Shown: piece by piece, positions 1 to 64,000 of the stretch
How positions within the stretch are numbered: position 1 is the first letter of the stretch
Layout: the number at the start of each line of letters is the position of its first letter
Assembly: GCA_930367205.1 (NCBI GenBank)
Contig: OV884011.1
Coordinates: forward strand, 40,189,754-40,253,753
Direction: 5' to 3'
DNA: 64,000 nucleotides
DNA from: Acanthosoma haemorrhoidale
Taxonomy: Eukaryota > Arthropoda > Insecta > Hemiptera > Acanthosomatidae
Translations under genes and position numbers: made by a program
Notes under the pieces: model-generated
What the model was told of the DNA's origin: nothing
The model's input: only the letters and a program-made list of their open reading frames with translations
The model's database searches: none

Positions 1-1950
1 CGTTGTACCGGGTACCGTTAGGCGTTTACCTCGCTGCCAGTTTTTCGATTATTGTTCAATTTTATATGAATCAAATTAAACTGAACTAGTAGATTAGCTT
101 TTTTTTTTCTAGTTTATGTCTAAGTAAGATGTCAAAATCCTTATCAGTTAGGTATAAAAAAAGAATACTCAAACACTTAAATAGAACATTAAAATATTCT
201 TATAAATTAAATACTTACAATATTACAATATAAATGTTTAAAATCGTTTCAGAATAAAGGGGACCATTGAAGAAGACATCTTTTCCCCAAATTTAATATA
301 TTTCTGGTTTTCAGATATTGCTTAGTAATTAAACTTGATGAAAATTACTGTGCTTCACTGAAATGGCCAACACACATCTACTTCCGTCAGAGAAGATCCG
401 TCATGGTTTCGACCACACGCAGCACAATGTCCTTTAACAATTTTTTGTCCAATTTCAAGCCTTACGGTTAGTAAAAATAACTTAGGCTAAATTAATAATC
501 ATCGAATAAAATGTAATAATGTTTATGTAAAGTTTACACATTTTTGATCGTAAATTGTAATTTAAAAAAAAAATGTTGGAAATGTATGTGAAATATTTAT
601 AAAAATAACTCAGTACTCCAAAATGAAAGTTAATTAGAACGCAAATCTAAATTTAATACAGATAAGAATGAAACGTTATGAAAACAACAGTAGCCCAATT
701 CTATTGATGGCTCACCAGCAGGTGACTATTGAAAGATAGTTCACCTCTGGCGTACATATATGGCAATATGGAGTCGTAGCCTCCAAATGATGCAACTTGT
801 ATTGCACTGTTGTCAGCTGGGGTACAACTGTACCCCCCCCCCCTCCTCACCTATCACAGGGTTAAGTAATGAAATAATAAAGTGAATACAAAATAAAATA
901 TCGGGATAAACTTATGGGTCTTCGCGTGAGGTACCTAAATATTTGATCTTTATCAATGTTTAGAACCAAAACGATCAGTCCATTTTGCAATGATATTTTC
1001 CTAGTTTAAGGAACAAATAGATTTTAGATAATTTGGTGTGCTACATTTATGATTTACTTTATGAATAATAATTTCCATTTCCACAACAAAACTTTTGCGT
1101 TCAATAATAGGAGCGCTTCCGATCTATGCTGTAATCAGCTCAGGCTCGGCAGTGCTTTCCCCACTCAAAATCAGTACTGAGCCTAGTGATGAAAATGAAG
1201 AATGAACGAATAAATAATCAAGTGTAGCAAAAGAACAACAGGGTTTCAATTAGAAAAAAGTACTATAGTAGATAATCTACATTTATAATTTAGTTTCTTA
1301 TTATTATCCTTTTAAACTTTCAGAGTAATTGATTCTAATAATAAATCGTTTTCTTGAATCTTTTTATAAAATTAATTTATAAAAGTTTAGTTGAGTCATT
1401 TCGCATATTTCATTTACCCAAAAAGTTCGATATGTGTAATTTAAATGTGCCAGAAGATTGGTTTCATGATCTCCTGTTTGTCCCATGTTTAAATCCGCAC
1501 ATTTATTTTATTTCAGTAATAATGATATACAATCATTACCACTTTCAGTTGTGGTATTGATCCAATAATTTGTCTTTGACTAACATCTTTTAATAAGCAT
1601 ACAAATGAAATTCAATTCTTAAAAATTATTCTTTATCCGAACACCATAAAATTCTTATTATTTTGGTTATTGTCATCTCTCGGAAGTTATTATTATTTCA
1701 ATTTTAATTAATATTAGACTTGATTTCATAATATTATATTTTATTTATATTATTATAATTTCTTTCTTGTAACATTTTATATGTTGTAGATGTTAATATA
1801 GTTACTGTATCACTTAAACTAAAAAAAAAATCCTATGTATATCTTTGTAATTTCAAGAAAGCGTTATATTTCCTTGTAATGTATATTCTGTAGAATCAAT
1901 AAAAACATTAATTTTTAATAATTGCTTATAAAAAAAAAAATACCTGGTAA
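1..1950. other. AT-rich stretch without a recognised gene
   Basis: No supported gene is seen. A short minus-strand open stretch at about 363-473 reads as 36 codons with a C-x2-C pair near its middle, but no splice sites or homology support it. The remainder is AT-rich intergenic-looking sequence with short homopolymer runs (for example a C run near 832-843). Confidence 0.5.
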
Positions 1951-2749
1951 ATGATTAATGTCGGATGTGGAAGGGTATAATTAAATAACAAATCTTCCGT
2001 CCCGCAATATGGCATTTCTACACCCATAACTTTTTAGACTACTCTCAGCTGTCATCTTCAGTTGGATGTTAGGAGGAATGGAGGGGGTGTAAATGAATAA
2101 CAGTTTTGCAGCGATGGTAATATAATTAATAAAAATGTTAATCTTACAATTAATTATGAAATGGCTTAGACAAAGAAAAGAAGATCTAATAGAAATATTA
2201 ATGAAACTAAACAAGAAACAAGTATACGTATAGCTTTAAACTAAGAAATGAAGGTTATAAGGAATAGTTTATAAGTTTTCTTGGTTCACTACTGCAGGGT
2301 TCAATAGTCGGTAGCTGACGCATGCTAAACTGGGCAGACCAGCGCTGGTTATGGCGACGGTCCTCACGTTTGAAAATCCTTTGAGTAAGAGATGAAATAA
2401 GGAGAAAGTAAGGCTACTTACTGGAAGTAGTGTCAACCATAGTGATGTTAAATAGTGGGGTTGATGAGGTTTCTGGATGAGATACCCTAGCACCTGGTGC
2501 CAAACTCAACATCCGCCACAGGGGCGATGAGGATGACAATGTGCCGACGAATGTTGTCTGAAGGAGGTGTTTAAGGTTGGAGGCCGACTAGACGCTTCTT
2601 CCACAAGAATAGCTTCAAATCTGAGCAAGGTTTTTGTCGTGTGACAATACATTTTAGCAACTGAAGATGACAATTTAGAGCTGTCGAAAACGTTATTGAT
2701 GAATAAATACCATATTGTGAAAAGACGGAAGACTTAAAGATTTTAAACT
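1951..2749. mobile_element. Fold-back/MITE-like element with long imperfect terminal inverted repeats
   Basis: The left end near 1967-2060 (AAATCTTCCGTC, then AGCTGTCATCTTCAGTTG) is matched in reverse complement by the right end near 2645-2745. The outermost unit is flanked by the direct repeat ACCTGGTAA at 1942-1950 and 2750-2758, which could be a 9-bp target-site duplication. No transposase is visible inside. The same inner motif (GACAGCTCTAA next to GTCATCTTCAGT) recurs in the elements at 45.5 and 62.3 kb, so this is a dispersed non-autonomous family. The superfamily is uncertain. Confidence 0.6.
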
Positions 2750-2758
2750 ACCTGGTAA

Positions 2759-3746
2759 TTTATTTGTCAATCCATCTTGTTCACTGAAAATATTGACAAA
2801 AAGATTCTATTACGACCTGCTTGGAATGTTTTAAATACAAAATGCCTATTGGCTTTCAAAACTTGAATTCTCACAACATCGTTGAAATATTACCTTAAAG
2901 TTTCCTTGACCATGAGGGAATTGGGACTTTAAATCATAAATAGAATAGCTTCTGAACTAGGACTTGAGATATCTTAAATGTTAGCAAACCTTTTTATAGC
3001 ATTTCACTCGTTTATATCTTTCCTATACCTCCTATTAATTGGTTTGATTTGATCCAGTTTAACCATATAGAGGCATATTCCGAGGTATTATGGAATATAC
3101 GTTTTAAATTTCAAAGCAATTGAATCATTTATGACCACTATCATAAACCATTCATACTGACAGACCTAACGATCGTTCCGTATCTGAATGAAAGCATAGT
3201 AATTCCCTAAGAGACGAATATTCAAACAACCATAATTACACAGTAATATTTATGTTATGATGTTATGTTATATAACATAATATATTTTTAAGAATTTTGA
3301 TTGGGATCTATCCCGTTGGTTACACATTGTAACCGGAACCCTTTCAAAAGCTGATATTTCCCCTGCATTATTTCATCATTCCCGCCTTCTATTACTAACC
3401 TTGGCTCCCATTTTTCTCTACAGGCCACTTCCGCCGCAAGTGTATTTCTTCTGAGGACACTTACATTTATCACAGAATTGTCATTAATTGTCCAATTGTA
3501 TCACAGAAGATTGATCCATTAAAATAAGTAAAAAAGAATCCAATTAAACACGAATTGCGTAATTTATTATATTTATTCATTGTATATAATATCAAATGTT
3601 AATGTATTTGGCAATCCTTTATCACAACCAATAAGGTAGTATCCTAATAGGTCTTATCTCAATCTCTCTTATATTTTTTTAATTATGGTATCAATCCCAA
3701 AGGTAAAACCTGATTTAAAAACATTAACTTTATTTTATTATATTTG
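2759..3746. other. Intergenic sequence, nothing recognised
   Basis: Short open frames only, none with domain features or splice support. A small palindromic AT stretch lies near 3256-3280. Confidence 0.5.
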
Positions 3747-4995
3747 TGAGAATCCAAACACCTTTTTCCCACACACCAGTTTGGTTTCCGCCAACGGCAT
3801 TCCACTGCTCAACAAGGTCTTCGCGTTGTTGATCACATCTCCTCAGCCCTTGAAACCAAACAGTATTGCACTGCTGCCTTTCTTGATATAGCTCAAGCTT
3901 TTGACAGGGTTTGGCACGCAGGTTTGCTCTACAAGCTCAAAAGATATTTACCACAGACTCTTTTCCTAATCCTACAGTCCTACCTTTCAAACCGCTTCTT
4001 CCAAGTCCGCTGTGGTTTAGAATACTCTAACTACTATCCCATAAATGCAGGAGTTCCACAGGGCAGTGTCCTGGGCCCCATCCTCTATAACCTATACACC
4101 GCTGATGTCCCCTCTACTCCCAATACCTTCTTGGCCACATTTGCAGATGACAATGCAGTCTTGTCATACCACCAAGACCCCGACATAGCATCCCATAACC
4201 TTCAAAAACACCTTGACGAGATCGAGTATTGGTGCAATCAATGGCGGATCAAAGTTAATGAAGCAAAATGCTCCCACATTACCTTAACCCTTTGTCGCAA
4301 GACTTGTCCACTAGTTTATTTTAATTCTATTCCTCTCCCTGTATCCGAGACAGTACGGTACTTAGGCTTCCATCTTGACAAACGACTGACCTGGAACCCA
4401 CATACGAGACTAAAAAGACAAGAACTAAACAGACGCTTTGGACAACTGTACAGACTACTTCAAAGGACATCCCATCTCTCAATAGAAAATAAACTACTAT
4501 CTACAAAGTTATACTTAAACCAATCTGGACATACGGAATAGAGCTATGGGGGACAGCAAAAAAGTCGAACATCAAGCGTATCCAATCCTTTCAATCCAAA
4601 GTCCTAAGAACAATAGTAAATGCCCCTTATTATGTCAGCAACAAAACCCTTCATAACGATCTTAATATACCCTACATTCTAGAACTCATCCCTTCCAAGT
4701 TTATGAAATTCCACAGTAGCCTTTCCAACCACCCTAATCCTGTAGCACAGTCAATGCACTGCGCCACTCATCCCTATAATCCTCCTCGGAGACTGAAACG
4801 GCAGTGGCCTCGTGACCTACTATAAAAGCGTGACAGTGGGAGTCCTGGCAATGGCCAGTTTCTCCAATCATGTCCTATTGTATGAATAAGCGAGTGAATG
4901 ATGCTGTAAATATGGTATGAATGAGATCATTTATCTGTATTATTATTGCCTTATAAAAGGCAGATTGTAATTATTGCACAATAAAGATTGTTAAC
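3747..4995 (+). mobile_element. Jockey-type LINE fragment, 3' half of reverse transcriptase
   Basis: This is a truncated non-LTR retrotransposon. One frame is open from about 3747 to 4541 and shows reverse-transcriptase landmarks in order: HQFGFR, the motif A region FLDIAQAFDRVWH, GVPQGSVLGP, then FADDNAVLS as the catalytic motif C (the usual T after FADD is N). YLGFHLDKRLTW follows, typical of the Jockey thumb region. A frameshift near 4505-4530 breaks the frame; the adjacent frame continues (TYGIELWG) to about 4824. The 3' end carries AATAAAG at about 4981. The 5' part, including the endonuclease, is missing. It is a dead, 5'-truncated copy; a second copy lies at 33600-34372 and a related 3' end at 7485-7640 on the other strand. 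Confidence 0.9.
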
Positions 4996-5687
4996 TGTTA
5001 TATATTATATATTTATGAATTGATTCCAATAGTCTAGTCCGTTTTATAATTAAAATTAGAAATTTGGCGTAAGGTCACTGCCCTTCACGAAATACGACGA
5101 CATATCCGAGTCTTCAATCTCTCGTGAGAAGAAATTACACATTCTAATAGAGTGCAATAAGGTCGTAATAAGTGCCTTGTCTTTGGTGGATAGCAATCGC
5201 ATGTGTCTTTTCTGCTCTATTATTAATTTATAACTACATTGAGTTGTACGATGAAACTTTTCTCCTTTGTGAACTGATATTACATGACACTTTAAATTAC
5301 TCGAGTGGCAAGTTTTGAAAGTGCAATGAGGCCAATGGAGTTTTTTGAAACCTTTTTAACATCTTTTTGATTAATGGTGTCGTCTCCTGAAAGATGTATT
5401 TTCGACTATCTAAAAACAAAATATTACACTGTTTACTTTTTTTATTTTTATTCTAAGAAAGTTCTAATGTAAGTATTTAATATTCGCTTAGGGTCTACCA
5501 GACTTTATCTATAAATACCGTTTGTCATTGCAATCTGTAATTCAAGATGAATTGTAAATTGAAACGTGAATAATGTTTTGTTATGTCTGTATAGAAATCC
5601 CATAAATTTATTTAATTCAAAAAAAATTTGGGCAGGCAACATTTCGTTCGCCTATAATAGTGTCAAACTAATATCGTGTCTCAATCA
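4996..5687. other. Intergenic sequence, nothing recognised
   Basis: AT-rich; no domain-bearing frame, RNA gene or repeat structure was seen. Confidence 0.45.
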
Positions 5688-6751
5688 CAGTGGAATCCCG
5701 ATATTTCGTATCCCGATTATTCGTATTTCCGGCTAATTCGTACAAATTTGCCGGTCCCCTGAGAAAATCCCGGTAAGTGGTATAAAAACAATGCATTTCA
5801 GTCCCCCTCGGTAATTCGTATTATTTTTATGCTCGAGGTCACTTAAAACGCCTTATAATACTACAGAAGCAAGGGAGAGCGAGTGAGAGAGACAAGTTTT
5901 CTATGAAATCCCATATGTAATTCGTAATCTTTTTGCTCAAAGGAAATAAGGAGAGGAGAGAGGGAAAGTTTTAGGAATTGTACTAAGCTTTTCTTTCGTT
6001 TCTATTGTTCAGTCTCGTTTTCGTTATCGTGGTGACACGTTACCATTTTGACGACGGCCTAGCAGTAGTGGACATGTTAGCCGTCGAAGAAATTGTAGAT
6101 CCATCTGGGGACGTTGATGATGAAGATAGAGAGGGCGATGAAGATGATGTACCAACAATTACTGCTAAAGTTGCTAAACAATACGTGAACAACGTGCGAA
6201 ATTTTTTAGCAATATCAGATGTTGGTCTGAACACTCTTCATAAAGCAATTGACTACACCCGTCTGCAAGGATTGCGTAAAAAAACAAATCTTATAACGGA
6301 GCGGGGGTTATCGTGTTAAACACCGGGTTTGTCAAGTATTTCAGGGAGTCGAAAAATATCTCAGCTCTGACTCAGGGGCTCGGGCTTATATATGAGGCCA
6401 GCCAGTAGGGTGGGGATAACTCCCCACCTACGACTGTATCCCCATTACTTATCCCCCCCTCTCCGACTGGCGTCATAAGCTTAATTTATTAAACATATGG
6501 AAAAAATGATAGATATGATATGATCTGGTCGAGAAGAGAGTGACTTATAATTATTTATAATCAAGAGGTGGCCACAACAGCATGTATTGTTTATTGTTTA
6601 GTCTAGTACTAAGCTGTGCTTATTCTATAATTGTTATCCTTACTACAGTGTACATGCGTGTTTGCATTAATACGTTTTTTAATTTTGTACTCCCAATAAT
6701 TCGTACCAAACTGTCAGTCCCTTGACAATGCGAATCATCGAGATTATACTG
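5688..6751 (+). mobile_element. pogo/Tigger-type DNA transposon, internally deleted
   Basis: The ends are inverted repeats: CAGTGGAATCCCGATATTTCG at the left and, on the opposite strand at the right, CAGTATAATCTCGATGATTCG. The right end is followed by TA and the left end is preceded by CA, consistent with an eroded TA target duplication. Of the coding capacity only a C-terminal piece remains (about 6005-6319): an acidic segment of D and E, then LHKAIDYTRLQGLRKK, which resembles the end of Tigger-class transposases. The DNA-binding domain and DDE core are absent, so it could move only with a helper. Length is 1064 bp. Confidence 0.8.
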
Positions 6752-7484
6752 TATTAAGTTTGAAATATTTACTTTGCTTTAGACTTATTTCTTTACAATT
6801 AACTTAATTATTGCATATTGTAATATTTATCTTTCATTGTTTCTTACTTATATTTTTAAGGCATTATTTGACTTTGTCATTATATATTATTTTTAGGTTG
6901 AGGCCCCCATTCATTTGTTGTAATTTTTCCTCTAGATGATTCTACAAATAATTAATCAAATTTTATTTATTTTTTATTATGTTATTTTATGAGTGACTTT
7001 ATTTTTTTTCAATACCGGAAACCCTTATGTTTTCTAAGCATCTGTATATCTCTCTTTCTGACTGACTTGCAGTTTGTCCTCTAGTCAAAATGAAGTCATT
7101 GATAGAAAATTTACATTGAAGGGCCATTCTATATAAAAAAAAAAAAAACATGTGGGCATATAGCCATTCTTATTAAACACGATTAATAAGTCATCAAATA
7201 AATTCTTAACATCAACAAGTAAGTACCAGGATTTAGTTTTTGTGTCATTAGTGTATATTGTGTAAGCTGCTGAAGCAGTTGAGAGAAAAGTCATAACCGG
7301 CCCCCACATAAGCCTGGCTCAGGCAAGTGTGAATAGAGGGAGGGATTTGCCTATCACTAATTTCGAGGGTCCTTGGCCGAGAGTGTGAGTGTGAGGTTTC
7401 TTAGTTACTACTTTTTTTTATTCTCCAAATTATTTTCTATTTATTTTTATTATTTTATCTCCTACTAATTTATTATTCTCAGAT
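6752..7484. other. Intergenic sequence, nothing recognised
   Basis: T-rich and AT-rich. A poly(A) tract lies near 7136-7148. No supported gene. Confidence 0.45.
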
Positions 7485-7640
7485 AATTCCTAAAAGCCTC
7501 ATTCATACGATATTTACAAACAGCCTAGAGGAAGTGGAGTCTTGGGAAGTCCCCCACGCTCCTACGTCAGCCGCTGACCAAGAGCGCGAGAGCCATAGAC
7601 GCTCAGGACATGATAGGAGAAACTGGTCGTGAGCTTTAAA
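7485..7640 (-). mobile_element. Jockey LINE 3' untranslated end, reverse orientation
   Basis: Read on the minus strand this matches the tail of the LINE copy at 34200-34350: a GACTTGGCTGACG-like segment, then GTGGGGGACTTC, AAGACTC, CTTCCT and CTGTTTGT before GTATGAATGA. It is therefore a fragment of the same Jockey family. An open frame crossing it on the minus strand (7562-7864) is not taken as a gene for this reason. Confidence 0.65.
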
Positions 7641-9763
7641 ATGCTTTTGAGAGAGCAATAGATAGCATTACCGCCATCTGACTCAACCACCATATCAATC
7701 ACCAATGGAAAAATCAACACGTCAATCAGGACCATATCCCGTACCGTCCTTAGATTCACCATTTTCCACAACCAATCCTTTTGGGCCACCACAAGTCCCA
7801 TTGGATCAATATAATGATAGCATTGCTGCTCTATGTACCCTAAGCCACATCCGTTATTCGTCATCGGTAAATATCAACGATTTCAAATTGATGAATGATA
7901 AATTCAAAAAAATAATGGGAACTGGCAAGTAGATTTACTTTTACAAAAGTAGAGTCACGAGGATCATGCCTTACACTTAAGATACATACCGAACGACTGT
8001 AAAATATCTCCAGAACACTAAAGCAGACTTACTTGTGTACTGAGTGTTTGTTGACATCAATTAGTAGGAATTTACAAACTTTCGCATTGACCGATAAAAT
8101 TCAAGAAGACCCCTAAATATCTCATATGTCTACATATCTGAGATCCTTCTACCTCCTAACTCCTCAGCTCTCGCTAGGCTTCTTACCCTTTTCCTCACTG
8201 ATTTCAGAAGACTCATAATTCGTCTTGTATTACTTCTCACAACCCTTGTTTCCCACCTCATTCCGAGCTTTCATAAACGATTAAGAGAAAGAGCTCACTA
8301 TCTATCCTCCTTTGAAATGCCGACAGTATCCGAAATCACACAAATAAACTGACAACATATTACATAAAAAAAAACAATGACGTTGCAAATATCACGGAAA
8401 CGCGACTAGGCTGCTTGCTAGCAGATTTCGAAAAAAAACCCACAGTACCAAACGTATTGAACAGACCGTCCGAATGGGACTACCAACGCTGGTACTGGTA
8501 GCCTTAGCTATCATTCCCTTTCCCATCACATCGTCTTCTTGACTGCCCAGCATTTCTTACAGCATCAAGCTATTCATTTTATTTCCCCTTCAACATTGCA
8601 GCAGTATATTGTCAACCTATTAAATCCATTTTCTACTCATATTTAATTCATTTCTCAACCTTACTGGACACCATTCCTTTGCTGTTGGAGTTCAATGCAA
8701 AACATCAACAGTGGGGATCCCGAACCAGTAACTTGGGCGTACTTTGCCATTTGCACTTTTAACCATAAACTATACCACTCTCTCTCCTCACTCCTGTTAC
8801 CATTGGCCTACTGTTCCCAATCAAAATACAGACAGTCTTGATTTTTTCATCCAACATGTAGTACGAATGATAAAATCATTCAGTACACAACTTGATAGGC
8901 TTTCCTCGTCCCTCTTTCTGTACACTTGATCCCCAATCTACCAGACCCTTCTTCATTTATTATGGAGCCAGATGACCGAGAACTTTTTCATAAACATCTA
9001 ACCGATTCGGTTGACCTCGGGGTTACCCTAAAACCCTCAGGATCTAGACATCTGCTTGGAATGCTTCAAAATTTCGATCCTATCTGGAAGTTAGAACCAA
9101 AATCCTTTACCTCTCCTCCTTTACTCTTCTCCTCTAAAATCTAAAATGTTAGCGAGACGGGTCTGACTTTTTTTTACGATTGATTTTGTTTTCCAATGCT
9201 TTCAGTTAACCAGAAACAAATCAGCATATTTCGCTTGTTTTGAAACATCTTTAAAAGTTTCAGACCAGTTGAATCATTTTTACGACCACTATCATAGAAC
9301 ATTTGGACTTGTCAATAACGTACCTGGACTAGGATTTTTCACTATCTTTAGTATAGCACATACATCACATAATCAATAATCTGATAATTGCGTCTGCTCA
9401 TTCAAAAGAAGTTGCTTAAAAACACCAGCATACCTATTAATAATTTCAATACTAACACATTTTATCAATTTTAAAATCAAATTCAAATATCAGTTAAAAA
9501 CAAACTTGTATTATAAAACAGTTCATAGCTAAGCAAAAATAAATCAAATGCAATACTAACATTTACAACTATAACTAGCAATACACGGACTGTTGATTGC
9601 ATACATATCCATGTCTTCTAAAAACAAACTAGAAAAGCTAAACAAATCAACACTTTCATTTATCTCTTTATGGAACTTTTTATAGCATTTTATTCATTTT
9701 CATTTGAAAAAATTCTGTTAGTTAGTTTGTTGATATTTAACGTAGCTATGTTTAACGTATTTT
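7641..9763. other. Unassigned region with degenerate plus-strand open stretches
   Basis: Plus-strand open stretches lie at 7705-7932 (75 codons, Pro/Ser-rich at the start) and 8926-9144 (72 codons). Between 8130 and 9140 one plus frame is unusually low in stop codons, suggesting an old transposon coding region. I recognise no domain and no splice structure, so no gene is called. Confidence 0.3.
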
Positions 9764-10213
9764 TTATCCATTTCCTTTACTGTTTGTAGGTTGGAATATT
9801 TCGTTGGTAATCAAAATAAAATTTAGAGGCTTTTGAACTGGCTCTGGATTGCCGTAGATGACGTAGGAGAACAAACCGATTGCATAGGCGTTGGGGTGAC
9901 CAGAGAAGCGGGAATGGAAATTCTGGTAGTCGTAAGTGGTTTGTTCCTGGATGAAAGAGATTTTGGGATCAAGGTGTAGGTCACAATTGTTGGCATAGAA
10001 GGCTTTAAGAAGATTGGCGATCTGGTTAAGGATTCTGGATAGTACAAAGTTGATGTGAAGGATATTGGAAAGCTTGGCACTTTCCCAGACGTCTATTCCA
10101 TAGCATGATACACTCTTATGAGCCCAAAACTGCTGGTTTCCTATCTTATCCATACGATCTTTGAGTACGGCTGCATTGATCCCTCGCCACGGTCTTGAAT
10201 GCTTTATAAACAG
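9764..10213 (-). CDS. Uncharacterised 149-codon open frame
   Basis: The minus frame is open from just after a stop at 10216 down to the stop at 9764. The first Met is at 10153, giving 129 residues. The protein is mixed in composition, with no signal peptide, no low complexity and a plausible globular pattern. Notable pieces are FVLSRILNQIANLLKAFYAN in the middle and FHSRFSGHPNAYAIG near the C-terminus. A second minus frame (9823-10080) overlaps and is regarded as a shadow. Upstream, 10214-10270 has no in-frame continuation and no clear acceptor. I do not recognise the family. It could be a host exon, a fragment of a transposon or an integrated sequence of other origin. Function is unknown. 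Confidence 0.35.
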   Translation of the reverse strand: MFIKHSRPWRGINAAVLKDRMDKIGNQQFWAHKSVSCYGIDVWESAKLSNILHINFVLSRILNQIANLLKAFYANNCDLHLDPKISFIQEQTTYDYQNFHSRFSGHPNAYAIGLFSYVIYGNPEPVQKPLNFILITNEIFQPTNSKGNG

Positions 10214-12623
10214 CTATCTTCAATTTATCTCCGGGATCCCGATTATTCACAAGTGGAATAAACTATTCTTATTCTTCAGAAAAAAAAAACTTTGTTAGTA
10301 CTTTGCTTTATAAAATTATTCCGACTCTATTTTTTAACATTTTCAATTTTTATGATTTGAAATCTCCAATCCACTCCCAGTTAAAACTCCATAAATCACT
10401 CCTTTCTTGTCCATGCGTTTAATCCTTTGGGACCTCTATTCTCCAATATCTCCCTCTATTCACTCTCTCTATGCCCTCCCACTTTTTAGATCCTATCTTT
10501 TCAATTTTTTTTCTATCAAACCATTGTGGTCTTAGACTCACTAGTTTGAGTGCTAGTGTAGTTTATAAAAAAAAAAATAAACATGTTTGTCTCTCTCAAC
10601 TTCCTTTTAAGATTTCTTTCCCCAACTTGGAAGATTGATTATTTCAGGATCTTATTGAAATCTGAGCCTCTTGTTCCCTGATGATATCCTTGTTTGGAAT
10701 TCTGTTGAATATTGCCTCTTTGGCCAACCTGGAACTAATTATGTCGGTTAACTGAATTGTTATGATAGCGGTGGGTTCCCAACCTTATATGTGTATAAGT
10801 GATTTTCACGTGGTATGTTTCACTTATAGCTTTTCATTGTGGTACTCTGGTGGAAAAAGTATCATTTGGAATTTTACTCATTGTCTAATAAACCTCAGTG
10901 AGTATTGTAGGATATCAGAGAAGATATGATTACTGATCGTACGCTCCGCATCATGTTTAGGGATTTAGCAATTTCTGTTTGATTTCAATTATGCTACCTG
11001 AACCTGATATTTATGAATGTTGTATGTTTTTTCACTATAAATTTCTATGTAGGATAATTACCATTTATAAGCGGAAGATGGCTATAAGAGATATAAGGAA
11101 ATTTGTTAGTTGATTACTTTATTGTAACTAGAGCTTAAATCTTCATGATTTTTTTTTAATACTTTTGCCTGAAGCACAATTAGTGAATTAGCTGTTGTTT
11201 TCAGTACTCAGCAGTACTGAACCTGTCTATGACAAGTTGTATATTAGTAATAGAAATGAATAAAAAGTTTGCCAACCCACAATATATTTTGCATATTAAT
11301 ATATTGGACGATTTGCGAGTATAAAATAACATTGGTCCTGAGGAACTGGTTATGTACTCAGTTTCTAGATGAGTTTTTTCTAAGACCCTTGGATCTTCTT
11401 CAATTTCAATCAAATGACTGGATATCTTAGATTAGAAATGTACTTATAATACTAGTTGTGGAACTTAATACGGCTGACTATAATTATCTGCCAAAGAAAA
11501 AAAGATATTAACAGGACGAGGTTTCAAACCCGGGACCTCCAGATCTTCAGCCTCTTTCATCTGAACCATCCTTGTGAGCCCCCGCTTACACAATTTCTAA
11601 TTTGTTTAGGTTATCTTGCAGAACATATTACAATTCAGAGGACAGGACTGCTGCAATCTGCGAAGGGAAACTGCAATGTAGTCTATTTAGAGTTACATAG
11701 AATTACAATTTTGTATTGTTGATTAGAACCTCTGCCCAGTCATTATCATTTTTCTTTGGCTATTAATTATGGTAGAAAGACTTTATTTTATTTTGTTATC
11801 CCCTGTATCTGAAAATTGATTTTTAAGTAGATTAAGCTTAAGTTTTTTAAATTTACCCAAAGTTTTGTTGGGTTACAGTTTTTAATTTATTATTAACATC
11901 AGAAAAATAACATAAATTAGTTTCAGCAACTAACTGGTTGGTGAGAGAGAAATTCAATGTGAACTTTTTCTCAAAGATGTATGTTCTCTAACTTCAGTAA
12001 ATTCTGCCGAACCTATTTCCTATTTCATAACAGCAGAAAAAATGACTGAAAATATTCTACAGTTAAAAACATACCGACAACTACTGTCAAAACAAATATC
12101 AGCTATTTCTAACGAGTAGGATGCAGTTCAGATGGTGTTTGTCAAATTTAACAACCTTTGCCAATGTGTGCAGATGAATTTCAAATTTGATGTGGAAAAG
12201 TAAATTCAATCAAACTTAAATGGGATTAGGATATACTAATAGCTTTAAAAAATAATCACATGGTGTGTCTAGCTGGCTTCATGAAATGAAGTTTAGCTCC
12301 ATTAGAAGGTTTAGTGGCCCTACATAAGTAGGACTTCGGGGTCAAAGGACTGAATCACAGGAGGTTGATATGACTTCTTTAGAACTTAAGGATTTTACCT
12401 ATACCCTCATGTTACATTGAACTCTTTATACACCAAGAAAGGCTAGCCACTTGGCTGACTGTTAAGGGAAACATATCAACTTAAAAAAAAAAAAAAAGGT
12501 AGCAGAACATGAGTAATTCATGTGAAGGGAAAAGCCAAGAGAACTTAGATTAGTGAAGTCAAGTTAAAAAAAACCTGATAGTAAATAGTAGTTAAATAAA
12601 CTGCCCGCAGTGAGCATATGATA
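10214..12623. other. Gene-poor stretch with possible LINE tail and a SINE
   Basis: A C/T-rich segment at about 10330-10560 ends in GTGTAGTTTAT and an A-rich tail near 10567-10580, as a LINE 3' end would. A tRNA-like repeat lies at 11481-11540 (separate entry). A poly(A) run lies at 12484-12497. No supported gene. Confidence 0.4.
11481..11540. repeat. SINE-like repeat with tRNA B-box-like motif
   Basis: The segment reads TAATTATCTGCCAAAGAAAA, then GATATTAACAGGACGAGG and TTTCAAACCCGGGACCT. The second half resembles a tRNA B box (GGTTCGAANCC). Diverged relatives with the same order lie near 22134-22190, 28841-28892, 29811-29855, 38611-38670, 41023-41060, 53148-53205 and 53996-54045. Confidence 0.5.
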
Positions 12624-12718
12624 CACAGGTGGTCTGAAAAGTTTCCGACCTCAACATGAAAATGATAATAAAATAAATAAAAGCTTTGTTAGGTCGGAAA
12701 CTTTTCAGACCATCCTCG
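12624..12718. mobile_element. 95-bp mariner-type MITE
   Basis: Two 28-bp terminal inverted repeats (12624-12651 and 12691-12718) share GGTCTGAAAAGTTTCCGACC perfectly and 24 of 28 positions overall. They flank a 39-bp AT-rich centre. TA dinucleotides lie directly outside both ends (12622-12623 and 12719-12720), the target duplication expected for a Tc1/mariner element. It has no coding capacity. Confidence 0.85.
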
Positions 12719-12890
12719 TAAGAGTTATCGCCAGAGTGCTTGTAAATTATAAGCTCCTGACAATGATTCTCATTAGCTGATTTCAGTATCATGAACTCCT
12801 TCATTAAAGGGAAATAGCATACCACTCCACATTGATTAAGAGGGTATCTTCGCATGTGTCCTGAGTGACGTGGCTAGGCTTTTTTATGGA

Positions 12891-12932
12891 GGGCCATTAT
12901 ATGTTTGTTTTTTTAGAAACATGTAATGGCCC
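12891..12932. repeat. Short hairpin, 16-bp arms
   Basis: GGGCCATTATATGTTT at 12891-12906 pairs with AAACATGTAATGGCCC at 12917-12932 with one mismatch and a 10-nt T-rich loop. It may be a tiny palindromic element or a structured remnant. No promoter or gene is adjacent. Confidence 0.55.
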
Positions 12933-14599
12933 TGTGTAAACAAGACTGCCCGGCCCGGTCGATCGTCTCACATTGATTATAAAGTGGCAGAGAGAAGATT
13001 TCAAGTCAAGAAGAAATATGATGTATTTCTTTCAGAGAAGTTCTTTGGGATTATAAAGACCACACTAACTAATGTCAGGTTAAGGAGTCCCTCATACATG
13101 GACTGATAATGTTTGAAGATTTTCATTTTTCATAAATAGTTCACTATAGCAAGTGAGTGGAATTAAGAAATACAAACTAATTTGTACTGTTAAGAAAATG
13201 AATCGAAGTTGCAGTCGGTCTATTGGTTTATTCAACGATGCCTGCAAATTAATTAGACTTATAATTGCTGAATTCAAAAGCCGCATAGTTACCAAATTGT
13301 TAAACAAACTATTTATTTTGTTCATTCAATAAATAATGCAATTTTTTATTATTTTTTAAAAATAGTGTTCTAATTGCCTAATCAATTGTATTAGCTATTT
13401 GTTATGTGTGTTCATTATATTTTTTGTAAACTATTATACAGCAGCATCGTTAATCTAAAATTTGTAATATTTTGTGTATGATTTAACACTAAGTCTATTG
13501 ATTAAATTACTTATTTAAGTATTGATTGTATGAGTTTTACCTGTTTTTGGTATTCTTCCTCAAATCACTTTCAATTTTGTAGCAGCAGGAAAATGCAGCA
13601 TCAGATTATTTTTTATAAAGAAATAATATTAGATACAAAAATCGGTTCGTTGCATAAAAAAGGAGTGAATACTTATAATTCTTACCACAGATTATTAGTT
13701 TTTTAAATAAAATTAACGTTTTGTCTTTTATTTTACTTGTATTTCCAACTCATTTTTTTTTTATTATAGATTTTCTACGAGTGAAATAAGGAAGTTAATG
13801 GTTTCTATAATATTTCTAAGGGATATTAGTTGATCAAATTTTCATTGAGTTATTTGTATTAGCATTCACATCCAAAAGCAGTTTATCTAAAAAGTCCCAT
13901 TGATTCATACTTCGAGTGAGATAGTCATCATGCTCACAGGTGTTTTACTACTTTTTTTTTTAAATGTCATTCAACTCATTTCAATGATTTTATGTAATTA
14001 TAGCTCACTAAAGCCCCACATACACTGCATATTTTTTTTATTAGGACCTCAGGATCATAATTTTGATATCTTACTCAAAAAGAGCAAACTTTTTTTCTAT
14101 TGCACAGTAATTAATTGATGATGAAACTTTATTAATTTAGGGATTGCCTTTATTTTTAGCTTCATGGGGGTGTCGAATTGAACTACATCGGAAAATATCA
14201 TGCCCCTGTGGCAAATGCACGTTAAGTTTAAGTTGCAAACATTATTTAAAATATAGTAGTAATTGAAGTCCTATAATATATTACTTATTATTAATCAGGA
14301 GGTCAACATCTTTAATTTGATACTCTGCGCAATTGAAGAGAAAATATTAAATTTTTTATTACAAAATGGGTAATTGATGACCCTTTAGTAATTTCTTGTG
14401 GGACTGCTTTTGTTTTTAGCATGATGAGGACAACAAATGGTACAACTATGCAATATATAAGCCTTCTAATAAAATCATGTCGAGTTTTTATTGACTTTAG
14501 TTACTGTAAACTACAGAAGTCATAATATATAGTACATAATATTGATTAGGATCATTGTGCAGTTCTGACCTAAATGCTATTTGAGATAACCAATATATT
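12933..14599. other. AT-rich sequence, nothing firmly recognised
   Basis: Only short frames. The distal part (about 14140-14599) may be the decayed 3' continuation of the minus-strand transposon remnant that follows, but it is full of stops. Confidence 0.4.
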
Positions 14600-15509
14600 G
14601 ATCACATATTGAAGAAAATGTGAAGTTTGTATTCCACGTCATATGGTGGTGGAGGAGGAATCCATCATCTATAACAAAGGTACTTGATTGTATTTGTAGG
14701 AAGCACATTATCGAGGGCAGATTTCTTACCCTTCCTCAAACCTGCTTCTGTGAAGAGTGGTAATGGGAATGGTGTAAGTTCATATATGAGAAGCTCAGCA
14801 CCATCTTCGTTATTCTTATTTACTATATCATTGAAAGCCAAACAACCACAGCTTGACCAAACAATTTCACACTATTTCTCATTGAGGCCAAAGGTCTAAT
14901 TTTATTTTTTCGTGACGGTTTGATGTCATCAAAGTTACTTCTGACCAAAGAATTATATAATTTTGGTCCCACATTCTAGGGTTTGTCAGCAATTAATTGT
15001 CAAGATCCCTATTATGCCTGTAGATAATGACATCGGAAATGGGAAAAAGTGGATGAACACTCAACCACTGATAGAGGTTTTGTTTATCATTCTCATCCCT
15101 TTTCTGCCGAGATAAAGAAGTCAATGCATTGCTCATTGCTTACAAAAAGTACACCAGCAAATTCTTCAAGTAAGTTACATATAGCAGATAATGTAATCAA
15201 TCCTCCAATCCACTTTGCTAAAACAGAACCAGAAATGCCTCTCCCTCATGTCAGGCCACCACCACTTTTCATTGAGCGCATCAATGTTTGTTCAGTAATC
15301 ATATTAAATCCCTTTTGAGATGATCTTGCAGGGATTGAATCTGACATGGAAGGTTGTGGTGATTCAGTTTGTCCAAATGCAATTTGAATTGATTGAGGTC
15401 TGGTATAACTTTTTTGTAAGAAATAAAAACAAACACTTTTTTCTTGAAGAGTTTCTGCTTTGCCATCAGCCTCTACTTTATTATCACAAATGGAACAGTT
15501 TTCTGACAT
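14600..15509 (-). pseudogene. Decayed transposon ORF with N-terminal CxxC segment
   Basis: Read on the minus strand from a Met at 15509 there is SENCSICDNKVEAD, a C-x2-C pair like the start of a zinc-binding module, then YTRPQSIQIAF. After several stops and frame changes comes AFNDIVNKNNEDGAELLIYE and then LTPFPLPLFTEAGLRKGKKS (about 14830-14710). This arrangement resembles a repetitive, transposon-associated ORF common in insect genomes, with a Cys-rich start and a later YELxPxPxxLF...KxxKSAL block. That comparison is from memory and unverified. It is disrupted and non-functional. Confidence 0.5.
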
Positions 15510-17070
15510 TATCGATTAGTATCCAATTTAGGAAAAATAAACACTTAATCTGCACTAAAACTTTTTCATTGACTTTTGTGAAGTTTATAACCCAACTAAA
15601 AGAAGAAGGCCAACAAATATGTGAGAAATACAAGGGGAAGAATACCTCTACCTAACAATAATGTGGTACCTGACATTCACTCTCAATAGGGAGACTGTCC
15701 TGCTTTTAATGTTATTCGCTGTTCATGTTACTTTAAATACTATTTATTACCTTTAAATAATTTATGAAATTTAATGATTATTGATTAATTCAAGTTTTAG
15801 AGGTAAAAAAAGACATCTGTTACACAATATTTAACAAAAGCTAACATTTCATCCCCCTTTATTTCTTAATTAATGACTGGGAAAAAATCCTTGTAGGAAA
15901 TTTCATGTATTTATTTTGTATGTGAAGTGCCTTTTACTAAAGTTAATAGTTCCCATGATATTTAAGAAAAACAAAAAAAAAAGGGATCTTGAAGGTCCTG
16001 AACTACACTACACCCCCTCCCATTTGTGGGGACCTTTAGTGTGTTGTACTAAACAGTACCAAAATACAAAACCATGATTTTCTTTTCTAACCGCCGATTT
16101 TTGACCTTTGTTGCCTGGATAAAAATAAAGTTAATTACAACTTTTTCCACTTCATGGCAATGTTATTCGGCAAAGTATCTTTGGTAATTTTGTATTATTT
16201 ATGCAATTAGCTAAATATAGCAAATATCATTGATTTCCAAAAATATAAAAACAAGATTACATTGCTATCCTCATTAATAATTTCTTAAAAATATAATCTA
16301 AATGTCATACACTAAGTTTCTTTAATTTCCAATAGTTTTATTATATAGTTAAGGTATTGATTAAACTATGTTTTAATAATTATCAACCAAAGCTAAAAAA
16401 TTTTTACAGGGGTGTTGTTACAATTACTCTCAGGTATGGAGGCATACTTACTGCAGCAACTTTTTTCCAATAAGAAAATATAGGTCCCTATCTCGTATTT
16501 GATTTAGGGTATTATCCCACAATCATGGATGACTAATAAATTTTGAGAAAAAACTACAAAATCATGATCCTGGGGAATTGTGATGTTTGTGTATTGAGAC
16601 AAACTGTCAAGAGAACTGATATAAGGCATGGATTGTAAGAACTGGTATGAAACAAATAGATCTGTCCATCCTGTTAGTTTGGTGTCTCTCAATTTTTTTC
16701 CATTTACATACAGGCAAAACCGACAGTTTTTCTTTCTGTATGAAAGGCCCTTAGACAGACCGTTTGAGGACTAGATTAGGTTGCTCTAGAAATGGATATA
16801 TATCTGTTGAAGAATATTACCTGACAAGCCTGATTAAAATTAGGGATGGGAAGCCATAAAAGTGCTTAATATGTCAAGCTGCTCTGGAGGCCATTTCTGC
16901 CTTCCTTTAGCAGCCAAAGGATTAAATAAGATAATAAACTTTCTTTTTTAAATAATGAATATTTATGTATTTACATTATGATTAATATATTTACATTGCA
17001 TTAAAACAAAACTGTGATAAACTTCCTCAAATATTTGAACACTAATAATTATTATAATCACCGTTTATCA

Positions 17071-17072
<2 letters not shown>
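15510..17072. other. AT-rich sequence, nothing firmly recognised
   Basis: One minus-strand open frame at 16504-16692 (about 62 codons) has no recognised domain and may be transposon-derived. There is no splice or promoter support. Confidence 0.4.

Positions 17073-17130
<58 letters not shown>
17073..17130. repeat. (AT)n microsatellite
   Basis: An uninterrupted alternating AT tract of about 58 bp. Confidence 0.95.
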
Positions 17131-17134
<4 letters not shown>

Positions 17135-17322
17135 ATTATATACATTTAAAAAAACAAAAAGTAGTACACTATCATACTTAAAGATTTGAACACTATTAAT
17201 TATCACACATTACAATCAACATATTGACAGAATAGAATATACTACTAAAAAAAAAAAAGGAAGTTTACTTTCTGTAAAAAGATAATAGTCTTGACATTTC
17301 ATTGTCTTTCATATACATAAAA

Positions 17323-17328
17323 TTTATT
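17323..17328 (-). terminator. Candidate polyadenylation signal of gene 1
   Basis: AATAAA on the minus strand about 300 nt beyond the proposed stop codon of gene 1, in an AT-rich context. It fits the end of the last exon, but other AT-rich hexamers are nearby. Confidence 0.4.
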
Positions 17329-17627
17329 TACATAAAAAATTAAATATTAGTACTTTCCAAAATTGCAGGACAAAGGTAGGATAAGTTTTATGTTCACTAT
17401 TAATGCCAATGTTTTACTTTACTAGTGAATTTCACGAAATGTTTTTGTCTATCTTTGTGAGAGAGCTAACCAATGTTTTCAGTAGTAAGCTTAACTTAGT
17501 TGTCCTGCATTTTGGGAAAGTAACAACAATGACTAGTTTTTTAAGAAGCAAAATAATAACCTAACAAACTGATTGAGAGGTTGTTATAAACATATTTTCT
17601 CCCAGAACAAAAAATAAAATAAAATAC

Positions 17628-17638
17628 TCAATTTGAGT
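17628..17638 (-). CDS. Gene 1 putative last exon
   Basis: Acceptor CAACTTTTTAG at 17639-17640, then AC TCA AAT TGA. In the phase left by exon 7 this adds Asp-Ser-Asn and a stop. The short coding part and modest acceptor make it uncertain. Confidence 0.42.
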
Positions 17639-20600
17639 CTAAAAAGTTGGATGTATTGTATGAAACATGAAGTTGAATGGATAAAGTTGTCTCAAATTCA
17701 AGAAGTGAAAATCTTCGTCAGTACATTCTGTAACAAGTAAACCAAAAGTTCATAAATTTAGGTTTAAAATAACATGCTAAAAACAAATATAGGTAAAATA
17801 CCTGATTTATTAGGACTGATTGTAGACAGATCAGCTTCAATAGACAATATGATGGGTTCAATCCGGTTAGAACTTGTTGGAGAACAATCTGTAAGACAAA
17901 GTTAATTCAGGCATTGATTTGATTTATTACTTAATTAATAATGTAGATATTGTAGATCATACCTTCTTTTTCAGCGATTCTTCCTGAAATACGACTTATT
18001 TCAGTTGTGCTAGTTACTGCAGCAGCAGAATTAGCTATTATAGAGGTACAAGATCTAGAAGTACTAGCTACTCCAGAGGTAAAAGGCCTGGAAGTACCAG
18101 CTATTCCAGAGGTAGGCCTAGAAGTACTAGCTTCTCCAGAGGTACGTCTGGAAGTATCAGCTACTCCAGAGGCAGTAGGTGTGGAAGTACTAGCTACTTC
18201 CGTGGCAGCAGATGAGGAAGTACTAGCTACTACATTTTCAGCAAGTATGGAAGTATTGACTACTTCAGAGGTAGGACTGGAAGTACTAGCTACTCCAGAG
18301 GTAGAAGGACTGGAAGCACTAGGTACTCCAGAGGTAGAATGCCTGGAAGTACTAGCTACTCCAGAGGCAGAAGGCCTAGAAGTACTAGCTGCTCCAGAGG
18401 TAGAAGGCCTAGAAATATTAGCTGGTCCAGAGGTAGAAGGACTGGAAGTACAAGGTACTCCAGAGGCAGAAGTACTAGCTACTCCAGAGGCTGAAGGCCT
18501 AGAAGTACTAGCTGCTCCAGAGGCAGAAGGACTGGAAGTACTAGGTACTCCAGAGGTGGAATGTCTGGAAGTACTAGCTACTTCAGTTCCAGCCGGTATG
18601 GATGTATTGGCTACTTCTGAGGTAGGACTGGAAGTACTAGCTACTCCAGAGGTAAAAGGTCTAGAAGAACTAGCTACTCCAGAGGTAGAACAACTGGAAG
18701 TACTAGGTACTCTAGAGGTCAAATGCCTGGAAGTACTAGCTACTTCAGTGCCAGCTGGTATGAAAGTATTGGCTACTTCAGAGGTAGGACTGGAAGTACT
18801 AGCTACTCCAGAGGTAGAAGGTCTGGTAGTACAAGCTATTCCAGAGGTAGAAGGTCTGGAAGTACTAGCAACTGCAGTGACAGCATGTGTGGAAGTACTA
18901 GCTATCCCAGAAGCAGGACTGGCAGAACTAGCTACTTCAAAGGCAGAAAGTCTGGAAGTACGAGCTATCCCAGAGGTAGAGGGCCTGGGAATATTAGCTA
19001 CTCCTGTGGTAGGTCTGGAAGTACGAGCTATCCCAAAGGCAGAAGGCCTAGAAGTATTAGCCATTCCAGAGGTTGAAGGTCTGGAAGTACTAGCTACTTC
19101 TGAGGTGGAGGGACTGGAAGTACTAGCTACTCCAGAAGTAGAGGGTCTGGAAGTACTAGCAACTTCTGTGGAACCACAGCTTGACGTACTAGCTGCTTCT
19201 GTGGCAGAAATTCTCAAAGTTCTAGCTTGTCCTGTAGAACTGCTAGATACTACAGAAGCAGAATTATTATGATCTCTAGTAGTACTAGATACTACTGGAA
19301 TAGTAAACTCAGTACTACTGGTGACCTCACAAGTGCTTCCACTAGTAGTACTTGTGATTTCACTTTCGCTAGGCATTTCAGAAGTACTAGTCACTCTAGA
19401 AACACTAATTGCTCTACGTGAGGCGATCCAACTATCATAACTATCAATAGGAACTTGTATTAAACGTCTAACACAGATTGGTGTAGATTGCCTATAAGTG
19501 CTAATTTTAGCATCAGAACTAGTAGGCAGCATATCATTGTTTGCCCTAGAACTTGAAGGTTGCATAGCATTCCTTGCCCTAGAAGTGGTAGGTTGATCAC
19601 CATTGCTTGTACCACAACTAGTAGGCAACATATTTCTAGCCCTAGAACTTATAGGTCGCATACCATTGATTGCCCCCATGTTAGTAGTTAGTATAGCATT
19701 GCTTTCCCTAGGGTTGGTAAGATGCTCAGCATTGCCTGTCCTGAAACTAGTAGACATATCATTGCTTGCTCTAGAACTTGTAGGTAGCATAACATTGCTT
19801 GCCCTAGAAGTTGTAGATTGCATAACATTTCTTGTTGCCACAGTAATGGGTTGATCAGTGTTGCTAGTTGCTGGAATAGAGTGTTGAGTAGTATTGCTAG
19901 TTGCTGCAGTAATGGGTTGAGCAGTGTTTCTATTAGCTGCAGTTGTAATAAGTCGAATACCTCGACTTTCTCCAGTAGTGTTAATATGTTGACTAGCATA
20001 ACTTGTTCCAGCAGTGTTAAGTGGAATACCATAACCTACTTCAGCCATAACTCGTTGAGTAGTAATTCTAGCTCCAACCATAGTAGGTAATATCCCATTA
20101 ATGTCATGTGCTGTAAAAAATAATCAATCGGTATCGAAAGGTACCATTAAAATAATATTTTAAAGAAATTATTCCTACAAAACTTACAACTTGATGCTTT
20201 GTCAACTGTTTTTTTTTTCATTGGCATACCCATCTGTTTTGAATCTAAAAACAATCAAAATCATCAGGATTGATAAATAAAAAAAAGTGAATAATTTGTG
20301 CAATATAATATATAAAATAAAGTATGTATGGGTATGTACCAAAAAGGGTTCTAAATGGGTAGAATTCATTCATACCAAATTTTGGAGTAATACATTATAG
20401 CATCAAGAGCAAAACATGACTTAAGTCACATCACCTCTTCCCTAATATTCTCAAATTTACTTTTAATGGCTGATTTATTCGCCTCCTGGCCACCATACTG
20501 TATAATTGTGTCGTTATTGTGCTCTAGCAACAATACAGGTTTATTTAATTTTTTTTTTCTACACTACACTGACATTCCAGGGGGTCTGCTAGAACCTGTG

Positions 20601-23600
20601 TAGTTTCAGAGATTTCTACTGACTCATTATCCAGTAAAAGTGTTTTAATTTATTTTGCTTCTAATAGGCTTAGTACCTAGCTGGCTTTCGGGGAGTTTTG
20701 CAAGCCTTCACTCACTACCAGCTGTGGACTGGACAGCTTTTTTTACGCAACTTACATTAATTTCCTTCAAAAATGTCATCAATTAAGTGAGTGACTTCCA
20801 TAATGTCCATAGAAGAAGCATGGTAGGGATAATACCACCCAACTAAGTAGAGCTGTGCAGTCTACTGGGACTTGGCTTCTAGACATAGATCTTTGCTTCA
20901 AGTCCATTCTCCTACTAAATCTACCTACTGGTCTAAATCTCATTCTAAACTCCCTAACATGATAGAATATTTCATAACCTCTGGTCTGAATAATGTTCTT
21001 TCAAACTTATCCAACCTCTGTGACTTATCGCCTGACCATATCCCCATCCTTCTTTCATGAACACCGAAATCATGCTGCATACATGCAATCAAAGACTCTT
21101 ATTAAGGTTCAGTTGATTAGATGCCATTCCAAAATACCCTTGATTTCTCTCTTGACCTTTACTCCCCACTCAAAACTGAGGATGTCAGACGACGCTGTTT
21201 ACAAGCTCACAGCTCACAACTTCAGTTCAAAGCAGTGTAGATGACACAACAAAAGAGATGCCTCAATTTAAACAAACAAGAATAAAAACCTTACCACTTC
21301 ACATACAACTGCTACTGACAAATGAAAGGAGGATGAGAAAGTCTTGGCAATTTTCTCGCTACTCATCCGATAAAGGACAACTTAACCAACTTCTAAGACG
21401 TCAGAAAGAATTACAAAACCCAAATTTTACTAACAGACTTACTCCTACTGAACAGTTGCTATGGACAGCTACCAACAAAACCTTATCATTTTATAACCAC
21501 TCTACATCCCCTGCGCTATGACAATGGCTCCTGGGCAAAGACCGATGAGACAATTGCTTCTGCCTATGTTTGCTCTTTATCAGTGAAATGTGTTTTGTCC
21601 ACATGAAACCTCTTCCGGGGCCCTAGACCCAGAAACACTGTTCTATATGTACCCTATCAATTGGACACTCCCCTCTCTTTCTTCTACAACCTGCTTTCCA
21701 TTCCAAAAAGAAGTAGCCACAGTCTTTTGCGAACCCAGTGCCTGAAAAGCTCCTGGTTTTTATCATGAACTCTACTTATTCTTAAACATTTTTCAAAGTC
21801 AAAGAATTCCTAAGCACTGCTTTAAATACGGCCAATATATTGATGATCAATGTATTCATTTCAACAAAGATGTTTTCAGTGAGAAAAAAATCGAGTTTAA
21901 AAGAAAAAAAAAAGTAGTTGCTAGTTTATAAATAAAAAGTTGTTACTAGTTAATTGTTTTTTTTTTTGAGAACTTACTAAAATGTACTTCTTCCAATTTT
22001 CTCTTTTTTCTTAGATCACCATTCTGATATGAATCTAAAAGCATTAATAAATAATAATCAAATAAAAACACAATATTATGAAACTATTAATATTCATTAA
22101 AATAAATATAAATGAGATACAAATTTGTCATGAGTTGGCTGAAGAGAAAAAATAGTGACAGGACATAGATTCAATACTGGGACCTTAGTAAAGCTAACAA
22201 ATTTTTGTAAAATAAAAATAAAATTATTAGTATAGTCAGCTTCAAAAAAATATCACATTTTGGATTCTTTCACAGAACCAATGAGACCCACCCAAACAAA
22301 GAATAGATAGTACAATGGACGACAGTCAGCAAGGGAAATGCTAGTTAGAAGAGCTTATAGCGTGGAGTTTCTCATCAAAATTTTAATCATAAAATAAGTT
22401 TAATTATTTATTTTGACAATCAGAAACCTATAAATATACATATAAGTAATGAGAATTAGTAGTTCTGTAAGATGAGATCATCCAATGAAGAAAGAAATAG
22501 ATTATTTATCATAGTCAAATTGGCCTCTGAATCAATGTATAGATAGTTTTGTTTTAAAAAATTAGATCTATGTCACAAGAAGTCAAGCAGAGCAGAGAGA
22601 TGCGCATTAGCCCAACATTCTTCCTGCCAATCCCCTCCACTCATGCTCCCCCCATATGAGTTAGGCTAACTGGTTCCTCTGTAACATTGTTATCTTCCGT
22701 ATTGTCATTCTCGGTTGCTGGGTTTCAATGCACACTTCCATGATTTTATCTTCTCTTAATACTTTATGACCAACATCACTATCAATTATATGACTCACAT
22801 CACAATTCATACACTCAGAAATTCCATTTTCTTCAACATCAGCACAAACCTCCAACTGTTGAAAACCATGAACAAAGTCGGCATTATCGTTTGGAGTTGG
22901 TTGATTTTCCTCTTGTTCCTGGTTTTCTAGGTCACAGATTTTTCCAGCCTTTTAAAGAATTGTGGGTTTTATGTCTCCTCAAGCTTTTGCAACCAAATAA
23001 ATGACAGTCTTAACTGTAACTTTTTTGAGAAGTTCCAGGAAGTTAGCTGATGGGTCCTGTTCTTGTTGTTCTAAAAGAGACAAGATTAACTTTTTCTTAT
23101 AACGGCGTTTGGTGGCTTCAATCAATTCTTGGCCCAGTGGTTGAATCGACGCTGTGAAATTAAGTGGCAGAAATTTCACAACAATTCCTCTTCAGTAGGG
23201 TGGCACATTGTTTATGAACAACACAGTTTTTTCCGGGAGTTTTTCTTTCTCAAGAATTTCTTTGTTGAAAGCACTCATTTTTCAAAATCTTAAAAAATTT
23301 GCCCATTCACTCACGCAGCTTTTTGAGATTTGTACTGGGCTGGGAGCGCATTCGGATTTACATTTTTTCCCGATCACTGAAAGTTGGAGTCTAGAAAGAA
23401 GCTAAGTTGCATATCCTTTCTTTACTTTATGGCCTTTGGCTACCGAATCCAGTTTTGAAGCTGACTTTTTTTGGAGGTATATTTTAACTTAACCCCGTTT
23501 CGTCAGCATTAAACACCTGACAAGGCTGTAAGTTTTCATCTAAAACGGACTTTTCAAATTTAACTTTACAATCTTCACAGGCAACATTGTCATCTGATAA

Positions 23601-26600
23601 AAGTTCACACACACACACCGCGTCGTTCCTTCCATTGAGACAACCATCTCACATTGGCAGTAAAACCCTGGTCCTCTTTTAATTTTTTATTGATTTTGAG
23701 GGCTATTGCTTGTAAGGTTACACCCAAGCTTCACATTGTGGACAAAACCAAACGTATAACAAAGCCTCTTCCAATGTTTCAATTTTTTGTTTTTTTAACG
23801 TGCTTCTGTTGCCTAAATTGTCTTGACTATCCATTTTGACACAAACATCTTCAATTTCTTTCCGTTTTTTCCCCAGTTTCTGTTCCATTATCATAGTTAC
23901 TTTCTTCCGTTTAGTTGCCATTTCCACACAAAAACACTCGCACTAGGCAACGGTACGTAAATACAACATAACATAGCCGTAACAACTCATGAATAAACGA
24001 ATAGTACAATAGGAGTACCAACTGACAACTAACAGGAAAGATACAAAAGAAACTTTCTAAAAACAGCTGTAAGAAGCGAGTCATTCCTAGAAAATCCACT
24101 CTTTGAATTATTTTCATATTTAAAACTCGCTATATTACATTTTTCGTTTACTAAATTTTAATTAAATAGTTTCTTTTAATCCTGTCCAGATTAGCATGAC
24201 TCAACTGTAGTATCTAGAGGATGGCAAGCCATTATTACATTATTATAATTGATAGTTCATTTTTAATAATATTTTTTCCAAGATATCTGGGTACCAATAG
24301 TGTGGTAAATCAAGAAAAGAGAGGAATAATTATTTTTAAACAAAGAGATTAGAACTTATGGGGCAGTAACGATAAAAATAGAATTAATATCCTGTCACTA
24401 TTTGTTCTATTTTCCCCAAATAATTATTAAAATTATCTTTAAAAAAAAACTTACAATTAGGCTCATGTTCTAAATTTTCTTCTTCCATTGACTCGCCAGA
24501 ATCACTCGAACCTAAATTTTTAAATAAAACTATTATCATATTTATTTATAACAAAAACTCCACCAAAACTGGAAATTTGACCAATGTTTCTATCTATTTT
24601 GATATTAAAAAAAACTCACTATCGTCAATGATGATTATTTCTTCCTCTTGCATGTCACGGTCACCTGTAAATATGTAGACATTAATAGAGAGAAAACATA
24701 ATACCTAAAGAAATTCAATTACACAAATAGCTTTTTTAAAATAGAAACATGAAGAAATGGTAATAGCACACCTATCTAATGCAATAATTGTAAAAAAAAT
24801 TGTATATAAGTAAAGGCAGGACATCAGGGACAGTAGCATTAGTGAATGATTTCATTACAGAGGATATAAGGTCAATGGGAGAGATGTAGGAAAAATAAGA
24901 ATTGTTGCAGAAAGAAGGTTTATAGGAAAAATAGGATGAGTTGGGCGATGAAGTGGTTGAGGAGGCTAATATGGGCTTCTTATCAACCATTGTTGATCAG
25001 CACCAAATTTCTTATATTCCGCTAAAGTCTTTTCAAGTTCTTGGCAATTCACTGTGTCTTTGAACATAAGATTTTTCCCAGTCATCTTGCAAATGATTTA
25101 AATATTTTGCATGCTAAACTTTTGATTTATGTTGTTGGAACTCAAATAAAATAAGGAAATGTAATTCATTCTGCATTGAAAAAATCAACCACAAATGGTT
25201 TTATGAACACTTCATCATGAGAAGCTTCTAAAGTCAAGCTTCTTAGAAAAACAGGTGTCCTCGATTGAGGTAAAATTATCACTGGTAAAAATAAATTCTA
25301 ACCAATCTAAATTTTAAAGAACAATGATATCTGCCCGCGAATTGGTATATTTAGTGTAACAATATTTTAAATTATTTATAAGAATTAAGCTAATTTTATA
25401 GAACTGCTTTCTATTGAAACAATGTTATGGACCTCACAATATAAAACCAGATAGCAAGGGTCACTTTTGGGGAAAACCGAATAGATAGGGTGGGGAATGG
25501 TAGTGTGGTGGACAATAAATAACTGCTGCTCTGAGATAAGAAAGGCCAGTTCATGTCAGTCAGTAATGCATCAGGCCTTTGAGAGTTGTTCAGTTCAGCA
25601 ACTGGAAGTCATTGATAGGAAGCTGGCAGGAATGTTAATTGCCAGAAACATGTGTAGACAAGCATGAGTGGGAGCCATTCCAGCATGAAGCCAGCTGAAT
25701 AAACAACACCATCCCCCAAGAATGTAGCTCCTGGACATTTTAAAGAAGAGGCCCTACAATCTCAAGATATGCATGTTGTCCGCCAACATGGAGATGGCCT
25801 AATCTGGAGATAAACACTCAAAAACTTTTTCCCCTCTGCTCTACTGTAATACTGTGCTAGATACCTAATTTGTTTTTATTTTTGTGGTGAGTGTCTCTGG
25901 GATCCCATAAACATCTCTCTTTTTGATACGCCTTGATAAATTGGAATGTTTTTTTCATTACTGGCATTACTACTCTGCAAACTCAACTCAATTCCCTTCC
26001 GAATTTTCGAACGATTTTACCAACAAATTTGGATGGGAATTTATTGTGAACATCTTAAATCCCTTTTTGACGAAAAAATCTTTCCATGGATGACAACAAA
26101 GCCAATGATGACTTGGATGTTTCAACAATTTGAGGAAGAAAGTGATATTGCAAGAGATGACATATTAGTGTTAAAAAGGATGGAAGCATACATTTTGTAA
26201 TTGTTTAAAACTAAGATACAAAACACAATTAATAACCTTGTTTCAGTTATTTTAATAGTTCTTATTGTGTTCATTTTGTTTTTTATATACATGAAAATTT
26301 GTTTCCTTCTGAAATATATGTACCTATGAATATGCGAAATTGTCCCCCCCCCCCAGTTGATCCGGCAGTTCTGGTCAGACTATTGAGATAGTATTGTATT
26401 ATTGTCGGGCATCACCAGACTTAAAAGTAAGGTAATGGTGTAAATATATTTAATTTATAATTTCCAGTAATGGGTCAACTTTAAGTTATAAATGGGTCAT
26501 AAGTTTATAAATCAAATGTAAAAAAAAAGAATTTTTTATTTTACTTAAATTATAGGCTCATTTCCACTCAAGCATATTTTTTTTACAAAAGATAACCAAG

Positions 26601-27492
26601 AGCAACAAAACAAAAGAGAAAAACAAAGCCATCCATTATTACAATATAACTTTCATCATCCCTAATACATATACTAACAAATACATTCACTTACAATTTT
26701 ATATCATTTTTCAGTCATCCAGTCATTGAAAACAGATGATAGAATAGTGAACTGCTAAAATATTGCCACTAAGAAATAACTTGAAAGACATTCAATACCA
26801 ATTTCTATCATTGGCTGCCAATGCTTTATTTGCTGATATCTAAAAATTTATTTTTGTTTTACTGACTTAATACACTTAACAGCGAGCAAAGAAATCAAGA
26901 CATAAAATGCTAAATAGCATTGTAGCAGTTACTTGAGAAAGAGTTCAAGACAGAGAGAAGTGGGTCAGTTAGTAGATATGGGGCAAAGATTTTTCACATA
27001 CTTCCCGATAACATATTTTAACCAAAATATATACAGAGTATTCTGGGGATGAAGATGATACCTCTAAAATTTCTGGTCAACAGATCACTTTTAGTGGTTG
27101 CTAACACAGAAAAAACAGGACAGACATAAGACAATTGTTCAGTGCCTATTTTTAAGTGTGATATCACCTGAGTTTAGGAAAATATGCAATGTTGTGTTAC
27201 TAATACCTTCTAATTGACATATTACCTATTTAAACAGATAAAAAAAAAAACCAAATATAAATTTAAGTAACATACAATGATTAATGAAATATATAAAATA
27301 AAGTTAATTAAGTAAAGATATGGTTAAAGTTAATAAGAATACCATAAAACATTAACAGCCAACTGGTAGGTAGGTGTAACTAAATACAGACATTCGCAAA
27401 AGAATATCTAAACCCATAATAATACACTTTTAATTTTAACTTAAGTGTTAAGATGCTTTAAATTAGGAAAATTAGTTACCTTCGGCTACCAT
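17628..27492 (-). CDS. Gene 1: microexon gene for acidic SIM/NLS protein with long Ser/Thr-rich repeat domain
   Basis: Eight coding exons join into 824 codons: 27492-27480, 24664-24620, 24511-24455, 22034-21978, 20244-20188, 20110-17963, 17888-17802 and 17638-17628. All introns are GT-AG and phase 1, and the frame stays open through every junction; this is the main evidence. Residues 11-26 read EEEIIIIDDSSSDSGE, a classical SUMO-interacting motif (aliphatic core plus Asp/phospho-Ser tail). Residues 46-52 (LRKKRKL) form a nuclear-localisation-like basic cluster, and 66-69 (MKKK) a second basic patch. Residues 77 to about 790 are Ser/Thr-rich, with a region of 11-residue repeats of the type STSGVASTSRP. 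There is no signal peptide or membrane segment. Inference: a nuclear SUMO-binding, largely disordered scaffold. Family not recognised. The last exon is the least certain; other tiny exons may be missed. Confidence 0.72.
17802..17888 (-). CDS. Gene 1 exon 7
   Basis: 87 nt, acceptor TTGTCTTACAG, donor GTATTTT. It encodes a non-repetitive segment with SNRIEPIILSIEADLSTISP. IEPIILSIEAD holds a second aliphatic run near acidic residues, a possible additional SUMO-interacting motif. Phase 1 on both sides. Confidence 0.72.
17963..20110 (-). CDS. Gene 1 exon 6, giant Ser/Thr-rich exon
   Basis: 2148 nt (716 codons' worth), acceptor TTTTTTACAG, donor GTATGA. It is open throughout in the frame dictated by exon 5. 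The N-terminal third is Thr/Asn/Ala-rich (TAATSNTTQ, MLPTSSRASN repeats). The C-terminal two thirds are 11-residue Ser/Thr/Gly/Val/Ala/Arg/Pro repeats. Composition suggests a disordered domain with many phosphorylation or O-glycosylation sites. Without splicing the same frame runs past the donor to a stop at 17931. Confidence 0.8.
18010..19170. repeat. 33-bp tandem repeat (protein-coding minisatellite)
   Basis: More than 25 imperfect copies of a unit containing GAAGTACTAGCTACTCCAGA (plus-strand view), mostly 33 bp with 27-30 bp variants. It encodes the Ser/Thr-rich repeats of gene 1 on the minus strand. Unit lengths stay in multiples of three, so the frame is kept. Confidence 0.9.
20188..20244 (-). 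CDS. Gene 1 exon 5
   Basis: 57 nt, acceptor GTTTTTAG, donor GTAAGTT. It encodes NSKQMGMPMKKKTVDKASS. Same length and similar 5' half as exon 4, so the two are probably duplicates. A run of ten A gives the lysines. Confidence 0.75.
20860..21770 (+). mobile_element. Jockey-type LINE fragment (endonuclease end to pre-RT) inside gene 1 intron
   Basis: Plus strand, opposite to gene 1. The segment around 20930-21055 reads TKSTYWSKSHSKLPNMIEYF then LSPDHIPIL, the C-terminal end of a Jockey endonuclease with the Asp-His pair. At 21258-21521 follows the linker (PLHIQLLLTNERRMRKSWQF) and then RYDNGSWAKTDETIASAY. Frameshifts and stops break it. The reverse transcriptase is missing. It lies in the intron between exons 4 and 5. 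Confidence 0.8.
21978..22034 (-). CDS. Gene 1 exon 4 (basic cluster)
   Basis: 57 nt, acceptor CTTTTAG, donor GTAAGTT. It encodes YSYQNGDLRKKRKLEEVHF, a nuclear-localisation-like cluster. Its 5' half resembles that of exon 5: both begin ATTCA and share CAGA and GGT blocks. Confidence 0.75.
22134..22190. repeat. SINE-like repeat copy
   Basis: GGCTGAAGAGAAAAAATAG, then TGACAGGACATAGATTCAA and TACTGGGACCT: a diverged copy of the tRNA-like family described at 11481. Confidence 0.35.
22640..23921 (-). pseudogene. Tigger/jerky-type transposase pseudogene in gene 1 intron
   Basis: Read from the Met at 23921: MATKRKKVTMIMEQKLGKK, like the N-terminal helix-turn-helix of pogo/Tigger/jerky proteins. 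After frame changes come ANVRWLSQWKERHGV and VFNADETGL (first catalytic Asp of the DDE fold, near 23500). FINN then stands where the second Asp region (normally a Leu/Asp-Asn) is expected, and FLPLNFTASIQPLGQ follows, the conserved block before the third acidic residue. The tail (22661-22855) has DVGHKVLREDKIMEV, like Tigger C-termini. Multiple stops and frameshifts show it is dead. Same strand as gene 1, between exons 3 and 4. Confidence 0.85.
24455..24511 (-). CDS. Gene 1 exon 3 (acidic Ser/Glu)
   Basis: 57 nt, acceptor AAATTTAG, donor GTAAGT-like. It encodes SSSDSGESMEEENLEHEPN. The Ser-Asp-Ser cluster directly follows the Ile/Asp core of exon 2 and offers casein-kinase-2-type sites, as in phospho-SIMs. 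Confidence 0.75.
24620..24664 (-). CDS. Gene 1 exon 2 (SIM core)
   Basis: 45 nt, acceptor TTTACAG, donor GTGAGT. It encodes GDRDMQEEEIIIIDD, the hydrophobic and acidic core of the SUMO-interacting motif. The first codon is shared with exon 1 and the last with exon 3. Confidence 0.72.
24772..25040 (-). mobile_element. LINE fragment, N-terminal RT region
   Basis: Minus-strand reading shows FSYISPIDLISSVMKSFTNA then TVPDVLPLLIYNF. This matches the layout of the fragment at 51.6-51.8 kb (YVSPTDFKISVMRVRNNATG), the segment that opens the reverse transcriptase domain. Short and truncated; lies in intron 1 of gene 1. Confidence 0.6.
25050..27036. other. Intron 1 of gene 1, mostly unrecognised
   Basis: Contains an open minus stretch near 25272-25165 and a plus open frame at 25946-26200 (84 codons), neither recognised; both look like transposon debris. 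A run of nine C lies near 26344-26353. No further gene 1 exon with good splice sites was found here. Confidence 0.4.
27480..27492 (-). CDS. Gene 1 exon 1 (start codon)
   Basis: ATG GTA GCC GAA G followed directly by the donor GTAACT. Only 13 coding nt, ending in phase 1, which is the phase required by exon 2. The ATG context on the minus strand is AACAATGG, favourable for initiation. The 5' UTR extends into 27493 and beyond. Confidence 0.6.
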
Positions 27493-27640
27493 TGTTACGA
27501 AATAATTAAAAACATAGAACTGTCTATCAACTGAAATAAATGGCTGAAACGAAAGCTCAAGAATGGCTCGTTCAGCTCCCCCATAGAGGGAGACACTTTT
27601 GATGTTTTAAACTACCTCCATGGATCTGAATGGTCGGAAC

Positions 27641-27648
27641 GCGGGAAA
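27641..27648 (-). promoter_or_regulatory. E2F-like site upstream of gene 1
   Basis: TTTCCCGC on the minus strand, an exact match to the E2F consensus TTTSSCGC, about 150 nt upstream of the gene 1 start codon. Position fits a proximal promoter element. A single octamer match is weak evidence alone. Confidence 0.3.
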
Positions 27649-28329
27649 ATTCATTGTCTTGTGGCTAATATTTCAAAGTTTAAGAATGATAAGGTATTAA
27701 GTCAGTCCTAAGTACAAAGGAAGTGTTGACATTTAACCTTCTATACATCTCCCAGTAAGTAGGAGTACTGGAATTATTTTTATTATATTTCCAAATCTTT
27801 ATCTTGTGATTAATTTTCGTTTTTATATTCTTATTTTTTACAATTCTTAGAGTATGTGGTTTATGGCGGTAAAACAATAAATTTGCAAAGGAGGTCATAT
27901 AGTAATGATGTATCAATAAAGATAATCGAGTGATAAAAAGTTTATTTATTCATTGAATTTTAAAATAAATATCAATACTTTAAAAATTAAAATACACAAT
28001 TATTATATAAATTGAATGAAGCTTCCACAAGTCTTCATTTAAAGGAGGTCCTCTTAGCAGATTGCACCAAGGTAAGACCCTGATGGCAAAAACAGGTCTC
28101 CATACTAACCAAGCCTAAACCTTCCCCTGGAAATACAACCCAGAAGTTGCAGCACATGTATCTGTCGAAAGGTAGTTATTATGCTCAGCTAGAATTTTAC
28201 TGGGTTCAGCCTTACCTGTAAAGCATATATTAGTCTTTTCAACCATTTCATTATCCAACTTACCCTATTTTTCCAATGAATCTTCTTTTAACTGTGACAA
28301 TTTCTATTTTCCCTACATCTCTCCCCCTG

Positions 28330-28520
28330 ACCTTTTATCCTCGGTAATGAAATTACAAGCAATGATGATACTGGCTATAACAGTATCCTTGTTAAATTAA
28401 TGAAGTTACACCCCCCTGAGTATCTGGCTGTCCTTTATGTATACAATTTTTTCCTCCAGAATTCCCAGACTTCCCAACTACTTAAAAAAAACTAATTTTA
28501 ATCCAACCCTTCTAAAAATG
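28330..28520 (+). mobile_element. LINE fragment, RT region
   Basis: Plus reading gives ILVKLMKLHPPEYLAVLYVY then NFFLQNSQTSQLLKK. This parallels the segment after the ATGSEGIPVKLIKL block at 51.7 kb. Short remnant of the same LINE family. Confidence 0.5.
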
Positions 28521-28840
28521 TACGAACTCTATGGCACTCCAGCTAGACCTAGAAAAAAAAGTGATATAAAGTTTATACCTCAATCACAAATATTTGCAAT
28601 TATTCCAGTATTTAAATAAAACATAAATTAAAAACAAAACAGGTAAAATATAAAATTAAATGAAAAAAAATATTAGTGTTTAATTGTTTTAATGGTGACT
28701 ATAGGGTGTATATAAATGTATTTTCAGGGATAACCAAGAAATTTAAACATGAAAGATAAATAAATGAGATTAAATAATGGGGACGTACAAATCATCAGGA
28801 TATAAAATAAGAATATTTGTATACTTAAAAGCTTAGGAAT

Positions 28841-28892
28841 AATTATTGGCCAAGGAAAAAATATTTTGGCAGGTTCATAACTCGAACCTGAG
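28841..28892. repeat. SINE-like repeat copy
   Basis: AATTATTGGCCAAGGAAAAA, then ATTTTGGCAGGTTCATAA and CTCGAACCTGAG. Same order of blocks as at 11481, with a better TCGAACC B-box core. Confidence 0.45.
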
Positions 28893-28899
28893 TTTTTTC

Positions 28900-30360
28900 C
28901 CATATTCATTTGAGAGCTCTGCTGTCAAGTGAATATGAGCTCTCTTTTGCCTACCTCTCGCTGTGACTGTAACTTAGAATATGGTGGCCACGGAAGGCTG
29001 ACAGCACACACACAAGGCTAAATGGACATTGTGAGAGTTTGGCTTGTGAAAGGTCATGTAGGGAAAATACTTACTAGTGCAGTTGAGTAGACTGAGGATT
29101 TTAACTTTTTCAATATGGTTGGATATACATCTTCAAGGCATTAAACCATTTGGTTATCAACGCCTGTCTAAACAAATTGAATATTGCTCCCCAGTGTAGA
29201 TGAAGGGAGCACAAAGCTGGGGATCCCAAATTACCCAGTAGATCACCTGCCCTCTAGAGGGCCCTGACTTCCACCTGTTGGGTAGGCCAAGGAGATATAA
29301 TAGGAAGGTTGATGAGAATCAAAACCATGAAAATAATGTTTATGAAAAGAGGTTCACATGGTTCTCTATACTTAGAATACATAACTAATTCTACTCCCTG
29401 GTAGAAAACTATCTTCACTTCAGGAAGAGGCCCTTGTCCTATAAAGACTATTTTGCTCAAGATAATTGATATTTAGTTCTGCAGCTAAATTCCAGACCAT
29501 TAAGCTGAATTCCTCTATCTAACCTCTGAGGAAAATATGTTAACTAACTTTGGCATATTAACCATTGGCTGATATAGTCTTTCTCTTTTTTATCTGTTTT
29601 CTGCTAGCCAATTTTCTTATTTATTTTTATATTTAAATATTATTATGTAAACATGAACAAATTGTAGGAGCCATGTGAGTCTTATTCCATTAAATTATTT
29701 GGTTCACGCATAATTTAGCAGATCTTTGCCAAAACTACTTCCCAAATGCAAACATTTTGACACTAAAGTATCTACACTTTGTTCTACGGCTTTAAAGATT
29801 ATATTTTAGAATAATTATTAGCCAAAAAAAATATATTGACAAGGCCTTAATTGTCTGTAACGCCTCCAATCTTTAGATTAACTTATTTCCCTTGTGCTTT
29901 TATTCACTTGTTAAGTCAAACTTGTTGCAGAGAGAAAGCATAGAGAAGCCTAAAATGCAGTCAGTAACAGAACAAACTTCCAGGAAGGTATTTATTACTT
30001 TTGAAAAATTACATACTGTTATTTGGTGTTAATTTTGATACCTGTCTTTTGATCAATTCTTAACACAAGGGGTAAATATTTAACCAAATAGCACTAGGCA
30101 AAATTTATTTATTGTTCATTTTCTGCTCACTCTTTGCCATAAAACAAGTGAGTTTTGAAGTCAATGAATTACATCAGAAAGGACTTCAAATTGGCAGATA
30201 AATTTAGTGTCACACTATATTTCTATCAATAATAATAAAGTGCACTCCACTTCTTTGATATGTACACTCACACTCGTATAGATGTTAGAAGATAATATAT
30301 TAAGCAATCAAAGGTCTTTTAAAGTATATATTTTCTGTACTTATTTTTGCATTTGATATT
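28900..30360. other. Intergenic sequence between the two genes
   Basis: A further SINE-like copy lies at about 29811-29855. A 33-nt exon-like segment at 29931-29963 is discussed under rejected items. Otherwise no supported feature. Confidence 0.4.
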
Positions 30361-30369
30361 TTAAATTAA

Positions 30370-31120
30370 ATGCTATCATTAGTTACTATCCCTAATCAAC
30401 CCCTATCTGCTTCCCTCACTCTTTCCTTAGGAGTAGCCCAGGGATAATGCATTTCTCCCCCTTATTTTTCATTGTTACTTCTTTATTTTTAGTTGGTAGA
30501 TCTTCCTAACTCTATTCATTATTGTTCCTGTCACCTCTATGCCTGCCATTGTTCCGGCTAACAATATCTGACCATCCGCAAACTGGAACAAATTCTCATC
30601 AACATCTCTCTTCTCAAACAAAGAACTGACCCAACCTCCCCTTCATAACATTTCTAAAACTGCCCTCCTAATTACTAGAAACAACTGCAGTCCCCGCCTT
30701 CCTCTAAGCTGTTCCAATAACTGACATACTTCCTGCTGTTACATGCACTTATTTTGGATTTAAACTTTTTATAATTTATTTTATATTATTTAATATTTTA
30801 TAAATAAAATAATCCTTTCAAATCACTTCTTAAAAATAACATTACAATATATACTATATTTTATAGTTTAAATCCTCAGTCTATTCACAGAACGCAAGAT
30901 TCTGTATCTAACCTTTATATTTCTGCCCACAAAATGGCAGTATACCAATTCCTTCTTCTCTTGCTCCACTACCCTCTAGAATTCTCTACCTCCTAATATC
31001 CACCATGCTTCATCCTTATGAACCTTCAAAACCCTCCTATTTCAACACCTCCTCACTAACCAAACAAACGCTAGTTTAGGAACGATTTAGTCATATTATA
31101 TTTTAATGCTTGTATTCCCC
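30370..31120 (+). mobile_element. LINE fragment, late RT to 3' end
   Basis: The segment CTAATCAACCCCTATCT near 30393 is repeated near 52157 in another LINE fragment. Frame pieces read SLGVAQG and PLFFIVTLLF-like (RT motif B region), then later SAHKMAVYQF and a C/T-rich 3' part. Heavily decayed. Confidence 0.5.
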
Positions 31121-31484
31121 CCTATTTCAAATTTAGCTGGTATATTATTTTTCCCCTTATTTTGCTCTTTTGTATCTATTACTTTTCATTAGATAGGGTT
31201 TTCATAAATTGTTGTTTTTTTTCTGGATCAATCGATGATTTTATTTGCTAAATGCAGTTAAATAATCTAATGTTATTATTACAGACTGATCACACTTTTC
31301 ATTTGCCAGACATAAACCTATTATCTGAACACTATTGTTATCTATAGGAGGCTTTCCTGGAAAGCCATTTTTTGTCTATTTTGTTCTATTTATAAATAAA
31401 TAGAATTGGTTCTTTTTCTGTCATTTATTATGAATTCACCTTTATTTAATTATTGTTATTATTATTACGAAAAAGATGTTGCAG

Positions 31485-31522
31485 TATCTAATGCTGAGGT
31501 TAAATCACCGTCTGATCTCAAA
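31485..31522 (+). CDS. Gene 2 first recognised exon
   Basis: 38 nt, acceptor GTTGCAG, donor GTAATT. Entered in phase 1 and left in phase 0, so an upstream exon ending in phase 1 is required. Encodes (V/x)SNAEVKSPSDLK. Confidence 0.5.
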
Positions 31523-34500
31523 GTAATTATTTTAATTTGCCCTACTTTCTTAAAAATCATAATTCACTAACAATGAATCAACCTTGCAAGGCTAAACAAG
31601 TAGGATAGAAATTAATAACAGTATAGTTTATATTACAATGTCTATATAACTGTCTAATAATATTTTTTCTATTAATTGCAGGATGAAGAAAAACAAGCAG
31701 ATTTGCTATCTATCGATACTGCACCTCTGAAAAACATGTTATCCTCAGACAAAGTATTTTATTTTATTAAATACATAGTATTAATGTATATATTATAACA
31801 ATAATCCATTTTTGCTAAAATTTTACTTGGTTCTTTATTAGGAGTTTCATTTAATATGAACGCAGGATTCTATATGGTTTTAGTGCATAATTTTGTTGAC
31901 AAACATTTGTACTTATATAATTGAAGTAATAGTTACTTTACAATAACAATGATTTATTGATATAGTCTTTGCTGTTAAATGAGCATCTTCATTCCTATTA
32001 GGGTGGACCATAAGTCTGTTAACATTTAAAATCCCTATACAAAATACAATAACAACATGAATGAAGAACTGTTTATTTATTATTGAAGTATAAAAAAGAA
32101 CTTAATTTTTTGAATATGATATTTAAATGTGACTCTTATTATTTGACTCCTGTAACCTGGACCAAAAATTTTCAATGACCACCAGACAAATGTTTGGTGA
32201 TTTTTGATTCCTCAATAAATACTGGATTCCTGATAAAAACTTTACTCTTAAGATCTCCCAAAAGAAAAAAGTCCATTGGGGACAAATCCAAGCTGTGAGG
32301 TAACCAGTTAATGTCACCTCTTTTGGATAACACTTTCTGTTCAAGAATTGCATGAACTGCTACTATAGATACGTTAGAGGTGTGACATATTGCCACATCT
32401 TGCATGATCTCATCATGAAATCCTGAGAAGTCCTGTATTGATGGAGTAAAAACATTCTGTAGTATTGTAATGTATCTTCTCTGATCTTCAGAAAAATATA
32501 GAACATTAATTCCGCTCGCTGATAATGCAGCCAATACAGTAACTTTGGGCAAGTTTAAGTGTTTTTAGTGCTTCAATTGGAGGTTAGTGTCATCCTGTCA
32601 TCTGGAATTTGGTCTGTTGGCATGCCCATTTAGATGGAACTGTGCCTTGTCTCAGAAGAAGATATTGAAACTCATAAACCTCTCAAGCACTTTGTTAGCA
32701 AACTGCAGTCTCTGAGCATGGTCAATAGGCCTTTTAGGCCGAAGTCGGCTGGATCATTGTTGATTTAAAATTGAACCTATCGGGTTGAAATTCTGTACCC
32801 ATATTTTAATTGTTTGAGTTTGATTTCTGTTCCAGGTAGTGTAATGATTACAAAATTTCTGTTTAGCTTTGGTCACAGATTCATTATTCCGATAGTATTG
32901 AAAATGGTTCTTATGCTCCATGATATGCACCCCCCCCTCTGCTCTGGTACCCCTGCCCACGCTGATGAAGCAGTAGCCTATTTGAATGTTAATGGACTTT
33001 TGGTCCACACTGTATTAATAAAAATGAATAGTAGTTTAGTTTATATTAAAATTTCTAAAACAACTGCCTGATCATATTTCTATTAATTGTAGGATGAAGA
33101 CAAAAAAACAAATTTGCTATCTACTGGTACTTCACCTCTGACAGAAGTGTCATCTACTGACAAAGTATTGTATTTTATTATATATATATATATATAGTAT
33201 TAATGTAAATATTGTAACTTTCTTGACAAATACAATTATTAAAATCATACAATTAATAATTTTTTTACTTTAACCTGTTTGGTTAACTTACCTAATTTAA
33301 ATTTTAACATGAACCAGGTTTTATAATTACCAAGAAAATAAACTTGTGAAGAATTTAAATTTATTTAGAACTTGAATTTAATTAAAATTGACTTTTTTTT
33401 AATTTTTAAAGTTGGATTCTGACAAATTAAACCAAAAAAAAGCAAGTCTACATCACAATATTACTCTGCCTAATGGTTGGTTCATGCTCCCAAGAAAATA
33501 GTCCCTGCCACGTCATGAGCTTACCCACTGTTGTTTTAAATTTCACAACTTTTTATGTTTAATCATTTTGATCTATATTATACTTTTATTTTTTGTAATA
33601 ATGTGCCCACATTACCTTCACCCTCTGCCGCAAGTCTTGCCAATTAGTTTATTTTAATTCCATTCCTCTCCCTGTATCTGAGATAGTACGATACTTAGGT
33701 TTCCATCTCGATAAACGGCTGACCTGGAACCAACATACAAGGCTAAAAAGACAAGATCTAAACAGATGCTTTGGACAACTGTACGGACTACTTCAAAGGA
33801 CATCCCATCTCTCAATAAAAAATAAATTACTAATCTACAAAGTTATACCTTAGCCAATCTGGACATACAGAATAGAGCTATGGGGGAGAGTCAAAAAGTC
33901 GAACATCAAGCGTATCCAATCCTTTCAATCAAAAGTCCTTAGAACAATAGTAAATGCCCTTTATTACGTCAGCAACAAAACCCTTCATTGCGGTCTTAAT
34001 CTATCTTACATTCTTAAACTCATCCCTTCCAAGTTCATGAAAGTTCATAGTAACCTATCCAACCACCCTAATCCCGTAGCACAGTCATTACACTGCGCCA
34101 CTCATCCCTATAATCATCCTCGGAGACTAAAACGCCAGTGGCCTTGTGACCTGCTATTAATACATGACAGTGGGAGTCCTTGGAATGGCTCTTGTCAGCC
34201 TCCACTCGTATCCGGTGACTTGGCTGACGGAGGAGCATGGGGGACTTCTCAAGACTCTGCTTCCTATTTTGTATGTGAGGGAGGTAACAACCATGTGGAT
34301 TTGGGAAGTCTCTGGGCTGTTTGTGAATACTGTATGAGCGAATGAATGAAAATTGTAAATATGGTATGAATGAGAACATATTTGACCTTAAATATAACAT
34401 TACAATACTATAACGATAATCCATTTTTGCTTGGTTTTTTATGAAGAGTTTCATTTAATATGATTGTAGGATTCTATATTGTTTTCGTGCATAATTTTGT

Positions 34501-37500
34501 ATATAATTTAGATAATAATTACTTTATAGAAATATTGATTTATTGATACTTTTGTTTTGTTGAATGTACGTTTCATGCCTGGCTTCTTCCACCCATGCTC
34601 TCTTGTCCCCTCCCTCTGTTGCCTAACACTCTGATATATGGCTCTGACAAATAACTCTCAAAACATCTCAGTCTGTCTCCTGTGAAGTATAACCAAATTG
34701 AACAACTCTCAAAGTCTAACACATGACTAACGCTTTATTTGCAACCATACTACTAGTCCAGGCTATGAAGGCCTAAATATCATGATTAGAAAACAAAATA
34801 TTGTAGTTCTGAAATTTGGTGCAGTTGTTGGGGTTAGTGTCCTATACAACATACTCAAAGTCTCTGGGGGTGTGGGGGAGTGGTTTCAAGGTTAACTTTT
34901 TTTTTCTTTTTTTTATAATATCTCACAAACTACTAGTGATTTTAACAAAAACTATTCTATGTACAAAATTAAGATACTCAAAATTGCATATAAAAATGTT
35001 TTTATTCTTTTCTTCCTTTGAGTCAATGGTTTAAGAGATAGCGAGAGTTAAAAACAGGAATTTTCACAATTTTTGTTTAAGCATTTTATTCATGAGAAAA
35101 AAAAAGGGAAAAAATTAATATTGAACAAAGCAAAAGATTTTTAATAAATACACCAGAACTAATAAAACTTTGGTTACCTACTCTCACAGCTGAGGTTTAA
35201 TCGCCAATCACCTATTCCAGCTTTTCTATCTAACTAGATATTTTATTTTTAAATAAAATTCAATTTTATCATAAAAATATCACATTAAATGCAATGTTTT
35301 ATTGATTAATACATATTTTATATTGTATATTTAATGATGTTTTTTAGGGAAAAGTTAAGGATGAATCTAGGAGGAAATCATCTTCACCTGGATTTGAAGT
35401 AATATTTTTAAAAGATTTAACTTTTTATAATTAGACATATTTCTATTATATAATAAGATATTTCTCTAACAATTCGGACTTTACCTGTGTTGTCCCCACC
35501 CTAGTGTTATTTTTGTGAAAAATATATTTTGTTAAAAGCATTAATAATGAGACATATTTGATTTCAGAACTAATCATAAAACCAGTTTTAGAATTAAAAA
35601 GTCTATTTTAGGTACTTAAATTAATATGTAAAAATTCTTTAATGGTTGCTGAACCTGAAGGGTATACTTTTAACCAAATACAGAGCAATTGTTGTCTCTT
35701 GTAAGTCAATCTGTCTTTGAGTTCTATGCTAATGGTCATAGAAAAGATTTATAGAAACATCAAGGTCTAGTGGATACACCTTGATACCTTGATACCATAC
35801 TAACTTTAGCAGTATATGCAGATATAATATTTAGAAGTATAGTAAAACTTCTGAATAGCAGACACCTGCAGGCTTTCTCTGTTTGAGAAAGATATAAACG
35901 TGTGGGTCTTTGACCCTTACTGGTGGCCTAATCGGTGTCCAGCTTATTTGTTGTTTGTTTGATCTGACTCCTTAAGATCTTAGAATCTCTTCCGATCAAC
36001 CAGGTAAGGCATTATTTTGACGAATAAGAGTTGTGAAAATGTTTTGTGCTGTCTCTCTCTACACTGTTATTTATTGACTTGAAAAAATTGGCAGGTGTTT
36101 TCAGATCAATGGAGAGGGTTGCTTCTTCTACCTAGCTTCCTTCTTTTGGATGAACATTTCTGTGTTGTTCCCACTGTTCACGTAATTCTTTTTTTTCCCA
36201 ATTCTGAATCAACGTGTTAAATTGGCAATACTGAAAAAACTCATATTATTCATGTCAATATTTCCTTTTAAAGTTAAATGGACGGAAGTTGATTTGTTGA
36301 TCGAATCTGAAGGAGAAGTACCAAAAAAATGTTAAAGCAATTACCTCTACTACCAAACTGGATTGTCGGGAATTGCCTTTAAAACAAAGCAAAAAAAATT
36401 CTTGGAAAATTAGTTTGAAAATAGTGTTTCTTTTAAATATTCTTTTGTTTTTTATTATTGAATTATATGTTACAGTGATTTAATATTCTCATTATGATAA
36501 TCTAATTATGTAAACATTTAATTTAACTAAACTAATATAAATAGAATAAAGTTCCCAGAATAAGATCCTAAACTGAGCAGAACAAGGGCTACTCAGCAGG
36601 TCGCCAGAGATCAGGGAAGTTCTGGTGAAGCCTGGAGACTCGCCTGCGCTTCACCTTCAGCAGTTATGACCAGCATTGGTGCCAGCGTTGGTCTGAAGCT
36701 CGCCACTGACTACCTAGACCAGGCATGAGGAGCAGGCTGTGGAGAGACGACTCATGTCTGCCTGCAATAATAACAAGGTTGCTGCGCCAGTCTGACCGGG
36801 ATAAGTTAGTTCGTCTTCATAAGTCAGAGGGACTTCGCCAACCAGGGCCTTCAATTTGATGACGATGTGCGGATTTACATCGATAAGGAGATGACTCTGG
36901 ACAACCAGCATCTCTACTGACTAGGAAGGTGAATCTGGTCTGGTTTGCTGAAGGTAGAGTTAAGTGCAGACTGGACAGTGGTCTTTGTCTTTCATTTGTT
37001 GTCATTGGAAAGCCGAGAGACCTGGATGTATTCATGTGACTTCCCCTCAACTGTTCTATTCTAACCTCAATGTCAAGTTTCTTGAAGAATATCTATATTT
37101 TTCTCTACTGCCCACAAATATTCTACTGCATCTTACTTTTTGTAAGACCTCCCCCTACCTCACCAGCCTTCATCCTTAACCTGCTTTTTTGTTTTCTTCT
37201 TTTTCCAATCTTCCCTCTTTCCTAACAACTCTTTATATTTCTTTTCAACGTGTTATTTAGACTACTTATTGTTCTTCATACATTTGTTTCTTTATATTTC
37301 CTTTTTTCCTTTTTATACTAGTTCATTCCTCTCTACTGTAATATTATCATCTCTGGTGATCTAAATACAAATCTCCTATCTGATTCCCACGATAAGCACT
37401 TGTTAGAGGACCTGCTCCATCTATTCACTGCCACCCTTTCACTCCTACACCACACTTGTAAGTCTGTTACTTGGCTGGATCTCCTCCTTGCTCTTATTCC

Positions 37501-40500
37501 TGTAGCCCGGAGGGGGGGGGGGGATTTTAGTGAATCAGCAGCTATGAGGTTGAGTATGGCCAGGAAGGAGAAGCCATCCTATATGAGAACCCGATAGACA
37601 ACAACAGTTGAGAAAACCATGTATTAAAGACAAAGAATTTACTACCACCGACAATGCAGAATATTCTTGTTGTATTATTAGGTTATTTTTATATTAATTT
37701 GTAATTGTGAAGCCTTTTAAGAATGGCACACATATGGACCAAGAATCAATATGTCTCATAATAAATTTTACAATATACCGTTCTGCATAATAAAGTCTTT
37801 TATATATCGAGAACTCTCTAATGCCTGAGGATGACAGACATGGGTTGTTGAGAGCGTTTGTCAATTAAAGAATGGTTTATGAAGAGAACTTCTGGTGTTT
37901 TTCAAAATCTAACTGAAATAACTTGTTCTCTAGTTTCTCAAGTCACAGCTTAGAAACTGTATAATATTTAAAGTTATGATTTTTCCTCAATGGTTTAATA
38001 CAGAGACAGTAACGCAGAGTTTTAAAAAATAAATGGTTATGAAGTTTATTAATAAATAAAATATCTATTTTGTAAGAATCTTGGGAACTATCAATCTCTT
38101 AGGGTTCCATTGATTATTTTTCAATATGAGAAATACTATTGTTTTCATGTGTGAGTCTGTATTGATCTTTGTGAGTCCCCTGTTTAAGCCAGAGACATGA
38201 AATTTTACATGATTCAATATCGGGAAGAGTTAACAAAACAGTTACAGCCATCTACATAAAAAAATCAGGAAGTGTCATTAATCAAAGTGTGTTTTTTTTG
38301 CAGCTGCAGTTTCTTATATAGGGATGATATTTTGTATTGAAATTTTAATTGTTTCCCTGTAGATGATAGAAATAAAAGCTACCTTTTATAAAAATAATAA
38401 ACAGTCAATTAGTAATCAATAATTCATAATTAAAAACAAATATTTTCCTATGATATCAAGTAGGGTAGAAAATTAAAGGACATCCTGATTAATAACATGT
38501 ATTATAGGTTATGTCTTCAGTGGGCTATTATAACAAAACTGTTAAAAAAAACATTTTTGCGACCATAATGAAAATTAATTATGCAAATATCTCACTTCAC
38601 TTGAATTTTTAGTAATTACTATCCAAAGATTAAAGATAGTGACAGGGGCTGGGTTTTGAACCTGTGACACTCCCCATCTTCCTTTGAGGTATTTCTGTAG
38701 AAACTAGCCTTTTCAGCCCTGTCAGTAGCAAATCTCTCTAGCTATGCTCTCATAGCATTCCACCAAGGACAGAGTCTAGTAGTGGAGACTTACCATGTCC
38801 ATTGGTTTAAATTTCCTGTGAGTTATATATATTAAAATTTATCTATATATTTTGGAGAGGCAGAAGATTTATTATTTTATTTATATTTAATTTTTAAAAC
38901 ATATAATAACATAATTAGGCAAACTAACTCTCAATTATGCATTTCATTAATTATTATTAAATAAATATGATTTTAAATTAAATTTTTATTTTTTGTTTGT
39001 AAAAGTATTTTGAATTTTTGTTAGAAGCAAGCTGTGAATATAGGCCCCTGCATTAATTGCTGCCATGACAACAGTTCATCGCCAACTAACTATGAAGTAA
39101 TTTTGTTTAATTTTTCATTTTCAATAAAAATTATATATTTAGATTGAGGATCAGCTTGAGATAACGCAAAAAAAAAAAATGATAAATTTGAACCATATTT
39201 TTTAGTGGATATTTTAAAACACTTTGTGTTTTAGTCAAAGATCTGATCTAACAAGAAATAAACTTATGTATCTTCCTTCTATTGCTTCATTCTTTTTTAT
39301 AATCATATAAACATTTCTCAACATCTGAACTGTAAATTATCTTTCTTATTTTTTAGGAGCGAGACACAGAGACCAGTAGCATTGATGATTCTTATTCTTC
39401 ACCATCACCAGTACCATCTTTATCCAAGGTAATTTTTTGTTTTTATTAAAAAAAAGTCTAGTGTTAAATTTTTCATTAACTAACCAAATAAAAAAACAAA
39501 AATCCAGAAATCAACAACTAACAAACTACCTTTATCTTCTTAATTTCGCTGTCGTGGTTCTGAGCTACTTCTTTGAACATTTATCTCTGAACATTTCAAA
39601 TCTTAATGATGAGTACTGTAATGAATAAGTATGACTGTGATGAAATAATTTAATAGGTACAGGGACCATTTTTAGGGTTTTGAAAACCTGAATCCCTTAA
39701 CTTTTAACCTGTGGGTGTGTGTCTGTTCTGGCCTTTGTGAGTCCCCCTGTTTAAGATAAAGACATGAACATCCAATTTGATAAAAGGAAGACACAAAAAA
39801 TATAGCCATCTTCCAAAAACATAAGTGTCATTAATTAATTAGTAAGTTTAAAAAAGAAAATTATTTTAATTCCAGGAGTGTATCAGATTCTTCAGAGATT
39901 CAGATTCTTCACTCTCTTCTTTCTTCATATCAGACTCTTTACAGCCAACAAACTGTATATTTGGATTCACTCGTCATTCTCTCTAGTTGAAAAAGCGTAC
40001 TGATGAATGTCGGGATATGGTTGAACAATTGTCGGAGGTGCACAATTGTCGGAAAAGGTGAACAATTGTCTGAGGTCAACAATTGTCGGATTGTTGTAGT
40101 TAATAACATGGACCATGTTCCATGTAGGCGTTAATATCTGACTCCATTTATTGATAGGGATGTGTCCCGACAAGACACTGTGTTCAGGATGAGGTTCAGA
40201 GGTTCATAAAGAATAAGACCAGTTTTCAGAGTTCGGGCGAGAGATCGGCAGCGTAATAAGTACAAGTCGTCAGGGGTCTGCTATAGGCTGTGAGGCAAAG
40301 TGCTGTCGTAGAGGTGTAGCATAGCGAGAGTCGATTAGCGGAAGGCTGAGGGGGCTTACCCCCCGAGGCCCTGGCATATCGCGAGGTAATCGGCTGTGGA
40401 GACTAGGAAACAGAGTGTGCCCACCAGGGCCAGGTGGCCCTGGGGTAAGTGATAAGTCGTGCGGCTATGAAGGCTAAGAGACAGAGTGTCTCAGGGCGAA

Positions 40501-43500
40501 AACCCCTTGATATAAATACCCGTGCCCTTTCCCTGCCGGGAGGCGGAGCCTGAGTTCAGGTGGTCTGTTTTATTATCCCATGGGTCCAAAAGGGTTCCTA
40601 AGCTGTTCCTAGCATGATTTATTGACCGTGGGAACATGACTGAAGGTCTATTTTATTAGGGGCAGGTGTGCTTGCCCTAGGTTTTATGGTAGTCAGGTGG
40701 CTAATTCTCTTGGTTTATTGCCGGACCCTTTGAGTTACTTGTCTACGACTTCCGACCTCTCTATGATTTATTACCAGAAGTTACATAGATTTGCATTTCT
40801 ATTATAATACATTATGAACCAGAGTGTAGGGTAATTTACATATATAGTTAGCGGTCGCTACTATGAACTTCATGTCATTTTAAGCTTTTTTATTCTAAAC
40901 CAATCTGTCCACATGCTGAGGTGCACTGATACCACCATTTTGTATTGCATACGTTCTTATAGAAAATATCTGGCCAGTTGAGGATCAAATTCTTCTAAAG
41001 TCTAATATCTACCCTCTCTCTCAGCTAATTATTAGCCAAAGAAAAATTTGGCTACTGAGTTCCTATTACTACTGAGTTCCTACTAAAATTTTCATTAGAA
41101 ATTGAGAAATAAAGAAACAAAATTGAAAAAGGATGTTTTCAAACAAGGAGAAGGATAAAATTAATTTGTTTACGAAAAAACACTAAAACTATTTTTTAAA
41201 TTATTTCCAAGTAGATTTGTAATAAACTACATAGTTCATTTAACACATGAATTCAATCAATCACAAAAAGTCCTTTTAGCTTTTTAAACATGTTTTATGG
41301 GAGACAATGGTAGATGGTGTGTATATGGTTGGTGTCTGTTGTGGAAGGATATAATTAAATAACAATAACTCTGTCTCTCCACAATAAAGCTTTATAGACA
41401 GCTTTATTTTATGTATAAACAATTCACAGTTAGTATTTTACAATATCCATATGCTTTGATCAATTTAAAATTTTTCAATTATTAAAATTGTGTTATGATT
41501 GATTATGAAAGTGGTGTATTTTCCTTAGAATAGCTAGTTAAGCACTTATAAGAGGGGAGTAAAATTATGAATTAGATGTACATTAGTATGAATTAGATTA
41601 CAAAATCGTAATGTTATGGAAATAGATTGAATGAAAAAACCTTTAGCCAAAGAAGTGCAGAGGCAGCAGTTATAATATTATGTGTATTAACATGTCACAA
41701 AAATTTGTCTAATTTCAAATCAGCAAAATGTCTGTGTAAAACCCGTTGTTACAATCAGTATTAGTTTGACCGTATCGAAGTGTAGACCTGAGATTTCCAT
41801 TTAATAAAATATTTCTTGCAATCATTTACTTTTCTTCTATAAATGTATAATTTCATGTTTACATAAGATAGTGATATAGGTAAGAAGTAATAATAAATCA
41901 TTATTTTACTATAGTTTAAGATATTTATTTTATTTTATTATTAATATAATCACATATAAATTAAATTCAACAATTATGAAAGTGGTGAAAGTCCATTTAT
42001 GACCCTGAAAAAAATATATTATTTTAGTTAAATTCAAATAAATGTTTTTCATTGATTCTGGGAACAAGAGATTGGCCAAAAGTTTATGTATGTCAAGTCC
42101 TGTAAAAACTCCCCCTTTCAACTTTGCTTCAGACAAGGTTCTTGGAACACAGGTATTGGAAACATTCCTCATATTTGTGTAAGATCCAAAAGTAACCAGT
42201 TGAAACCTGATTGATCAATCTTTCTGTGAGTTTGCCCCTACCTCTCCTTCACCATTCTTGTCCCCCCTTCCCTCACCCCAAACCCCTAGTTTCACCTTTA
42301 AAGCATGTTCCAGTCTCTCTGTAAGAAATAGATCTATGAGAAATTCAGAGTTAGGAATACCTTATCAGATTTTGGATTTAACAAGAAATATTGGAGTATA
42401 TGACAACCAAAAAATGAGTTTTGGAAGAAAAGCTGACATGATGGAATTTTTCCTGGTTTCAGCTACCAAAAATGTGTAAGGAGCTGACTTAAAATCATAT
42501 GGAGCAGACCTTTGTTATTGGTCTTTGCTACATTTCACCATATTATGGAAAAAACCCACTAGAATACATTTTTATGTTGTGAAAAGCTGAGCTCTAATGT
42601 GATATTGATTTTTGAAAAGGAGTTTGATAAAAGTCGACAAGTTATACTTATATTGTTATCACTTACCTGGAATTTCAGAAAGAGTTATTTTTATTTGTCT
42701 TACTGTGCAGGAAACTGCTTATATTGTTTGGGGAATTTATTTGTTTATTTCAAAGGAACTTCAAGGTTACTTGCTGAAATCTCTACTACAACAATTGTAA
42801 GTTATTACTGCAAAAAAAACTGGTATAGTTTCTGTGGCTCTCGTAGACCAATGTTCTTTACTCAGAGAAAAAATTATGGAAATTTTTTATTCTAGTTCAA
42901 TTTTTCATAAGATTATTGGAATTGAAACAGTCAGAATTTTTTTTTCATAATTCCCTCCAGTTACAATCAGCAACCAAAGTCACATATATATGGCACCCGT
43001 CATTATAATATAGTGGTGAGTTTCTCACTCTCACTCTGGTGAGTTTAGAAATTATTTTAATATATTATGAAGTTATGCCATTTACAATGTTAAAAAAAAA
43101 ATCAATTAAAATTATTTCTAATCTCAGGATCCTTGACAACACATGAACATGAAATAAAAAAAATGAGATATATACTTTTTTCAGTCCTTCAATTTGTCTT
43201 GATTCAGCCCAAATAGGGTGTTTTGTTGTTTTTGACGTTCTGAACTATAATTGGTGCCTCAATGGTTTCTGGTAGATTCTGCACCCTTCACATATCAACA
43301 ATTGGATGCGTAATGTTTTAAGTATACATATGAGTATGAGGGCCCTCATGGCAAATACCTTTGAATTTTGCAAAGAGTTCTCCTTCAAGCATCTCTAAAC
43401 AACCGATCACCTCTCCTTTCAGGCATCTCTCAACAACTGGCACCAACTAACTCTCTTTTCCAGGACGTCTCAACAACTGTGCCAACTAACTAATTTTAAC

Positions 43501-46500
43501 GGTGTCTTCTTGCGTCACCACTCGCTTCCTTGCAACGGTCGACTGCCCCCACCCTTATTTTCCCACACTTATATTTGAATTTAAACTTTTTTACAGTTTA
43601 TCCATTTTCGTAAAGAATAATTTATATTTCATATTAAGATATAGGATTAATTGCCACAAACATTGTCTAGCACGACAATTGAAACCTCTTTAAAAAATAA
43701 TTTTACAATATATTGGTATATGTGCAGGGACTACAAGAGCCATCATCAGGGGATGAAGAGTTTCACTTTACAGCGGTAAGTTCCTTTTAGTTTAGCTCTG
43801 TAAATAAGAAGTGGGTGGTCACAGACATGAATTTTTCCTGACATTGTTTTGTGCCATTTTCAAAAACATCGATTTGAACCTAAAACTGCTGAATTTGAAT
43901 TTCATTACTGTTTGAATCTTTGAGAATGGTGGCCTAGTTTCTCAAAACCATTCAGAGGTAATTCATTAGAAGCATTGGAGATACAAAACATGAATTTTAT
44001 TTCAGGGGGATACGCACTTTACACCTGAATCATGCTAACAAAATGAATGTTATTCATTAGAATAATATTTAAAAGTTTGATTGTTTTTTTCTATTATTAA
44101 CTTCTGTAAATTTTGCCACTTGATCAGGGACTTTTCTCAGTATTTTTAAAATATCTGTTAATTAATTTGTTGTTGCTCTGGATACACCAAATCAATGTTA
44201 TTTCTTATTAAAATAAAAATCAGACCAAAATTGTTTGAAATATCCTCTTGTGTAATTTGTTATATGGCTATAATTTCATTGTAAAATTAGCCAAAATTTT
44301 GTTTCCGTAATTCTTACCTTTGGCAAACAAAGTTACACATTTATAAATTTTGCCATTAAAATGTTAATATTATGTTTCCCATCTAGGTCCGAAATTAGTT
44401 TAATATGTATTTGTTTCTTTTCAGGCAGAATCAGATTTTTCAGAAGTAGAGGATGAGTACATGGCTTCAGAAGTAAGTTTCTTTCACTATAAGCTCCATA
44501 ATGAAGTTTGGGTACATGAGATCGGAAAACTGATCAAATGGTCGTCATTAACCGATTGCAGAGATAAAAATGATGTGTTAGTTTAAAATTTGCAATATTA
44601 CGGTGACTTGAGTTGCAATGATGTTGTATCTAGTAACAATAGCTGAAATTTCAATTATAAATTAGTGATTTGAATCCAAGGTTAAGGCTAGTTATATTTT
44701 AAAATTACTAAGCTAGTTTTCACTCAATTGTCAACAGTTGGCTCTGCTGACCATATCATTTAACAGTTCTATTTATTTAAGTATTTAAATTTCTTAGTGG
44801 GCAAATAATAAATAAAGTGAGCATTGTAAAAATAATTAATTAATAATAATTATTTGTTATTAATAAATAAATTAAATTTGTTAAATAAAGATAAAACAAA
44901 TACAACAGATCTATAATAGACATGTAGGAATTGGCTCCTGAAGGGAAACTATTTGTTATGTGCAATTGGGAGTAATTAATAAAAATATATGCTCATTCTG
45001 GGTCATTGTCCCGTTAGAATATAAAAAATGAACACACAAGGTAGTATATCTGACTAGCGAAACATCACATTACATTTTATTTTAAATTAACTGAGGCCAT
45101 ATTTCTTAATACTTCTTACAGAGCATTTAGGTGCAATATCTCAAAATCAAAAAATTTGGCGATTAACACTCTTCCGCCAGAGGTGCAATATCTAATACAA
45201 ATTTCAATTCCCCTCAGCAGAACAGAAACAGTGTAGGAAATCTAATGCCCTACAACTTTTGTTTTTTTTGCTATTTCTCTAAAATGAACCCTTCTTGAGT
45301 TAATAACTATTAAATTAATTTTAATGTGTACCAAATTGCTCCTGGCTTTCCACAGTTATGTTGGAGTATACACACACACATCCATTTCTATTTTATAGTG
45401 GATTCAAATCTTATTTATGTTTTATGAATTTTATTTTCAGAAACACAGTTTAGAACATAAAAACCTCTGGATTTGAAATATATTTATTAGAATAATATTT
45501 ATAAAACAGTTGTATTGTCTTTCCACACGTTATAACTTCTTCTTTAATGTAATAGCGCTTTTGATAGCTCTTAAGCTGTCATCTTAGATTATACCAGGTT
45601 GACAGCTTAGAGCTGTCATCTTAGATTACACCAGGTTGACAGCTTAGAGCTGTCGAAAGCGCTATTACATTAAAGAGAAGTTATAACTTGTGGAAAGACA
45701 ATAAAACTGTAATTAGTTTGTAGAGTAATATTTATAATTATTATTTTATTCCTTTAAATATTTTAATAAATTTGACTTTTTAAAAACATCAACTATTTAT
45801 TTCATGGTTTTGGTGCGTATACCACCATTATATATTTTATGTATTTTTATATTTACAGGCGGAGACAGAGCTAACATCAGTGGAGGATGAGTATATGGGT
45901 TCAGATGTAAGTTTCTTTCATTTTACGCTCTATTAATAAGAAATGGATGGTCTCCGTTACTTTGGCCAGGCCAGCCCACCCACCCTTTCTGCCCTACCCT
46001 TTCTGTAAATCTGACAAAATTGTCATTCAGTGAACTGAGTTATAATGGCTATTATTATTCTGAAATAATTATTAATTATAGTTCAATCTTTGCCACAACA
46101 AACATTGAAAATATTATAATTTAGAAAAAAATTCCTTGCAATTTTTGTTCTGATAATTTTGTTTTGTGTAAAGTAAACAGTATTAGTGTTATGTAATAGT
46201 GCTAGACATGGAAAAAAAAAATTGTGGTAATTTTCTATAAAATATATGCTCATAATATAATATTTAGAAAATAAAACATTTTGTCTCTCTCGGCACAATG
46301 TTTTAGCAAAACTCCGTGGACTATTAAAATGGTCACTACGGTGCTGCCATTAAAAATAATGTGATTAGGATTTATATAAAGTACAGAAATTGATAGGCTC
46401 TAATTTTGTATTGTCAATTAATTAAAAAAAGATACAAAGGGGTTCATTCGATGTGTTATAAGAAATCCCTTTCTAGGGAGGTAGCCTTAATTGCAACCTC

Positions 46501-49500
46501 TGGCTAAACCCCAGGGTTGTCCTTTGTACCTGCCAAAGGCCTCTGGGCAGCTTATTTGGTCTTGACTATTTTTCCCATTTAAAACATTTCAGCAGGGAAA
46601 TTCCTTTTTTAAATTCACTCTAACAAATAATAATTTACTAATACAATTTAATAAAATTCATTACATTTCACCCAAATTAAAGCAAAAAATTTATCTAAAT
46701 TAAACCAACAAACCTAAATACACTTATCACCTAATATTAAGTTGATTTATAATAATATAAAAAACTAATAATATTAACATAATTTTTTCCTTTTGGAACA
46801 GACCACTTTACATAACTCTAATTTAATATTTTGAATTTTATAGAATTGTCTCAGTTCTATTTTGGTACATGAGGCAAATCTGTGAGATCTTATGAAGAGA
46901 TTTACTGTTGTACCTACGACTATCAGCTATTGTTTTCATGGGCATTTTCCATCTAGGACATCCTAGCCAGTCAAGCCAAGAATGTATCAACAGAACCTTT
47001 AAATTTTATTCATTTATGGTTTTCTTGTTTGAAATGCTAATTATTGGTCCAAATAATTTTAATATGTATTTCGATATTTCCAGGTGGAACTTATGGATGA
47101 CGATTATATGTATTCAGAAGTAAGTTTCTTTCATTTTTTCCCTATAAAGAAAAAGATGGACTCAACTTTAATCTAAGATCCATTTAGTTTATTTTTTTTT
47201 AATTTAAATGTACCAGAAAGTATTTTGAAGTCATATCATCTGCCAGTATCCAAAGTACAAGTCAAACTCAGGCATTGCTGTGTGTGGATCTCTTCTCATA
47301 GTTTGAAATAATTAATATGAGTCAAATGTTTCAACATTGTAGTTATTCTGTCAATATATTAGCTTTAAGAGCATAAATTGCTCATTGATATTAAGAAGTT
47401 GTTTTATCATTAGTTAAGACATGATGTTTTCTTTTTATTACAATAGTTCTTTAAGATGGTTTTGAGTCGGTGGTTTCTACCTACAAACGAGTCAACAGAG
47501 TTATAGCATAAAAAACAGAATATATTGGAATGTTTTTGTGAAAGCTTAATTTGTACTAGCAATTGACATCTTAGATCATCAGATGACATGTCACAACATG
47601 CTTTAACTTCATAAACCCCAGAAGTTGACACCCTTCATAAATATTAAAATCAAAATAATTTATTTGCACTTATTGTAATGAAATATTTATTTGGTCATCA
47701 TCAAAAATATGTTTAAAATTGTATCAGAAGAGGTAGTTGACAATTTTTTTTTTGGGTGGTAGACATTTTTTTTTGTGCTTGTTCCTCTTTCTCATTGTCA
47801 TTTCCTTTCTTTTTATCTACCTTTTTTTATTTTTCATCTTTTCTTGTGTTTTTATTTTTTTAATTTCTTGCCTATTTTGTTCATTTTCCTTTTATTTTTT
47901 TATGCTTCTTGTTGCTTAAAAGTTTTATTTTGATGATATTCAATCTATATGTCTGGTTTTACTTGTGAGATACTTTCTTGTTTGAAATTATCTTTTTTCT
48001 GCAGTCTTGGGCCAAAATGTTGATTTTTTTTTTAAAGGGCTTGGTACTCCCGTTGGTGCAGATGTCCTTGCTGCATTATCCTCCGTTGTTAGTTTCTTTG
48101 GTCACCAATGGAATTCCGGTAACGCGTTACGGTTCTTAAAGTACCCTTTAAGAAAAATTTACTCTCTTGCCTTATTACTGCAGTTTTTTTTGTAAAGAAC
48201 TGTTTGATTTAGGTAATTCTGAGGCTTGAATTCTGAAGTATTACCCAAAAAATCTACAAAAAGTGAGTTTCAAGTGCTGGTAAGTTATGTGAAACCTGAA
48301 AACTGAAATTAATAGTAAGTGGTTTGTAATAGGAAGAAATGAAGAAAAACATTAAGATACAAGACAATAATGAAGTATAATGCTGAAAAGTACTTGATTA
48401 AGGTGGGGTTGGCCAAGACAGGGACATTTTAGGTTAATAGCAATTTAATGGCTTCTTCTTAAAACTGGAAACAGTTGATAATTTCGAACTAGAGCTTATA
48501 CAGAATATGAAACTGTAGACTACTGAATTTTGTCATGAAACAAAACAGCTGACCCCACTGGGTTGAAAAAGAAAATTATTCAAAACGAAAATGTTGATGA
48601 AAGTCAGATAATGCTAGAACAAATTTTAGAGACAAAGGATGAGGTTGTTCAGGAAGTTGACTATTTAAAGCAATAGATGGTTATGATTGGTGGGATATGT
48701 GTCTTACCAAGTTGATATAATTAAATGTGAAGATATCTCTTATTTATTTTTGACCCCTGGGTAATATATCTGGATCTCCCACATATCCATAGTTTGAAAT
48801 AATGTAAATTAAAATGTGTCAATATGTTTCAACTTGGTAGTTATTCTGTCAATATATTATCTTAAAGAATGAAAATGTTCATTAATATAAAGAATTTGGT
48901 TCATCATTAACTAAGATATTATGTTTTCTTTTTATTACAAAAGTCCTTTAAAATGGTATCATAAGGTAGGTAGAATATATAGAATTATATATCCACAATG
49001 CACAAGCAAATGCTTGATGGCCCTGTGTAGCAGGATATGGCCCATACATCATTAAACTTGTAATATAATGTTTCTTATCTATGTTTGAAATAATCTTAAT
49101 ACATATTTATATGTTTTCAGGCAGAAGAAGATCAGCCAACAAGGCAGGATGGGCTTTTTTTAGTAGTAAGTTTCTTTCACTTTAAGTCCCTTCTTTCCCT
49201 AGTTTTGTTCATAAAGACTTAATCTAATCATTATTAACCTAGATATAGATAAAAATTGTGTTAGTTGAATATTAAACTGAGGTGTAATTATATTTTGTAC
49301 AATCATTTGATGCGCCAGTGGTCGAATAAAGGACAGAATTCCCTTAGCACTAAGATACTCATTACCGGATCCTGTTACCATTTGAACATATAGCCAGGTT
49401 TCCCGAACTAGTGCTTATCACGATAAAATTGGCTGAAAAAAGTGGATTTTAAGTAACAGGGTTGTTCCAATATATTGGATTTTAATGAGTTTGGCATGAA

Positions 49501-52500
49501 AAATTAAATAGAATTAACATTATAAAATAATCAGGATCTCTGGTTCAAAACTCAATAAAAATGAAAAATATGTTGTTACAATGCTCAAAGAGTTGGCTGA
49601 AATAAAGATTGCATAAGTTCATAAATTAGAATATGCCAATAATGTAAATTATTCAAAATAACATGGAGTAAAAATAATATATATAATACAATGTAAATAT
49701 AGTTTCAATTAAATTCCATGCTAGATTTCATTAAAAAAAAGGAATGGCATCTTCGTTAATAATCTAGATTAAATGGGCATAAATGAAATCATAAATTTAA
49801 TTATTTATGAAATTAATCAAAAAAATTATGCTTAGGTCAAATGCTATAAAAAAAAGTTATTTTAAATTTCATATCACAAAAAAAAAATTTATTTACATCA
49901 TAAATTACAACAAAATAAAATAATAATCGACTTTTGGATCCAGACTTGAATAAACAAAAAATTAAACCTTTCCTTAACCGACTGAACATATTATGTACAT
50001 GCACATTGTTTGATCTATTCTACACTAAACATTAATCAGTTCTTACACTTAATAAATTACATGTTTATGATCATCTAACTTCATTAATCCAGGTGGTATA
50101 GATACTGACCAAATGGTCCAAGAGTGTGACCATCAGCAAGAAGACACAGCAATGGAAGGATTCGACTCCAGTTAGGGGCCGGCAAATATCGCAATGTTCT
50201 TTGAGGAAACAATAGTTTTATGAAACATGTGGGAGATATTAATGTTAGAGACCGACTAACTCATAAACAACAACAGGACTTTTGTCTCTTATCTGCGTTG
50301 ATTCCTTCTGCTCTCTCTGGTGTTTAAAATCATAAAAAAAGCAGTCTCATAAAACCGTCTTTCTGTTTTTCTTTTAATTATTATTATTATTTTTATTAGT
50401 TTTAATAACAGTTAAATTATTTTTCCATGGAACAAAAAACAGAAAAATAAAATGATAAATGAATGAATTTGTTGTAATTGAATGAATAATTGTTCAGCTT
50501 ATAACATTATATCAGCATTTATAACTAAAATATGTGAAATTTTTATTATAAGCTGGTCAATTGTAAAGTTGTTATAGTACAAAATCTCCTTTGAAATATA
50601 AAAAAGTAAATAAATTTAACGTAACCCAAAACAGCAAATTTTTGGGGGTTGTATGTGTATCTAACAAATCAAATAATATTGAAGGATAATTTTTAGTTAC
50701 TTTTCTTCAATCTTTCTTGTAGAACGTTAAGTCACTTGGTACAGCTTGATTGATTTCTGGCTGTACAGATCTTTTGTTCGGAAAATGATTTCGCCAATCT
50801 TGAAAAACATTTGCAATAATAATTTAAAACTTAGGAATTTATATTTTTAGCTTTCAATTTACATAATGCATGTTAATTAAGTCTTTTGATAAACTGTATT
50901 TCTTGTTTTTATTTGTGGCACATGTACAAATAATTTTTTGGAACTTGTGACTCAGGAGCAAGTCATGCATAGCATGGCCTTTCCATGTTCACACATACCA
51001 TTTTTAATGAGTGTCCTTGCAACTTGTTTATGGTCATGGAAAAGACTAATCTGACTGAAAATTGCATCTGTTTAAACAGAAATGGCATATCTATCAGAAT
51101 TAGTGGTATTCTTGGACTAAGGATAGTTTTCCCACTAAGCTTTCTGTTAATATTTTTGCCTCGATTTGGCATAGTTCTCATTGCTATAATTTTGGTCTCA
51201 TTGCTTAGATTGTTTGGGTTATGTGATTGTAGAATAACTGGTTCCCAAACATAATACATAATACAAAACATGGACTTGGATCAATGTGTTACAGCTTGGT
51301 CTTTATTCTGGGGTTTAAAGAGTAATCACACAAACTTTGCTCCAGATCGCAACAACATTAAAGTTTTACCCATTTAAGTTAGGCATAATTTTAATACATA
51401 TTTAAGCATTTGGTGTACTCCGCCACTTAAACCAGATGAAAGTCCAGTAGAAGTCCAAGTACTTTCATGGAGCCCTCTCTGCTCCTGATTCCAAATCCAA
51501 ATGACAACTCCGTAGAAAACTCTCCCTCTATGACTCCTTTGGTGCTCCCTGCTCAGAGGTATTCCCAGTTTCACCTGATGGACTAAACTCATATTTTTTG
51601 TATGGCTCCTCAACCATTTCACCATCTCCCTCATCCTGTAGTTCTTGGGTGCCCTTATTCGATGGTAATGACTTATATTTTAACTATGTCTCTCCCACAG
51701 ACTTTAAAATCTCTGTAATGAGAGTCCGCAATAATGCTACTGGTTCTGAAGGTATTCCCGTTAAGTTAATAAAACTATGACTTCCAGTCATCCTGCCTGT
51801 TCTTCTCCATATATACAATTTTTGCTTTCAAAACTCAGTCTTCCCAACTTCTTCGAAAAAAGCTTTAGTCCAACTCTTAAAGAAACCTTCATTACCAAAC
51901 GACTTTCGCCCAATCTCCATGCTTTCTAACCTCTCCTAAACCTCTTGAAAGATTAGCTCAATCCCAAATTTCTTTCAGCAGTCCCAACTTCTCGATCCTT
52001 TCCAATCTGGTTTCTGACCCGGTTACTCCACACAATCTCTACTAGCTAATATCACTAGTGACTCTTATTCCATTATCCACAAAAATTAACAGTTTTAAAT
52101 CTATATTTCTCTTTTCCAAGTTAAAATCACAAATGTTCTCCAACCGCTCATAAATAGTTACTACTCCTAATCAACCCCTATCTCCTTCACCCTGTTATGT
52201 GATCCAAGCTGAGAGTGTCTTTTTTTAATTTTAGACTTAAGTAGCTAGGAAACGCATGTTTCATGTTTAATAATAATTATTAATGTATAAATTAATTTTT
52301 TTATAAAATAAAAAGTAGGTGATGGTTGTGAGAATTGAGCTCGTGAATTTAGAGTCAAAGACAGTGATCCTAGACCTCAGTAGACAGTAGCCACATTGCT
52401 GGAATTGCTTATTACTTGATGTTATCTATAATCCAGCAGAGGTAAGTGCAAGGCCCGCCCAATATGGCCGGCTTGTCTGTGTGATATTAAACTCACTGAA

Positions 52501-54792
52501 GGAGTATAGTAAGTGATTCACCTACTTATTGAGGACTCCCTCGTGAACAGCTCATGTAAGTTGTCTGTTGAAACAGTTTTAAAGCAGAAAAAAGGTTTAT
52601 AAACTGTAGTAACCGGTGTTAATATGGAGAGGTACAATGTTATCAAATAATGGCGCATGCACAAAACTTCATTATATTTAATTTTTATTATGATGTAATA
52701 GTTCCTTTTATTTGTCATCAGAAGATTAATGTTATTTTATGTTTTGCAGGGGGATCCAGAGCTGGCAGGAGATGGGGATTGTAGCATTTCTGTAGTAAGA
52801 TTCTTTAATTTTCTATTTATTGGACATAAGAAATGGGTGCTCCTTAATATGGCAGTCCACCCTTTCCTATTTTGGGTGCTAACTGTCCAAATTGTCTTTA
52901 TTAAACTAGGAAGAGATACTGAGTATGCTATATAATGAATCAAAAAATTAACTTCATTCTGGGACTATAGTCCTTTAAAAATTTAACATAAAGGAATACC
53001 AATGATAAACTGTCTATCCTAGAGACTTACTATAAGTATAATTAGAAAGTAAAGTAAAATACAGCAATGTAGAAACAAAATTAAAAATAAGCCATATGAA
53101 AAATGAAATCGGGAGCTAAATATAAATATAAATTAACGATACTAATACTGTTATTAGCCAAAGATACAAGATTTTTACAAGTGCAGGGCTCAAATCAAAG
53201 GCTTAAAACTGCAGTAAATGAATGGGGAGAGGCTGAAAAGAAAAGGAATAGGTATAAAATAAATGATTCTAAGAGTCCATGGAAAGGCGTAATGAACACC
53301 GTTTATATATTACCTACAATGTTGTTTTGGAGAAGGTGGGTTTATCTGACTACCTGAGAACAGTAATTAACAAAGATGAGAAGATTGGCCAAGAGTTAAT
53401 GAATAGGGTGAAAAAGGATAGTAGTGTATTTTACCAGATCTCCAACACAATTATTGTAAAGATGGTAACCCTGCAAAAATAATGTTGTTTAAAAATGTTT
53501 TCTTTCCCATGATTTTGTATGATAATGAAAGTTGGACAACTCTCAAAGTCATATTAGTAGGATCACAACAATCGAGTTGAGATAACTGGTAAGAATACTT
53601 AGTAAAACAAAAAGAGGCTCTGCAAAATGAGAGAATAGAGAGGAGCTGGAATAGAGAGTTTTAGACCAATCCCAGAGACACTGGAGGAGGGAGCACCAAC
53701 TAAAATGGTTTGTTCTTATTTGCCACATAAGAGATAATAGGAAGGCCACGTAGATATTCAAAGCCATACTATAGGAAGGAGACTACAGGGTAGGGTGGCC
53801 CAGAAAGCTATATAATGATTATATAGAAAGACTTGACTTAGCAAGAGGAGCTTCCATTGGTGAAATGAAACACTTGTGAGACACAGAAAAAGTTAGAAGA
53901 TAGGGACCAAGGATACACCTACACGTTTAGCAGCCCGTAAGAGGTAGACTTAGATGAGGAATAAACAGATTGACAGCCATTATAATTAAAGAATACTAAT
54001 ACAGTTATAAGCCTAAGATAAAAGATTTTGATGCAAGGTTCGAACAGTATCCGGTTAGGTACTCATAATAATAATACAAGTTGATTACAAATATTAATCA
54101 TTTTCAAGTAAAATACATTTTAAATGAAATTAAATATTTTGATAAACTCTGTTTTTTTCCAGAACCAGAGTGTCTGGCTGTTCCACCCAGAGGTCCCATT
54201 TTAACGTATAATGACATAAAAAATATTTCCATTTCCATATAACTTAATGAAGGGTTATTAATTACCAACTTGGTAGTGGAAAAAATGAATATTTTGATAT
54301 ATTAAGTTACTAAGTAAGTTTAAATTAATGGCCTCGAAGTCTAGATTAATAATGTGCGATTTTTCTTTTCTTTTCACTAACTATACTTACATTAAGTCAT
54401 TGAAAGTGACATTAAAACCATATTTGCAACTTGAACTCTTGATGTATGTAGAGGGGTCATATTTTAGGGGGTGATAGGTATGCCTTGATGTTGCTAAAAA
54501 TTAAAGCTAAAAATATGGTACATAATACTCATGGGGAGAAAATTACTTGAATTAATTGAACCTCATACCTTATAAATAAAATCAGAATAACATTGAAAAT
54601 TTGGATGTCAGGAATTGTCAAAAACTGATTCTGAATTTCAGCATTTAGCATTAAAAAAAATAGGGTTGAAATCTTGAGCTATATGACCATTGTGTAGAGG
54701 AGCTGAACCAGGTTGTGTGGAACAATTTTTGTCTTTTTTTGTGAAAGGATTTAAATTAGGAATCATTTAAACAAGTAAATTACTATATATAT

Positions 54793-54826
<34 letters not shown>

Positions 54827-57800
54827 TCTGAAAGTACATTAATAACTTCATTTTCTTATGTATAAACTAATATAATATGTATTATAATATATATTACAAG
54901 AAAAGAACCGAAAGTAATGATATTCACGTGGTCTTTAAGGCCTTCCGTGACAAAAAAAAAAAAAAAAAAATAAACTAATATGATTACCATCCTAATATTT
55001 ATTTAATGATGGTATCTTTAAATGTATTCATCTTTGATGTTAAATTGTTTTTACATAATATTTATACAATATAGATTAGTTTTGTAAAGCAATGATCTAC
55101 AGTTTTAATACAAATAATATACGATCATTCAAATTAGTTGATTCTTTAAAGCTAAATTATTGTTTTAATATTATTGAAAACCCTTTGTTCTTTGTTTTAA
55201 TTTGCTTGTTATTTTTATCAATTTAATTTTATTTAACCAGTTCTATTTAAGTTTATTCAGAAAGTTTTGTTTTATTTACTGCATGGAAAAGGTAACAAAA
55301 TGTAATTATATCTTTAATTATAAAGTTTCAGGAAATGGTTTTAAATATTTTCATTTGGGTTTAAATTTAGTTAGTTATTTTTCAATTTATTGTTTCTTTT
55401 TTATTAGCCAGGGGAGATATTTTTTATTTTACTATATTTTGATTTATGGAGGTTATGATCCTTGAATAAAGTTTTTTTTCTTCCTAAATTATTTTTATAT
55501 GAGAATTGTATTTATTTTATATATATGTATATCCACGATTTTCTTCTTCATTAACTTATTTTTTACTCGTTTGTTTTGAAACAGTTAGAGTAAAAGGGTG
55601 TTCATCTAACCTCATAAAGAATAAAAATTTATTTTATAATGTTTAAATGGTTTATATGTTAATATTATCTCAGGGTTCATTGTGGTCCTTGTAGCATAAT
55701 GTTACTATTTCAAATGTTTCATATTAACATAAATGGTTCAAGAGTTTTATATTGTTAAAAATAATAGTTACTAAAAATGTAACATTACTGACCTGTATAT
55801 TCTTCGAGTGGTTGATTGTCGTCTATGATCCGGTCTCAACATATTGCCTCTCTTCAATGTCTGGTTTTGTGGCTACTGGCCCATTTAACTGACAAAGATA
55901 CAAAGACAAAAGACTAACAGAATGAAGGCTACTCACTCCTAAATGCTCTGCTATTTAGAAGAGCAACCCCCGACTACAAGGTTTTCTCCAAGGGTCATTG
56001 TTTTTCCTAGGGTTATTTCATAATACCTGTCCTACTATAACTGTCTCCCAGTGTTTTTTCCCCAATACCTAAACAATACATATTCCATCAAACCAGATTT
56101 TTATTTTAAAATAAAACTTAATTTGACCATAAAATATCTTATATGATGTGAAATATATGAAAATTAATTAATTTTATTATGATATTTGCAGAGGGAGCTA
56201 AATCCTTCATCAGTGGAGTATCCCCTTTCAGAAGTAAGTTTGGTTCTTACATCGATCTATTTGAAATACCTGTTGTTAAATAATATTTACCCATACCATC
56301 AATTTGGTTGGTAGGCTTTTTTTGTTGTCAACTTTCAGTGCTGAAAGAGATGTTGAGTGTCTGTAGGAAGGTTGGTGGTTAATATTTCATGTTGAACCAT
56401 GGTTGAAGTATGATAATATTTGACCATGAGAAGTTGTTCCTATATTCTGCTGTTTGGTTTGGTTTTATTATTTATTATAATTATTTGTGAAATGCCAAAT
56501 ATTCCAATCATCCACATTTGGGTGGATTTTTTTGACAATTTATGAGAAGTTCCCAAGCTGTGGAAAGTGTAAAAACAAAAATTGTCAAATATCACAACAA
56601 AACGAAAAATGCAGGGTCAAAAATTTTAGTTCTTTATAAAAAAATTGACCCAAATGTGAAAATGCAGTCTCAGGAAAAGACTTACAAATATTAGAGCTTT
56701 TTACTAGAGGGGAACAGAAGAAAGTGGGAGGACAGGAACCGGAGCCAAAGAGTACCAAAGAGTACGAAATACCAAGCTGGGATTTCGAATCATTACATTT
56801 CCTGCATTGGGTTACTTTATATGCGAAACAGTCCTCAACTCAACAAAAATAGGCCAAGAAGGCCATAGAAGAAATTCTGATGTTGGGACAACTCAATTAC
56901 TTAGCCTCCGCTCTGTCTATAGTTCTTCCAATAATGCTCCCTCTACTTCACTCCCATTTCACCAACTTCATCTTCAGCCATCAAGATCCTCTGCACCTTT
57001 TATTCAACAATCCCTTTTCTCCTCACAATATGAAAATGGCATTGTTATTCCTGGACATGTTAAAGCAGGTATTATATCAATATGGAACAGTTACTATCAG
57101 ACAACTTTGTGTAAATAGGTTTGATAGGGTATTTTTATTTCCTAAGTAAATTGTAGCAGATACCTGAATATACTCCTTCCAAACTTTATTTATAACACTC
57201 CAAGTCTCAATGATAATTCTTTCAATACTATGGGGATAAGGGGATAAGAAATTTTAAATGCTCGAAGGGTTGCAGGCAGCTGTTCATTCACAGTGATAGC
57301 AATTCTCATGCTTGTGTCCTTATTTTCAGTAAATGGTTGCACTTATTAATTGCCAGGTATAGCTAATATTTCTTAAATTTAAATGAGAAAACTGGACACT
57401 TTTTTGATACCATTCCTATGACCAAACTTTTTTCTTTTTAACAGGACACACCCCAGAGTAATAATAATAATAAGAACTTTATTAGTACAATAGGCTGATT
57501 TTTTTTTAATAAGCAAGCATGACCATCTGTTAGAGGTCTAATTATAAATAAAATTTATAGGCCTCTTAGAGACCTTTTAATCCACTTTATCTTCAAGCCA
57601 TTTTTATGTAGATAATTCATGTTTGGGATTAGCCATAACATTTAAATCCAGATATCTCTGGGGGATTTCATTCCGGCAAAATCATGTCTAACTCTGTTTT
57701 AGAAAATGTTATGAAATAATATATTTATTGTGAGACTTAGTCCGCTAGGAATAACAAAAATAATTGTTATCAATTAATTAATTACTTGATATTATAACAA

Positions 57801-60800
57801 AAATATTTTTCAATAATTTTGAGTAGGTTATCAAATTAAAGATACAATTAACAATATGTAATATATGTTTTGTTTTTTAAATCATAATTACAAAAAGATA
57901 TTAAAACTGGCATTAACATAACATCATGTTTGCAACTTTAACTGAGCCAGTGGGTTTTTAGAGGCATGCTATTTTGTTTGGTAGTTTATGTATTGACTAT
58001 TTGATCCCTGATAAAAATTTGTAATATCCTATCCCCAATGGCCACACGCTACCACATACCTTCAATCTCTCACTCTTCTACTACTGTTAACTCAGATAGT
58101 TTATTAAAATTACTTGTAATTACAAAACTAACAGAAACTTAGACCAACATATAACAAATACTTGATTCCCATGTAACTCTTATTTATCTAGTCACTTTAT
58201 ATTTTCTAAAGGTTCGTGTTAATAAATAGAAGCATTCAAGAGATACTTATAACACTTAAATTATCGACGTATACGAGTATATGTTATAATAAGGTATATA
58301 TTATTACGTTCTTCTAATATATTAGTTTTATTGTTAATTTTAAATTTATTTTATTTACTATTTACTATTAGGTTCTATTAACAAAAATAAATCTGGCAAA
58401 AAGATGAATTTAATTACAAAAAAAACTTAAATTAATTATTTATAAATACTTGTTTACAATTTTGCTTCTTCTTCTTCTTTTATCCTCATCAATTATTTCC
58501 AAACCAAAACAATTCTTTTTCTTTTCTTGCAATGGCTCTTCTTGGTTCTGCCAAGTCCAATACCACTAACCAAAAGAAATTTTAAATTCTTTCTGACTCA
58601 CAATTTACAGCTAACATGTATCACAGGCCGATCCCAAAACCAGAGTCTAACTGTGTGTGTTCTCTCAGAACCACAACAACAACTAATTATAACTGGCTAA
58701 AACTTGAGAGTAATTTTGTGTGTGTTCATTATGATACAACAACTACTATACTCTTTTTTTTTTTTCATACACTCTCACTTGTTTTTATTTTGCCTTCATG
58801 ATAAGTTCGATTAAATATTATATAAAAACTCCACAATCTCTAATATCACAACAATATATATATATTTATTTATTTACACATCAATATTCAATATATGGAA
58901 ATTATTGACCCACCATATAACAACATTACATTTGATGTCTTGAAACATTAATATTAAATTATTTAGTTCATACTTTATAGTTATTTTTGTTGCTTATTAT
59001 ATTAGTAAAATGCCTCCAAAATAACTGGTAAGTCTTTTGTTTTTTTCCGCTATGAAATTAAATTATTATTAGTTTATTTTATTTTCATGATACTTGAGTA
59101 TTTTTCCTTTTGTAGAGGTTTCTTATAGCCTTCTTAGTAGCGGTTGGTGTGGTTTGAGGAAAATGAATTACAAAAGTTGTATTCAAATTTTCGGAACCAA
59201 AATGAAAACAGTCAAGGTAATTTTTTGTTTGGTTTGGTGAACATAGGTCATAAAATTGATGATCCGGCTTTGAGCAGATGACAGATAACCTTCTTTTTAC
59301 CAAAAAAGAATGCCCATGTTCAAGTGTGGACGAAGGCATTTAAAAATATTTTAGGAGTACCAAACAACTTGTTTACTCTGTAATTAAGAAAAAAACAAAG
59401 GGGAAGGGGTTTTATTCAAGTAATCAGGCTGGAAATCCTCAATCCTATAGCATGAAATAAATACCCTAAAGATGACAGACAGTTCATAAAGGCACTCATT
59501 TTATCATTTCCCCCTCCAACTGAAGAAAGCCACTATTTAAGGTACAAACCTTTAAAACAGTTTTTGAAACCAAATCTTAATACCCACAGGATGTATTATG
59601 CCTTAAGAAAGCACCCCTTCATCAAACATTAACTAGCGATTCTATCGAAGAGTTTTTTTTATATATTATTAAAATATTTATTTTTCATATATTTAAATTA
59701 TATATTTTTTATATAATTTATATTTTATTTTTAATCTTTATATTTAACTTTTACGTTATCTTAAGGTTCTATTAATAAAAATAGGACAATTCTGGCAAAA
59801 GGAATAATAGTTTATTTACACAAATTGATTTAAAATTAATATACAAATAGTTACGTATGCATATAAAATAATACTGTTAAAACTAGATTTAAAATTACCT
59901 TAATTATTAATCGCGATACTGGCAAGTGTTTCTTTGTGTTGTCGAGTGGTGCATTTTTCCTTTGTCTGATAAGTAGCGTGGTCCGGATCGTCTTCTATCT
60001 TGAGCGTCTCCGTTGCTTAGCGTGGGTTGCTACCTCGTGGTGGTCATGGTCTTCTCCGAAGGGCTGTCCGTGAAAGAGTGACCTTGTGGCCTCATGCCGG
60101 GTCAGACGCCAGTGACCTTTCGCTGCCATCTTGGTCTCTTGACCTCTTTGGTTGTTCAATCCTCTTTGTCTCATATATAATTACTTTTCTTGTTTGAAGT
60201 TATATAAATATTAATATTTATATTTAATTATTGATCTTTTTTTTATTATAAATATTTATGGTAGATACACACAACGAATAGTGTTTAAACATTCATGAAT
60301 CGTGGTACACAAGTCGTATATTGTTCATCAATGCTCACTTTTTTCGAGTTTATCTCAAACAAGATCAAAATTTACAACATTAAAATATCACAACAATATA
60401 TTCCCTAAACTTTCCTTCCTTCGCCCTCAAACTGACACTTGTTTAATGTGACATTTAATCTAATCTAATTTTAATTGCCATTAATCTAATGACAAATAAA
60501 ATCCACACAAATAGTAGTGAGGCCAGAAAAACTGCAGCTTATTTCCTAAAAAGACTTTCATCTCAGGAAAGCTATGCAGATTTTTAACCATGCTGATGTT
60601 TTTTCACACATGCCATCATCATTGTTTAAAAAGTGTTATTTATTCCCACACTTACACACTTGAATATATTTTATTCTCGAAAGCTGTCTAATTTTAACCT
60701 TGTATCCATATTGGAGATACTAGAAAAAGTTACATGTGCTTATGGCATGAGGCCATTGCCGATCATGGAGGAAATGAGATGGCCTCTTGTCTTCTAAAGG

Positions 60801-62167
60801 TGATCAGATCCAATATAAGTACAAAGAGAACATCGACTTTGTGGTATAACAACTTTGCTGGTCAAAATATAAACCGAATGGTTCTTATGGTTTTAATCCA
60901 CGCTGTTCCAGTAAGTTTTTTGATAATATCAACTTAAAATTTCTGGTGTCCTGGCAGTCATATAAGCCATGCGACCAAGATTTTGGCATTTTAGAAAAGA
61001 AAGAAAGTTTTTAAACCCATGATTCCCGAACAAAAAGCTCAAATGATTACCGAAGCAAAGAATGTACAACCATTCAAGGGGATGATTTCATTGATTTGGC
61101 CTCGTTATGTGACAAATTTTTGAATACACCATCAATGAAGATCAGTACTGCTTCTAGGATTAATATTTCAAGGGCTAACCAGCCTGTTATAAAAATAAGA
61201 CAATCCTACAATCAAATGTGACTGTGGAGAATGCACAACATTTTGAAAAAGGACGAATCCAATCCTTCAAAGGCATCTCTGAAATTCAATTTTGACCTTT
61301 ACTTGGAAGAAGATCAATCATTAGGAATCCTAAAAAAAAAAGACCTCTCATCTATGTTGGAATATATGGATCCCAAATTGCATGACCTTTATTACCTCTG
61401 TAAATAATTTTTAAATCATAAATTATTAATTAATATTTTTTTCATTAGGTAGTAATATAGTAATTTATTTGTCTTCTGCAAAATAAAACATATTTTTTGC
61501 AGCCAAACTGTTTTTTAAGTCTCCTTTACAGTTTCCTTTCCCATGTCAGCCTCTCAATTAGTAATAATAAATATATATTTTTCCATCATATATTTAGTAG
61601 GGTATCAAATTAAAGATCTCAACGTCCTGATAAATAATATCTAGTATTTGGTGTTATTGAAACTTTCAATAAAATCATTTTTGCAAACATTATGAAAGTC
61701 TTAAATGTAACATATTACTTGCTTTAAATATGTTTTCTTATTAGGCTGATAAGAGTTTGGTGAATGCTGTTGATTCGTCTGATTTTGGAGAGGTTACAAA
61801 GGCGCTACTCCAAGGTGCCTCTATTGATTGTATGAGGGATTATACCAAGCGGACACCTCTTCATACTGCAGCCTTGAATGGAGATAGTATGATTGTGAAG
61901 TTGTTACTGACCTCAGGTGCTAGCATCAACCAGAGGGACACTGACCTTAAAACTCCGCTCCACTTGGCTGCGGCACGAGGCCACGAGGAGGTTTGTTTAC
62001 TGCTTATGGGCACCGGAGCTAACCCCTTCCTGAGGAGTGCTGTAGGCTGGACACCCATGGAAACGGCAGCTCTCTGGGGAAATTACTACCTCGCGGACAT
62101 TCTCAGGGCCCTATCTAATGGGGGCAAAGAGCAACATGAATCTCCATCTAAATTTTATGGTTGTTAA
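31485..62167 (+). CDS. Gene 2: phase-0 microexon gene with C-terminal ankyrin repeats (5' end not found)
   Basis: Exons: 31485-31522, 31682-31753, 33093-33164, 35348-35398, 39025-39096, 39357-39428, 43728-43775, 44425-44472, 45859-45906, 47084-47119, 49121-49165, 52750-52794, 56192-56233 and 61745-62167. From the second on, every exon starts and ends in phase 0, has AG/GT borders (most donors GTAAGT or GTAATT) and is a multiple of three. Fourteen independent joins without a stop are strong support. The N-terminal part is Ser/Asp/Glu/Pro-rich with repeats of the type EVEDEYMASE. The last exon adds about four ankyrin repeats and the stop. The assembled part is 370 residues. No signal peptide can be judged because the first exon is missing. 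Inference: an intracellular protein with a disordered, exon-shuffled acidic arm and an ankyrin interaction domain. Family not recognised. Confidence 0.75.
31682..31753 (+). CDS. Gene 2 microexon, 72 nt
   Basis: Encodes DEEKQADLLSIDTAPL then KNMLSSDK. Acceptor ATTGCAG, donor GTATTT. Clear duplicate of the exon at 33093, with which it shares length, donor and the pattern DExK-LLS-T-PL-SS-DK. Confidence 0.75.
32001..33012 (-). mobile_element. mariner-like transposon, full length but inactive, in gene 2 intron
   Basis: The terminal inverted repeats begin GGGTGGACCATAAGTCTGTT (left) and CAGTGTGGACCAAAAGTCCA (right, reverse strand), with TA outside both ends (31999-32000 and 33013-33014). Size is 1012 bp. 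The minus strand encodes a transposase pseudogene. The N-terminal helix-turn-helix part has YYRNNESVTKAKQKFC and WVQNFNPIGSILNQQ. Next come FHLNGHAN, and then from about 32552 to 32172 MQDVAICHTS and LDLSPMDFFLLG. Counting in this copy gives 41 residues between the second and third Asp, pointing to a DD41D-type element if no indels occurred. Stops and frameshifts make it non-functional. Confidence 0.88.
33093..33164 (+). CDS. Gene 2 microexon, 72 nt, duplicate
   Basis: Encodes DEDKKTNLLSTGTSPL then TEVSSTDK. Acceptor AATTGTAG, donor GTATTG. Duplicate of 31682-31753. The intron that follows is also duplicated. Confidence 0.75.
33600..34372 (+). mobile_element. Jockey LINE 3' fragment inserted in duplicated intron
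   Basis: Begins inside the RT coding region (CCCACATTACCTTCACCCTC matches the copy at 4272) and runs through YLGFHLDKRLTW to the 3' UTR, ending near GGTATGAATGAGAACAT. It is co-oriented with gene 2. It carries extra 3' UTR sequence absent from the copy at 3.7-5.0 kb. Frame broken by stops. Confidence 0.88.
34409..34560 (+). repeat. Duplicate of intron sequence at 31799-31965
   Basis: AATCCATTTTTGCT, GAGTTTCATTTAATATGA, AGGATTCTATAT, GTGCATAATTTTGT and TGATTTATTGATA occur in the same order at both places. Together with the 72-nt exons this shows a tandem duplication of exon plus intron, later split by insertions. Confidence 0.8.
35348..35398 (+). CDS. Gene 2 microexon, 51 nt
   Basis: Encodes GKVKDESRRKSSSPGFE, phase 0 both sides. 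Acceptor TTTTTTAG, donor GTAATA. Contains an RRKSSSP patch, a plausible basophilic or proline-directed kinase site. Confidence 0.68.
35977..36003 (+). CDS. Candidate 27-nt microexon of gene 2
   Basis: Encodes ILESLPINQ in phase 0. Pyrimidine-rich acceptor ending CTCCTTAAG, excellent donor CAG|GTAAGG. It fits between the exons at 35348 and 39025 without changing frame. No repeat relationship to the other exons. Confidence 0.4.
36560..37600 (+). mobile_element. LINE fragment with ORF1 end and endonuclease start
   Basis: GC-richer than its surroundings. At about 36740-36850 reads SACNNNKVAAPV and DKLVRLHKSEGLRQPGPS, then IYIDKEMTLDNQHLY, like LINE ORF1 C-terminal regions. At 37340-37500 comes SGDLNTNLLSDSHDKHLLED then TCKSVTWLDLLLALIP, an apurinic endonuclease block with GDxN and TWLDLLL. 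Interrupted by stops. Lies in a gene 2 intron. Confidence 0.65.
37601..39024. other. Gene 2 intron
   Basis: A SINE-like copy at about 38611-38670 (GGGTTTTGAACCTGTGAC) and a piece of the fold-back family near 38855-38880 (GGAGAGGCAGAAGATTTATT). Nothing else recognised. Confidence 0.45.
39025..39096 (+). CDS. Gene 2 microexon, 72 nt, Cys-containing
   Basis: Encodes KQAVNIGPCINCCHDNSS then SPTNYE, phase 0. Acceptor TTTGTTAG, donor GTAATT. The only microexon with cysteines clustered (C-x2-CC-H), a possible metal- or disulfide-forming spot. Confidence 0.7.
39357..39428 (+). CDS. Gene 2 microexon, 72 nt, Ser/Pro-rich
   Basis: Encodes ERDTETSSIDDSYSSPSPVP then SLSK, phase 0. Acceptor ATTTTTTAG, donor GTAATT. 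Confidence 0.72.
40008..40860. mobile_element. GC-rich unit, possible solo LTR
   Basis: A compositional island in an AT-rich intron. It opens with TGTCGGG, holds four near-repeats of AACAATTGTCGGA within 40024-40090, a TATAAATA box at 40511-40518 and T-rich downstream sequence. This layout fits a retroviral-type LTR. Both exact ends and a target duplication could not be fixed, so the call is tentative. No internal retroelement genes adjoin. Confidence 0.4.
41345..41425. mobile_element. Fragment of the fold-back/MITE family
   Basis: GTGGAAGGATATAATTAAAT then AACTCTGTCTCTCCACAATA matches the left ends of the elements at 1967 and 62335. Confidence 0.55.
41426..43727. other. Gene 2 intron
   Basis: An open plus stretch near 42258-42800 has no recognised domain and looks like decayed transposon. 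No exon compatible with gene 2 was found. Confidence 0.4.
43728..43775 (+). CDS. Gene 2 microexon, 48 nt
   Basis: Encodes GLQEPSSGDEEFHFTA, phase 0. Acceptor ATGTGCAG, donor GTAAGT. First of the 48-nt acidic family. Confidence 0.75.
44425..44472 (+). CDS. Gene 2 microexon, 48 nt (VEDEYM type)
   Basis: Encodes AESDFSEVEDEYMASE, phase 0. Acceptor CTTTTCAG, donor GTAAGTTTCTTTCA. Near-duplicate of the exon at 45859. Confidence 0.82.
45505..45725. mobile_element. Fold-back element with about 95-bp arms
   Basis: TTGTCTTTCCACA, GTTATAACTTCT, TTTAATGTAATAGCGCTTT and GACAGCTCTAAGCTGTC-type blocks at 45509-45600 recur in reverse complement at 45620-45710. The centre is two copies of a unit containing CATCTTAGATTACACCAGGTT. 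It can form a near-perfect hairpin of over 90 bp. Related to the elements at 1.95 and 62.3 kb. Lies in a gene 2 intron. Confidence 0.85.
45859..45906 (+). CDS. Gene 2 microexon, 48 nt (VEDEYM type)
   Basis: Encodes AETELTSVEDEYMGSD, phase 0. Acceptor ATTTACAG, donor GTAAGTTTCTTTCA. Confidence 0.82.
47084..47119 (+). CDS. Gene 2 microexon, 36 nt (DDDYM type)
   Basis: Encodes VELMDDDYMYSE, phase 0. Acceptor ATTTCCAG, donor GTAAGTTTCTTTCA. A shortened member of the VEDEYM family. Confidence 0.78.
47295..47470 (+). repeat. Intron segment duplicated at 48790-48970
   Basis: Shared blocks in order: TTTGAAATAAT, TAGTTATTCTGTCAATATAT, CATCATTA or ATCATTAG-type, TATGTTTTCTTTTTATTACA, then TTTAAGATGG or TTTAAAATGG. 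This shows a tandem duplication of about 1.5 kb in the intron between the exons at 47084 and 49121. Confidence 0.8.
47740..47920. repeat. T-rich low-complexity tract
   Basis: Nearly continuous T/C-rich sequence. The open frame it produces is compositional and not taken as a gene. Confidence 0.8.
49121..49165 (+). CDS. Gene 2 microexon, 45 nt
   Basis: Encodes AEEDQPTRQDGLFLV, phase 0. Acceptor GTTTTCAG, donor GTAAGTTTCTTTCA, the same intron start as the VEDEYM exons. Confidence 0.72.
49200..50879. other. Gene 2 intron, nothing recognised
   Basis: AT-rich sequence without domain-bearing frames, apart from ordinary A and T runs. Confidence 0.45.
50880..51300 (-). pseudogene. Helitron helicase C-terminal fragment
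   Basis: Minus-strand reading shows GKTILSPRIPLILIDMPF, LFKQMQFSVRLVFSMTINK and LQGHSLKMV, matching the Pif1-type helicase end of Helitron proteins (xIPRIPLIP, FQFPVRLAFAMTINKAQGQSL). After it SSKKLFVHVPQIKTRNTVY continues the usual C-terminus. Upstream Rep/HUH and helicase motifs are absent. Truncated and dead. Confidence 0.85.
51430..52190 (+). mobile_element. LINE fragment, RT N-terminal half
   Basis: Frame pieces in order: FGAPCSEVFPVSPDG, then FNYVSPTDFKISVMRVRNNA and TGSEGIPVKLIKL, then LPVLLHIYNFCFQNSVFP, ALVQLLKKPSLPNDFRPISM (RT motif 1 region) and LDPFQSGF. Broken by stops and frameshifts. Its end near 52157 matches the LINE start at 30393. In a gene 2 intron. Confidence 0.75.
52191..52749. 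other. Gene 2 intron
   Basis: No feature recognised. Confidence 0.4.
52750..52794 (+). CDS. Gene 2 microexon, 45 nt
   Basis: Encodes GDPELAGDGDCSISV, phase 0. Acceptor GTTTTGCAG, donor GTAAGA. The following intron start (ATTCTTT, then AAGAAATGGGTG) resembles those after the exons at 43728 and 45859. Confidence 0.75.
53148..53205. repeat. SINE-like repeat copy
   Basis: TTATTAGCCAAAGATACAAG, then AAGTGCAGGGCTCAAATCAA. Second copy at 53996-54045 (GGTTCGAACAGTATCC). Confidence 0.45.
53230..53960 (+). mobile_element. LINE 3' end, late RT/thumb region
   Basis: Pieces in order: VLEKVGLSDYLRTVINKDEK, SSVFYQISNTIIVKM, then in other frames YDNESWTTL-like, a RNEKIREELG-like stretch, RWFGHLCRMRDNRKA-like and LRGRPRKLYNDYIERL-like. 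This order (YGSE..W, RWxGHVxRM, RGRPRKRW) is typical of the C-terminal part of insect LINEs with a restriction-like ending of the RT. Decayed. Confidence 0.65.
54163..54204 (+). CDS. Candidate alternative terminal exon of gene 2
   Basis: Strong acceptor GTTTTTTTCCAG followed in phase 0 by NQSVWLFHPEVPF and a stop. Used as a last exon it would yield an isoform without ankyrin repeats. Alternatively GAG|GTCCCA could act as a weak donor giving a 30-nt phase-0 exon. Sequence evidence only. Confidence 0.3.
   Translation, partial: NQSVWLFHPEVPF
54796..54826. repeat. (AT)n microsatellite
   Basis: Alternating AT of about 30 bp with flanking interrupted AT. Confidence 0.9.
54827..56191. other. Gene 2 intron, nothing recognised
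   Basis: Contains a long A run near 54952-54970 and a T-rich open stretch at 55202-55465 that is compositional. Confidence 0.45.
56192..56233 (+). CDS. Gene 2 microexon, 42 nt
   Basis: Encodes RELNPSSVEYPLSE, phase 0. Acceptor ATTTGCAG, donor GTAAGT. SSVEYPLSE resembles TSVEDEYMGS of the exon at 45859, so it belongs to the same duplicated family. Confidence 0.78.
56234..58369. other. Gene 2 intron
   Basis: A plus open stretch at 56807-57149 in two frames has no recognised domain. Otherwise nothing. Confidence 0.4.
58370..60410. repeat. Pair of related segments about 1.4 kb apart
   Basis: GGTTCTATTAA or GGTTCTATTAAT, AAAAATA and TCTGGCAAAA at 58373-58405 recur at 59764-59800. ATCACAACAATATAT at 58846-58860 recurs near 60389-60403. 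The interiors differ, with a GC-rich block at 59930-60140 only in the second. They could be ends of two related elements or terminal repeats of one composite. A minus open frame at 59085-59339 lies between them, unrecognised. Confidence 0.4.
60540..61410 (+). pseudogene. Decayed transposon ORF with LWY(N/D)NxAGQN block
   Basis: Plus strand. MCLWHEAIADHGGNEMAS and TLWYNNFAGQNINRMVL (60734 on), then in shifted frames FLVSWQSYKPCDQDFGILEK, DDFIDLASLCDKFLNTPSMK and a C-terminal LYLEEDQSLGILKKKDLSSM, ending CK-stop near 61405. It resembles a repeated insect ORF with a DNCxGQNKN block, then SGHSxxPCDxDFxxIE, presumably a DDE-type nuclease; the family name is uncertain. Several stops. In the intron before the ankyrin exon. 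Confidence 0.6.
61745..62167 (+). CDS. Gene 2 last exon: ankyrin repeats and stop
   Basis: 423 nt, acceptor TTCTTATTAG, phase 0, ending FYGC-stop. Encodes 140 residues with about four ankyrin repeats: a degenerate one (residues 3-33, VNAVDSSDFGEVTKALLQGA), two canonical (TPLHTAALNGDSMIVKLLL at 37-55 and TPLHLAAARGHEEVCLLL at 70-87) and a capping one (TPMETAALWGNYYLADIL at 103-120). Canonical TPLH, AA and LL positions are intact. It is GC-richer than its surroundings, as expected of selected coding sequence. A short Ser/Lys tail follows. Role by family: protein-protein interaction. Confidence 0.88.
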   Translation, partial: ADKSLVNAVDSSDFGEVTKALLQGASIDCMRDYTKRTPLHTAALNGDSMIVKLLLTSGASINQRDTDLKTPLHLAAARGHEEVCLLLMGTGANPFLRSAVGWTPMETAALWGNYYLADILRALSNGGKEQHESPSKFYGC

Positions 62168-62329
62168 ATTGTAAGACAAACCTTTTCAATTTTATTGAAA
62201 ACTTTTAAAATTTATTTATGACATCTCTTAACTTGGAAGGGACAAACTATGTCAAATAGATTAAGATCTCATGCATTAATGCTAATAATGGCTAACTGTG
62301 ATGACAAAATATTTATTATATGATTAGTT

Positions 62330-62710
62330 GTGTAAGGGTATAATTAAATAATAAATCTTCCATCTCTCCATAATATAGTATTTATTCATAGCTCTAAGCA
62401 TGTCATGTTCAGTTGCCCATTGATATAATTTGTATTAATATAGACTTTAAAATAGGTTTGATATCTCTTCTGACTTCACTCAATGTAGCACTGAGGCTCA
62501 TTTGTAGCATTGAGTTGCAGAATGAAGTGGAAGAGTTGGCAAAGCTATTTCAAAGTCTATATTAATATAAATTATTTCTAACATAATAGGTTTTTCGCAC
62601 CATCAATTGGCCACTGAAGATGACAAGCTTAGAGCTGTCAAAAATGCTATTGGTTAAAAAATACTATTATATATTAGGGAGAGACAGAAGATTTATTATT
62701 TAAAATAATT
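62330..62710. mobile_element. MITE/fold-back element with about 90-bp inverted ends
   Basis: Left: TATAATTAAATAATAAATCT, CCATCTCTCC, AATATAGTATTTATT, AGCTCTAAGC and GTCATGTTCAGTTG. The right end at 62610-62705 gives the same blocks on the reverse strand. About 375 bp, no coding capacity. Same family as the elements at 1.95, 41.3 and 45.5 kb. Confidence 0.82.
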
Positions 62711-64000
62711 ATGTGTATCTTCAACACCAGGCCCTATTTATGGTTTAGTATTTATTGTACAAATGGTTTAACAGATAAGTCAAGATGATATTGTATCATT
62801 AAATTTTACTAACATTTTATAAAATAATTATTGTTTATTTCAAATGGAATATAAATTATTTTTGATATTATAATGGTTAGACCATTTTTTAAAATCTGAT
62901 GATCAGACTCAAAAATAGTATCAGTTAACGGCTAAACACATTAATAAATTATTATACTGACTATTTTCAGTACTTTTTAGTTATACCAAAAGGGGATGAT
63001 GACGAAACTGGACTATGGAACTCTATTCCAATTTATTGCTGTGTATTTATTTCAAGATGCCTTGATTTATTTACTGTTTTCAATATCATGTGGAATGGGT
63101 ATTTTTCTCTAATAAGTTGACACCTCAATCCATATATGTCCACTGGGAGTTTCTAGTTAGCTATAAATGTATATTAGGATGGATGTATTTGTTGGGATAT
63201 CGGCTTAGGTCGATGAAAAAAGATGTTAGATTTTCATCAAATTTATTTATGTATGCCGTTTTGACATTCTACATCCATGGTCAGCATAAAGACCTTATAA
63301 GAAATAGTACAATGATGGAAGATTGTCGCTGCTTCTCATATAGCTGAGTTTCATCATTTCCATGACGTGCACATCATACTTCCATCCTCTAATCTTTATT
63401 TCAAACTATTTTTTTCATGCACATGATGTAACTGTTTGTTGTAAAGTGATTTGTTTGTTGGGTGTTAATAATATTATTATAATTGTTTAAAATATCCTCA
63501 ATATTTGATGAACCACTGCAGGGTTATTATAATATTCCTATTATAGTTCCTATATTAATTTATTGTGAAACTGATTAAAAATTATTTTCTTAGATAATTT
63601 TAGTATGTCCTTAACAGTTGACCCTATTTATTATTTATATGTTATCCTGAGTAGTACACTTTTTTGCCACCGCTTATTTTTCTTCATTTTAGTTGGCAGG
63701 TGTCAACAATCAGGCTTACAAGAAATTAAGCAATTTTTGTTGAGTAAGCACTAGCCAGAATAGAAGAGCCAAAGAAACTACACTTATCAAACAAAATATG
63801 CTAACATGAGAGAGGCTTTATGCATTAGTGGAGCTCGAATACTGTTACTGTTCAATTCACTATAAAATAGTAAGAACTAGGTATGGGCAGTTTCAGTGGT
63901 CCATTCTTTCATGCACATAAAGGAAAACCTTACAACACATAATTATTAATGTTGAGAAACCGTACAAATTAAAACTAGTTATTTTCTCTCTATGATATAA
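62711..64000. other. Sequence downstream of gene 2, unassigned
   Basis: After a TTTTCAG at about 62964-62970 a plus frame is open for some 42 codons (YFLVIPKGDDDETGLWN at its start) to a stop at 63119. A second frame is open at 63090-63347. These could be one frameshifted transposon remnant. No firm call. Confidence 0.35.

What the first reader, a model, noticed from the sequence alone, without database searches (positions are those of the whole stretch)
31485..62167. Undescribed phase-0 microexon gene ending in an ankyrin domain
Seen: thirteen short segments (36-72 nt), twelve of them phase 0/0, each with AG before and GT after, then an ankyrin exon in phase 0. Total about 1.1 kb coding over 31 kb. 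Known: runs of tiny symmetric exons allow combinatorial skipping without frameshift, as in schistosome micro-exon genes; aphid bicycle genes also use many tiny exons, but those encode secreted proteins with paired CYC motifs, which are not seen here. Inference: a modular acidic arm with splice-variable length attached to an interaction domain.
Basis: partly seen in the sequence, partly recalled or inferred. Interest (0 to 1): 0.88.

Follow-up and report, generated by a model that had tools for sequence, protein, structure and literature searches.

The report
Shieldbug gene of repeated tiny exons
In a shieldbug chromosome a gene seems to have grown largely by copying tiny exons that each keep the reading frame, adding a long, partly acidic arm to a small ankyrin binding domain; it looks real and unusual, but no RNA evidence yet shows that the exons are spliced in different combinations.

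Summary
The exon run is real. Twelve internal segments (36-72 nt) are open, bounded by AG and GT, phase 0/0, and lead in frame into a 423-nt ankyrin exon with a stop. The odd thirteenth segment (38 nt) fits better as the end of a 93-nt first coding exon from ATG 31430. The model: 14 exons, 13 phase-0 introns, 388 aa over 30.7 kb. The strongest evidence is homology: E7-E13 are one exon family with homologous splice flanks (leave-one-out recovers 7 of 7) and E2/E3 a tandem duplicate, so 9 of 12 internal exons go back to duplication; a suspected E1/E4/E5 group failed that test. Only E7-E13 is strongly acidic (-31 in 104 aa); E1-E6 is near neutral, Ser/Thr/Pro-rich, with mostly weaker donors. The last exon is predicted to fold as a complete four-repeat ankyrin domain. 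The genome is almost certainly Acanthosoma haemorrhoidale, chromosome 1. It is not a bicycle gene (published classifier score -59) and does not fit schistosome micro-exon genes (exons too large; no signal peptide seen); layout and growth resemble those and caseins. Variable splicing is plausible but untested. No relative carrying the arm was seen among listed protein hits; genome DNA searches with two exons were insensitive.

The parts
31430..31522 (+).
   Evidence: ATG in frame, in-frame TAA at 31397; start codon is inferred; likeness to E4/E5 failed leave-one-out
31682..31753 (+). E2, mini-exon 72 nt, phase 0/0
   Evidence: tandem duplicate of E3 (found from E3 alone at E 3.5e-16)
33093..33164 (+). 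E3, mini-exon 72 nt, phase 0/0
   Evidence: 78% nt identity to E2, flanks 82-91% over ungapped columns; found from E2 alone at E 2.8e-16
35348..35398 (+). E4, mini-exon 51 nt, phase 0/0
   Evidence: acceptor 5.6, weak donor 2.0; an upstream intron stretch resembles one upstream of E13; no exon partner confirmed
39025..39096 (+). E5, mini-exon 72 nt, phase 0/0
   Evidence: acceptor 5.1, donor 3.6; no exon partner confirmed
39357..39428 (+). E6, mini-exon 72 nt, phase 0/0, Ser/Pro-rich
   Evidence: acceptor 10.2, donor 7.6; no duplicate partner found
43728..43775 (+). E7, mini-exon 48 nt, acidic array
   Evidence: leave-one-out E 3.6e-11
44425..44472 (+). E8, mini-exon 48 nt, acidic array, EDEYM motif
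   Evidence: (leave-one-out E 1.3e-16)
45859..45906 (+). E9, mini-exon 48 nt, acidic array, EDEYM motif; duplicate of E8
   Evidence: (leave-one-out E 4.5e-21)
47084..47119 (+). E10, mini-exon 36 nt, acidic array, DDDYM motif
   Evidence: leave-one-out E 7.7e-11
49121..49165 (+). E11, mini-exon 45 nt, acidic array
   Evidence: leave-one-out E 4.2e-12
52750..52794 (+). E12, mini-exon 45 nt, acidic array
   Evidence: leave-one-out E 3.1e-7
56192..56233 (+). E13, mini-exon 42 nt, acidic array
   Evidence: leave-one-out E 3.2e-9
61745..62167 (+). E14, last coding exon: complete four-repeat ankyrin domain and stop
   Evidence: Pfam Ank_2 E 2.3e-24; AlphaFold2 pLDDT 92.3, eight helices in four pairs
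62350..62355 (+). AATAAA, candidate poly(A) signal, 183 nt after the stop

Best explanation
A nuclear gene of a shieldbug encodes an intracellular adaptor. Its C-terminal exon makes one complete four-repeat ankyrin domain that binds a partner. Its N-terminal 248 residues are a probably disordered arm made of small exon-encoded modules: a Ser/Thr/Pro-rich block (E1-E6) and a strongly acidic, aromatic-spotted block (E7-E13, with repeats such as VEDEYM). The arm grew, at least for E2/E3 and E7-E13, by tandem duplication of mini-exons with their splice flanks. Because every intron is phase 0, any internal exon can be skipped or included without touching the frame or the ankyrin domain, so splicing can set arm length and charge; the weaker donors of E1-E5 make those exons the likeliest to be spliced variably. 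Shown: exon anatomy, phases, exon homology of 9 of 12 internal exons; the ankyrin fold is predicted. Inferred: transcription, start codon, exon skipping, location in the cell, disorder, partner binding.
For: Anatomy and phases; tandem exon families with flanks (E7-E13; E2/E3; placement test); 12 of 12 internal exons open; length differences inside E7-E13 (48, 45, 42, 36) all multiples of three in a flank-anchored alignment; block charge -8/144 aa against -31/104 aa; donor scores lower in E1-E6 than in E7-E13 (0.4-7.6 against 4.4-11.0, Mann-Whitney p 0.008, blocks chosen after seeing the data); no hydrophobic N-terminus (best 9-residue Kyte-Doolittle mean 0.54 in the first 40 residues); ankyrin domain complete in one exon; the casein genes CSN1S1/CSN1S2, grown by exon duplication into many small exons, show exon skipping, one case tied to a donor change at +6 (PMC12470106, passages).
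Against: No RNA evidence of any kind. E1, E4, E5 and E6 are not supported by homology, and E1-E5 have weak donors (0.4-3.6), so some of these exons might not be real or never used. Selection on the arm is not clearly visible: E2/E3 dN 0.28, dS 0.20; pooled family differences by codon position 0.37/0.45/0.49; only E8/E9 looks constrained (dN 0.25, dS 0.85; 16 codons). Disorder was judged from composition only.
Confidence: 0.45

Rival explanations
1. Same gene, but all mini-exons are constitutive: a fixed arm on an ankyrin domain. The exon array is a by-product of repeated exon duplication, and phase 0 is simply inherited from the first duplicated exon.
For: Phase identity follows automatically when one symmetric exon is copied; E7-E13 keep moderate to strong donors (scores 4.4-11.0); the weak third-position excess fits near-neutral drift.
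Against: Weak donors in E1-E5 (0.4-3.6); in casein genes, with many small exons, skipping is described repeatedly (PMC12470106, passages).
Confidence: 0.35
2. The duplicated pairs of equal length (E2/E3, 72 nt; E8/E9, 48 nt) are used as mutually exclusive exons, giving alternative sequence rather than alternative length.
For: Equal length and phase, adjacent, homologous flanks; tandem duplicated exons are known to be used this way, though such events are rare (PMC9741552, start of abstract in search listing).
Against: Introns between the pairs are long (1339 and 1386 nt), so nothing structural forbids joint inclusion; E7-E13 is a run of seven, not a pair.
Confidence: 0.06
3. A decaying or unexpressed gene: the exons are relics of a duplicated array.
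For: E2/E3 dN exceeds dS; weak donors in E1-E5; little visible selection in E7-E13.
Against: No stop or frameshift in 12 of 12 internal exons, and an intact 140-codon ankyrin exon with no close second copy listed in the genome; AG and GT kept in all seven members of E7-E13.
Confidence: 0.08
4. Two transcripts: the mini-exon array and the ankyrin exon belong to different genes.
For: The largest intron (5511 nt) separates them; the next-best ankyrin exon in the genome, also starting phase 0 after an acceptor, shows no phase-0 mini-exon in the 2.5 kb upstream that could be read.
Against: Same strand, matching phase, stop plus AATAAA after the ankyrin exon, and no stop in the array frame before it.
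Confidence: 0.06

Closest known systems
Casein genes CSN1S1/CSN1S2 (secretory calcium-binding phosphoprotein family)
   Same: Coding region split into many small exons that arose by exon duplication; exon skipping described repeatedly (PMC12470106, passages). All-phase-0 introns and acidic Ser clusters are recalled, not read.
   Different: Vertebrate and secreted (recalled); here an insect gene, no signal peptide seen, and an ankyrin domain at the end.
Schistosome micro-exon genes (MEGs)
   Same: 10-20 short exons, mostly multiples of three, in introns of 0.1-5 kb (PMC10526429, passages); here 14 coding exons, 12 of 12 internal multiples of three, 12 of 13 introns <=5 kb.
   Different: MEG exons are mostly 15 bp (range 6-81), or 6-36 bp covering about 80% of the coding region (PMC5825161, passages); here 36-72 nt covering 56%. 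MEG proteins keep a signal peptide; none is seen here.
Aphid, phylloxeran and scale-insect bicycle genes
   Same: Hemipteran genes with many small internal exons sharing one phase (PMC9168663, passages).
   Different: Almost all bicycle internal exons are phase 2, and many of the proteins have signal sequences and CYC motifs; here 12 of 12 are phase 0, no CYC, no signal seen; published classifier score -59.4.
Ankyrin-repeat adaptor proteins
   Same: E14 is a standard four-repeat ankyrin domain; the best-ranked solved folds are mainly designed ankyrin repeat proteins (best 50 of 1271 shown).
   Different: None of the 120 listed relatives of 584 found with the joined model covers the whole arm plus the ankyrin domain; best coverage 57% at 29% identity.

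Membership tests
Bicycle gene | Internal exons almost all phase 2 | tested here: not met
   0 of 12 internal exons phase 2; 12 of 12 phase 0
Bicycle gene | Gene-structure classifier above cut-off (0.72) | tested here: not met
   Published coefficients (PMC9168663) give a linear predictor of -59.4; -5.0 even if all 12 exons were phase 2
Bicycle gene | CYC motifs | tested here: not met
   No CYC in the 388-residue model; 8 cysteines in all
Bicycle gene | N-terminal signal sequence | tested here: inconclusive
   No hydrophobic stretch in the first 40 residues, but the first exon is inferred and no signal-peptide program was run
Schistosome micro-exon gene | Short exons, mostly multiples of three, between long introns | tested here: met
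   12 of 12 internal exons multiples of three, 36-72 nt; introns 159-5511 nt
Schistosome micro-exon gene | About 80% of coding region in exons of 6-36 bp | tested here: not met
   1 of 12 internal exons is <=36 nt; all 12 together are 56% of the coding region
Schistosome micro-exon gene | Secreted, with signal peptide | tested here: inconclusive
   As above
Schistosome micro-exon gene | Protein variants by alternative splicing | not testable with these tools
   No RNA data available
Ankyrin-repeat protein | Ankyrin repeats above the Pfam gathering score and helix-pair fold | tested here: met
   Ank_2 86.2 bits against 27.3; predicted model with eight helices
Casein / SCPP | Secreted calcium-binding phosphoprotein of vertebrates | not tested
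   Insect genome; compared for gene layout only

The most novel reading that the evidence does not exclude
A splice-set charge rheostat: a lineage-specific shieldbug gene in which two blocks of phase-0 mini-exons, one Ser/Thr/Pro-rich with mostly weak donors and one acidic, tandem-duplicated, with mostly strong donors, are combined differently between tissues to tune the reach and charge of an ankyrin adaptor. The divergent neighbour, also made of symmetric mini-exons but in phase 1, would show that such genes are a habit of this genome.
Probability: 0.2. Interest if true: 0.75.

Novelty: new variant of a known kind. Interest (0 to 1): 0.5.

Why it matters
Runs of tiny same-phase exons are known to me mainly from secreted, fast-evolving genes (schistosome MEGs, bicycle genes, caseins). 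Here the same layout is attached to an ankyrin domain with no sign of secretion, and many of the tandem copies are still readable with their flanks, so growth by exon duplication and its use in splicing could be tested directly with long-read RNA. Automatic annotation has trouble with such genes (said of MEGs in PMC10526429, passages).

Tried and rejected
Candidate extra exon E0 (29931-29987, open, phase 0/0): left out, because E1 works as a first exon; an alternative 5' start through E0 is not excluded. Reading segment 31485-31522 as an internal exon: rejected for its poor acceptor and the need for an unseen phase-1 exon. An E1/E4/E5 exon group: the profile was built from its own members, and leave-one-out failed in 3 of 3 (E 10, 2.3, 0.61; best unrelated hits 5.4, 2.6, 3.2); adding E6 did not help (E 2.1, 1.4, 0.2; E6 itself not found). 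Bicycle membership: rejected. Two 137-aa ankyrin frames on C4 as paralogues: 37-38% identity, generic. Further members of the exon families within 100 kb either side: none, the only extra hit being a weak one at E 0.91. Copies elsewhere in the genome: E8 with flanks matched only itself and E9, E2 only itself and E3; but the E8 search also failed to list E7, E10 and E11, its known relatives next door, so it says little about diverged copies. E13 could not be searched. Named ankyrin family for E14: none; 566 proteins matched, 120 listed, at most 47% identity. Rfam: nothing at gathering scores. The last protein search went to lineage, so the arm was never searched alone; the query carried E0 and not E1.

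Full report
WHERE IT IS. The window is C1:40189754-40253753 of a genome of 865,609,456 bases in 72 contigs. C1 is 193,544,673 bp, exactly the longest chromosome of the hawthorn shieldbug assembly ihAcaHaem1.1; C4 is 120,689,761 bp against 120.69 Mb for its chromosome 4; that assembly has 72 scaffolds and 865,622,309 bp, 12,853 more than held here (PMC9971695, passages). So the species is almost certainly Acanthosoma haemorrhoidale, chromosome 1 (OV884011.1). That note reports HiFi reads, and the term RNA-Seq does not occur in its main text. A reverse-transcriptase frame of the window fits a true bug: best hit 73% in a record named Pantoea sp. Taur (probably insect DNA in a symbiont record; that it is a stink-bug symbiont is recalled), then, among named hits, Ranatra and Triatoma, with a termite and butterflies or moths further down.

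THE OBSERVATION. The 13 segments exist. Twelve are 36-72 nt, open, multiples of three, bounded by AG and GT, phase 0/0. The first, 38 nt, is the exception; its acceptor scores -0.4 on a generic matrix. Its frame extends back to ATG 31430 with an in-frame TAA at 31397. I therefore read it as the end of a first coding exon of 93 nt. The model is then 14 coding exons, 13 introns all phase 0 (159-5511 nt), 1167 nt with stop, 388 aa, and an AATAAA 183 nt after the stop. The start codon is inference.

CHANCE. Splice consensus alone does not carry the case. With cut-offs 5/5 the plus strand of the region has 11 candidates, 7 of them on the list, and the minus strand 6; with 4/4, 19 (8 on the list) against 17. 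Openness is better: 12 of 12 against a mean of 3.6 of 12 for intron-drawn pieces, none of 20,000 draws reaching 11, though the segments were partly picked for being open. Homology is decisive for nine exons. A profile of E7-E13 with 30 nt upstream and 25 nt downstream, built seven times with one member left out, recovered the missing member every time (7 of 7, E 3.1e-7 to 4.5e-21), while the best non-member in those runs had E 0.31. AG and GTAAG are invariant in all seven, and the length differences between members (48, 45, 42, 36) are multiples of three. E2 and E3 are tandem copies: exons 78% identical, flanks 82-91% over ungapped columns, with a retrotransposon piece now inside the downstream flank of E3; each finds the other at E about 3e-16. 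Of 20 self-similar segment pairs in the locus (two of them inverted), 6 have both sides on a mini-exon; shifted exon maps reach that in 58 of 20,000 trials. Against a fuller claim: a suspected group E1/E4/E5 looked strong only because its profile was built from its own members; held out one at a time they score E 10, 2.3 and 0.61, like unrelated sequence. E1, E4, E5 and E6 therefore rest on frame and splice sites alone, and the donors of E1, E4 and E5 are weak. A stretch upstream of E4 resembles one upstream of E13, which may or may not mean common origin.

UNIQUENESS. Within 100 kb either side there is no further family member except one weak hit at E 0.91. In the whole genome, E8 with flanks matched only itself and E9, and E2 only itself and E3. 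That search is insensitive: it did not list E7, E10 or E11 either, so diverged copies elsewhere are not excluded. The ankyrin exon matches itself at 100% and next a terminal exon at C1:166507194-166507562 (38%, E 3e-17), which also begins in phase 0 after an acceptor; in the 2.5 kb upstream that I could read there is no hit to the exon families and no phase-0 candidate at the cut-offs used (two candidates of other phase). In 5.8 billion proteins, the ankyrin exon found 566 relatives (120 listed, at most 47% identity), and the joined model 584 (120 listed, best coverage 57% at 29% identity): generic ankyrin proteins. Among those listed, none carries this arm. The arm alone was not searched.

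WHAT IT ENCODES. E14 alone is a complete four-repeat ankyrin domain (Ank_2 86.2 bits; AlphaFold2 on 26 aligned sequences, pLDDT 92.3, eight helices; best-ranked solved folds are mainly designed ankyrin repeat proteins). Pfam finds nothing in the arm. The arm (248 aa) has net charge -39, unevenly spread: E1-E6 -8 in 144 aa with 45 Ser/Thr/Pro, E7-E13 -31 in 104 aa with two basic residues. E8, E9 and E10 carry an EDEYM/DDDYM motif. The donors of E1-E6 score lower (0.4-7.6) than those of E7-E13 (4.4-11.0; p 0.008, blocks chosen after seeing the data). There is no hydrophobic N-terminus, so nothing points to secretion, though no signal-peptide program was available.

MECHANISM. Shown: anatomy, phases, homology of nine internal exons; the fold is predicted. 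Inferred: an intracellular ankyrin adaptor whose arm grew largely by tandem duplication of mini-exons; since all introns are phase 0, exons can be skipped without frameshift, so arm length and charge may vary. Against it: no RNA data; little visible selection (E2/E3 dN 0.28, dS 0.20; pooled codon-position differences 0.37/0.45/0.49 over 281 compared codons; only E8/E9 looks constrained, dN 0.25, dS 0.85). A constitutive arm is nearly as likely.

COMPARISON. Bicycle genes have internal exons almost all in phase 2, many signal sequences and CYC motifs, and the study detected none in three outgroups (PMC9168663, passages); here 12 of 12 are phase 0, there is no CYC, and the published classifier gives -59.4. 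Schistosome MEGs match in layout (10-20 short exons, mostly multiples of three, introns 0.1-5 kb; PMC10526429, passages) but are secreted, with mostly 15-bp exons, and another paper gives 6-36 bp for about 80% of the coding region (PMC5825161, passages); here 1 of 12 is <=36 nt and the mini-exons are 56% of the coding region. Casein genes CSN1S1/CSN1S2 resemble it in growth: exon duplication into many small exons, with skipping described repeatedly (PMC12470106, passages; a paper on the wider SCPP family, PMC13367325, passages, mentions exon duplications but gave nothing on intron phase). It works like these in layout; it is not shown to be a member of any. Six paper searches asked about such genes (listing 15 of 31, 8 of 8, 15 of 164, 12 of 306, 10 of 27 and 7 of 7 papers); in those listings I saw no description of such a gene in true bugs. 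The library holds open-licence papers only, so this is not proof of absence.

VERDICT. A real, probably functional gene of unusual make, a new variant of a known kind (symmetric mini-exon genes); the splicing idea remains a testable proposal.

Noticed in passing
window 27492-17931, minus strand: A divergent neighbour gene model also made of symmetric mini-exons: coding exons of 13, 45, 57, 57, 57 and 2180 nt, all introns phase 1, 802 aa, acidic then basic head and a long Ser/Thr-rich repeat exon; no Pfam match to the long exon.
   Followed up: partly
window 33640-34345: Retrotransposon piece inside the duplicated flank downstream of E3 (31790-31962 resembles 34405-34548); related, longer frames lie at 3750-4825 (reverse-transcriptase match of 3750-4538).
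   Followed up: partly
window 45506-45710: Self-complementary stretch of about 205 bp (83% over 207 columns, so two arms of about 100 bp) in the intron before E9, like a small hairpin element.
   Followed up: no
about 22-82 kb upstream of the window (C1:40.107-40.168 Mb): Cluster of cuticle-protein-like frames with GPV/PGAV repeats, some in repeated blocks of about 5.3 kb (family name recalled).
   Followed up: no
C1:166507194-166507562, minus (L036): Ankyrin terminal exon, 38% identical to E14, also starting in phase 0 after an acceptor; its upstream exons were not reached.
   Followed up: partly
C1 about 159.73-159.90 Mb, C1 about 113.69-113.76 Mb, C4 about 73.57-73.76 Mb: Clusters of long open frames (hundreds to about 2000 aa) full of ankyrin repeats; 204 Ank_2 matches in the genome, a lower bound.
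   Followed up: no
window 3750-4538 and protein P0240: A public bacterial record (Pantoea sp. Taur) holds a reverse transcriptase 73% identical to this insect element, probably host DNA left in a symbiont assembly.
   Followed up: no
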